Of a stretch of 39,660 bases of DNA, positions 1-39,660 are shown one piece after another. Source of the DNA: Thiobacillus sp. GTDB lineage: Bacteria > Pseudomonadota > Gammaproteobacteria > Burkholderiales > Thiobacillaceae. The notes under the pieces are model-generated. The model was not told the origin of the DNA and searched no databases. It saw only the letters and a list, made by a program, of their open reading frames with translations. The DNA is taken from positions 1 to 39,660 of the forward strand of contig NZ_JADMKC010000044.1 of assembly GCF_018780105.1 (NCBI RefSeq). Reading direction: 5' to 3'. Numbering within the stretch: the stretch's first letter is position 1; the number at the start of each line of letters is the position of its first letter. The position numbers were made by a program, and so were the translations under genes.

Positions 1-40
1 ATTTCCGGGGTTTCGGGGATGAGCGGGGTCGCCTTTTCTT

Positions 41-79
41 TGGTTACTTTCTTTTGGCGAAACCAAAAGAAAGTGACTA
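41..79. repeat. Long inverted repeat, dispersed-repeat-like hairpin
   Basis: The arms at 43-57 and 63-77 pair over 15 positions with one G-T wobble (core ACTTTCTTTTGG / CCAAAAGAAAGT) around a 5-base loop, and the pairing can be stretched to 41-79 with a further wobble. A/T-rich hairpins of this sort next to a C-rich stretch are familiar as dispersed elements at gene ends in beta- and gammaproteobacteria (recollection, not a search). It could terminate the gene lying to the left of the window. The rest of 1-202 shows no gene and no clear promoter. Confidence 0.6.
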
Positions 80-202
80 GCCGCCGGGCTACCCCCGGCC
101 AACGGTCAGCAGCCAACCAACAGCAACCTCACCCCCCGCTCCAGCCTCATGGATAATCCCAGCTAAACACAGCCAGGCCACTCCACCCCACACCCCCGCC
201 TC

Positions 203-3200
203 ATGCCAAGCCCCCTAAATATCGCCGAAGCCCTCTCCCCCGCCCGCTCGGCGGTGGTCGAAGCCTGCGCCGGCAGCGGCAAGACCTGGCTGCTGGTCTC
301 GCGCATGATCCGCCTGCTGCTGGCGGGCGCGCCGCCGTCTGAGCTGCTGGCGATCACGTTTACGCGCAAGGCGGCGCAGGAAATGACCGACCGCCTGCAT
401 GAATGGCTGCGCTTGCTGGCGCTGGCGGACGACGCGACGGTGCGCGATTTTTTGCGTCAGCGCGCCGTGCCGGACGACGAGATCGAGGTGCTGTTGCCGC
501 GCGCGCGCGGGCTGCTGGAAACGGTATTGACGGCACAGCCAGGGCCGACGGTGACGACTTTTCACGGCTGGTTTCTCGATCTGCTGAAGCGTGCGCCGAT
601 GGAGTTTGGCGTGCCGTGGGGAGCGCCGCTGCTGGAACGTCCCAGCCAGCTCGAAAGCGAGGTGCGCGACCGGCTGCTGACGCAGTGCGCGGCGGCGCCC
701 GAATCGCCCAATGGCGTGGCTTTGCTGGCACTGCTGGACGCCATCGGCGAACACAATCTGCAGGCTTTGCTGCGGCATTTTTTGCAGGCGCGGGCGGAAT
801 GGTGGGCGTATACCGCGGGCCAGCCCGACCCGGTGGCGTATGCGCTGGATCAGCTGCGCCCGGGCTTGCATGCCGATCTGGAAAGCGATCCGGTGGCGGC
901 ATTCTGGGCCGATGAGGCGATGGCGGCGCGGGTCAAACGGGTGGGCTTTGCGCTGGAAAAAGGCGGCAAGAGCGAGCGCGATCGCGCGCCGGAAATCCAG
1001 CGCAGTCTGGCACTCGACCCCGACACCGCGCACGCCGCGCTGATGAAGTATTTGATGACCGATGGCAAGCGGCGCAAGAAGCAGGCGACGAAGGAACTGG
1101 AAAAGGCGCTCGGCGCTGAACTCGACACCTATCTGCGCGATCTCGACACACTGGAAACCGCGCTCGAAACCATCGCCGCGATCCAGACCGATATCCGCAT
1201 CTGGAACCTCAACCGCCACGGCCTGCTGCTCGGCCACGCGCTGCTCGCGGCGTATCAGGACGCCAAGTTGCAACAGGGCGTGATCGATTTTGCCGATGCC
1301 GAATGGCAGGCCTGCCGCTTGCTGCAAAGCGAGGAACACGCGCCGGGGCTGGCGCTGAAGCTCGATGCGCGCTATCGGCATTTATTGCTCGACGAATTTC
1401 AGGACACCAATCCGCTGCAGTGGCAGGCACTGTCGACCTGGCTCACGGCGGCGCGCGAGGCCGACAGCGACATGACGGTGTTCATGGTGGGCGACCCCAA
1501 GCAGGCGATCTACCGTTTCCGCCGCGGCGAGGCGCGCGTGTTCACCGCCGCGGCGGAGTTTCTGCACAGCCATTTTGGCGCGCCGCTGTTCAGCACCACC
1601 ATGACGCGACGGCTGTCGCCGGCGGTGGTGCAGGCGCTCAATCCGGTGTTCGCTGATGTCGGTGGCTTTGCGCCGCACAGCCACGCACCCGAAAACGAAT
1701 CCCGCCCCGGCGCGCTGCGCTGCCTGCCGATCCGCGTAGAAAAGACCGAAGCCCCGACGACACATACCTTGCGCAACCCGCTCACCACGCCGCTCGAAGA
1801 AGCCGCCGACCGCGCGGTGCATGTCGAGGCCGCCCGCTTTGCCGCCGTGCTGCGCGACGACATCCTCGGGCGCTGGGGCGTGACGGACAAACAGGGCACG
1901 CGCCCCGCCCGCCCCGGCGACGTGATGGCGCTGGTAAAAAAGCGTACCCATCTGGCGCTGTACGAACGCGAACTGAACAAGGCTGGCATTCCCTTCATCA
2001 CCTCGCGGCGCGGCGGCCTGCTGCACGCGCTGGAAGCACAGGATCTGATCGCGCTGCTGGAAACCCTGCTGCTGCCGCACGCCGAGCTGAAACTGGCGCA
2101 TGCGCTGAAGAGCCCGCTGTTTGGCTGCAGCGACGACGACCTGCTGCGCATATTTTCTGTCCAACCCGGCGCTGTGCAGGCCAGCGCTGTGCCGGCCGGT
2201 CACGAATCGCGTGGCTGGGCACGCCTGGCGGCGCTGTCCGCACAGGCCGATTGCCCGCCCGCCCTCGCGCGCGCGGCGCAACTGCTCGACGGCTGGCGCG
2301 CACAACTAGGCGCGCTGCCGGTACACGACCTGCTCGACCGCATCTACTACGAGGGCGACCTGGAAGCGCGCTACGCCGCCGCGGCCCCCGCGGCGATGCG
2401 CCCGCAGATTGCCGCCAACCTGCGCGCCTTCATGCAGCTGGCGCTGACGCAAGGCGCCGGGCGCTACCCGACGCTGGCCGGTTTCATCCGCGAACTGGCC
2501 TCACTGATCGATGACAGCGACGCCGCGCCTGGCGAGGGGCTGGCGGCGGACGGCGCCAACGCGGTGCGGCTGCTCACCATTCACGGCTCCAAGGGGCTGG
2601 AAGCGCCGATCGTCTGGCTGCTCGGCGGCAGCGACCATGCGCGCGGCGACAGCTACGCGGTGCTGGCGCCGTGGCCGCCCACGGCGGCGCAGCCCGAACA
2701 CTTTTCCCTGTTCGGCAAACTGGACGAGCGCGGCGCTTGGCGCGAACGCTGGTTTAGCGACGAAGCCGAACTGGCGCAGCGCGAATCCGACAACCTGCTG
2801 TATGTGGCGCTCACCCGCGCCGAGCAGGGCCTGATCGTCAGCGGCGATGCAGCGAAAAACGCCTGGCTGCAGCGCGTCGAGGCGGCGTGGCAAGACATGG
2901 CGCTGCCGCCCGACCTGCCGCCTGCAGCCGCGTCAGCGCCGCCGCCGCAGCCCGCTTCGCTGCCGCGCATGCACGCCCCCGCCGTCGGTCAGCGGCTGGC
3001 GCCGGCCGCCGCCAACCCTGTCGCCGCCAGCGGCGAACTGTTTCACGCCTGCCTCGAAGTGCTTGCGCCGCCCGGCGTGTCGTTGGGGCCAGCGCCGCCC
3101 GGCGTCACCGGCCTCAACGGCACGCCGCGCGATCTGCCCGCGCTGGCGCAACGTCTCAAGCTTGCGACAGCGCTTGCCGAGATCGAAAGCGCAGCCCGCG

Positions 3201-3529
3201 CGCTGCTCGCAAAGCCCCATCTGGCGCGGTTTTTCGACCCGGCGCAGTATCGCCGCGCGCACAACGAGTTGACGCTGCTGGATGCCGGCGGACGCACGCA
3301 AAGGCTTGATCGCGTGGTGGAATTCGACGATGCGGTGTGGCTGATCGACTACAAGACCGGCGCGGACGACTGTAGCGCCAGTGAAACACTGCTGATCGAG
3401 CGGCATCGCCCGCAACTGGCGGCCTATCAAATGCTGCTTACCGCGCTTTATCCCGAGCGTCCCATTCACGCCGCGCTACTGCTGGCCGATGGCCGGCTGG
3501 TGCCCCTGCCTCCGGAGCCCTCCCTGTGA
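203..3529 (+). CDS. UvrD/RecB-like helicase-nuclease (AddA/RecB type)
   Basis: Superfamily 1A DNA helicase with a C-terminal RecB-type nuclease, expected to process double-strand DNA ends for recombination repair. Seen in the 1108-aa product: Walker A AGSGKT (about 23-28), motif Ia TFTRKAA, the DEFQDTN Walker B (from 397), GDPKQAIYRFRRGE, the late helicase motifs LLTIHGSKGLE and LLYVALTRAE, and a nuclease end with His948 (GELFHACLE), LDRVVEF and IDYKTG (Asp1049, Lys1051). The length fits AddA/RecB-like proteins. In AddAB systems a second nuclease subunit gene usually sits just upstream; it would lie outside this window. The ATG start follows a C-rich leader without a clear ribosome site. Its stop overlaps the next gene by 4 bases, suggesting translational coupling. 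Confidence 0.9.
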   Translation: MPSPLNIAEALSPARSAVVEACAGSGKTWLLVSRMIRLLLAGAPPSELLAITFTRKAAQEMTDRLHEWLRLLALADDATVRDFLRQRAVPDDEIEVLLPRARGLLETVLTAQPGPTVTTFHGWFLDLLKRAPMEFGVPWGAPLLERPSQLESEVRDRLLTQCAAAPESPNGVALLALLDAIGEHNLQALLRHFLQARAEWWAYTAGQPDPVAYALDQLRPGLHADLESDPVAAFWADEAMAARVKRVGFALEKGGKSERDRAPEIQRSLALDPDTAHAALMKYLMTDGKRRKKQATKELEKALGAELDTYLRDLDTLETALETIAAIQTDIRIWNLNRHGLLLGHALLAAYQDAKLQQGVIDFADAEWQACRLLQSEEHAPGLALKLDARYRHLLLDEFQDTNPLQWQALSTWLTAAREADSDMTVFMVGDPKQAIYRFRRGEARVFTAAAEFLHSHFGAPLFSTTMTRRLSPAVVQALNPVFADVGGFAPHSHAPENESRPGALRCLPIRVEKTEAPTTHTLRNPLTTPLEEAADRAVHVEAARFAAVLRDDILGRWGVTDKQGTRPARPGDVMALVKKRTHLALYERELNKAGIPFITSRRGGLLHALEAQDLIALLETLLLPHAELKLAHALKSPLFGCSDDDLLRIFSVQPGAVQASAVPAGHESRGWARLAALSAQADCPPALARAAQLLDGWRAQLGALPVHDLLDRIYYEGDLEARYAAAAPAAMRPQIAANLRAFMQLALTQGAGRYPTLAGFIRELASLIDDSDAAPGEGLAADGANAVRLLTIHGSKGLEAPIVWLLGGSDHARGDSYAVLAPWPPTAAQPEHFSLFGKLDERGAWRERWFSDEAELAQRESDNLLYVALTRAEQGLIVSGDAAKNAWLQRVEAAWQDMALPPDLPPAAASAPPPQPASLPRMHAPAVGQRLAPAAANPVAASGELFHACLEVLAPPGVSLGPAPPGVTGLNGTPRDLPALAQRLKLATALAEIESAARALLAKPHLARFFDPAQYRRAHNELTLLDAGGRTQRLDRVVEFDDAVWLIDYKTGADDCSASETLLIERHRPQLAAYQMLLTALYPERPIHAALLLADGRLVPLPPEPSL

Positions 3530-4125
3530 TCGACAAGCCCTATTCCGAATCCTGCGAACAGAATCGCGAACCCATCCTGGCGGTGCTGCGCGTCGCCTTT
3601 GCCGACCGTCATCGGGTCCTTGAAATCGGCAGCGGCACCGGCCAGCACGCTGTTTATTTCGCGGCCGAACTGCCGCATCTGGTCTGGCAAACCGCCGATG
3701 TGCGGGCGCATCACCCCGGCATTCACGCCTGGCTGAATGAGGCCGCGCTGCCCAACGTGCTGCCGCCGCTGGAACTCGACGTCAACCAGCGCCCGTGGCC
3801 CAGCGGCAGCTACGACGCGGTGTTTTCGGCCAACACCCTGCACATCATGGGCTGGCCCGAAGTGGAACGGTTTTTCGCGGGCGTGGGCGCGCTGCTGGAG
3901 CCGGGCGGCGTGCAGGTGGTGTACGGGCCGTTCAACTATAACGGCCAGTTCACCTCGGAGAGCAACGCGCGCTTCGACGTCTGGCTGAAAGCGCGCGATC
4001 CCGCGTCCGGGGTGCGCGACTTCGAGGCGGTGGATGCCCTGGCGCGTGCGCAGGGTCTGGTCCTGCAGCACGACATCGCCATGCCGGCGAACAACCGCAG
4101 TCTGGTGTGGCAGCGCCCGCTTTAG
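3526..4125 (+). CDS. DUF938 family SAM-dependent methyltransferase
   Basis: Predicted class I methyltransferase of the DUF938 family; substrate unknown. Near the N-terminus the SAM-binding motif I reads VLEIGSGTGQHAVYFA, followed by an acidic loop (TADVRAHHPG) and the motif PLELDVNQRPWP. The segment FSANTLHIMGWPEVE and the GPFNYNGQFTSESN stretch are typical of the family. The product is 199 aa, the normal size. Start is GTG at 3526, overlapping the helicase stop in a GTGA junction, so the two are probably co-transcribed. The functional link to DNA repair is not obvious, and the pairing may be fortuitous. Confidence 0.88.
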   Translation: MIDKPYSESCEQNREPILAVLRVAFADRHRVLEIGSGTGQHAVYFAAELPHLVWQTADVRAHHPGIHAWLNEAALPNVLPPLELDVNQRPWPSGSYDAVFSANTLHIMGWPEVERFFAGVGALLEPGGVQVVYGPFNYNGQFTSESNARFDVWLKARDPASGVRDFEAVDALARAQGLVLQHDIAMPANNRSLVWQRPL

Positions 4126-4189
4126 CGGCCTGTCAACGTCATTTCGTACCTGCGACCCAATTTCATCTTTTTCTTATGAAGGGCTTTGC

Positions 4190-4195
4190 TATAAC
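4190..4195 (+). promoter_or_regulatory. Candidate -10 element for the RHH-like gene
   Basis: TATAAC lies 27 bases before the ATG at 4223, within an A/T-rich stretch (4160-4200) that contrasts with the GC-rich surroundings. No good -35 hexamer is seen at 17 bases, so this is a weak prediction. Confidence 0.35.
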
Positions 4196-4222
4196 GAAAC
4201 CATTCTGAAGCCGGGGGCAATC

Positions 4223-4561
4223 ATGCGTATCGCAGAACTGATTCAACGCTGGAAAGCAGACGAGCCCTCGCATACGTCAGTGTGCACTTACTCTATCAAT
4301 CTACCGCTGCGCGACGCGGCCCGTATCGAAGCCCTGCATCTGATGTACCCCGATCGCAGCGAGTCGCAACTGATGGCCGACCTGATCCGCGCCGCGCTCG
4401 ACGAACTGGAAGTCGCCATGCCCTACGTGCCCGGCAAACGCATCATCGCCGAGGACGACTACGGCGACCCGATCTACGAGGACCTCGGCCCGACGCCACA
4501 GTTTTATTCGCTGTCGCACGAAATCCTGCGCAAGCTCACCCACTCGCAATCGGTCAAATAG
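4223..4561 (+). CDS. Conserved small protein with ribbon-helix-helix-like core
   Basis: Product of 112 aa. The open frame extends upstream, but ATG 4223 is chosen because it lies just after a promoter-like A/T-rich stretch and a GGGGGCAATC ribosome-site-like sequence, and MRIAELIQRW is a natural N-terminus. The segment YSINLPLRDAARIEALHLMY followed by RSESQLMADLIRAALDELE has the strand-helix-helix pattern of a ribbon-helix-helix DNA-binding fold. The C-terminal part (YGDPIYEDLGPTPQFYSLS) is acidic and looks conserved. I recall similar proteins in Pseudomonas carrying an uninformative pilus-tip name, which the sequence does not support. The gene appears monocistronic, with a terminator overlapping its stop. 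Function unknown; a small regulator is possible. Confidence 0.75.
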   Translation: MRIAELIQRWKADEPSHTSVCTYSINLPLRDAARIEALHLMYPDRSESQLMADLIRAALDELEVAMPYVPGKRIIAEDDYGDPIYEDLGPTPQFYSLSHEILRKLTHSQSVK

Positions 4562-4593
4562 CTGTCGGATTTATTTACATCCGCAGCTTTTTT
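4560..4593 (+). terminator. Rho-independent terminator
   Basis: The arm 4560-4570 (AGCTGTCGGAT) pairs with 4579-4588 (ATCCGCAGCT) with a single bulge and an 8-base loop, followed by a run of six T (4588-4593). The hairpin begins within the stop codon of the upstream gene. Confidence 0.8.
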
Positions 4594-4698
4594 CGGCGTG
4601 CGGACTAAATGCAAGCTCCTGTATTCAATCAACAAATCCAAGCTGGTACGCTTGTTGCTGAATAGTCCTTAACAAAAAACCACTATAAGCGGACGAAC

Positions 4699-4935
4699 AT
4701 GTACCTTGGACCTGCCATTCTCTTTGCCCTGTTTGCCAGCCTGTTTTACGTGCCTGGCTTCCTCGATATGCCGCTCGGCGTGCTGACTGCACGCCAGTTC
4801 ATTTCGCAACTGCTGTTTTCGCTGTTCGGCTTGATTGCGCTGGCCTCGCTCGCGCGCTCCATCGAACTCGATCCGGTATGGCCGTGGCGTCCCGAATTCC
4901 GCAAGGCGATGAATGCCCTGCTGGGACGTACCTGA
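4699..4935 (+). CDS. Small two-helix membrane protein
   Basis: A 78-aa protein with two predicted membrane segments: residues 2-20 (LGPAILFALFASLFYVPGF) and about 35-52 (FISQLLFSLFGLIALASLA). They are followed by a short charged C-terminal tail ending PEFRKAMNALLGRT. A GGACG-like ribosome site precedes the ATG. It lies between a terminator and argJ, so it is probably its own transcript. No family is recognised; it is judged real from its clean membrane topology and coding-like composition. Confidence 0.6.
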   Translation: MYLGPAILFALFASLFYVPGFLDMPLGVLTARQFISQLLFSLFGLIALASLARSIELDPVWPWRPEFRKAMNALLGRT

Positions 4936-4989
4936 CCGGTCAGCGGTTTGCCGGGGCGGGCTGCAACGCTGATTTGACGTAGCGCGACA

Positions 4990-4995
4990 TAAAAT
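4990..4995 (+). promoter_or_regulatory. Candidate -10 element for argJ
   Basis: TAAAAT lies 28 bases before the argJ start. The same hexamer occurs shortly before two other gene starts here (36634-36639 before the DUF815 gene; 38885-38890 before phoU). No convincing -35 is seen at standard spacing. Confidence 0.35.
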
Positions 4996-5022
4996 AGCGG
5001 CTTTCTTTCCCGCCCAGCCGCC

Positions 5023-6255
5023 ATGCCTGTCAATCTCTCCGCCCCCGATCCCGCTTCCCTGCTGCCCGTTGCCGGGGTGCGCCTCGGCATTGCGTCTGCC
5101 GGCATCAAGAAGCCCGGTCGCCGCGACATCACCCTGATCGAGCTTGCAGCGGGCGCGCGCGTCGCCGGCGTGTTCACCCAGAACCGCTTTTGCGCCGCGC
5201 CGGTCACGCTGTGCCGCCAGCATCTGGCCCAGACCGCGCAGGGTATCCGCGCCCTCGTCATCAACACCGGCAACGCCAACGCCGGCACCGGCGAAGAAGG
5301 CCTGCGCCGCGCACAACAAACCTGCGAAGCGGTCGCCGCGATCATGCAATGCGCGCCCGAGCAGGTGCTGCCGTTTTCCACCGGGGTGATCCTCGAACCG
5401 CTGCCGATCGACAAGATCCTGCCCGCATTGCCCGCCGCGCAGGCCGACCTTGCCGCCGGGCAATGGAGCGAAGCCGCGCACGCCATCATGACCACCGACA
5501 TCGTCGCCAAGGGCGCATCGCGGCAGGCGCAGGTCGGCGGCAAAACCATTACCGTCACCGGCATCGCCAAAGGCTCCGGCATGATCCACCCCAACATGGC
5601 GACCATGCTCGGCTATGTGGCGACCGATGCCGCGATCGCCCCCGGCCTGATGCAGCAACTGGTGAAGGAAGTGGCCGACGTGTCGTTCAACTGCGTGACG
5701 GTGGACGGCGATACCTCGACCAACGACAGCTTCATCCTGATTGCCACCGGCCAGGCCGGCAACGCTGAAATCGCCGACGCCGCCGGCGCCGATTACGCCG
5801 CGCTGAAAGCCGCCCTCAACGCCGTTTCGATCGAGCTCGCGCAGGCGATGGCGCGCGACGGCGAAGGCGCCACCAAGTTCATGACCATCACGGTAGAAGG
5901 CGGACGCGACCACGCCGAATGCAAGCAGATCGCCTACGCCATCGCGCGCTCGCCGCTGGTGAAAACCGCCTTCTTCGCCAGCGACCCCAACCTCGGCCGC
6001 ATCCTCGCCGCCATCGGCTATGCCGGCGTCGGCGACCTCGACGTCAACACCCTGCAGCTCTATCTGGGCGACGTGCTGGTGGCGGAGAAAGGCGGCCGCG
6101 CAGCCAGCTACACCGAAGATCAGGGTGCGGCCGTAATGAAGGCAGCGGAAATCACGGTACGCGTGGTGCTCAAACGCGGCACCGTGAACGCCACGGTGTG
6201 GACCTGCGATTTCTCCTACGATTACGTGAAGATCAACGCGGAATACCGTTCCTAG
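5023..6255 (+). CDS. argJ: Bifunctional ornithine acetyltransferase / N-acetylglutamate synthase
   Basis: Cytoplasmic arginine-biosynthesis enzyme that moves the acetyl group from N-acetylornithine to glutamate and, in bifunctional forms, also makes N-acetylglutamate from acetyl-CoA. The 410-aa product carries the family's hallmarks: [39 protein letters not shown], and the autocleavage region [16 protein letters not shown] with the nucleophilic Thr194 after Ala193, where the precursor splits into alpha and beta chains. The C-terminal [19 protein letters not shown] and [11 protein letters not shown] are also typical. Length is normal. It is not in an arginine operon here, which is common in betaproteobacteria. 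Whether it uses acetyl-CoA cannot be read from the sequence. Confidence 0.96.
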
Positions 6256-6307
6256 TTGCATGGCAGAGGGGTCACCGGCCCTCCGCCATCCAGATACTGA
6301 ATCCATC

Positions 6308-6808
6308 ATGACGCTGCAACTCACCCCCGACCAGGTTGCTTTCCTGCAAGGCCCGATGTCGATGAATATCGGCGCGATGGGGCGTGATGGCTGGCCTTGC
6401 GTGTGCCGCGCGCACGGTTGCGTGGTGGCGCGCGACCGGCGTTCGCTGACGGTGTGGCTGTCGGCGCAGCGTGGGAAAAACATACTGGACGCGCTGGATG
6501 CGGGCAGTGCCGTCACGCTGGTGGTCAGCCGGCCGGCCACCCACGCCACGCTGCAGTTGAAGGCCGGGTCGGCGACGCGGGTGGCGGTGAGCGCGGCGCA
6601 CAAGCTGGCGAGCGCCCGCTGCGTGGCGGCGTTCGGCGCAGAACTGGACGCATTGAACTACGGCACGCAAATGTCGGCCCTGGTGAATGCGGCCTTGCCG
6701 GCCGACCATCTGGTGGGGCTGCGTCTGACGCCCGAGGTGGTATTCGACCAGACGCCGGGGCCGCAGTCCGGCAAGGTGCTGGCCGGAACCCTGCGGACAC
6801 GCACATGA
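6308..6808 (+). CDS. Pyridoxamine 5'-phosphate oxidase-like flavin-binding protein
   Basis: A 166-aa protein with a split-barrel, FMN-binding type pattern: an N-terminal strand-rich segment GPMSMNIGAMGRDGWPCVCR, then VWLSAQRGKNILDALDAGSAVTLV, resembling the FMN-binding core of pyridoxamine-phosphate-oxidase-like proteins. The frame opens at 6260, but ATG 6308 gives the natural start MTLQLTPDQVAFLQGP. It ends in an ATGA overlap with the next gene, which itself begins with a related domain, so the two are probably co-translated and may work together. Substrate unknown; true vitamin B6 oxidase activity is unlikely given its short length. Confidence 0.7.
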   Translation: MTLQLTPDQVAFLQGPMSMNIGAMGRDGWPCVCRAHGCVVARDRRSLTVWLSAQRGKNILDALDAGSAVTLVVSRPATHATLQLKAGSATRVAVSAAHKLASARCVAAFGAELDALNYGTQMSALVNAALPADHLVGLRLTPEVVFDQTPGPQSGKVLAGTLRTRT

Positions 6809-8136
6809 ACATCCCGCTCGAATCGCTGCGCCCCTGCCTCGATGGCGCCATGCCGGCGGTGGTGGCTACATCTGCGCCGGACGGCACACCGAACGTCGCC
6901 TACGTGTCACAGGTACACTTTGTCGACGCCCGGCACGTCGCGCTGTCGTTCCAGTTTTTCAGCAAGACGCGCGAGAACGTGCTGGCGCACCCCTATGCCG
7001 AGGTGCAGGTGATCGAGCCGGGCAGCTTCCGCCACTTCCGGCTGCGCGTGCAGTACCTGCGCACCGAAACGGCGGGGCCGCTGTTCGAATACATGCGCGC
7101 ACAGCTCGCCGGCATCGCGGCGAAGACGGGCATGGACAAGGTGTTCGTGTTGCGTGGTGCGGATGTCTACCGCGTGCTCGATATCGAAAACGTCGACCCG
7201 CAGTTGCCGCCCGCGCCGCCGCTGCCGGATGCCTTGCTGGCGCTGCGCCGCGCGTTCGACCATCTGGGCGCGTGCGACGATCTGGCGCTGCTGGCCGACC
7301 GTGCGCTGGCCGCGCTCACGCATGGTTTTGGCATCCGCCATGCCTTGCTGGCGATGCTCGACGCCAAGCTCGATGCCACGCCCGGCGCGCCCGGCAGCGC
7401 GCTTTACACCCTGGCCAGCCAGGGCTACCCGGTGTCGGGCGTGGGCGCGGAAGTGGCGCTCGGCGAAGGCCTGATCGGTGTGGCCGCGCAGGAAAAAATC
7501 CCGGTGCGCATCAACCACCGCACGCCCGACTACACCTATCACGCCGCGCTGCGGGTTGCCGATCCGGTGTTGCCGCGCATTCCGCTGCCGGTGCTGGCCA
7601 ACCCGCACAGCCAGATTGCCGTGCCGCTGGTTCATGGCGACCGCCTGCTGGGCGTGCTCTATGCCGAAAGCGAGCAAGACGCCTTTTTCAGCCACACCGA
7701 CGAGGACGCACTGGTCGTCTACGGCCGCCATCTGGCCGCGCTGATCGACCGCATCGCCGCACTGCCCGATGACGAGGCCGCGCCAGGCGCGCTCCCCGCC
7801 GCAACGCAATCCGGTGCGCCGCTGGCGGTGCGCTATTTCGCGCACGACCACAGCGTGTTCATCGACAACGACTACCTGATCAAGGGCGTGGCGGGCAGCA
7901 TTCTGTGGGCGCTGCTGAACGAGCACGCCGCGCATGGCCGCCACGAATTTTCCAACCGCGAGCTGCGGCGCGACCCGCGCCTGCCGCTGCCGGATTTTGC
8001 CGACAACCTGGAAACGCGGCTGATCCTGCTGCAGCGGCGGCTGGCCGAGCGCTGTCCGGACATTGCGCTCGAAAAGACCGGGCGCGGGCGGTTCCGGCTC
8101 AATCTCGCCCGGCCGCTGGCGCTGGGCGCGGCCTGA
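6805..8136 (+). CDS. Split-barrel flavin domain - GAF domain - C-terminal winged-helix-like protein
   Basis: Start ATG 6805 overlaps the preceding stop (ATGA) and gives 443 aa. Domains read by eye: residues 1-135, a pyridoxamine-phosphate-oxidase-like split barrel (MPAVVATSAPDGTPNVAYVS, FFSKTRENVLAHPYAEVQV); about 155-325, a GAF-type sensor (LGEGLIGVAAQEKIPVRIN and IAVPLVHGDRLLGVLYAES); about 345-440, a C-terminal region starting FAHDHSVFIDNDYLIKGVAG and ending in a basic hairpin-like GRGRFRLN, which resembles a winged-helix or response-regulator-like output. No membrane segment is seen. It probably senses a small ligand or redox state through flavin and GAF modules. The function of the output domain is uncertain. 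Confidence 0.72.
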   Translation: MNIPLESLRPCLDGAMPAVVATSAPDGTPNVAYVSQVHFVDARHVALSFQFFSKTRENVLAHPYAEVQVIEPGSFRHFRLRVQYLRTETAGPLFEYMRAQLAGIAAKTGMDKVFVLRGADVYRVLDIENVDPQLPPAPPLPDALLALRRAFDHLGACDDLALLADRALAALTHGFGIRHALLAMLDAKLDATPGAPGSALYTLASQGYPVSGVGAEVALGEGLIGVAAQEKIPVRINHRTPDYTYHAALRVADPVLPRIPLPVLANPHSQIAVPLVHGDRLLGVLYAESEQDAFFSHTDEDALVVYGRHLAALIDRIAALPDDEAAPGALPAATQSGAPLAVRYFAHDHSVFIDNDYLIKGVAGSILWALLNEHAAHGRHEFSNRELRRDPRLPLPDFADNLETRLILLQRRLAERCPDIALEKTGRGRFRLNLARPLALGAA

Positions 8137-8171
8137 TCCGGCACGCGGCGAAAACCCCTGCCATCGACCGG

Positions 8172-8188
8172 CTGAGCGATGCGCTCAG
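8172..8188. terminator. Hairpin between convergent genes
   Basis: CTGAGCG (8172-8178) and CGCTCAG (8182-8188) form a perfect 7-bp stem with a 3-base loop between two convergent genes, overlapping the pirin stop codon. There is no T run, so intrinsic termination is uncertain. The same stem occurs at 29652-29671. Confidence 0.4.
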
Positions 8189-9078
8189 GACAGATGTCCC
8201 ATTTTCCCGCTCTGATAATCGGTCATCGCCTGGCGGATTTCTGCGGCAGTGTTCATCACGAACGGGCCGCTGCCGACGATGGGTTCATGGATCGGCTCGC
8301 CGCATAACAGCAAAACCGTGGCCTCGTCGGCGCGCTCGATGCGCAGCCGCGTTCCGGCACGTTCGAACAAGCCGACCTCGGCCGCCCTGAGCGGGGTGTC
8401 TGAACCGCTCACCTGCAGTTCGCCCTTGAGCACCAGCAGCGCAACGGTGTGGCCCTCGGGCAACGCGAACTCGATCGGCTGCGCACTGGCCAGCCGCAGG
8501 TCCCACAGCTGGATCGGCGTGAACGTATGCGCGGGGCCTTTGACCCCGGCATACTCGCCAGCGATGACGCGTACGCTGCCCTGCCCGTTTGGCATGGCCA
8601 CCCGCGGAATCTCGCTGCTCAATATGCCCTGGTAGCGCGGCGGCGACATTTTGTCTTTGGCCGGCAGGTTGACCCACAACTGGATCATCTCGAAGCGGCC
8701 GCCCTTCTGTGCGAAATCGCGGCCGTGGAATTCCTCGTGCACCACGCCGGAAGCAGCCGTCATCCACTGCACGTCGCCCGGGCCGATGCGACCCCCGCCG
8801 CCCGACGAATCGCGATGCTCGACCTCGCCGTCGTACACGATGGTGACGGTCTCGAAGCCGCGGTGCGGATGCTCGCCAACGCCGAGGCGTTCGTGGGTCG
8901 GCGGAAACTCGGCCGGCCCGGCGTAATCGAGCAGCAGGAACGGGCTGAGCGCCGCGCCCATGTCCGGATAGGCGAACAGGGTCTGCACCGGGAAGCCGTC
9001 GCCGACCCAGTGGCCGCCGTTGCTGCGCAGGATGCGGCTGAGCGGTTTGCCGGAAGAAAGATTACGGGATGTCGTCAT
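8185..9078 (-). CDS. Pirin family protein
   Basis: A 297-aa bicupin of the pirin family; members are Fe(II)-binding quercetin-dioxygenase-like enzymes or redox-sensing co-regulators. The metal-binding set is complete: His70 and His72 in GEHPHRGFETVTIV, His114 and Glu116 in GVVHEEFHG. The C-terminal cupin includes the LLLCGEPIHEPIVGSGPFVMN stretch that is characteristic of the family. A strong AGGAG sits 6 bases before the ATG. It lies 19 bases downstream of the TMEM175-like gene on the same strand, so the two are probably co-transcribed. Catalytic activity cannot be judged from sequence. Confidence 0.93.
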   Translation of the reverse strand: MTTSRNLSSGKPLSRILRSNGGHWVGDGFPVQTLFAYPDMGAALSPFLLLDYAGPAEFPPTHERLGVGEHPHRGFETVTIVYDGEVEHRDSSGGGGRIGPGDVQWMTAASGVVHEEFHGRDFAQKGGRFEMIQLWVNLPAKDKMSPPRYQGILSSEIPRVAMPNGQGSVRVIAGEYAGVKGPAHTFTPIQLWDLRLASAQPIEFALPEGHTVALLVLKGELQVSGSDTPLRAAEVGLFERAGTRLRIERADEATVLLLCGEPIHEPIVGSGPFVMNTAAEIRQAMTDYQSGKMGHLS

Positions 9079-9097
9079 GAGAACTCCTGGGCGGGGA

Positions 9098-9682
<585 letters not shown>

Positions 9683-9879
9683 GTCGGGCTGCACGTGTTG
9701 ATTCGGCCGGATGAAGTTTGAAGTGGAATTGAATACGGTCTTGCCCGAACCGGTTGAAACAGTGCGGGAGGCCGGATCAATCACCCTTAAAACGGCATGT
9801 TATTGAGATGGCTTAACGTACCAACCCACGCGGAATAACGCAATAAATGCGGTGCACGCTCAAACTTCATCAGGCCATC

Positions 9880-10377
9880 TCAATGCTGCGCCGCCACCGA
9901 CGGCAAATTCTTCGGCGTCAGATCCAGATACGGCGTCATCACCAGACCGCCCGGCGGCACGTAGGCCGGCGCCGGGTCGCCCTTGGGGCCAAGGTTTTTG
10001 ACGTAGCGGAAAATCGCGCGCAGGTCGGCATCGGTCATCGCCTGCAGGCTGGGCGACGGCATCGGCGGGCGCATCGGCTGGCGCGCGCGGATGAGCCACT
10101 GCTGCTCGGTCATGCTGCCGACCAGCAGCCGCAGGTTGCTCGGATAGGTGGTGCCCCACGGCCCCTGCCAGCCCATGGCGTCGCCGGTCAGCCATTCGGA
10201 TTCCGCCACCTTGCCGTCTTTCTGCATGAAGCCCGGCGTGTGGCAGTCATTGCAACCGGAAGTGGCGATCAGGTAACGGCCATGGCGGATCTCGGCGTCG
10301 CCCTTGGGGGCGGCGACGGCGCTGGCAACGACGAGGCTGGCGAGCAGTGCTGCGGCGCTCGGAATAAAGGCTTGCAT
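9880..10377 (-). CDS. Periplasmic monohaem cytochrome c
   Basis: A 165-aa protein with a Sec signal peptide (MQAFIPSAAALLASLVVASAVAA) and one c-type haem site, CNDCH at 42-46. Candidate axial methionines lie in PMRPPMPSPSLQAM, followed by the usual cytochrome c helix MTDADLRAIFRYVKNL. ATG 10377 is preferred over an upstream in-frame start because AGGAGA lies 6 bases before it. Expected role: periplasmic electron transfer. It stands alone, with no oxidase or dehydrogenase partner gene next to it; the nearest genes are the TMEM175-like channel and the stress cluster. Confidence 0.88.
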   Translation of the reverse strand: MQAFIPSAAALLASLVVASAVAAPKGDAEIRHGRYLIATSGCNDCHTPGFMQKDGKVAESEWLTGDAMGWQGPWGTTYPSNLRLLVGSMTEQQWLIRARQPMRPPMPSPSLQAMTDADLRAIFRYVKNLGPKGDPAPAYVPPGGLVMTPYLDLTPKNLPSVAAQH

Positions 10378-10527
10378 GTTTTCTCCTGGCAAAAATGAAC
10401 GCGCTGCGTTCGGGTGACTGCATCGTAGCCAGCCCCGACAGGGCGAGTTGATAAGTCTTTGCTAGGAAAATCCTAATATTTTCTTAAGGCGGACGAAGCG
10501 GGCGTCTGGCGTTTTGCCATGCCCGAT

Positions 10528-10851
10528 TCAACAGCGCTTGTCCGCGTGTCGCGCCTGCCCATCCGCCGTGCATCCAAAACCACGCAACTTGCGCCCGAGC
10601 TGCCATGCCAGCCAGCCACGCTGCAGCCATTTGCCAGTGCGTCGCGTGCGAAACACGGCAAGCAGAAGCGCGCCGCCCAGCATCAAGGCGGGATGGCGTC
10701 TGACACATTGAAATGCAGCCACGCCGCGGTCCGCCAGCGCCAGGCGTGCCCGCCATGGCTCGATGTCCTGCGCCAGGCTGGCGCGCTGGGCCGCAGCGAG
10801 CGCCACCAGTTGCTGGCGGCGTTCGGCTAGCCGGGCCCGTTTTCCATTCAT
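10528..10851 (-). CDS. YqjK-like small basic protein
   Basis: A 107-aa basic protein beginning MNGKRARLAERRQQLVALAA, with a hydrophobic stretch near HPALMLGGALLLAVFR and an arginine-rich tail. ATG 10851 overlaps the stop of the YqjE-like gene (ATGA). Gene order D-E-K matches the yqjDEK arrangement of Enterobacteria, and the N-terminal arginine/glutamine pattern resembles YqjK. The function is unknown; in E. coli the neighbours are stationary-phase, membrane-associated proteins. Identification rests more on position than on sequence. Confidence 0.7.
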   Translation of the reverse strand: MNGKRARLAERRQQLVALAAAQRASLAQDIEPWRARLALADRGVAAFQCVRRHPALMLGGALLLAVFRTRRTGKWLQRGWLAWQLGRKLRGFGCTADGQARHADKRC

Positions 10852-11240
10852 GATTTGGGGCCGAGTGCCTGCCGGTCTTTGGACAGCTCCGCCAGACTCG
10901 CAGCAAACAAGCGCGGCTTGGTTCTGATCCGATGCATGGCATACCCCCCCAGCCCGATGCCGGCCGCCAGAAAGAATCCCGTCAAGCCAGCCAACGCCAG
11001 AAGCCGGTGCGTCTCCCAGAAGAAGATCGCAATCAAAACCGCCAGCAGCACGATGCCAAGTCCAAAGCACCCCAGCGCAACCAGCACCAGAATCAGGAAG
11101 GTGGTCAGCTGCTCCCGCTCTTCAGAGATGTCCGTGGACAGCAACTCAAGACGGGTATGGACAATGCCGACCAGACTCACTGACAGTTTTCTCAGGGATT
11201 CGAGCAAGCCCCCGGATGCAGCATGCGGTTCCTCGGACAT
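10848..11240 (-). CDS. YqjE-like membrane protein (phage holin superfamily type, DUF1469)
   Basis: A 130-aa protein starting MSEEPHAASGGLLESLRKLS, then an amphipathic stretch (VGIVHTRLELLSTDISEERE) and two adjacent membrane helices (FLILVLVALGCFGLGIVLLA and LLALAGLTGFFLAAGIGLGG). This is the YqjE/DUF1469 layout. The name holin refers only to topology. ATG 11240 is chosen because residues before it are not family-like. It sits 8 bases after the DUF883 gene and overlaps the YqjK-like gene, so the three form one operon. Likely role: ribosome- or membrane-associated stress function, as proposed for the enterobacterial genes. Confidence 0.83.
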   Translation of the reverse strand: MSEEPHAASGGLLESLRKLSVSLVGIVHTRLELLSTDISEEREQLTTFLILVLVALGCFGLGIVLLAVLIAIFFWETHRLLALAGLTGFFLAAGIGLGGYAMHRIRTKPRLFAASLAELSKDRQALGPKS

Positions 11241-11248
11241 GTCGTGAC

Positions 11249-11563
11249 TCAGCGCCGCGCGATCAACAGACCTACCAGCAGGCCAACGGCTGTGCCGACG
11301 CCAATCGCCTGCCACGGATGCACGTGGACATATTCGTCCGTCGCCTTGGCTGCGGCACGGGTCTTGTCCAACAACGCTGTTTGCGCTGCGCTCAGTTTCT
11401 CTTTTGCAACGCCAAGCGAGGCTTCAGCCTTGGCGCGCACGGCGGCCAGCGCATCGCCACCATGACCCGCCGTCGCCTTCAACAAGGCTTCCGCATCGGC
11501 GACCACCACATTCAAATCGGCGATCAGTTGTTCTTTGGTGACTTCTTCAGATACGTGTGCCAT
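11249..11563 (-). CDS. DUF883 (YqjD/ElaB) family protein
   Basis: A 104-aa protein with a long helical, alanine-rich N-terminal part (EQLIADLNVVVADAEALLKA) and one C-terminal membrane anchor, HPWQAIGVGTAVGLLVGLLI, ending in ARR. This is the signature of the YqjD/ElaB/YgaM family, inner-membrane proteins that in E. coli bind stationary-phase ribosomes. Two start codons are possible; GGAGAA overlaps the upper ATG and sits 6 bases before ATG 11563, which decides for the latter. It is the first gene of the yqjDEK-like operon. Confidence 0.88.
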   Translation of the reverse strand: MAHVSEEVTKEQLIADLNVVVADAEALLKATAGHGGDALAAVRAKAEASLGVAKEKLSAAQTALLDKTRAAAKATDEYVHVHPWQAIGVGTAVGLLVGLLIARR

Positions 11564-11686
11564 GGTTTTCTCCATTGATTAATGCCTCTTTCATAGTAGG
11601 TATTTCCGACCTGTTCGCAACAACTCTGCCTAGAAAACGGGGAGAACCCGGTATCTCAGCAGGTGTATGAAATGCGTACAGGCTTG

Positions 11687-11833
11687 CTAGCCGCGCCGGC
11701 CTTGTATGACCTGCACCAGGATCATCACGACCGCGATGACCAGGAGAATGTGAATGAATCCACCCATGGTGTAGGCAGAGACGAAGCCAAGCAGCCAAAG
11801 GATGATCAGGACAATTGCAATAGTTCCGAGCAT
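11687..11833 (-). CDS. 48-aa hydrophobic membrane peptide (lmo0937-type)
   Basis: Too short for most gene finders. It reads MLGTIAIVLIILWLLGFVSA, then YTMGGFIHILLVIAVVMILV and ends QVIQGRRG. Two hydrophobic helices are separated by a Gly-Gly turn. A G-rich ribosome site precedes the ATG. The sequence matches the lmo0937-type family of tiny membrane proteins, often found near stress genes in betaproteobacteria. It lies between the DUF883 operon and the BON lipoprotein, in keeping with the small stress proteins around it. Function unknown. Confidence 0.8.
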   Translation of the reverse strand: MLGTIAIVLIILWLLGFVSAYTMGGFIHILLVIAVVMILVQVIQGRRG

Positions 11834-11953
11834 GTTCAACCCCCCCAAGTAAGTGCCGGGTCAAACCGGGGCCCGGTCATATCCACGATCTCAACCCCGG
11901 CCGCAGCCGGGACGACGATTCAATCAGCGCTCCCGGAAAAGCAGGCCGATTGA

Positions 11954-12274
11954 TTATTGACCCTTGACCCGCATGTCGTTTTTCACGGATGTCACGCCGC
12001 TGACACCGCGCGCCAACTCGACCGCTTTATTGATATCGGCCTGGGAGCTGACGAAGCCACTCAGTTGAACCACGCCCTTGAAGGTTTCGACATTGATCTC
12101 GGCCGATTTCAGCGTGGACTCGTTGAAGATCGCTGTCTTCACCTTGGTGGTGATGACGCTGTCATCGATGTACTCGCCGGTGCCTTCCTTTTGCGGCGTG
12201 GATGAACAGCCGACGGCGGACACCAAGGTAACAGCCAGCAAGGCTGCAGAAAGATATTTGTTCACTTGATTCAT
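11954..12274 (-). CDS. BON-domain lipoprotein (OsmY-like)
   Basis: A 106-aa lipoprotein: signal peptide with lipobox SAVGC (Cys23), then one BON domain (DDSVITTKVKTAIFNE, INVETFKGVVQLSGFVSSQA, AVELARGVSGVTSVKNDMRV). BON domains bind phospholipid and occur in OsmY and related hyperosmotic-stress proteins. ATG 12274 follows a GGGAG ribosome site and gives a proper signal peptide; the longer frame does not. A copy of the recurrent 16-bp palindrome is centred about 123 bases upstream, with a TCTAAA -10-like hexamer (12365-12370) after it. Expected role: envelope protection under stress. Confidence 0.9.
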   Translation of the reverse strand: MNQVNKYLSAALLAVTLVSAVGCSSTPQKEGTGEYIDDSVITTKVKTAIFNESTLKSAEINVETFKGVVQLSGFVSSQADINKAVELARGVSGVTSVKNDMRVKGQ

Positions 12275-12389
12275 GATCGACTCCCGAAATGTATTTGAAA
12301 GGGTTTCCTGATTCCCATACCTGTCGATAGCCCGATTGGAAGGTTTATCAAGCCCTGATTGCAATTTAGACGCGCGCTCCATTTCGGTC

Positions 12390-12405
12390 TGTACGATGAC
12401 GCACA
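12390..12405 (-). promoter_or_regulatory. Operator-like palindrome, copy 1 (BON gene)
   Basis: Read on the plus strand: TGTACG-ATGA-CGCACA, an exact match to the window's recurrent motif, flanked by GTC on the left and TAG on the right. The GTC side faces the BON gene start at 12274. TCTAAA (12365-12370), read on the minus strand, lies 20 bases further towards the gene and could be the -10 box. Confidence 0.72.
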
Positions 12406-12492
12406 TAGCGCAATGGAGAATTCATTGCCCGTTCAGTTGCTGCGGAGACGGGCTGCGCACAGCCCAGGAGGGCTGCAGAAATACGAGGGTGG

Positions 12493-12696
12493 TCAGTCCT
12501 TGTTGCGTTCTTCAAAGTCCTTGATTTGCTGCTCGACTTCATCCTTCGTGAGGCCATAGGCCTCCTGGATTTTTCCCGCCAGCTCTTCACGCTTGCCCGC
12601 AATCACATCGAGGTGATCGTCAGTGAGCTTGCCCCACTGGGTTTTGACCTGGCCGCTGTACTGCTTCCAATTGCCTGCAACGATATCCCAATTCAT
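12493..12696 (-). CDS. CsbD family stress protein
   Basis: A 67-aa soluble protein, MNWDIVAGNWKQYSGQVKTQ through WGKLTDDHLDVIAGKREELA and GKIQEAYGLTKDEVEQQIKD, the full CsbD family pattern. CsbD proteins are abundant general-stress proteins of unknown mechanism. AAAGGAG lies 7 bases before ATG 12696, which decides the start in a longer open frame. An exact copy of the palindromic operator lies about 170 bases upstream. It is transcribed in the same direction as the BON gene, which has its own operator copy between them. Confidence 0.93.
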   Translation of the reverse strand: MNWDIVAGNWKQYSGQVKTQWGKLTDDHLDVIAGKREELAGKIQEAYGLTKDEVEQQIKDFEERNKD

Positions 12697-13121
12697 ATCA
12701 AACTCCTTTGTACGTAACCCGACCGACAGGATTGCCGATCGCGCATTCCCCGCCCCGGCCAGGCCTTCTCCCCGCGTTGCTTTCAGACAGCGAAGAATGG
12801 GCTCATGCAAGGGAAACCAGAATGCATGTGCGAGGCTGCGCGTAAAAGAAGCCAAGGTCTGTACGGTGTCGCACATGGGAGGCTGTGGCGCCCATGATGG
12901 GTCATCGGCTTGCACTGGATTCGGCTGGCGCCACGGACGATTCCGGAATACCCGCTCAGTGCCATTCGCGCTCACGCATTCCCCTTATGTTCGATAGCGC
13001 ACTGAATGGCGCATGGCATGCGCCTATTCTTCAATACGTACCGGACGCTGGCATCCAGCGCAGCGCCGGATAGTGCGGGCAGACAAACTGACCCCTCACT
13101 CACATTTCCAAGGAGAGCACC
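12697..13121. other. 425-bp intergenic region between divergent csbD-like and DUF3309 genes
   Basis: No convincing gene is seen on either strand. It holds one operator-like palindrome (12860-12875) and ribosome sites for both flanking genes (AAAGGAG for the minus gene; AAGGAG at 13110-13115 for the plus gene). A GCGCATGGCATGCGC self-complementary stretch lies near 13010. Confidence 0.6.
12860..12875 (-). promoter_or_regulatory. Operator-like palindrome, copy 2 (CsbD gene)
   Basis: TGTACG-GTGT-CGCACA, an exact match to the consensus, flanked by GTC on the side facing the CsbD gene and by T on the other. It lies 164 bases upstream of the CsbD start. A clear -10 box at the distance seen for other copies is not evident here. 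Confidence 0.7.
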
Positions 13122-13277
13122 ATGTTGGGAACCATCCTGTTGATCGTTCTAATTCTGATGTTGGTCGGCGCCATTCCGACCTGGCCGCACAGTAAAGGCT
13201 GGGGCTACGGGCCCAGCGGCGGTTTGGGTTTGATCGTGATCATTATCATCGTGCTGCTGTTGCTGGGACACTTGTGA
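13122..13277 (+). CDS. DUF3309 small membrane protein
   Basis: A 51-aa protein: MLGTILLIVLILMLVGAIPT, a short loop WPHSKGWGYGPSGGLG, then LIVIIIIVLLLLGHL. The WPHSxxWGYxPSGG loop between two hydrophobic helices is the DUF3309 signature. AAGGAG lies 6-7 bases before the ATG. It is transcribed away from the CsbD gene and ends 36 bases before the phospholipase-D gene, so it may lead that operon. Function unknown; the family commonly sits among stress genes. Confidence 0.87.
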   Translation: MLGTILLIVLILMLVGAIPTWPHSKGWGYGPSGGLGLIVIIIIVLLLLGHL

Positions 13278-13313
13278 CGGGCCGCCCTGTTCCGAAGCCC
13301 TGCTGACAGGTTT

Positions 13314-14768
13314 ATGCGTGCGCTTCGTGCTGGAAAGTGGATGTTTCCATCGGCTCTGAAATCGACCTATCGTATGCCGCATCGGTGGCAGGGGTGGGCC
13401 ATGTGTCTGTTCGCGCTCGGCCTGTCCGCTTGCAGCAGCCTGCCGACCATCGTCCCCGATCTGGCCCCAAGCCCCAGCCCTGCGGTGCAATTGGAGGGCG
13501 GACGCGGCACGCTATCCGCCGCACAAAGCCAGGCGGTCCTTGATCGCCTCGCACGCCGCGGTCCGGATACCGACATCTTCACCCACCATCTGGCACGGGA
13601 AGAGGCCATCGTCGGCAGCCCGCTGACCACCGGCAACCAGGTGGTGTTGCTGCAGGATGGCCCGGCCACCTACCAGGCCATGTATGCGGCCATTCTGGCG
13701 GCGCAGGACCACATCAACATGGAGACCTACATCCTGGACGACGACGAGGTTGGCCAGCGTTTTGCACAGGCATTGATCGCCAAACAACAGCAAGGCGTAC
13801 AGGTCCATCTGATCCGTGACAGCGTGGGCACCCTCGACACCCCGGCGGCTTTCTTCAAACAACTGACCGACAGCGGCATCCAGGTGCTTGAGTTCAATCC
13901 CATCAATCCGCTGCTGTCACGCAAGGAATGGTCGCTGAATCAGCGCGATCACCGCAAGCTGTTGATTGTCGACGGCCGCACCGCGTTTCTCGGCGGCATC
14001 AACATCAGCAGCGTCTACTCCGGCGGCTCGTTCAGGGCGGGTTCACGGGCCAGGCCCGGCAGTGGTTCCGACCACGGTCCGGCCTGGCGCGACACCGACC
14101 TGCAACTGCAGGGGCCCGTCGTGGCCGAATTGCAGAAACTGTTCCTCTCCACCTGGGAAACGCAGAAGGGCGCGCCCCTGCCCGAGAAGAACTACTTTCC
14201 ACCGCCCGAGCGTGCCGGTCGGGAAGTGGTGCGCGCGATCGGCAGTTCGCCCGACGAGCCCTACAGCCTGATTTACGCTACCCTGCTCTCGGCCATCGCC
14301 AGCGCCGAGACCAGTGTGCATCTGACCAACGCCTATTTCGTTCCCGATCCGCAATTGCTCGACGCACTCGAAGCCGCCGCCCGACGCGGCGTCGACGTGA
14401 CGCTGATTCTGCCCAGCCAGACCGACTCCTGGCTGGTATTCCACGCCGGGCGCAACTACTACGACCGGCTGCTGCAAGCGGGCGTCAAAATCCACGAGCG
14501 ACGCGGCGTGATCCTGCATTCCAAAACGGCATTGATCGACGGCGTCTGGGCCACGGTCGGTTCGACCAACCTCGATTGGCGCAGCTTTCTGCACAACTAC
14601 GAATTGAACGCGGTGGTACTGGGAACTGAATTCGGCAAACAGGTGCAGACGATGTTCGCCCGGGACCTGGCGGCGTCCGATGCAATTACGCTCGAGCAGT
14701 GGCGGCAGCGCCCGCTCAATCTGCGCCTGAAAGAATGGTTCGCGCGTGTCTGGGAGTATTGGCTGTGA
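13314..14768 (+). CDS. Cardiolipin synthase-like phospholipase D family protein
   Basis: A 484-aa member of the phospholipase D superfamily with two HKD motifs: HRKLLIVDG (His213, Lys215, Asp220) followed by GGINIS, and HSKTALIDG (His402, Lys404, Asp409) followed by GSTNLDWRS. This arrangement is that of ClsB/ClsC-type cardiolipin synthases. An N-terminal hydrophobic segment ending LGLSACSS looks like a lipobox, suggesting a membrane-anchored lipoprotein; the exact start (13314, 13341 or 13374) is unclear, and 13374 would put the signal at the N-terminus. It overlaps the following permease gene. Likely role: membrane phospholipid remodelling under stress. Confidence 0.87.
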   Translation: MRALRAGKWMFPSALKSTYRMPHRWQGWAMCLFALGLSACSSLPTIVPDLAPSPSPAVQLEGGRGTLSAAQSQAVLDRLARRGPDTDIFTHHLAREEAIVGSPLTTGNQVVLLQDGPATYQAMYAAILAAQDHINMETYILDDDEVGQRFAQALIAKQQQGVQVHLIRDSVGTLDTPAAFFKQLTDSGIQVLEFNPINPLLSRKEWSLNQRDHRKLLIVDGRTAFLGGINISSVYSGGSFRAGSRARPGSGSDHGPAWRDTDLQLQGPVVAELQKLFLSTWETQKGAPLPEKNYFPPPERAGREVVRAIGSSPDEPYSLIYATLLSAIASAETSVHLTNAYFVPDPQLLDALEAAARRGVDVTLILPSQTDSWLVFHAGRNYYDRLLQAGVKIHERRGVILHSKTALIDGVWATVGSTNLDWRSFLHNYELNAVVLGTEFGKQVQTMFARDLAASDAITLEQWRQRPLNLRLKEWFARVWEYWL

Positions 14769-15823
14769 ACTTCGACCTTTACCGCAAGGAATTCGTGATT
14801 GTCGTCACGGTGCTTTTCGGCCTCGCCCTTTACTGGATGCTGGCGCCCTTCTGGGGCGCGCTGGCCTGGGGTATCTGCCTTGCCTTCCTGTTGGCGCCGA
14901 TGCAGCGCTGGCTGACATGCCAGCTGAATGGACGTGCCGGTGTGGCGGCAGGAATCATCACCGTACTGGTGCCTGTCGTGCTTGCGGGGCCGCTGGTGAG
15001 CCTGGGCATGGCATTCGCGGACCAGTTCACGAATCTGGTTACACGCCTGCAACAGCAGCAGCTGCGCTCCGACGGCAGCCTGCTGATGCAACTGGAACGG
15101 CACCCCTTGATCGGCAAGCTGGCCGAGTGGTTGCGGCTGAATCTCGTCGCCACAACCGAACAGCTTCATGGCTGGCTGGAGAGTGGATCGCAGATGCTGC
15201 TGAAGTCGCTTGCGGCCAGCGGGGGCGACTTCGTTCTCAGCGCTCTGGGCACGGTGATCAACTTCTTCATCATGCTGTTCCTGCTGTTCTTTCTGCTGCG
15301 CGATGGGCGCGACCTGCTCGGCCGCGTGGTACGCCTGGTGCCGATGGAACCCGCTCGCCGGACCGAATTGCTCAAGCTGATAGGCGACACGACACGCGCT
15401 GTGGTCTACGGCGAGGGCTTGACCGCGCTCGCCCAAGGCACGCTGGTGGGCATCGGATTTGCCATCGCGGGCCTGCCCTCCGCTGTCGTGTTCGGGGTGC
15501 TGGCGGCGTTTCTGGCGCTGCTGCCCGTGGGCGGCGCAGCGCTGGTATGGGCGCCGGCGGTCGTTTTTTTGGTCGCCACGTCGCAATGGGGCTGGGCGCT
15601 CTTCATGCTGATCTGGGGCATGGCGGTATCGGTCTCCGATAACCTGATGCGACCGTTTCTGATTTCGCGACAGGCGCCGGTGTCGGTGCTCGCTGTTTTC
15701 ATCGGCGTCATCGGCGGCATCTCGGCTTTTGGCGTGATAGGCGTCATCATCGGGCCGGTACTGCTGACCGTCCTCGCCACGCTGCTGCGCTTCCTTGACG
15801 AGACGCTGTCGCGCGAGCGCTGA
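14765..15823 (+). CDS. AI-2E family (YdiK/PerM-type) membrane transporter
   Basis: A 352-aa polytopic membrane protein of the AI-2E transporter/PerM family. Seen: two N-terminal helices (FVIVVTVLFGLALYWMLAPF and WGALAWGICLAFLLAP), a central amphipathic soluble region, then paired helices including FFIMLFLLFFLLRDG, and C-terminal helices with GVLAAFLALLPVGGAALVWA, where the family's LPxxG pattern is visible. GTG 14765 overlaps the phospholipase stop (GTGA) and has GGGAG upstream, so it is preferred to an ATG at 14699 inside the previous gene. The substrate is not known; members include exporters and Na+/H+ exchangers. Confidence 0.85.
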   Translation: MNFDLYRKEFVIVVTVLFGLALYWMLAPFWGALAWGICLAFLLAPMQRWLTCQLNGRAGVAAGIITVLVPVVLAGPLVSLGMAFADQFTNLVTRLQQQQLRSDGSLLMQLERHPLIGKLAEWLRLNLVATTEQLHGWLESGSQMLLKSLAASGGDFVLSALGTVINFFIMLFLLFFLLRDGRDLLGRVVRLVPMEPARRTELLKLIGDTTRAVVYGEGLTALAQGTLVGIGFAIAGLPSAVVFGVLAAFLALLPVGGAALVWAPAVVFLVATSQWGWALFMLIWGMAVSVSDNLMRPFLISRQAPVSVLAVFIGVIGGISAFGVIGVIIGPVLLTVLATLLRFLDETLSRER

Positions 15824-15929
15824 CACCAACAGGAAAAGCCGTGATCAGATTGGCTTCCGTACCCAGCGGTGATTCTGGCAGCGGCCTTCAGATCATGGCG
15901 AAACGTTCAGGCTGCAGGAAACTTATGCT

Positions 15930-18900
15930 GTGACGACACGGGAAATTGCAATGGCTGCTTCAACCACGCGCCACCCAGCACGCCCGCTGATGGTGGGTGG
16001 CATCGTCTTTCTGGTCGCGGCCGCTCTGTCGGGATTACTCGTCTTGAAATTGGAGCAGCATTCCCTTCAAGACGAGCGGGTGCGTGTTGCCCGTCTGGCT
16101 GCCGACCATGCCGATCTGATCGAATACACCATCGCGCACGCGCTTTCAGCGACCCAATCCCTCGCGACCCTGGTGCGTCAGGGCAATGGCAGCATTGCCA
16201 ACTTTGACGTTATCGCCCACACGATGTTGCCGTATTACCCGGGTGCATCGGAGCTGGCGCTGGCGCCCGGTGGCGTGATCCGGAACGTCGCACCGATGCC
16301 TGGAAACAAAATGGCCATCGGCCTCAACCTGTTGACTGTCTCGACACAGCGCAAGGAGTCTTTGCTTGCGCGGGACAGTGGCAAGCTCACCCTGGCTGGA
16401 CCGCTTGAGTTGGCGCAAGGCGGAACAGGTGTGATCGGGCGCTTGCCGGTGTTTCTCAAAGACCGTGGAGGGCATCCTTTTTTCTGGGGCTTCACCCTTG
16501 TCGTGATGCGCTTGCCCGGCGGGCTGGATATGGCGCATCTGTCGCATCTGGACGAACAGGGATTGGCTTATGCGCTCTGGCGCATCCAGCCGGACACCGG
16601 ACAAAAACAGCTGATCGCCCGTTCCTCGCCAGCTACCCTGATTGAACCCGTGGAACGGACGCTGCGCGTGCCCAACGCAACCTGGACACTGAGCGTCGCG
16701 CCGGTCAAGGGCTGGGGCCATCCGTTCGGGCCATCACTCAAAGTGGCACTGGGGCTTCTTTTTAGCTTGATGCTGGGCTATCTGGCAAAGCTCTTTGTCA
16801 CATTGAAGATGCACAAGCAGCTACTCGAAACGCGCGTCGCCCATCGCACCGCCGAGATACTGGTGGCCCAACGCAAACTGCAAGCCACGCTCGACGCGAT
16901 TCCCGATCTGGTCTGGCTGAAGGATGCGGACGGCGCCTATCTGAGCTGCAATCCAATGTTCGAACGTTTTTTCGGCGCCCGCGAGGCCGAAATCGTCGGC
17001 AAAACAGATTACGACTTTGTCGAAAGGGCGCAGGCGGACTTATTCCGCGCGCACGACCGCATGGCCATGGCGGCCGGCAAACCCAGCATCAACGAGGAAT
17101 GGATCACCTTCGCTGACGATGGCAGCCGGAAACGGGTTGAAACGATCAAGACACCCATGGTCGATGAAGAAGGCAAACCCATCGGCGTACTGGGCATCGC
17201 CCGTGACATCACCGCGCGCGTGCAGGCGGAACACGCGCTTCAGGTATCCCGGCAACGGGCGCAGCAATACCTGAACATCGTCGGTGTGATGCTGATTGCA
17301 GTGGATGCAGCAGGCCGGATACAACTCATCAACCGCAAGGGCTGTGAGATATTGGGCGCGTCCGAGGCGGACATTCTCGGCAAGAACTGGTTTGAGCACT
17401 TTCTGCCGGAACGCATACGAGATGAGGTCAGGGAAATGTTCAGCCAGCCACTGAATGGCAGCGTCGCGCCCATCGAGTACATGGAAAATTCGATATTGAC
17501 CCTCAGCGGCGATGAGCGTGTCATGGCATGGCACAACACGCTCTTGCTGGATGACGCCGGCGGGGTTACCGGCATGCTCGCGTCGGGAGAGGACATCACC
17601 GAACGCAAGCACTATATCGCCGAGCTGGAGCATAAGGCGCTGTACGACAGCCTGACCGATCTCCCTAACCGCAACCTGTTTACGGACCGATTGACGTTGG
17701 CGCTCGCCGTCGCCAGACGTGAAACCAGGCCGCTGGCCATCATCCTGCTGGACATCGCCCGCCTCAAAGAAGTCAATGACATCCTCGGGCATCACAATGG
17801 CGATATCGTGATAAAGGAAGTCGCCCGGCGCATCACGATGGCGCTACGCGAAACGGACACGGTGGCCCGCTTGAGCGGAGATGAGTTCGCCATCCTGCTG
17901 CCCGGTGACGACAAGACGGCCGCCACCTTTGCCATTGAGAAAATTCAAAAAGCGATGGAATCACCGGCCTTGATTGATGGCAGCCCGCTCGATATCGAAG
18001 TCAATATGGGCGTCACCGTGTATCCGCAACACGGTGAAGATCCGGGTGTGCTGATATCACGTGCGGACATTGCCATGCGGATGGCGAAAACCGAAGTGAG
18101 CGGTTTTTGCATTTACGAATCAGGCAGTGACCCCTATACCCGACGGCGTCTGAGTTTGCTGGGTGAACTGCGTCAGGCCATTTCCCGGAATGAACTTGTG
18201 CTCTATTACCAACCCCAAATTGACATTGCATCCGGCAAAGTCATGGGGGTGGAGGCGCTGGTGCGCTGGCCCCGCACTGTGGACGACATGGTCTCGCCCA
18301 TGGAATTTATTCCGATAGCCGAACAGTCCGGCCTGATTCGGCCGCTCACCTTGTGGGTGCTGGAACAGGCAGTGCGACAGTGTGGGCGCTGGCGTGCAGC
18401 CGGCTTCGACCTCAAGGTCTCCGCCAACCTTTCCGCACGCAACCTGCTGGATCCCACCTTGCCGGATGTGCTGGCGACAATGCTCGCGAACCTTCAGGTA
18501 ACAGCGGATTGCCTCATGCTCGAAGTCACCGAATCGGCCGTGATGCTGCAACCCGAGCGCGCCCTTCATATCCTGACGCAGCTGCACGAAATGGGAACAA
18601 GCCTCTCAGTCGACGACTTCGGCACCGGCTACTCCTCGCTTGCCTATCTCAAAAAGCTGCCTGTGCGCGAACTCAAGATTGACCAGAGCTTTGTTTCCGG
18701 CATGGTGAGAAACGAGAATGATGCAATCATCGTGCGCTCAACCATCGACCTCGCCCACAACCTGGGACTCAAGGTTGTAGCCGAAGGCGTGGAAGACCAG
18801 GAAACCCTGCAATTGCTTGCAAGCCTGGGATGCGATACGGGCCAGGGATTCCTTTTTGCCCGCCCCATGCCGCCCGAGGATTTCTCACGATGGTTAAGCG

Positions 18901-18944
18901 AATCGCCTTGGGGATTTCCCATCGGGGTTCAAGAAGAACCCTGA
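15930..18944 (+). CDS. CHASE-PAS-PAS-GGDEF-EAL c-di-GMP signalling protein
   Basis: A 1004-aa membrane sensor. Layout: a membrane helix near 20-40; a periplasmic CHASE-type sensor about 50-260 (MLPYYPGASELALAPGGVIR and GLNLLTVSTQRKESLLARDS); a second helix near 270-290; PAS domains about 308-430 and 440-560; GGDEF about 570-735; EAL about 740-995. The GGDEF motif is SGDEF (649-653), with an RETD inhibitory I-site five residues before it. The EAL domain is complete: EALVRW (from 775), ANLSARN, EVTESAV, DDFGTGYSS, LKIDQSFV, AEGVEDQE. Phosphodiesterase activity is expected; cyclase activity is possible, since SGDEF is a tolerated variant in some enzymes. GTG 15930 or ATG 15951 may be the start. 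Confidence 0.92.
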   Translation: MTTREIAMAASTTRHPARPLMVGGIVFLVAAALSGLLVLKLEQHSLQDERVRVARLAADHADLIEYTIAHALSATQSLATLVRQGNGSIANFDVIAHTMLPYYPGASELALAPGGVIRNVAPMPGNKMAIGLNLLTVSTQRKESLLARDSGKLTLAGPLELAQGGTGVIGRLPVFLKDRGGHPFFWGFTLVVMRLPGGLDMAHLSHLDEQGLAYALWRIQPDTGQKQLIARSSPATLIEPVERTLRVPNATWTLSVAPVKGWGHPFGPSLKVALGLLFSLMLGYLAKLFVTLKMHKQLLETRVAHRTAEILVAQRKLQATLDAIPDLVWLKDADGAYLSCNPMFERFFGAREAEIVGKTDYDFVERAQADLFRAHDRMAMAAGKPSINEEWITFADDGSRKRVETIKTPMVDEEGKPIGVLGIARDITARVQAEHALQVSRQRAQQYLNIVGVMLIAVDAAGRIQLINRKGCEILGASEADILGKNWFEHFLPERIRDEVREMFSQPLNGSVAPIEYMENSILTLSGDERVMAWHNTLLLDDAGGVTGMLASGEDITERKHYIAELEHKALYDSLTDLPNRNLFTDRLTLALAVARRETRPLAIILLDIARLKEVNDILGHHNGDIVIKEVARRITMALRETDTVARLSGDEFAILLPGDDKTAATFAIEKIQKAMESPALIDGSPLDIEVNMGVTVYPQHGEDPGVLISRADIAMRMAKTEVSGFCIYESGSDPYTRRRLSLLGELRQAISRNELVLYYQPQIDIASGKVMGVEALVRWPRTVDDMVSPMEFIPIAEQSGLIRPLTLWVLEQAVRQCGRWRAAGFDLKVSANLSARNLLDPTLPDVLATMLANLQVTADCLMLEVTESAVMLQPERALHILTQLHEMGTSLSVDDFGTGYSSLAYLKKLPVRELKIDQSFVSGMVRNENDAIIVRSTIDLAHNLGLKVVAEGVEDQETLQLLASLGCDTGQGFLFARPMPPEDFSRWLSESPWGFPIGVQEEP

Positions 18945-18982
18945 AGATGAAACCACGCAGCTTTGCCGCCACTGAGTCCAGG

Positions 18983-19011
18983 CAAGCCTGAGAAGTGTTC
19001 ATCCAGGCTTG
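18983..19011. terminator. Hairpin between convergent genes
   Basis: CAAGCCTG (18983-18990) and CAGGCTTG (19004-19011) form a perfect 8-bp stem with a 13-base loop in the 164-bp gap between two convergent genes. No T run follows, so terminator function is only plausible. Confidence 0.35.
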
Positions 19012-19108
19012 AGAGACCCGGCCAGAAACCGTGTTTAGCGGCCACCCCGGCGAATGACCGAGTGCACCAGAGCCGGACTGACGAAACTTTAAACTTCAGA
19101 CAGCCAGG

Positions 19109-19597
19109 TCAATGAGAATTTGAGCCATGGCCTTGTTTGTTTCCGTGCTTGCCGCTGTTCCCGTTATTGTTGTGCTTGTTGTCGCCGCGGTCTTCATTGT
19201 TGCGCTTGTTGTAGTCTCGGTCATCGCGATCATCCCCGCGCCGGTCATGGCTGGCACGATGATGTTCCTGGTAACGCGGCACGTATTCGTTTTGATACCA
19301 GTTGTGGTTAACAAAATAGACCCGCTCGCCGCAAGCGTTGTATTCGCGGCAATGTTTGCTCCAGTTTCTGGCATGGCCCGGGGGAACGCGCAGGTAGATC
19401 GGCGGCCGATGCATGGCCACCCGCTCGACGTACTTCGGCTCACGATACAGGACGCGTGGCGGCGGATAGCCCCCACCATTGATCTCGATGTGGCCGTAGA
19501 AGCCGGGTTGGCCGATGCTGACGGACACACCGACATCAGCTGCCTGGACCGGAAGGATGGCGACGGTCAGGGTTGCTGCGAGAAATAAGCGTTTCAT
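19109..19597 (-). CDS. Secreted protein with His/Asn/Asp-rich tail
   Basis: A 162-aa protein with a clear signal peptide (MKRLFLAATLTVAILPVQA, cut before AD). The mature N-terminal half (VSIGQPGFYGHIEINGGGYP, PPIYLRVPPGHARNWSKHC) resembles small periplasmic proteins annotated as hypothetical in many betaproteobacteria, with two Cys (in SKHCREYNACGE) that could form a disulfide. The last 50 residues are low-complexity Asp, Arg, Asn, His and Gly, probably disordered and possibly metal-binding. The antisense frame is a hydrophobic open frame that I regard as a composition artefact. Function unknown; it is probably a single-gene unit. Confidence 0.82.
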   Translation of the reverse strand: MKRLFLAATLTVAILPVQAADVGVSVSIGQPGFYGHIEINGGGYPPPRVLYREPKYVERVAMHRPPIYLRVPPGHARNWSKHCREYNACGERVYFVNHNWYQNEYVPRYQEHHRASHDRRGDDRDDRDYNKRNNEDRGDNKHNNNGNSGKHGNKQGHGSNSH

Positions 19598-19622
19598 GCT
19601 GGATATCCTGTTGTTAGGGCCT

Positions 19623-19639
19623 GCCCACGACTTGTGGGC
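19623..19639. other. Hairpin upstream of the secreted-protein gene
   Basis: GCCCAC (19623-19628) pairs with GTGGGC (19634-19639) around GACTT, a perfect 6-bp GC-rich stem 26 bases upstream of the minus-strand start at 19597. It could lie in that gene's 5' leader or act as a protein site. The remainder of 19598-19897 shows no other structure of note. Confidence 0.3.
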
Positions 19640-19897
19640 GATCGCTCGGAGTGGATCGGTTTCACACGGGAAAAATCAGCGACGGCAGATCAGGCCATCG
19701 TCAGTGCGGAATTGAATGGGTGCGCGCCCGTTCGATGCAGCGAACACGCCGAAAACAAGTGCGAGAATAGCCGCATGCCCGGACACAGTCTGTTCGTTGG
19801 CAGACATAACGATGACTGGGGTCGGGGCCATACAGGAATCGCCTTCGCGGGCGCCGCCGTGCGCAAGCGCCGCGGAAATCAGGGGAGTCAACGAACG

Positions 19898-20752
19898 ATG
19901 CGACGTTTTAAAATCCTTCATCGCACCTATTACAACTTTCCGGACACGGTGCAGCTCGGTCCCCACACCTTGCGACTGCGGCCCAAGGAAGGCCACGAAC
20001 TGCGAATCGAATCCTCATCGCTGGACATCACGCCGGCAGCCACGCTGCGCTGGCACAGCGACGTGGAAGACAACTCAGTGGCGATCGCAACGTTCGACAC
20101 GCCCACCCGACAGCTGGTGATCGCAAGCGAAATCATCATTCAGCAATTCAACGAAGCGCCGCTCGATTTTCTGGTGGACGCCTACGCGGCAAACTACCCG
20201 TTTGCCTATGAGGCCGAAGACCGCATCGTGCTGGCGCCCTATCTGCTGACGGTCACGCGGCAGGCCTCCGACCCGCTGGCCAAATGGGTGGCCAGTTTGT
20301 GGCGGGCCGGCGAGCCCATCCAGACCTACGCCCTGTTGCAACGCCTGTGCGTCCACATCAACCAGTCGTTTACCTATCTGGCGCGTGAGCAGCCTGGCGT
20401 TCAAATGCCCGCCGATACCCTGGCGCGCGGCACTGGATCCTGCCGCGATTTCGCGAATCTGTTCATCGAAGCCGCGCGTCACCTGGGTCTCGCCGCACGT
20501 TTTGTCAGCGGCTACCTTTATGCGGAGCCGTCGGCCGCCAATTACGGCTCAACCCATGCCTGGGCCGACGTGTTTCTGCCCGGCGCGGGCTGGAAGGGCT
20601 TCGACCCCACCGTCGGCAAAATCGTCGGAACCGATCACACCGCCGTCGCCGTGGCACGCCTGCCCGAGTCCGTGCCGCCCGTGGCCGGCTCGTTCGTCGG
20701 CCCGCCCGGCGCAAGCCTCGACGTCGGCGTCTGGGTCACCGAGCTGAAATAG
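19898..20752 (+). CDS. Transglutaminase-like cysteine protease family protein
   Basis: A 284-aa protein with an N-terminal beta-rich domain (HRTYYNFPDTVQLGPHTLRL, bacterial transglutaminase-like N-terminal type) and a transglutaminase core. The catalytic triad is visible: Cys182 in GTGSCRDFAN, His220 in GSTHAWADV and Asp236 in GFDPTVGK. The open frame begins at 19634, but ATG 19898 gives the conserved MRRFKILHRTYY start and has GGGGAG upstream. Such proteins are thought to be cytoplasmic peptidases or amidases of unknown substrate. It stands alone and converges on the OmpA lipoprotein gene. Confidence 0.9.
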   Translation: MRRFKILHRTYYNFPDTVQLGPHTLRLRPKEGHELRIESSSLDITPAATLRWHSDVEDNSVAIATFDTPTRQLVIASEIIIQQFNEAPLDFLVDAYAANYPFAYEAEDRIVLAPYLLTVTRQASDPLAKWVASLWRAGEPIQTYALLQRLCVHINQSFTYLAREQPGVQMPADTLARGTGSCRDFANLFIEAARHLGLAARFVSGYLYAEPSAANYGSTHAWADVFLPGAGWKGFDPTVGKIVGTDHTAVAVARLPESVPPVAGSFVGPPGASLDVGVWVTELK

Positions 20753-20825
20753 GGATTGATCTGGCGGATCGGCGTCCTTGTAGCCGGCCAAATCGGGCAG
20801 GACCAGACCTGGACGCGATGGCCCG

Positions 20826-21491
20826 TCAGCGTGCGGGTTCTGCCACGAAAATCTCGACGCGGCGGTTTTTCGCACGGCCTTCTGCCGAATTGTTGTCAGC
20901 GATCGGTTCGCGCGAACCGCGACCATCGATGGCGATACGGCTTGCCGCCACCCCGCGGGCAACGAGGTAATCGCGCGTCGAGGCTGCGCGATTGACCGAA
21001 AGCGGATTATTGATCGCATCCGTGCCGGTGCTGTCGGTGTGGCCGATGATGGTCACCGTCGTCACCGGATTTTGATTCAGGGTGGTGGCGAAGCGATCGA
21101 GAATCGGACGCAGGTTCGATTTGATCTCGTAGCGATTGGTGTCAAAGGAGACATCGCTCGGGATATCCAGCTTGAGCTGGTTATCGGCGGTCTGGCTTAC
21201 GCTCACGCCGGTTCCCTGGGTGGCTTGCTCCATCGCCACCTTCTGTTCCTCCATGTGCTTCGACCACAGATAGCCGCCGCCCGCACCCACTGCCGCGCCA
21301 ATCGCCGCGCCGGTCGCAGCACTTTTTCCCTTGTTGCCACCAGCTGTCGCGACACCAATGATCGCGCCGGCAGCGGCGCCGATCGCCGCGCCTGTGCCGG
21401 TGGTTTTCTGAGTCTCAGTCATGTTGGCGCAGCCGGAAAGACCGCTGAGTCCAACTGCAATGGCGCTAAGTAAAACAATCGCTTTATTCAT
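20826..21491 (-). CDS. OmpA-family lipoprotein with glycine zipper
   Basis: A 221-aa outer-membrane lipoprotein: lipobox LSGLSGC (Cys21), a glycine-zipper segment about 32-76 (GTGAAIGAAAGAIIGVATAG and ATGAAIGAAVGAGGGYL), then a C-terminal OmpA peptidoglycan-binding domain about 105-218 (IIGHTDSTGTDAINNPLSVN, RAASTRDYLVARGVAASRI, GRGSREPIADN, RAKNRRVEIFV). This matches the YiaD-type family. CGGAG lies 8 bases before the ATG. One half of the recurrent operator (TGTGCG, 21536-21541) lies 45 bases upstream, but the second half is missing. Role: linking the outer membrane to peptidoglycan. Confidence 0.93.
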   Translation of the reverse strand: MNKAIVLLSAIAVGLSGLSGCANMTETQKTTGTGAAIGAAAGAIIGVATAGGNKGKSAATGAAIGAAVGAGGGYLWSKHMEEQKVAMEQATQGTGVSVSQTADNQLKLDIPSDVSFDTNRYEIKSNLRPILDRFATTLNQNPVTTVTIIGHTDSTGTDAINNPLSVNRAASTRDYLVARGVAASRIAIDGRGSREPIADNNSAEGRAKNRRVEIFVAEPAR

Positions 21492-21567
21492 GAAATCACT
21501 CCGGATTGATTAAAAATATTTTGAATACAGGCAGCTGTGCGGGTTTGTCCCGCCAATGACCTGACGC

Positions 21568-21864
21568 TCATTTCCACATCACGTTGGACTCTGCCTTGGC
21601 TGCTGCAGCAAGCAAATTCATGAGTGGCAGCGCCCGATGCGCCATGCTGACCACCGGCTCATCCGCATCGGTGTCTTCGACTGGCGGAGCAGCTTTTTCC
21701 GCATCGATAGCGGCAGTCAACCGGCTCAGCGCCGCAGGGACATCTGCTGCCAGAATTGCGCCGGGCACGCTTGGGGTGTGCCCCATCATTTTCAGCATGG
21801 CAAGCGCGACTTTCCCGAACAGGGTGATGTCCGCATAGGCATCCGTTGTAAAAGTAACCAACAT
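21568..21864 (-). CDS. DUF1840 domain-containing protein
   Basis: A 98-aa soluble protein starting MLVTFTTDAYADITLFGKVA, with the family's LxMMGHTPSVPGAI and a C-terminal RALPLMNLLAAAAKAESNVMW. This is the DUF1840 family, common in betaproteobacteria and of unknown function. AGGAG precedes the ATG at a normal distance. It lies upstream of the OmpA lipoprotein gene on the same strand with a gap of 76 bases, so co-transcription is possible but not certain. Confidence 0.88.
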   Translation of the reverse strand: MLVTFTTDAYADITLFGKVALAMLKMMGHTPSVPGAILAADVPAALSRLTAAIDAEKAAPPVEDTDADEPVVSMAHRALPLMNLLAAAAKAESNVMWK

Positions 21865-22057
21865 ACGACTCTCCTCTTAACAGTCATGCTCATTTCATTA
21901 ATAGACGTTCTTGCGACCTTTGTCTGAATCCTAAATGCAAGATTCAGAGAGAAGTAAGCTACGGATAGTTCGTTGATCAACACCACATAATGAATCATGT
22001 AATGACATCGTTTGTTGAGCCTGAATGGCTCGTCAGACTCATGCACTTGTCTCCTGT

Positions 22058-22630
22058 TCACACTGGTTGGCGTGTGTTTGTCGGGCTGGTTTTTGCAAGC
22101 TGCACCAGCGCAGCCAGGAGTGTTTGAATGTTTTTCCGGATCGGCTCATCGGTCAGTCTGCCCTCCGGATCAAAGCGCTGTGAGGCATTGCCGATCATCA
22201 CTTCCGGTTGATTGACCGTGGGCATGTCCAGCGAGACGAGGATTTGCCGCAGATGGCATTGCGCGCGGGCCGTGCCCAGGCTACCGGTCGATGCTCCCAT
22301 CAGCGCCGCCGGCTTGCCGGTCCAGGCGCTCTCGCCGTAGGGTCTCGACGCCCAGTCGATGACGTTCTTGAGCACGCCGGCAACCGAATAATTGTATTCC
22401 GGCGTGGCGAACAGGATAGCATCGGCGGCCAGAATCTGCCGCTTGAATTCCAGCACGGCAGCAGGCATCGCCATTTCGGTGTCCTGATTGAATACCGGGA
22501 TGCCATGCAGTTCGATCAGCTTCAGCACTGCGCCGTCCGGCACCAGTTCCTGCGCCGCCTTGAGTGCGAAATGGTTGTAGGAGTCTTTGCGCAGACTGCC
22601 GACGATGCCCAGGATTTTGATCTCGTCCAT
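22058..22630 (-). CDS. NADPH-dependent FMN reductase
   Basis: A 190-aa flavodoxin-fold flavoprotein. The FMN phosphate loop reads GIVGSLRKDSYNH, and the flavin-contact motif TPEYNYSVAGVLKNVIDWAS is the hallmark of the NADPH-dependent FMN reductase/chromate reductase/azoreductase family. The second half includes LMGASTGSLGTARAQCHLRQ. Likely role: two-electron quinone or flavin reduction, giving oxidative-stress defence. The operator-like palindrome at 22689 lies 59 bases upstream of the start, nearly the same distance as before the other flavoprotein gene at 25385. It diverges from the CHRD gene. Confidence 0.92.
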   Translation of the reverse strand: MDEIKILGIVGSLRKDSYNHFALKAAQELVPDGAVLKLIELHGIPVFNQDTEMAMPAAVLEFKRQILAADAILFATPEYNYSVAGVLKNVIDWASRPYGESAWTGKPAALMGASTGSLGTARAQCHLRQILVSLDMPTVNQPEVMIGNASQRFDPEGRLTDEPIRKNIQTLLAALVQLAKTSPTNTRQPV

Positions 22631-22688
22631 GTTCAGGTTCCTTGTTCGATGGGCTGTTTACAGCGTGCCCGGATCTGGTGGCCAGTGC

Positions 22689-22704
22689 TGTGCGACAGCG
22701 CACA
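22689..22704 (-). promoter_or_regulatory. Operator-like palindrome, copy 3 (FMN reductase / CHRD)
   Basis: TGTGCG-ACAG-CGCACA, the most symmetrical copy (both halves perfect inverted repeats), with TAGCC on the right. It lies in the 226-bp divergent region, 59 bases from the FMN reductase start and 152 bases from the CHRD start, and could serve both. A weaker second copy, TGTGCG-TTAC-CGAACG, follows at 22722-22737. Confidence 0.72.
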
Positions 22705-22856
22705 TAGCCATTGGCCTGTTGTGTGCGTTACCGAACGGAATGGAGATCGCTCCAGGTGCATTGTGCGTGCTGGCTCGTCGCACTTTTGCGCTTTGCCGGT
22801 GCTTTCCAAAGCCGCTGTCCTCTGCGCTATTCCCATGATCTTTCAAGGAGTCGACC

Positions 22857-23330
22857 ATGACCCAACCATCAATTTCCCCCGGCGCCCCGCCCCACCTGTG
22901 GGTGCCATTTGCCTTGCTGCTTCTGGCCTCTGTCAATCTGTATGCGCAGCAGCCGATTTCGATCTCCCTGAGCGGCGACGCCGAGGTGCCGCCGGTGACC
23001 ACTTCAGCGAAAGGTACCGGGCAAATCACCGTGAAGTCCGACCGCACGGTAAGCGGCAGCATCAAGGTTTCCGGCCTGGTCCCGACGATGGCGCACATTC
23101 ATGAGGGTGCCGTCGGGAAAAACGGCCCGCCGATCATTACCCTGACCCAAATCGGCAACGACAGCTTCACCATCCCCGCCAGGGCCAGGCTGACCGATGC
23201 GCAGTACACGGGTTTTACGAGCGGCGAGTTGTACGTCAATGTGCACAGCGCCCAGTACCCGAATGGTGAAATCCGTGCGCAGTTGCTGCGTACGGAAGCC
23301 GGGGCGACGCCGACGCGCGCGAGTAACTGA
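22857..23330 (+). CDS. Secreted CHRD-domain protein
   Basis: A 157-aa exported protein: hydrophobic signal around LWVPFALLLLASVNLYAQQ, then one CHRD domain with the typical LSGDAEVPPVTTSAKGTGQI, MAHIHEGAVGKNGPPII and SGELYVNVHSAQYPNGEIRA motifs. CHRD domains were named from chordin; their bacterial role is unknown. AAGGAG lies 6 bases before the ATG. It is transcribed divergently from the FMN reductase and ends 84 bases before the alternative oxidase gene on the same strand, so the two may form an operon. Confidence 0.9.
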   Translation: MTQPSISPGAPPHLWVPFALLLLASVNLYAQQPISISLSGDAEVPPVTTSAKGTGQITVKSDRTVSGSIKVSGLVPTMAHIHEGAVGKNGPPIITLTQIGNDSFTIPARARLTDAQYTGFTSGELYVNVHSAQYPNGEIRAQLLRTEAGATPTRASN

Positions 23331-23365
23331 CCGGCATCGCCGCCGGCCGGGCCATTCTTCTGCTG

Positions 23366-23391
23366 GCTGTTGCCCCCGTGCACGGGGCAAA
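23366..23391. other. Inverted repeat between CHRD and alternative oxidase genes
   Basis: A CCCCGTGCACGGGG core (perfect 14-bp palindrome) extends to TTGCCCC / GGGGCAA with one bulged base, in the 84-bp gap between the two genes. There is no T run. It could be an attenuating hairpin or a regulator site in front of the oxidase gene. Confidence 0.35.
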
Positions 23392-23414
23392 CCGTGCAAA
23401 GCCGGAGATGACAA

Positions 23415-24062
23415 ATGCATCGGATATCGGGCAAATCGGAAGAGAGCGAAATGACGACTCCTGCGCTTGAACGACACTATGAGCCAAAGGATTTTCGCGA
23501 CCGGATTGCGTATGCTTTCGTCGTGTTTCTGCGTTTCTTCGCCGACGCTTTTTTCGCGCGTCGGTATGGCCATCGCGCGGTAGTGCTGGAGACAGTCGCC
23601 GCTGTGCCGGGCATGGTGGGCGGTGTGCTGCAACATTTGCATTCCCTGCGCCTGATCGAAGCCGATTACGGCAGGATTCGCTTGCTCCTGGACGAAGCGG
23701 AGAATGAACGCATGCACTTGATGACCTTCATTCAAATTACCGAGCCCTCCGGGCTCGAGCGCCTGCTGATCCGGCTTGCCCAAGGGGTTTTCTTCAACCT
23801 TTATTTCTTGCTTTACATGATTTCGCCCAAGACTGCGCACCGTGTCGTGGGGTACCTGGAAGAAGAAGCGGTCCACAGCTATACCGAGTATCTGGCCGGC
23901 GCGGACAACGGCACCCATGCCAACGTCGCGGCGCCCAGGATCGCGATCGATTACTGGAAGCTCGCACCAGACGCACGTCTACGCGAGGTCATCATCGCAG
24001 TCCGAGCAGATGAGATCCGTCACCGCGAAGTCAATCACGAACTTGCCGACGTGCTGGGTTGA
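23415..24062 (+). CDS. aox: Alternative oxidase (cyanide-insensitive quinol oxidase)
   Basis: A 215-aa monotopic di-iron quinol oxidase that passes electrons from ubiquinol to oxygen without pumping protons. All iron-ligand motifs are present: [13 protein letters not shown] (Glu59), [12 protein letters not shown] (Glu98, His101), [15 protein letters not shown] (a Glu within 149-151) and [12 protein letters not shown] (Glu200, His203). The hydrophobic segment [13 protein letters not shown] is the membrane-binding region. GGAG before 23415 favours this start; ATG 23451 is an alternative. Bacterial AOX genes are patchy in distribution and often tied to nitric-oxide or redox stress. Here it follows the CHRD gene and lies among redox genes. 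Confidence 0.95.
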
Positions 24063-24123
24063 TCGGGGCCTGTCTGCAACGAGGATGCGACACCACCCGC
24101 CAGCGTCGGCAGGTGAATCGCAT

Positions 24124-24300
24124 TCACGCCATGTTGGTGTCCTTGCTCTCGCCGATCGAGGCCTGGATAACTTCCCTTGCGATAGCCGTTTCCTGTTGCG
24201 TCCGGGTCTCGACCACCAGCACGACCTGACCGCTGGCGATCGCATCGCCGATCAGGTCTGACAACCAGCCATCCTTGTTTCCAGCCCCCGGTACAGTTTC
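24124..24300 (-). pseudogene. Remnant or very short gene: conserved-looking C-terminal fragment
   Basis: In the gap between the oxidase gene and the flavoprotein gene, one minus-strand frame reads as protein-like sequence: GNKDGWLSDLIGDAIASG, then QVVLVVETRTQQETAIAREV, then IQASIGESKDTNMA and a stop at 24124. The alternation VVLVVETRTQQE plus helix REVIQASIG looks like the C-terminal beta-alpha unit of a small stress protein. No ATG or GTG is found upstream in frame, and the frame runs into the 3' end of the next gene. A TTG at 24264 with AAGGA before it could start a 46-aa product. I read it as a truncated gene; a short functional gene is the alternative. Confidence 0.4.
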
Positions 24301-24314
24301 AGCCTGCTTGCGGT

Positions 24315-25385
24315 TTATTTGGCTCGCGGACGCGACAGATTCGGCTGCACCGCCTGGAGCCGGCCGGCACGCAACTCGACCACGGCCTTCGCGACAGCAC
24401 GCGCCACATTGCGCGCCTCTTCCTGCACGGGTTCATCCCGGTCCAGGCTGTCGTGGCTAGTCGCATAGGGTTCGTAGTAGCCGATGTAGCGGTCGAGTCG
24501 CGCCTGTACACCGGCGTCGATGAAACCCATCCAGTCGAGCCAGTCCGACAGCGCGCGACGCGAGCCTTCGACCCCGGCCACGTCACCGTGGACGATCAGC
24601 CCGTAGGCGCGCCCGGCCAGGTGCTGCGGGTAGTCCCAGCCGGCCATCTCGAGTGCTTTTGCCTTGGCGGGATTCTTACCCGAAGTCGAAGTGGGATCGG
24701 GGTTGCCGCCGTCGGCGCACACCAGGCGGTCGATCATCAGCTTCAACGGGCTGGGGCTCTGATACCAATACACGGGCGAGACGATGATCACCGCATGGGC
24801 AGCGGTCCAGCGCTCGTAGATCTCGGCCATCCAGTCATTGGTCTGGTCGAGCGCGTGGTTGGGGTAGCAGCTGCACGGCCAGTTGCACAGGGGCATCGCG
24901 GTGGACGCACAGCCCTTGCAGGGATGGATCTTGCGGCCGTATTCGGAGGCGAGCAGGCTGAGGTCGAGCACGTCGGCCTGGATAGCGGCCTGCTCCACGA
25001 TTTCGCGCGCGATTTCCAGCATCCGGAAGGTCTTGGACATTTCGCCCGGGCAGCTGCCATCGTTGCGCGCCGACCCGCAGACCAGCAACACCCGGGACGG
25101 GCTCGCCGGATCGGCCCAGCGCAGTTGCGCGGCTTCGATGCGCTGTTTCGTCGCAATCCACTCGGACGACAAGTCGTAGTCCGGATCGGCATAGCCCGGC
25201 CCTGCCTTCTGCGTGAAAGGGGACTTGCGGTACTCGCTGTGGGCCTGCCAGGCGATCTCTTCTAGACGCGCAATGGACGCGTCTTCGGCACGGAACGCCG
25301 GATCGATGAAGGAGGCCCGAAACCGGGCGCTGAACTCGGCACGTGTAAGGGGGGCCGCTGCCTGGCCCTTGCGGATTTCAATCAT
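24315..25385 (-). CDS. Flavodoxin-fold NAD(P)H-dependent oxidoreductase with Cys cluster
   Basis: A 356-aa protein of the NADPH-dependent FMN reductase/iron-sulfur flavoprotein type. FMN phosphate loop: CGSARNDGSCPGEMSKT (from Cys103). Flavin contact: VSPVYWYQSPSPLKLMIDRL. Between them is a dense Cys motif, CKGCASTAMPLCNWPCSC, with Cys156, 159, 167, 171 and 173, which may hold an Fe-S cluster or disulfides. A roughly 95-residue N-terminal extension (RAEFSARFRASFIDPAFRAE) precedes the flavin fold. The operator-like palindrome at 25443 lies 58 bases upstream, with ATTAAT (25418-25423) placed as a -10 box. Likely a redox-stress enzyme; substrate unknown. Confidence 0.83.
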   Translation of the reverse strand: MIEIRKGQAAAPLTRAEFSARFRASFIDPAFRAEDASIARLEEIAWQAHSEYRKSPFTQKAGPGYADPDYDLSSEWIATKQRIEAAQLRWADPASPSRVLLVCGSARNDGSCPGEMSKTFRMLEIAREIVEQAAIQADVLDLSLLASEYGRKIHPCKGCASTAMPLCNWPCSCYPNHALDQTNDWMAEIYERWTAAHAVIIVSPVYWYQSPSPLKLMIDRLVCADGGNPDPTSTSGKNPAKAKALEMAGWDYPQHLAGRAYGLIVHGDVAGVEGSRRALSDWLDWMGFIDAGVQARLDRYIGYYEPYATSHDSLDRDEPVQEEARNVARAVAKAVVELRAGRLQAVQPNLSRPRAK

Positions 25386-25442
25386 GATGGCCTCCGATGG
25401 CCTGTAGACGAAGTGACATTAATGAACTGGCGTCAGGTCGTC

Positions 25443-25458
25443 TGTGCGGTGTCGCACG
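25443..25458 (-). promoter_or_regulatory. Operator-like palindrome, copy 4 (Cys-rich flavoprotein)
   Basis: TGTGCG-GTGT-CGCACG, one mismatch from the consensus, with GTC on the side of the gene. It lies 58 bases upstream of the start at 25385. On the minus strand ATTAAT (25418-25423) begins 20 bases past the site, a position suited to a -10 box if the site is centred near -41. Confidence 0.65.
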
Positions 25459-25492
25459 AAATTGACACGGCTCCCGCATCGTCGTGCATGGC

Positions 25493-26806
25493 TTACTTTG
25501 GCAATGGCTTGCGATAACCCCAAAAGCGGCTCATCAGCGGCTTGACGCTGGTGCCGTGGACAAGAATGGAAAGCGAGACCGCAATGAGCGTCAACTGGAT
25601 CAGCTCCATGGCAAGGTCTTCGGGGAGCCCGTGCTGGATGGCATACATCAGGTAGTACAGCGAACCGATGCCGCGTACCCCGAACCAGCCGACCATGCCG
25701 CGCATCGGCCACGAGGTGCGGGTAAGCAGCAGGCTGGCCATGACGCTGACCGGCCGCGCCACCATGAACAAGAAAAACGCCAGCCCCACTGCCCGCCAGC
25801 TCCAGGAATCGAGAAACAGCGTGCCGCCAATCAACAGGACGAGCATCAATTCCGAGAGCCGCTCCAGATGTTCCTTGAAAACCAGCGAGCCGCCGCTGAC
25901 GGTCGGCGGCGGCTCGTTATCCGGGCATGCGTTTTCAGCTTCCAGTTCGAGGCGGCCGGCTTGCGGCCGATCCTGGGAATTCTGCCCAGCCGCGGCAAGT
26001 TTGAGCTCGGTCTGGCGCAGGGCGACGGCAGCGAAAAATACCGCCAGAAATCCCCACGCACCCACCAGCACACTCAGGCCATACACCACACCAATCAGGC
26101 CGAGTCCAAGGAAATCATCCATTAGGGTGTGCTCGTTGGGCACGCTGCGCAGCTTCCATCCAAGATGGCCCAGTGCAGCGCCGGAGACGACCCCGATGGC
26201 AATTCCCGCCAGCGTGGCCCACAGCACATCGACCAGTACCCAGTGCAGGCTGAATTCACCGAGCTCATGCAGTCCGAGCAATCCCAGTCCCAGCATCACG
26301 AACGGAAAAGCGCTGCCGTCATTCATGCCCGCTTCGCAGGTCAGGGTGAAGCGGAGCTGGTCGCGGTCACCGGGATGACGAATCTGCACATCGGTCGCCA
26401 GCACCGGATCGGTGGGGGCCAGGATCGCGCCCAGCAAGATGCCCGCGCCCAGGGGCAGACCGAGTACATACCAGGCAAAAGCCGCGACCAGTCCGACGCT
26501 GACCGCCATCGATACCGTTGCCAGCAGAATCGGGGGGCGCCAGCGGGCGAGGCTGACCGGCACGGGCATTTTGATCCCGGCGGAAAACAGCGAAATCAGC
26601 AACGCCACTTCGGTCAGCACTTCGAGCAGTGCCGATTCCTTGAGCGGATTGAAATGAAATACGTTGAGCACCGTCGGCCCGACCAGCAGGCCCACCGCCA
26701 GATAGATGATGGCAGGGGTGACCGGCAGGCGCTTGAGTATCGAAGCAGTCAAGCCCCTGGCGAGCAACAGTCCGCCCACAAGCAGAAACCAGAGTGCGCT
26801 AGTCAT
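25493..26806 (-). CDS. Cation:proton antiporter (CPA1-type Na+/H+ exchanger)
   Basis: A 437-aa inner-membrane antiporter with about 11-12 hydrophobic segments. The CPA1 signature LAPTDPVLATDVQIRHP and the acidic EAGMNDGSAFPFVML (ND pair of the ion site) are present. A hydrophilic insert (about 290-320, rich in Asn, Gln and Glu) splits the C-terminal helices. It exchanges Na+ or K+ for H+, supporting pH and salt tolerance. The start at 26806 (MTSALWFLLVGGLLLARG) lacks a strong ribosome site. Its 3' end faces the promoter region of the flavoprotein gene, with 107 bases between. Confidence 0.92.
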   Translation of the reverse strand: MTSALWFLLVGGLLLARGLTASILKRLPVTPAIIYLAVGLLVGPTVLNVFHFNPLKESALLEVLTEVALLISLFSAGIKMPVPVSLARWRPPILLATVSMAVSVGLVAAFAWYVLGLPLGAGILLGAILAPTDPVLATDVQIRHPGDRDQLRFTLTCEAGMNDGSAFPFVMLGLGLLGLHELGEFSLHWVLVDVLWATLAGIAIGVVSGAALGHLGWKLRSVPNEHTLMDDFLGLGLIGVVYGLSVLVGAWGFLAVFFAAVALRQTELKLAAAGQNSQDRPQAGRLELEAENACPDNEPPPTVSGGSLVFKEHLERLSELMLVLLIGGTLFLDSWSWRAVGLAFFLFMVARPVSVMASLLLTRTSWPMRGMVGWFGVRGIGSLYYLMYAIQHGLPEDLAMELIQLTLIAVSLSILVHGTSVKPLMSRFWGYRKPLPK

Positions 26807-26967
26807 GATTCATTCACCCGTTCAGGGGCATTCCGGTTTCAGGATTTCGCCATGACCACGATCCGCGTGCAGCATGACAGCCCGCGCGATCAGTGCCATC
26901 CACCGTCCGCTTGTATAAGCCGCTCCCGGCTACCCTTCAATTACCTCGAATGGCCGGGAAGTTACGG

Positions 26968-27450
26968 TTACTGCCAGCGGCCCATGTGGCTCATTTGCAC
27001 CGTGTCGAAGGTCGCTTGTTGTTCGGTGGTAAGCGTGGCATAGAAGGTTTTGACCGCACCTGCCATCTTGTCCATGTTCTGCGCCCGGTCCTTCATCCAG
27101 TCCGCCATCTTCGCCATCCGTTCCGGCGCGGTCTTCTTCGGCATGGACTGGGCGTTGCCCCTCATCTGATCCCGCATGGCCGCCATGTTTTTGGCTTGAT
27201 CGTTTACGTGTCCGGAGAATGTCTGCCAGGCTGGCTGCTGATCTGCCGTGAGATTGAGCTTGGCCTTCAGCTCGCCAAGATGCTTTTCTGCGCGGGCGAC
27301 GGGATCCATTTTCATGTCGCCCGACATCATGCCCATGCCATCACAGCCCATTCCAGAATGATACGGACCCATTTTCGTGCCGGCCGTTGCGAGACTCACT
27401 GCAAACAGTGAGGAAATCAGTCCCAGCGTAAGTTTGGTATGCAGTTTCAT
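26968..27450 (-). CDS. Spy/CpxP-like periplasmic chaperone (LTxxQ family)
   Basis: A 160-aa periplasmic protein: signal peptide MKLHTKLTLGLISSLFAVSL ending ATA, a Met/Gly/Asp-rich linker (MGCDGMGMMSGDMKMDPVAR), and the two LTxxQ motifs of the Spy/CpxP family (LTADQQPAWQTF and LTTEQQATFDTV) on long helices. Spy proteins are ATP-independent chaperones induced by envelope stress and by metals. AAGGAG precedes the ATG. A palindromic operator copy lies 166 bases upstream (27616-27631). The Met-rich linker may bind copper, which is speculation. Confidence 0.9.
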   Translation of the reverse strand: MKLHTKLTLGLISSLFAVSLATAGTKMGPYHSGMGCDGMGMMSGDMKMDPVARAEKHLGELKAKLNLTADQQPAWQTFSGHVNDQAKNMAAMRDQMRGNAQSMPKKTAPERMAKMADWMKDRAQNMDKMAGAVKTFYATLTTEQQATFDTVQMSHMGRWQ

Positions 27451-27615
27451 GATCAGTCTCCTTAAAAGTACTTTGGATCGTATGGATTACAGCAAAGCGA
27501 CAGCATGCGCCTTTGCCCTGTTTGCTCCCGGCAGCCGGTTATCGGCATTCACTTGCGATACATCCGGACCTTCCGTTTAGCCATCGAGATTCTGCGACTG
27601 CAGCCGGCTTGCGTC

Positions 27616-27631
27616 TGTACGTCAGCGCACA
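27616..27631 (-). promoter_or_regulatory. Operator-like palindrome, copy 5 (Spy-like gene)
   Basis: TGTACG-TCAG-CGCACA, an exact consensus match with GTC on the side facing the Spy-like gene, 166 bases from its start. CAGAAT, read on the minus strand 22 bases past the site, could be a -10 box. Confidence 0.7.
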
Positions 27632-27694
27632 CACGTCATTACCGGCACGCACCCCCATGAAGCTCGAAACTGAACCCGCAGAAACCGCACTGAG

Positions 27695-27710
27695 TGTGTG
27701 CTGTCGTACA
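27695..27710 (+). promoter_or_regulatory. Operator-like palindrome, copy 6 (DsrC-like gene)
   Basis: TGTGTG-CTGT-CGTACA on the plus strand, followed by GAC: the inverted orientation of the other copies, with one mismatch. It faces the plus-strand DsrC-like gene, 158 bases from its start. TAGTAT (27731-27736) begins 21 bases past the site and is a good -10 candidate. Confidence 0.68.
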
Positions 27711-27868
27711 GACGCCTGTATTCCCCTGAGTAGTATTGCGGGAAAGGATTAGGGCCATGACAGCAAACGGCCATTCCCGGAAAGAGCCCTCAGTCCCGGC
27801 TTGAGGTGGGCGGTATATCACTGCTTGCCCGAGTATGAGGAAATCCACTGAACAACAGGAGCAGGATC

Positions 27869-28237
27869 ATGAACAATGCGACACAGGAATACATCCGCCC
27901 AGGCTACGAAGTCGAACCCGTACCAGGCTTTCCCCATGCACCGTCCGACTGGACCCGCGAAGACGCCGAAAAAATCGCCCAAACAGAAGGCCTGACGCTG
28001 ACTGAAGAACATTGGCAGGTGGTACGTGCGTTACAGGATATCTGTATGCACAGCGAGGAACCCTCGTTGAACCTTCGCGACTTGCACGATGCGCTCGACG
28101 AGCACTTCCATTCCGCAGGCGGCATCAAGTATCTCTACGAACTGTTTCCCAAGGGCCCGCTGGCTCAGGGCTGTCTGCTCGCAGGCCTGCAACCGCCAGC
28201 AGACGCGCAGGAACCAGGCATGGGCAGCGCGGCCTGA
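27869..28237 (+). CDS. DsrC/TusE family sulfur-relay-like protein lacking the terminal Cys
   Basis: A 122-aa cytoplasmic protein of the DsrC/TusE family. Family motifs: GYEVEPVPGFPHAPSDWTRE, EGLTLTEEHWQVVRALQDI and GGIKYLYELFPKGPLAQGC. In DsrC two C-terminal cysteines carry sulfur; the inner one (CysB) is present as Cys102, but the penultimate CysA is absent because the C-terminus runs on as PPADAQEPGMGSAA. Another Cys (59) is outside this system. It therefore cannot form the usual CysA-CysB trisulfide, and a regulatory or altered carrier role is likely. AGGAGCAGGATC precedes the ATG. It has its own operator copy and -10 box, and no dsr genes are nearby. Confidence 0.9.
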   Translation: MNNATQEYIRPGYEVEPVPGFPHAPSDWTREDAEKIAQTEGLTLTEEHWQVVRALQDICMHSEEPSLNLRDLHDALDEHFHSAGGIKYLYELFPKGPLAQGCLLAGLQPPADAQEPGMGSAA

Positions 28238-28392
28238 ACGATCGGGAACCGGAAAACGATGATCGAAGCCGGCTTGTGGCGCGTGTCGTTGGAGAACGGA
28301 AAAGGGGCTGTGCATTCCCGATGCAGGGCCTATGCTCCGAAAATGCGGGCAATTCCGGTTGCCACTTCATCTGACCCACACAACGGTGCACC

Positions 28393-29331
28393 ATGAAATT
28401 CAAGGATTACTACGCGGTTTTCGGCGTGCCGCGCGATGCGACACAGGACGACATCAAACGCGCTTACCGCAAGCTGGCCCGTCAATACCACCCGGATGTC
28501 AGCAAGGACCCCGATGCCGATGTACGTTTCAAGGAACTGGGTGAGGCCTACGCCGTCCTGAAGGATCCCGAGAAACGCGCGGCCTACGATCAGGTTGGCA
28601 GCCAGTGGAAGGCCGGACAGGATTTCCAGCCACCGCCTGACTGGGATGCCGGATTCGAGTTCAGCGGACGCGACTTCGGAGCGGGCGCCGACCCGGGTCA
28701 CAGCGACTTCTTCGAAGCGCTGTTTGGCCGCCGGGCCCGGGGCGGACAACGGCCCGGCATGCATGCGCGCGGCCAGGACCACCATGCCAAAGTGTTGATC
28801 GATCTGGAAGACGCTTACCGTGGTGTCCAGCGCAGCATCTCACTGCGTATGCCTGTGCCGGATGAGCACGGACGCGTCGTGCTGCGGGAGCGCAAGCTTG
28901 ATGTCCGCATCCCCAAAGGCATTCGGGCGGGCCAGCATTTGCGCCTGGCTGGACAAGGTGAGCCCGGGGTAGGCGAAGGGCCGCCCGGCGATTTGTTTCT
29001 GGAAATTGAATTCAAGCCGCACGCACAGTTCCGCGTCATCGGCCCGGATGTCTATCTGGACCTGCCGCTGGCGCCGTGGGAGGCTGCGCTCGGCTGTTCG
29101 CTGACCGTACCGACGCCGGAAGGATCGGTGCAACTCACCGTTCCGGCGGGATCGGCGGCGGGTCGGCAGTTGCGGCTGAAGGGCAAAGGCATTCCAGGCA
29201 AAACCCCCGGCGATCTATACGCTGTGCTGGCCATCGTCCTGCCCCCCGCCGTCAACGAAGACGAGAAGGCGGCCTACCGCGCAATGGCCGAAGCCTTCGA
29301 TTTCAACGCGCGCGCGCCGATGAAAGGCTGA
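28393..29331 (+). CDS. cbpA: DnaJ-like co-chaperone CbpA
   Basis: A 312-aa Hsp40: N-terminal J domain (DYYAVFGVPRDATQDDIKRA) with the HPD motif at 33-35, a Gly/Phe linker (about 75-115, FEFSGRDFGAGADPGHSDFF), no zinc-finger domain, and a C-terminal substrate-binding DnaJ region (VLIDLEDAYRGVQRSISLRM, RIPKGIRAGQHLRLAGQG). The missing zinc centre marks the CbpA type. It is followed 6 bases later by its modulator gene cbpM, so the pair is an operon. It stimulates DnaK and is a stress or stationary-phase chaperone in E. coli. Confidence 0.94.
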   Translation: MKFKDYYAVFGVPRDATQDDIKRAYRKLARQYHPDVSKDPDADVRFKELGEAYAVLKDPEKRAAYDQVGSQWKAGQDFQPPPDWDAGFEFSGRDFGAGADPGHSDFFEALFGRRARGGQRPGMHARGQDHHAKVLIDLEDAYRGVQRSISLRMPVPDEHGRVVLRERKLDVRIPKGIRAGQHLRLAGQGEPGVGEGPPGDLFLEIEFKPHAQFRVIGPDVYLDLPLAPWEAALGCSLTVPTPEGSVQLTVPAGSAAGRQLRLKGKGIPGKTPGDLYAVLAIVLPPAVNEDEKAAYRAMAEAFDFNARAPMKG

Positions 29332-29337
29332 TCCGTC

Positions 29338-29655
29338 ATGAGCACAACAGAAATTCAATCCATCCAGGGCCTGATCGTCGAAGAGGACATTCCGCTGACA
29401 CTGGAGGACTTGTGTCAGGCATGTTTCGCTCCCCGGGAGCATGTGATCGCCTGGGTCGTGGAAGGGGTGCTGGAGCCGCTCGGTGAAACGCCGCAAGACT
29501 GGCGCTTCACCGGCGCGTCCCTGCATCGCGCACGGCTGGCGTTGTGGCTCACCCGCGATCTGGAAATCAATCTGCCCGGCGTGGCGCTGGCGCTGGATTT
29601 GTTTGATGAAATCGCAGCGCTGCAAGCACATCAGCAACGCGTTGGACCGCGCTGA
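29338..29655 (+). CDS. cbpM: Chaperone modulator CbpM
   Basis: A 105-aa protein with a MerR-like helical pattern (LTLEDLCQACFAPREHVIAW, then VVEGVLEPLG, WRFTGASLHRARLALWLTRD and NLPGVALALDLFDEIAALQA). CbpM binds the J domain of CbpA and inhibits its co-chaperone activity. The position directly after cbpA and the size fit well. Its stop lies inside a 7-bp stem hairpin shared with the end of the convergent folE gene. Confidence 0.92.
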   Translation: MSTTEIQSIQGLIVEEDIPLTLEDLCQACFAPREHVIAWVVEGVLEPLGETPQDWRFTGASLHRARLALWLTRDLEINLPGVALALDLFDEIAALQAHQQRVGPR

Positions 29656-29671
29656 GCGGCAAGTCGCTCAG
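29652..29671. terminator. Hairpin between convergent cbpM and folE
   Basis: CTGAGCG (29652-29658) pairs perfectly with CGCTCAG (29665-29671), 6-base loop. It overlaps the stop codon of cbpM and the end of folE, only 12 bases apart. No T run is present. The same stem sequence lies between the other convergent pair at 8172-8188. Confidence 0.42.
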
Positions 29672-30309
29672 GTATTGCTCAACGGCCCCGCGCCCGTTCG
29701 GCCGATCATCGCCAGAAACTCGCGCCGGGTTGAACTATCCGAGCGAAAGGCACCCAGCATGCGGCTGGTCACCATGGCCGCACCCACTTTGTGTACGCCG
29801 CGCGTGCTCATGCATTGATGGGCTGCCTCGATCACCACCGCAACGCCTTTCGGTTGCAACACGTCGTTCAGCGTATCGGCGATCTGCACCGTCATCCTTT
29901 CCTGGATCTGCAGGCGCTTGGCATAGATGTCGACCAGGCGGGCCAGCTTGGAAATGCCCACGACCCGGCGATCCGGCAGATAGGCCACATGCGCCTTGCC
30001 GATGATCGGCACCATGTGGTGCTCGCAATGGCTTTCAAAACGGATATCGGTCATCACGATCATTTCGTCGTAGCCATCGACTTCGGAGAACGTACGCGAC
30101 AGGGTCTGCACCGGATCCTCCAGATAACCGGCGAAGAATTCCTCGTAGGAGCGCACGACGCGCGCCGGGGTATCGAGCAGGCCCTCGCGATCAGGGTCAT
30201 CACCGGCCCAGCGGATCAGCGTACGTACCGCGTCTTCGGCGGCCGCACGATCAGGCCGGGCCGAGGGTTCGGATGTTCTGGAGGGGGTGTCAGGCGGTAT
30301 GGAAGCCAT
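29668..30309 (-). CDS. folE: GTP cyclohydrolase I
   Basis: Zn-dependent enzyme that converts GTP to dihydroneopterin triphosphate, the first step of folate and pterin synthesis. The 213-aa product has Zn ligands Cys95 and His98 in [11 protein letters not shown] and Cys166 in HQCMSTRGV, plus the family segments [37 protein letters not shown] and [13 protein letters not shown] 30309 is preferred to the 30420 frame start, since the residues before it are not family-like. Length and N-terminal extension are normal. It may belong to a tetrahydrobiopterin or tRNA queuosine branch in addition to folate; the context does not tell. Confidence 0.95.
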
Positions 30310-30471
30310 GCGGACGGTCCTTTCCTGCTCGGGAAACTGGGGACTGCTACAGGATAGGCGGAACTGAAAGTCCGGGCGTCCTGCCATTGCTCGCGGCGCG
30401 CGGCGTGGGTTCGCTTGCACTTTGCCCGCGCGTGCGGCTGAACCACATTGCCCGCGAAGGCAGCGCGAGGA

Positions 30472-30669
30472 TTATTCCTTGTCGCCCTTTGCCGCGTCCT
30501 GAATGCTTTCGCCGGCTTTTTCAACCTGTTCCCCGACCTTCTCAGTCGTCTGGTCGAGTTTCTTGCCGGCCTGTTCCGCCGGGCCTTCCTGTTGCTGGCA
30601 GCCGGACAGCGTCACAAACAACACTCCCATGGCCAGAGCGGTAAGCGCCATCTTGTCGAATTTCATCAT
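30472..30669 (-). CDS. Small lipoprotein with LEA-like charged repeat
   Basis: A 65-aa lipoprotein: signal MMKFDKMALTALAMGVLFVT with lipobox LSGC (Cys24), then a Gln/Lys/Glu-rich helix with repeats spaced about 7-11 residues (AEQAGKKLDQTTEKVGEQVE, KAGESIQDAAKGDK), similar in feel to LEA-type desiccation proteins. AGGAGA is 6 bases before ATG 30669; a second ATG follows at once. It lies 125 bases after the glycine-zipper lipoprotein gene on the same strand, so the two may share a transcript. Function unknown; probably envelope stress. Confidence 0.75.
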   Translation of the reverse strand: MMKFDKMALTALAMGVLFVTLSGCQQQEGPAEQAGKKLDQTTEKVGEQVEKAGESIQDAAKGDKE

Positions 30670-30794
30670 GTGGTTCTCCTGGTAATTTGTTTGTCCGGCA
30701 GCGAGCTTGAGCATGTCGCTCATGCCCGCTGCGGACGCATGGCAATGCGTGAGCGTGACGCAGCGACCGGGCAGACTGGCGCTAAGTACGTTGA

Positions 30795-31016
30795 TCATTT
30801 ATCACCGACCTCGTGTCCGATAACACCACCGACGGCCGCACCACCAACGGTTCCGACCGCGCTGCCGTTTGTGAGTACCGCACCGCCAACTGCACCGATT
30901 CCAGCACCGATGGCGGTGCTTTTATCCTGTGTCGACATATTGGAACACCCGCCCAAGCTGAACAGCATGGCGGCGACAACGGTGGTACTGAACGTGAATC
31001 TCTGTATCGTTTTCAT
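30795..31016 (-). CDS. Glycine-zipper lipoprotein (OsmB-like)
   Basis: A 73-aa lipoprotein: signal with lipobox SLGGC (Cys24), then a glycine-zipper hairpin (STAIGAGIGAVGGAVLTNGS and AVGTVGGAAVGGVIGHEVGD). This is the OsmB/glycine-zipper 2TM type, induced by osmotic and envelope stress in E. coli. AAAGGAG precedes the ATG. An operator copy (31136-31151) lies 119 bases upstream, with TAGACT placed as -10. Probably a stress-induced outer-membrane protein. Confidence 0.88.
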   Translation of the reverse strand: MKTIQRFTFSTTVVAAMLFSLGGCSNMSTQDKSTAIGAGIGAVGGAVLTNGSAVGTVGGAAVGGVIGHEVGDK

Positions 31017-31135
31017 GGGACATCTCCTTTTCTGAACTCACGCACCCGGTGTTGCGCACCGGGACGAACTGCACTCAAGCAGTACGCATACATGGCTCCG
31101 ATATTTGAAGTCTATGCGGAAGGCGTCACCCGGTC

Positions 31136-31151
31136 TGTCTGCTGACGCACA
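31136..31151 (-). promoter_or_regulatory. Operator-like palindrome, copy 7 (glycine-zipper lipoprotein)
   Basis: TGTCTG-CTGA-CGCACA, with a perfect right half and two mismatches in the left half, flanked by GTC and TAAG. The GTC side faces the lipoprotein gene 119 bases away. TAGACT on the minus strand (31109-31114) begins 22 bases past the site. Confidence 0.6.
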
Positions 31152-31243
31152 TAAGCGGCAATCAAACCGGGCACATGCTGGGTAGCGTGCAGCCCGGCAT
31201 CAATTGATAAAAAGTGGGAAAAACGGGCGGACGGAAAAGGCGT

Positions 31244-31987
31244 TCATTGATCTGTTTCTGCGCCGGCATGGCGATACTGCACATCGGGCAACAGGCGGTC
31301 GAGTTCCTTCTTGACCACGGCGTAGCACTCGCACGCGTGGGCCTCCAGCCCATGCCGGTCGAGCACGGCAATGTGGCCACGACGGTAGCTGATCAGGCCG
31401 GCGCGTTGCAATTTCCCGGCTGCTTCGGTGATGCCTTCGCGGCGCACACCCAGCATGCTGGCGACCAGTTCCTGCGTCATGATCAATTCATTCGCCGGCA
31501 TGCGGTCGAGCGTCAACAACAGCCAGCGGCACAACTGCTGCTCCAGTGAGTGATGCCGGTTGCATACTGCCGTCTGCGCGGTCTGCGTCAGCAGTGCCTG
31601 GGTGTAACGCAACAACAGAGGCTGCATCAAACCGGCGCGGTCGAACGCTTCCTTCAGCAGTTTCCCTTCCAACCGGTACGCATGACCGGCCGTCTGCACG
31701 ACGGCCGTGCTCGACGTGGTTTCACCGCCCAGGAAAAGGGAAATTCCGACGACCCCTTCATTGCCCACCCCTGCGGTTTCAGCCGTTGCGCCAGACTCCA
31801 TCACATAGTGCAGCGACACAATGGCGGTGGTGGGGAAATAGGCGTGCTTCAGCTTTTCGCCGGGCCCGTAAAGGATTTTTCCGAGCGGCATCGCAACCCA
31901 CTCCAGGTGCGTGGCCAGCGCGTCAAATTCCGCTGTGGGCAGCGCGGCGAGAAGATGGTTCTGGCTTGGATTCGGGTTCAATGACAT
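31244..31987 (-). CDS. Crp/Fnr-family transcription regulator
   Basis: A 247-aa regulator: N-terminal cyclic-nucleotide-type beta barrel (about 15-130; VAMPLGKILYGPGEKLKHAY, YVMESGATAETAGVGNEGVV) and a C-terminal helix-turn-helix (about 170-225; ELVASMLGVRREGITEAAGK, LQRAGLISYRRGHIAVLDR). Residues of the classical cAMP pocket and the FNR N-terminal Fe-S cysteines are absent, so the ligand is unknown; a C-terminal CECY pair may matter. It is last in the minus-strand kinase operon (about 50 bases after the PAS response regulator). As the only Crp-like protein in the window it is the best candidate for the recurrent palindrome, whose half-sites and 4-base centre fit this family. Confidence 0.9.
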   Translation of the reverse strand: MSLNPNPSQNHLLAALPTAEFDALATHLEWVAMPLGKILYGPGEKLKHAYFPTTAIVSLHYVMESGATAETAGVGNEGVVGISLFLGGETTSSTAVVQTAGHAYRLEGKLLKEAFDRAGLMQPLLLRYTQALLTQTAQTAVCNRHHSLEQQLCRWLLLTLDRMPANELIMTQELVASMLGVRREGITEAAGKLQRAGLISYRRGHIAVLDRHGLEAHACECYAVVKKELDRLLPDVQYRHAGAETDQ

Positions 31988-32037
31988 GACTGCGTGCGGT
32001 GATCCTGTGCGTTCTGTTTTTCAGGTGGTTCCACTTT

Positions 32038-32850
32038 TCAGGTCAGCTCCACGCCGATTCCCCGGTATCCGACAAACCGGCTGGACTGGTTGAACATCGG
32101 CTCACCGCTTACCCTGAACTGTTGGCGCGATCCATCGGTATTGATGCGGTGGAATACAAAATCCAGGAAGGGCTGCCGGGCGACAATCTTTGCCTGAAGT
32201 TCTTTCCGCTCGGCTTCATTCCAGCCTGCTGCCTGAACGTCGCCGGGTTTTCCTTGCGCGGCATCAGCCCCGAGTCCGAGCATTTCCTGTACCGGACCGG
32301 AAGTTTTGGTAAACGTCCCGTTTTCATCCTGCTCCCAATACCAGTCGGAGGCCAACTCGGTCAGGCTGCGATAGCGGGCCTCGCTATCGCTCAATTCGGC
32401 GGTCCGTTCCCGCACGGTTTGTTCTAGCACATTGTTGTAATTCTTGAGCTTTTTGTACATCAGCCGCACTTCCAGCAAGTTGTGGATACGGGTCTTGACT
32501 TCGACCAGATCGAACGGCTTGCTGATGAAATCCTTGGCGCCTGCCTGCAATGCCCGCAGCTTGTGGCCAGGTTGAGCCGTGATCGCGAGGACGGGAAGAT
32601 AACTCTCCCCCTCGATGGCCTTGAGGCCTTCCATCACCTGAAATCCATCCATGCCAGGCATCTGAAGGTCAAGCAGGATCAGGTCGTAGTCGTGTTCCCG
32701 ATGCAGCGCACACACCGCCTGCGGATTCACAGTCGAGGTCACGCAACTGTAGCCGGCCTCACGCAGCACTTGCTCGAGCAGCTGCACATTGGCTTCCTGA
32801 TCGTCCACGACCAGAATGCCTGCATTAAAAATATCGATGCTGTTTTCCAT
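32038..32850 (-). CDS. Response regulator with PAS domain and no output domain
   Basis: A 270-aa protein: receiver domain 10-130 with the phosphoacceptor Asp61 (LILLDLQMPGMDGF) and Lys in ISKPFDLVEVK; a coiled-coil linker (KKLKNYNNVLEQTVRERTAE); and one PAS domain about 160-268 (ELASDWYWEQDENGTFTKTS, FRVSGEPMF). It ends at GYRGIGVELT, exactly where similar proteins usually continue into a GGDEF or kinase domain. No such domain follows in the 50 bases before the next gene. The receiver is closely similar to that of its neighbour, suggesting duplication. It probably passes a signal within the four-gene operon. Confidence 0.86.
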   Translation of the reverse strand: MENSIDIFNAGILVVDDQEANVQLLEQVLREAGYSCVTSTVNPQAVCALHREHDYDLILLDLQMPGMDGFQVMEGLKAIEGESYLPVLAITAQPGHKLRALQAGAKDFISKPFDLVEVKTRIHNLLEVRLMYKKLKNYNNVLEQTVRERTAELSDSEARYRSLTELASDWYWEQDENGTFTKTSGPVQEMLGLGADAAQGKPGDVQAAGWNEAERKELQAKIVARQPFLDFVFHRINTDGSRQQFRVSGEPMFNQSSRFVGYRGIGVELT

Positions 32851-32920
32851 TTCGTTTTCTTTCGCTCATTCGCTCAAATGTCTTGCTTCATGCAGGGACT
32901 TACGTCGGATCGCGCAGTCG

Positions 32921-33868
32921 CTAACCGGACGGCGCGCGTTGTGCTGCAAAGCGGTAGTGATTCTTTCCGGCGCGCTTGGTTTCATACAGGGCCAGATCTG
33001 CATTTTTCATCAGCGCCTCCACGGTCCCGCCATGTTCGGGATACATGCTGACGCCGACACTGGCCGTCACATGCATCTCGTGGTCTTGAATGCGATAGGG
33101 CTGTGATATGGCCTGCACCACCTTTTCTGCCAGCCTGGCCACTGCATCGACATGAGTTGATTCCCACAACCCGATCACGAATTCGTCGCCGCCCAGACGC
33201 GCCACCGTGTCTTCTTCACGTACGGTCGCCACGAGGCGATCGGCGACCATCCGAAGCAACGCGTCACCGGCATCGTGGCCCAGGGTGTCGTTAACCTGCT
33301 TGAATCCGTCCAGATCCAGGCACATCACCGCCATCGAGCTTTTGTTCCTGCGTGCATGGGCGATGCCCAAGGCAAGCCGGTCAAACAAGAGCCGTCGATT
33401 CGGCAGCCCGGTCAGTGCGTCATGCAGCGCAAAGGATTCCAGTGCAAGGCTGTACTGCTCGAGTTGCTTGTACAGCAGGCGCACTTCCAGCATGTTGTGA
33501 ATACGTGCTCTGGCCTCCATCAGGTCGAAGGGTTTGCTGATGACGTCTTTTGCGCCGGCGGCCAACGCCCGCAGCTTGTGGCCCGGCTGGGCGGTAAAGA
33601 CGAGTACGGGCAGGTAGCTGTCGATCTCGAGTTCCTTCAGGCTTTCCATGACCTGAAATCCATTCATGCCGGGCATCTGCAGATCGAGCAGAATCAGGTC
33701 GTAGCGATTGTCGCGATGCAGCGCGTAAACGGCATGCGGATCCAGCGTCGACGCAATGCAACGGTAGCCTGCTGCGCGCAGCATGTCTTCCAGCAGCTGC
33801 ACATTGGCCGGCTGATCGTCCACGATCAGGATGCTGGCATCCAGAATGTCGGCGGCCCGGATCATCAC
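32921..33868 (-). CDS. Response regulator-diguanylate cyclase
   Basis: A 315-aa protein: receiver domain about 10-130 with Asp62 (LILLDLQMPGMNGF), followed by a GGDEF domain (about 145-310). The GGDEF motif is intact (226-230, ARLGGDEFVIG), and an RxxD inhibitory I-site (217-220) lies five residues before it, so it should make c-di-GMP under feedback control. Other family segments: HDALTGLPNRRLLFDRL, DLDGFKQVNDTLGHDAGD. Its start codon overlaps the kinase stop (ATGA), and it is followed by the PAS response regulator 70 bases on. It is the likely phosphorylation target of the kinase. Confidence 0.93.
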   Translation of the reverse strand: MMIRAADILDASILIVDDQPANVQLLEDMLRAAGYRCIASTLDPHAVYALHRDNRYDLILLDLQMPGMNGFQVMESLKELEIDSYLPVLVFTAQPGHKLRALAAGAKDVISKPFDLMEARARIHNMLEVRLLYKQLEQYSLALESFALHDALTGLPNRRLLFDRLALGIAHARRNKSSMAVMCLDLDGFKQVNDTLGHDAGDALLRMVADRLVATVREEDTVARLGGDEFVIGLWESTHVDAVARLAEKVVQAISQPYRIQDHEMHVTASVGVSMYPEHGGTVEALMKNADLALYETKRAGKNHYRFAAQRAPSG

Positions 33869-36417
33869 AAAGGCTCCGCCAGCACGGCGCCGTCTATCCC
33901 GGTTTCCGAGAACGCCAGCGCCCGGTCCAGCGCATCCATGAACGCGGCTACCTTGATCGGCTTGGTGAGGTAGCGGAAGAAGCCAGCCGCCAGGCCCTTC
34001 TCGATATCACGGAGCATGGCATTGGCGCTGAGGGCAATGACGGGGATATGCGCCGTTGCCGGATCGTCGCGCAGGATTTTCAGCGCCTGGTTGCCGCTGA
34101 TTCCTGGCAGATTGATGTCCATCAGGATCACATCCGGGAGGTGGGTGCGCGCCAGCGCAATGCCATGATTACCATCGCGCGCGCCCAGCATGCGCACATG
34201 AGGAAGTCCCTCGATGATTTGCTCGACCAGCATCAGGTTGGCCGGATTGTCTTCCACATAGAGCAAGGTACGCAGCACAGCATTTTCCTGCATTTGCAGC
34301 GCACGTTTTGCGGGCAGGGTACCGCCCGCGGCCAGTTGCGGCATGACGCCCTGCATCAGTTCGATCCAGAACTCACTCCCTACGCCGACCGTGCTTTCCA
34401 CACCGATGGTGCCGCCCATCAGGATGGCCAGCTGCTGGGTGACCACCAGGCCAATGCCCGTCCCTTCCTCGATTCCATTCTCTTGCCCGAGTCGATTGAA
34501 CGGTTGAAACAGCTGTGCCAATTTTTCCGGCGGCAATCCCGCTCCGCTGTCCTTGATGCTGATGCGCAGGTATCCGGGTCGACTCGCTGTGCACTTCACC
34601 TCAACGGTTCCTTGCTCGCGGTTGTATTTGATCGCGTTGGACAGCAGGTTGATCAAAACCTGCTTGACGCGTGTTTGATCGGCCTGCGCAACCCAGGTGT
34701 TGTCGAACGGGACAAAATCGATATGGATGCCGCGTTGCTGCGCCTGCGGTTCGATCATCGCCTGACATTCGCGCACGACATCGATCAGCAATACGGGTTC
34801 GAGCGACAGCGATAGTTTGCCGGACTCGATCACCGCCAGATCGAGGATCTGGTTGATCAGTTCCAGCAGATACCATCCCGCCTTGATGATCTGGTGCAGC
34901 CTGACAGTCTGGGCGACCGTAGGCGGCGGCGAACCGGACTCCAGCAACTGGGCAAAACCGAGGATGGCATTGAGCGGCGTGCGCAGCTCATGGCTCATGC
35001 TGGACAGGAAATCGGATTTGGCGAGGTTGGCCTTGTCCGCCACGAAACGGGCGCTTTCCAGCTCGGTGTTCTTGTCCTGCAGCACCTGATCCAGGCGCTT
35101 GCGTTCGGTGACATCGCGCGCAGCGGCGAACACGCCCTGCAGCTTGCCGTCGGCGTTGTAGAAAGTGGCCGCGTTATAGGACACCACCGTTTCCTTGCCG
35201 TCCTTGGCGCATGCGGTCAACTCGTAGTCGCGGACCTTCTTTTCGCTCAATACTCGCTTGATGCCCGCCTCGGCCCGTTCCGGATCGGTAAAGTGGTTCT
35301 TGAACGGCGCACCGATCAACTCGTCGCGCATGCAACCGGTGAGCGCCTCCATCTGCTGGTTGACGTCGGTAATCATGCCGGCCGGATCGGTCGTCATGAT
35401 CGCGTCGATGTTGGATTCGATGAGCGAGCGCGTGTAGAACTGCTGGTCGCGCAAGGCCTGCTGCGCCGCATATTCCCCGGTCACATCGCGGAACACCAGC
35501 ACGGCGCCGATCACCCGGGCATCGCGGTCGCGAATCGGTGCGCAACTGTCGGCGATGGCACACTCGCTGCCATCGCGCGCGATCAGTATGGTGTGGTTGG
35601 CCATGCCCTGCGTCGTGCCATGCGCCAGGGTTTCCATGACCGGGATCGTTGAAGGTTTGCGGGTTTCCTGGTTGATGATGTGAAAAACCGCTTCCACCGG
35701 AAGGCCGGCGGCTTGCGCATGCGTCCAGCCGGTGAGCTTTTGAGCCAGGGGGTTCAGCAGCGTGACACGTCCTTCAGCATCGGTCGCGATCACCGCATCG
35801 CCGATGGAATGGAGCGTCACGGCGAGCTTTTCCTCGCTGACCTGCAAGGTGTGGTTGGTCTGCTGCAGTTGTTTGTTGGTCGCTTCCTGAACTTCGAGCA
35901 AATGCTGCCGCTCGGCCTCGACCTGCTTGCGCGCGGTGTTGTCGGTGCCAATCAGCAGATAGCCGATGATGGCGCCCTGATCGTCGCGCAGCGCAGTGAC
36001 CGACACGATCGCGGGAAAACGGCTGCCATCCTTGCGGATGTAGGTCAGCTCGTAGATGTCCTCGATGCCGCGTGAGGCTTTGAACACCAGGGCCTCGAAA
36101 CCCGGCTCGATCTGGGTGCCGAGTTCGACGCTCAACGCCTGCGCGCGCGCGATCACTTCCTGCGGATCGGAAATGTCGGCTGGCGTGATCTTGTTCAGAA
36201 CATCGGCAGCCGCGTAGCCCAGCATGCGCTCGGCGCCGACATTGAAAATCTGGATGACGCCCTTCTCATCGGTCGCGATACTCGAAAAATTGGCGCTATT
36301 GAGAATCGCATTCTGCAAGGCCCCGGTTTTAAGCAGGGTCTGCTGACGCCGCACTTCGGTCATGACATCACGCTTGCCGTCATGGTCTGGGATGGAACCG
36401 GATACTGTTTCGGGCAT
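33865..36417 (-). CDS. PAS-PAS-PAS hybrid histidine kinase
   Basis: An 850-aa cytoplasmic hybrid kinase with no membrane segment seen. Order: PAS about 35-160 (FSSIATDEKGVIQIFNVGAE), PAS about 195-320 (GDAVIATDAEGRVTLLNPLA), PAS about 325-450 (NIDAIMTTDPAGMITDVNQQ), HisKA with phospho-His476 (FLSSMSHELRTPLNAILGF), ATPase (NLLSNAIKYN; DSGAGLP; GTGIGLVVTQQLA), and a C-terminal receiver with Asp767 (MDINLPGISG). It probably senses redox or small ligands. It is first in a four-gene minus-strand operon with two response regulators and a Crp/Fnr protein; a degenerate operator copy lies 145 bases upstream. Confidence 0.93.
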   Translation of the reverse strand: MPETVSGSIPDHDGKRDVMTEVRRQQTLLKTGALQNAILNSANFSSIATDEKGVIQIFNVGAERMLGYAAADVLNKITPADISDPQEVIARAQALSVELGTQIEPGFEALVFKASRGIEDIYELTYIRKDGSRFPAIVSVTALRDDQGAIIGYLLIGTDNTARKQVEAERQHLLEVQEATNKQLQQTNHTLQVSEEKLAVTLHSIGDAVIATDAEGRVTLLNPLAQKLTGWTHAQAAGLPVEAVFHIINQETRKPSTIPVMETLAHGTTQGMANHTILIARDGSECAIADSCAPIRDRDARVIGAVLVFRDVTGEYAAQQALRDQQFYTRSLIESNIDAIMTTDPAGMITDVNQQMEALTGCMRDELIGAPFKNHFTDPERAEAGIKRVLSEKKVRDYELTACAKDGKETVVSYNAATFYNADGKLQGVFAAARDVTERKRLDQVLQDKNTELESARFVADKANLAKSDFLSSMSHELRTPLNAILGFAQLLESGSPPPTVAQTVRLHQIIKAGWYLLELINQILDLAVIESGKLSLSLEPVLLIDVVRECQAMIEPQAQQRGIHIDFVPFDNTWVAQADQTRVKQVLINLLSNAIKYNREQGTVEVKCTASRPGYLRISIKDSGAGLPPEKLAQLFQPFNRLGQENGIEEGTGIGLVVTQQLAILMGGTIGVESTVGVGSEFWIELMQGVMPQLAAGGTLPAKRALQMQENAVLRTLLYVEDNPANLMLVEQIIEGLPHVRMLGARDGNHGIALARTHLPDVILMDINLPGISGNQALKILRDDPATAHIPVIALSANAMLRDIEKGLAAGFFRYLTKPIKVAAFMDALDRALAFSETGIDGAVLAEPL

Positions 36418-36561
36418 GGTTGATTTCCGTGAAAAGCGCGTTCGGGCCTGCAGACGGGCTGATTTCGCCGGACCGGAAACCGTTGGATCCGGCCATTACA
36501 GCCAAAATACGCAAAGTTGTCCGGGCAAGTGTGAAGCATCGCCGCCTTTCCGGGGCCTGTC

Positions 36562-36577
36562 TGTATGCCAGGACACA
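36562..36577 (-). promoter_or_regulatory. Degenerate operator-like palindrome, copy 8 (kinase operon)
   Basis: TGTATG-CCAG-GACACA, three mismatches to the consensus but with the same GTC left and TAGG right flanks and the same orientation (GTC side facing the kinase gene). It lies 145 bases upstream of the kinase start. It would allow autoregulation of the operon; the match alone is too weak to be sure. The rest of 36418-36645 holds a TAAAAT -10-like hexamer at 36634-36639 in front of the DUF815 gene. Confidence 0.35.
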
Positions 36578-36645
36578 TAGGCCGAAATACCTGACCACTC
36601 ACTGTCACCCGCCAGCCGCACGCGATCGTCCGCTAAAATTCGGGC

Positions 36646-37488
36646 ATGAACCCTGATTACACCGCCCTGTTGCCTCGTATCGAACGCTTGCTGGACCGTC
36701 TCGACAACGCCTCGCGCCCGGCCGCGCTGGACTGGAAGGCCGTACGCGCGGCGCGCTGGTCGGCGCAAAGCGGCGGCCTCAAGCCCATCCTGCATCCGCA
36801 GCGGGTGGCGCTGAAAGACCTGCTCGACGTCGACGAACAGAAACAACGGGTCGACGCCAACACGCGCCAGTTCGTCGCCGGCAAACCGGCCAACAACGTG
36901 CTGTTGACGGGCGCGCGCGGCGGCGGCAAGTCCTCGCTGGTGAAAGCGGTACATGCCAAATACGCAGCCAAAGGTTTGCGCCTGATCGAGGTGGACAAGG
37001 CCGGGCTGCCCAACCTGCCGGATCTGTTCGATCTGCTGGCGGAGGCGGATTACCGCTTCATCGTGTTCATCGACGACCTGAGCTTCGCGGAAAACGAGCC
37101 CGGTTACGCCAGCCTCAAGGCCGCGCTCGACGGTTCGCTGGCAGGACCGTCGGACAACGTACTGATTTACGCCACCAGCAACCGCCGTCATCTGATGCCG
37201 GAGTTCATGGCCGAGAACCTCGCTACCCGGCACGTCGGCGAGGAAATCCACCCGGGTGAAGCGACCGAGGAAAAGGTCTCGCTGTCGGATCGCTTCGGCT
37301 TGTGGGTGCCATTCCATGCGATGGAACAGGATGCCTATCTCGCCATCGCCCGCCACTGGGCGACACAACTCGGCGCGCCTGCCGACGAGCACTTCGAACG
37401 CGCAGCCCTGCAATGGTCGCTCGGGCGCGGCGCGCGCAACGGCCGTGTCGCGTGGCAGTTCGCGCGCGACTGGGCGGGGCGGCAATGA
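36646..37488 (+). CDS. DUF815 AAA-type ATPase
   Basis: A 280-aa ATP-binding protein of the DUF815 family. Walker A GARGGGKSS (89-97), Walker B FIVFIDDLSF, and the AAA-type arginine-containing segments DNVLIYATSNRRHLMPEFMA and LSDRFGLWVPF are present. The function is unknown; such proteins are short AAA ATPases conserved in proteobacteria. TAAAAT lies at 36634, very close to the start, so the transcript may be nearly leaderless. It overlaps the Nudix-ThiE gene (ATGA). Confidence 0.92.
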   Translation: MNPDYTALLPRIERLLDRLDNASRPAALDWKAVRAARWSAQSGGLKPILHPQRVALKDLLDVDEQKQRVDANTRQFVAGKPANNVLLTGARGGGKSSLVKAVHAKYAAKGLRLIEVDKAGLPNLPDLFDLLAEADYRFIVFIDDLSFAENEPGYASLKAALDGSLAGPSDNVLIYATSNRRHLMPEFMAENLATRHVGEEIHPGEATEEKVSLSDRFGLWVPFHAMEQDAYLAIARHWATQLGAPADEHFERAALQWSLGRGARNGRVAWQFARDWAGRQ

Positions 37489-38423
37489 CCACCCCGCTCA
37501 CCGAAGTCGTCGCCGCAGTGCTGACGCGCGCCAACGGCGACGTCATGCTGGCCAGCCGGCCGCCGGGCAAGGTCTACGCGGGCTACTGGGAATTTCCCGG
37601 CGGCAAGGTGGAAGCCAGCGAAACGCTGCAGGCCGCGCTGGCGCGCGAACTGAAAGAAGAGCTCGGCATCGCGGTAGTGCGCGCCGACCGCTGGATCACC
37701 CGCGTGTTCGCCTACGAACATGCCACGGTGCGGCTGAATTTTTTCCGCGTCGTCGAATGGCAAGGCGAGCCCCATCCGCACGAAGGCCAGACCTTGTCCT
37801 GGCAAGCACCCGCACAGGTCACGGTGTCGCCGCTGCTGCCAGCCAATTTCCCCATCGTGAAGGCGCTGACGCTGCCGCCGCTGCTGGGCATTACGCATGC
37901 CGAGTCGCTGGGCGTAGAGCCCTTTTTGGCGCGGCTGGACGTGGCGCTCGAGCAGGGACTCAAGCTGATCCAGCTGCGCGACAAATCGCTCGACGCTGCG
38001 GCCCGGCTGGCGCTCGCGCAGGAAACGGTGCGCCGCGCGCATCGGCACGGCGCACGCGTGCTGGTCAACGGCAGCCTGGAACTCGCTCGCGCGGCGGGTG
38101 CCGACGGCATACACCTGGATTCCGCTGCCGCAGCCAAGCTCAACGTGCGGCCCGACTCCGAGTGGGTGGGCGTGTCGTGCCACGACGCGGCCGAACTCGC
38201 GCATGCCGCCGCCCTCTCGGCCGATTTCGCCCTGCTCTCGCCGGTGTTGCCGACGCTCACCCATCCCGGCGCAGCGACCCTGGGCTGGGAATGCTTTGAA
38301 GCCCTTGCCGCCGCCAGCCCGATCCCGGTCTACGGCCTGGGCGGGCTGGAACGCAGCGACGTGGCGCTCGCGCAGTCGCATGGTGCGCACGGCGTGGCCC
38401 TGTTGCGCGGCGCGTGGACATGA
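37485..38423 (+). CDS. Nudix hydrolase fused to a thiamine-phosphate synthase-like domain
   Basis: A 312-aa fusion. Residues 1-130: Nudix/MutT domain with the complete box GX5EX7REUXEEXGU at 40-62 (REXXEE at 54-59) and the 8-oxo-dGTP-type ASRPPGKVYAGYWEFPGG. Residues about 135-310: a ThiE/TenI-like TIM barrel (LIQLRDKSLD, VLVNGSLELARAAGADGIHL, GVSCHDAAELAHA, PVYGLGG). This fusion is known in beta- and gammaproteobacteria, where the first half is a MutT-type sanitiser and the second is of unclear use. Start ATG 37485 overlaps the DUF815 stop. Confidence 0.93.
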   Translation: MTTPLTEVVAAVLTRANGDVMLASRPPGKVYAGYWEFPGGKVEASETLQAALARELKEELGIAVVRADRWITRVFAYEHATVRLNFFRVVEWQGEPHPHEGQTLSWQAPAQVTVSPLLPANFPIVKALTLPPLLGITHAESLGVEPFLARLDVALEQGLKLIQLRDKSLDAAARLALAQETVRRAHRHGARVLVNGSLELARAAGADGIHLDSAAAAKLNVRPDSEWVGVSCHDAAELAHAAALSADFALLSPVLPTLTHPGAATLGWECFEALAAASPIPVYGLGGLERSDVALAQSHGAHGVALLRGAWT

Positions 38424-38887
38424 AGCGCGTTCTGCGCCAAGACCGCCCGCAGGGCGAGCGTCTGGCGGCGTACCCCACGCGGGTGCTGGCGCCGCTGCTG
38501 CTGGTGGTCGCGCTGGTGGCCGTGGCGGTAGCCGGTTACTGGCTCAAGCGCCCGGCCGAAGCCATCGCGCTGCAGTGCGCCGATCCGCTCGCCGGTTGCA
38601 GCTTCCTGCATCGCGGCGCGCCCGCCAGCCTGCGTTTTCTGTCGCAGCCTGTTGCCCTGGAAGCCTTCGGCCTCCACGTCAGCGCGCCGAACGTGCATAA
38701 AATGAGCGCAGAATTTCAGATGGTCAGTATGGACATGGGATTCAACCGCTACGATCTGCGCTCCACCAGGCCCGGCGAATTTGCTGCGGAGATTACATTG
38801 CCGATTTGTGTCAGCGGGCGGCGTGACTGGATGCTATATCTCGACGTAGACGGCACGCGCTACGCGCTGCCCTTCAGCACCCGGTAA
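38420..38887 (+). CDS. Predicted single-pass membrane protein
   Basis: A 155-aa protein with an N-terminal membrane anchor (VLAPLLLVVALVAVAVAGYWL, about 22-42) and an exported domain with Cys residues (IALQCADPLAGCSF; ITLPICVSG) and FGLHVSAPNVHKMSAEFQMV. ATG 38420 overlaps the preceding stop (ATGA), making it third in the DUF815 operon; GTG 38414 is an alternative. No family recognised; possibly a small periplasmic protein. Its stop is followed by the phoU promoter region. Confidence 0.75.
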   Translation: MKRVLRQDRPQGERLAAYPTRVLAPLLLVVALVAVAVAGYWLKRPAEAIALQCADPLAGCSFLHRGAPASLRFLSQPVALEAFGLHVSAPNVHKMSAEFQMVSMDMGFNRYDLRSTRPGEFAAEITLPICVSGRRDWMLYLDVDGTRYALPFSTR

Positions 38888-38923
38888 AATGGGCCGTTCA
38901 TATGCTCGTCATATTGCAAAACA

Positions 38924-38929
38924 TATAAT
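38924..38929 (+). promoter_or_regulatory. Candidate -10 element for phoU
   Basis: TATAAT lies 32 bases before the preferred phoU start, in an A/T-rich stretch (38899-38930). A good -35 is not seen. TCGTCAT nearby resembles half a Pho box, but a second half is lacking. Confidence 0.45.
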
Positions 38930-38955
38930 CCGAGACGGATTCTGGAGAAATGAAC

Positions 38956-39660
38956 ATGATGCTGTCTGAGCACACCTACAAGCAGTTTGATACCGAGCTG
39001 GAAGCGGTGCGCGCCAGCGTGCTGAAAATGGGCGGTCTGGTCGAAGAACAAATCACCAATGCGACCGAAGCGCTGCTCACCGGCAACATGGAACTGGCTG
39101 ACCAGGTCGACGCCAACGACCACAACGTCAATGCGCTGGAAGTCTCGATCGACGAGGACTGCACCCACATTATCGCGCGTCGCCAGCCTACCGCCTCGGA
39201 CCTGCGCATGGTGATGATGATCGTCAAGACCATCACCGATCTCGAGCGCATCGGCGACGAAGCCGCCAAAATCGCGCGCATGGCCAAGGTCATTCACCAG
39301 TCCGAACGCATCAGCCTGCCGCGCTTCCGCGAAGTGAAGTACATGTCCGATCTGGTGCTCGACATGCTGCGCAAGGCGCTCGACAGCTTTGCCCGCCTCG
39401 ACGCCACCAAAGCAGTTGAAATCGCGCGCCAGGATCAGGCAGTGGACGAGGAGTTCCGCCTCAACCTGCGCCATCTCATCACGTTCATGATGGAAGACCC
39501 GCGCACCATCTCGGTATTCATCGACATCCTGTTCATCACCAAGGCGATCGAGCGCATGGGCGACCACGCCAAGAACATGTCGGAATACGTGGTCTACATG
39601 GTCAAGGGCAAGGACGTGCGCCACACCTCGCTGGAAGAGATCGAAAAAGAAGTGCTGTAA
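38956..39660 (+). CDS. phoU: Phosphate signalling protein PhoU
   Basis: A 234-aa two-repeat helical protein that represses the Pho regulon by linking the Pst transporter to PhoR. Family motifs: MGGLVEEQITNATEAL, DHNVNALEVSIDEDCTHIIA, RRQPTASDLRMVMMIVKTIT, DLERIGDEAAKIARMA in repeat one, and RIGDHAKNMSEYVVY-like IERMGDHAKNMSEYVVYMVKG in repeat two. GGAG lies 8 bases before ATG 38956; ATG 38950 would leave only 2 bases, so the later start is preferred. The stop codon is the last codon of the window. Pst genes or PhoB may follow outside. Confidence 0.96.
   Translation: MMLSEHTYKQFDTELEAVRASVLKMGGLVEEQITNATEALLTGNMELADQVDANDHNVNALEVSIDEDCTHIIARRQPTASDLRMVMMIVKTITDLERIGDEAAKIARMAKVIHQSERISLPRFREVKYMSDLVLDMLRKALDSFARLDATKAVEIARQDQAVDEEFRLNLRHLITFMMEDPRTISVFIDILFITKAIERMGDHAKNMSEYVVYMVKGKDVRHTSLEEIEKEVL

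Follow-up and report, generated by a model that had tools for sequence, protein, structure and literature searches.

How one short palindrome comes to stand before so many genes of a single contig, and which protein reads it there, are the questions raised by a 39,660-nucleotide stretch of Thiobacillus DNA, the whole of which is here called the window. The original prediction placed seven copies of TGTRCG-N4-CGCACA between genes, suggested that they define a stress/redox regulon, and recognized no regulator for them. The seven copies are found again at 12390, 12860, 22689 and 27616 (exact), at 25443 and 27695 (minus strand; one mismatch), and at 31136 (two mismatches), and none overlaps a gene of a curated list, with bounds set by the analyst, that leaves 16.3% of the window between genes. 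The regulator now proposed is a neighboring Crp/Fnr-family protein, P0001 (247 amino acids; 31244..31987, minus strand), as a candidate binder of the palindrome.

The palindrome and its setting in the genome

Extended to 20 bp, the palindrome reads T(C/A)TGTRCG-NYRN-CGYACA(G/T)A. A weight matrix trained exclusively on other genomes (51 sites and no window DNA, with two of the 51 from L016, a near relative) ranks the same seven places highest in the window together with two, at 12988 and 22722, that the earlier list lacks. The same nine places remain best when L016, L017, L018, L023 and L024 are removed from training, leaving 46 sites. Matches with up to three mismatches are not enriched in the window (104 against 111 expected from shuffles), so its signal lies in near-exact copies.

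Exact TGTRCG-N4-CGYACA occurs at five places in the 3.318-Mb genome, four of them on the 39.7-kb contig, and its backwards control at none. All nine best window sites are intergenic, whereas the lone exact copy elsewhere, C9:12268, lies inside an open reading frame and has a matrix score of 10.4; within the window, the expected preference for spaces between genes is borne out. Single-mismatch copies show no genome-wide excess (27 against 28 for the control), so the enrichment is local, and seven of the best 10 matrix matches of the 3.3-Mb genome fall in the window. Among outlying sites with at most two mismatches, C50:36890, with a -10 element TATTAT, probably marks an outlying member of the regulon; C14:45597, inside an open reading frame, and C51:8799 lack a good -10 and were set aside. 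From these distributions the regulon would be mainly a local island.

The nine sites precede a varied set of predicted targets. Site 1 (12388..12407, minus strand, score 27.5) lies 123 bp before the start of a BON-domain lipoprotein (11954..12274, minus; PF04972, OsmY-like but below the NCBIfam OsmY cut-off), with -10 TAAATT at 12363-12368. Site 2 (12858..12877, minus, 21.9) is 171 bp before a CsbD-like protein (12493..12696, minus; PF05532), where the -10 at the expected place is weak (CAGCCT), and Site 3 (12986..13005, plus, 15.4) precedes a DUF3309 small membrane protein (13122..13277, plus; PF11752), with TATTCT at 13025-13030. Site 4 (22687..22706, minus, 24.6) separates an NADPH-dependent FMN reductase (22058..22630, minus; PF03358) from a CHRD-domain protein (22857..23330, plus; PF07452), with a weak -10 on each side (CACGCT and CGTTAC). 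The CHRD gene is also preceded by Site 5 (22720..22739, plus; 12.4, bordering on the scores of shuffled sequence), with CATTGT at 22759-22764, and is followed by an alternative oxidase gene (23415-24062; PF01786) that may perhaps join the regulon with it. Site 6 (25441..25460, minus, 16.5) is 65 bp before a second FMN-reductase-fold flavoprotein (24315..25385, minus; PF03358), with TAATGT at 25416-25421. Two further sites follow, Site 7 (27614..27633, minus, 27.3) before a Spy-like LTXXQ protein (26968..27450, minus; PF07813), with CAGAAT at 27589-27594, and Site 8 (27693..27712, plus, 17.1) before a DsrC/TusE-like protein (27869..28237, plus; PF04358, and above the TIGR03342 cut-off), with a moderate -10, AGTATT. 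Site 9 (31134..31153, minus, 14.5), which adjoins the Crp/Fnr regulator gene just past its end, is 127 bp before an OsmB-like glycine-zipper lipoprotein (30795..31016, minus; PF05433, just below the NCBIfam OsmB cut-off), with TAGACT at 31109-31114.

Two weaker candidates both score 7.8, within the shuffled range. One (36560..36579, minus) is 152 bp before a histidine-kinase gene; the other (19789..19808), intergenic if the transglutaminase starts at ATG 19898, has its -10, TATTCT, on the minus-strand side and not on the transglutaminase side.

Promoter geometry and the candidate regulator

One spacing between palindrome and promoter is preferred. A sigma70-type -10 stands at the palindrome center plus 29 in 34 of 92 promoters, whereas no other offset between 12 and 89 gathers more than six. 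For the window alone the mean -10 score at this place is 2.62 against 0.95 (z 5.5), with seven of 10 site-gene pairs scoring at least 2.4 (the CsbD and first FMN-reductase promoters are weak and that of DsrC moderate); six alternative site-gene pairings score low there, except 19789 read leftward. In further loci the -10 is at the preferred place in 18 of 22 promoters, against a random rate of 3.3%. This distance puts the palindrome at -41.5 from starts inferred from the -10 boxes, the geometry of a class II Crp/Fnr activator.

A different architecture would be expected if the palindrome were an enhancer for a NifA/NtrC-like sigma54 activator. The motif contains the NifA site, TGT-N10-ACA, which agrees with it in length and outer letters, and the exact copy C9:12268 is about 600 bp from an open reading frame that resembles NtrC. 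That copy, however, is within an open reading frame and scores just 10.4, and sigma54-like -24/-12 elements (TGGC-N7/8-TGC) occur in only four of 102 downstream stretches, as opposed to the sigma70-type -10 at its preferred offset; an enhancer role is therefore very improbable.

P0001 combines a cNMP-binding-like beta-roll with a Crp-type winged helix-turn-helix, which places it in the Crp/Fnr superfamily. The cAMP-dependent CRP group is marked by the cAMP contacts E72 and R82, and the FNR group by an N-terminal cysteine cluster for 4Fe-4S. In alignment P0001 has a gap and Thr at the positions of E72 and R82, and the cysteine cluster of Escherichia coli FNR is absent; VIA-align leaves CRP, FNR and GlxR chains tied. 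The cysteines of the P0001 family are Cys142, 153, 219 and 221, of which Cys142, in the hinge, Cys219 and Cys221 are invariant. Their invariance suggests that a thiol/redox or metal signal may act through them, the least certain step of the explanation. At least 7,999 related proteins are found among the matches listed, and where such proteins are named at all, the label is no more than "Crp/Fnr family transcriptional regulator" or "CRP-like cAMP-binding protein."

Taken together, the sequence evidence makes it likely that the palindrome is the operator of this regulator, acting as a class II activator of about nine nearby transcription units. P0001 would bind the 20-bp palindrome and, from -41.5, would activate these units. 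Activation is the favored sign because of the class II position and because one palindrome arm occupies four of the six -35 positions with a sequence that is not TTGACA. Repressors can also sit at -41.5 and overlap the -35 region, as these sites do, so that P0001 might bind the palindrome to repress; yet with most of the -35 hexamer replaced by the arm these promoters look activator-dependent, and a single preferred -10 distance fits contact with RNA polymerase, which leaves repression an improbable reading.

The regulator appears to be the last gene of a predicted operon that starts at the histidine-kinase gene and includes hybrid PAS histidine kinase, REC-GGDEF and REC-PAS genes (32038..36417, minus). 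These neighbors raise the question of whether another DNA-binding protein, such as a kinase-linked response regulator or a second Crp/Fnr protein, reads the palindrome while P0001 merely travels with it. The kinase and two receiver proteins do adjoin the regulator, and P0001 matches two more Crp/Fnr proteins in its own genome at 23-24% identity. The receiver proteins, however, carry PAS or GGDEF domains, and Pfam detects no DNA-binding output domain in them or in the kinase. Of 80 related loci, 36 have the REC-PAS gene immediately before the regulator and 44, by the criteria used, do not, yet the motif is matched in 75 of the 80, and solo regulator copies are themselves directly preceded by a site. 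A different binder is accordingly about as unlikely as repression, and P0001 remains the preferred candidate. By these criteria all three signaling neighbors are present in only four of 80 loci, and a conserved four-gene operon is not claimed. Covariation in the recognition helix speaks against a simple recognition code, as Glu184Val paralogs (Val for the equivalent of CRP E181) retain the same motif.

Recurrence with the regulator in relatives

The pairing of palindrome and regulator recurs in dozens of related genomes, and the palindrome that tracks the gene has the twofold symmetry and the spacing of CRP/FNR operators. Around 80 regulator orthologs (1.252 Mb) there are 51 exact copies, none of them within homologs of window genes, as compared with a mean of 1.06 and a median of 0 for 180 permuted half-sites, a set that includes the motif itself. 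The next three permutations reach 29 (TGRTCG), 22 and 20 copies, the last two sharing letters with the motif. When matrices were trained on half of the loci, 75 of 80 unseen loci were matched, with 295 matches against seven in reversed sequence. In a de novo ranking of palindromes in the relatives' loci, TGTGCG-N4-CGCACA is fourth among real entries, rows with the letter N stemming from N in one locus. The higher-ranked TGRTCG-N4 (27 of 29 copies) and CTGATC-N6 (26 of 26) lie in receiver-domain coding sequence, GCAGGT-N8 in kinase homologs (17 of 18) and TGGGCG-N9 in regulator genes (20 of 20). An intergenic tally of 20 of the 51 copies was set aside, as the ORF caller labeled 93.6% of the loci coding.

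Across 120 genomes of the order, the 39 that carry the regulator have 0.454 sites/Mb and the 81 where none was detected have 0.160/Mb (40 exact sites, under the control rate); a control pattern gives 0.234/Mb and 0.220/Mb. A renewed search (E<=1e-10) of 14 regulator-less genomes with sites found a distant partial relative in only one. Among the sites listed, 18 of 45 have a regulator copy no more than 20 kb away, seven of these 18 being 72-198 bp before the regulator start. Upstream of regulator copies that directly follow a REC-PAS gene there is no near-match, and in the window the score of the operon's own site (36560) is no higher than shuffled sequence can give. Autoregulation would be direct in relatives and perhaps, in the window genome, exerted through the kinase operon. 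Two of three plasmid loci scanned lack a site, and the third, L123, has a strong one before its Crp/Fnr gene.

Orthologous promoters bear out the expected conservation firmly for the BON, CsbD, kinase and regulator genes of other genomes. A site precedes BON genes in 10 of 30 loci of regulator genomes (nine of 29 without L128, whose DNA is identical to that of training locus L095) against one of 27 in genomes without the regulator, and at 50% identity or more in eight of 23 against none of seven. For CsbD the counts are 10 of 30 against one of five, the latter too few to tell; 20 of 30 loci of each gene in regulator genomes thus have no site. Histidine-kinase homologs in relatives have a site with at most one mismatch upstream in 14 of 48 cases. 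None of 11 glycine-zipper homologs has such a site, and a glycine-zipper gene lies downstream of a matrix match in four loci. For the FMN reductases, CHRD and DsrC-like proteins, a homolog with a site occurs in only one or two of 80 loci; outside the window, such targets number one locus each for the first FMN reductase, CHRD and DsrC-like proteins. Support for the redox members comes only from the window and one near relative. A single regulon would comprise the BON, CsbD, DUF3309, both FMN reductase, CHRD, Spy-like, DsrC-like and OsmB-like genes. The stress/redox regulon first suggested is supported, with a candidate regulator added and a mainly local extent; its redox part recurs thinly, and its stress theme rests on domain names.

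The relatives also bear on whether a regulator is needed at all, as near-perfect, intergenic, multiple copies could be a repeated extragenic palindrome or a transcript hairpin. This is hardly credible, for the N4 core and flanks vary, the copies lie upstream of the inferred start, and other genera too have the palindrome before the same gene families, with a higher frequency in the presence of the regulator.

Relation to known regulatory systems

No description of the motif or regulator was recognized from titles and the beginnings of abstracts; the CRP/FNR motif survey of Matsui et al. 2013 and Korner et al. 2003, both cited in PMC5934665, may mention the motif. It is a tentative proposal, a little short of an even chance, that P0001 represents a widespread undescribed Crp/Fnr branch (at least 7,999 proteins among the matches listed) governing self-contained envelope/redox stress islands with one activator. 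Such islands, just as tentatively, might hold together the regulator, often PAS/receiver signaling genes, and class II operators, with three invariant cysteines replacing a cAMP or FeS sensor. With an operator, a promoter geometry and a target list, sequence would suffice to predict a large, so far unassigned branch of a major regulator family, and the regulator's signal can be tested directly through the invariant cysteines.

One close model is E. coli CRP, whose operator is TGTGA-N6-TCACA and whose class II sites are centered at -41.5, as is the palindrome here. P0001 shares its fold and domain order and its recognition-helix Arg and Glu, and the two operators have a 16-bp core and outer TGTR-N8-YACA letters in common. 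P0001 differs in having 19% identity, no E72/R82, Glu at the R185 place and a C-terminal CxC extension, and the palindrome has CG, not A, in the inner half-site. Unlike the FNR/FixK group, P0001 lacks the FNR cysteine cluster, and the palindrome is unlike the FNR box, TTGAT-N4-ATCAA. NtcA is the top PDB sequence match (E 1e-4), and its site, GTA-N8-TAC, resembles the outer half-site; yet P0001 scores 22.3 bits against a TIGR03697 cut-off of 244.95, and no nitrogen genes are among the predicted targets of the window.

The targets themselves recall E. coli osmY and osmB, whose products they resemble below cut-off, as well as yjbJ, presumably the counterpart of the CsbD-like protein by the unnamed NCBIfam model it matches, and spy, to whose type we assign the LTXXQ family. 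In E. coli these genes are controlled by RpoS, Rcs and Cpx. Here they are clustered, and one Crp/Fnr-type operator would replace sigma/phosphorelay control, offering a handle on OsmY/OsmB/CsbD/Spy-type envelope proteins in environmental Betaproteobacteria and relatives; if this is true, one activator does what RpoS, Rcs and Cpx do in E. coli.

The palindrome and its relation to the regulator gene

A regulatory unit in the window, composed of a predicted operator and the Crp/Fnr-family regulator P0001 (247 residues, 31244-31987, minus strand), is well supported by sequence comparison. The seven palindromes of the original prediction are present as described, and all seven are intergenic. At the loosest stringency (up to three mismatches) the window holds 104 matches versus 111 expected, so that such matches are uninformative. 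The genome (3,317,970 bases) has five exact instances of the pattern TGTRCG-N4-CGYACA. Four lie in this contig, although it makes up 1.2% of the genome, and the fifth is within an ORF; a backwards control pattern has no exact place in the same genome. For the 20-bp form of the pattern, T(C/A)TGTRCG-NYRN-CGYACA(G/T)A, seven of ten genome places with at most two mismatches fall in the window, as do 11 of 34 with at most three (control pattern, 20 places). Together, these counts indicate that enrichment of the motif is local. One outlying site, C50:36890 (L111:1501), lies with a well-placed -10 TATTAT ahead of a gene for a 63-residue membrane protein; a further gene downstream is similar to a target in L073, another regulator locus.

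Across the flanks of 80 relatives of the regulator (1,252,411 bases), the exact motif tracks the regulator, with 51 copies spread over 36 loci; all 180 arrangements of its half-site letters average 1.06 copies (median 0). The runner-up half-site, TGRTCG, has 29 copies, 27 inside homologs of receiver-domain genes; TGTGCR (22) and TRTGCG (20) share copies with the motif. Homologs of window genes contain none of the 51 motif copies. In an alignment of the 51 copies, T (82%) and C/A stand out at positions flanking the pattern, and its centre shows a YR step; none of this was part of the search, so that the site is better described as a 20-bp palindrome. Matrices trained on half of the loci and applied to the remaining half matched 36/40 and 39/40 loci; the matches numbered 153 and 142, versus 4 and 3 in reversed sequence. 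With a matrix built from the loci only, the nine top places in the window (12.4 to 27.5 bits) are the seven predicted sites, 12988 and 22722, and the same nine are recovered after five Thiobacillus/Hydrogenophilales loci of 82-94% identity are dropped. As maxima in 20 Markov-shuffled windows range from 3.6 to 12.5, site 22722 is by itself unsupported on score, and 19789 and 36560 fall within the shuffled range.

Distribution of sites among genes and genomes

Conservation in orthologous promoters, counted as sites with at most one mismatch within 300 bp 5' of a homolog (mean density about 4.3% per 300 bp), is seen for BON (19/37), CsbD (10/18), regulator (30/108) and histidine kinase (14/48) genes. 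A lower group comprises phospholipase D (3/10), DUF3309 (2/7), entericidin-like (3/17), lmo0937-like (3/21), DUF883 (1/11), REC-PAS (1/90) and REC-GGDEF (1/84) homologs. By the same measure there are no sites before glycine-zipper (0/11) or YqjK (0/5) homologs. FMN reductase 1, CHRD and DsrC-like homologs each have a site in the single case available (1/1), so that support for these redox members comes from the window and, for the most part, a single near relative, L016.

Other genes lie among these. A bacterial alternative oxidase (PF01786, 23415-24062), about 85 bp 3' of the CHRD gene on the same strand, may be co-transcribed with it from the 22687/22720 promoter. Genes for small envelope-associated proteins of the YqjK, DUF883 and lmo0937/DUF5670 families (10528-11833) lie 3' of BON in the same orientation, with no high-scoring sites of their own. 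At 28393-29655, a DnaJ-family co-chaperone gene is followed by one for a MerR_2-domain protein, an arrangement similar to the CbpA-CbpM pair.

The regulator (E<=1e-40) is found in 39 of 120 genomes drawn from the order. Exact sites number 70 in 154.1 Mb with the regulator versus 40 in 249.6 Mb without it (control pattern, 36 and 55), and site counts differ with a Mann-Whitney p of 7e-6, own genome omitted. Among loci from 38 regulator genomes and 49 of the 81 others, BON loci carry a site in 10/30 cases with the regulator and 1/27 without (8/23 and 0/7 at 50% identity or more); the CsbD figures, 10/30 and 1/5, are too few to compare. The genes themselves are present in 30/38 versus 16/49 (BON) and 21/38 versus 5/49 (CsbD) genomes. 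Because related genomes are non-independent samples, all of these figures overstate significance. The sole CsbD exception, G010, encodes at a contig end (C82, L216) a distant, partial Crp/Fnr relative, and a site of 30.5 bits lies in the interval separating this relative from a YeaQ/YmgE-like gene; the operator may thus reach beyond the close regulator family.

The system may also move between hosts, as relatives of the regulator at E<=1e-30 occur in 76 plasmid or chromid records, seven of them typed conjugative. In one Acidovorax plasmid (L123), the regulator copy is preceded by a strong site; two other scanned plasmid loci have no site. In L044, L059, L063, L082, L087 and other loci, at least two regulator paralogs, about 38-74% identical to P0001, lie close together, several with a similar palindrome upstream.

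Promoter geometry

Among 165 promoters of Crp, BON, CsbD and kinase homologs, 92 have a site, and 34 of these 92 carry a strong -10 hexamer at centre+29; each of the remaining offsets between 12 and 89 has six at most. The hexamer logo at this offset has A (72%) second and T (67%) sixth. In the ten site-gene pairs of the window, the same ten in which the offset first turned up, the mean score is 2.62 at centre+29 versus 0.95 over all offsets and 1.76 for the runner-up; seven reach 2.4, with CsbD, FMN reductase 1 and DsrC below. Of 22 further promoters, 18 reach 2.4, a level attained by 3.3% of random hexamers. If transcription starts 12 bp from the hexamer, the centre of the operator would fall at -41.5, where class II sites for CRP and FNR lie. 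For fnr1 of H. seropedicae, a centre at -42 is reported (PMC5934665). Of the six positions of the -35 element, the palindrome arm takes up four, and its sequence is not TTGACA, which favours activation as the regulator's mode of action.

Sensing, recognition and a proposed mechanism

Alignment indicates that the regulator lacks E72 and R82 of CRP as well as the FNR cysteine cluster. Cys142, Cys219 and Cys221 are retained in 219/219 aligned sequences, many of them close to P0001, and in 67/67 of a wider alignment reaching down to 38% identity; Cys153 is kept in 200/219. Cys142 aligns with the interdomain hinge of CRP. These cysteines could serve a redox or metal function. In most copies, the recognition helix has the sequence VRREG(I/V)TE. 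CRP contacts DNA through R180, E181 and R185; the regulator keeps Arg and Glu matching the first two, whereas Glu replaces R185, which would fit a retained TGT(G) with altered inner letters. No recognition code is proposed on this basis, as in a single natural test, paralogs in which Val replaces the Glu matching E181, the motif is unchanged.

In the likely course of events, a signal would alter the dimeric regulator, the altered dimer would bind the 20-bp sites, and sigma70 RNA polymerase would start 41-42 bp from each palindrome centre. Output would rise for the BON/OsmY-like, CsbD, DUF3309, OsmB-like and Spy-like envelope proteins and for the redox proteins, namely CHRD (perhaps with the alternative oxidase), two FMN-reductase-fold proteins and DsrC-like. 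Autoregulation is likely, since a site stands directly 5' of many regulator genes in relatives. In the window, genes for the PAS kinase and two receiver proteins precede the regulator, and a weak candidate site lies 5' of the kinase gene. Of the 80 loci, 36 have a REC-PAS gene directly 5' of the regulator.

A literature search, judged by titles and the openings of abstracts, found no characterization of this Crp/Fnr subfamily, for which the operator appears new and the regulon probable. Class II activation by Crp/Fnr proteins is already known as a kind; what would be new are the operator of this subfamily, its targets and a possible cysteine sensor.
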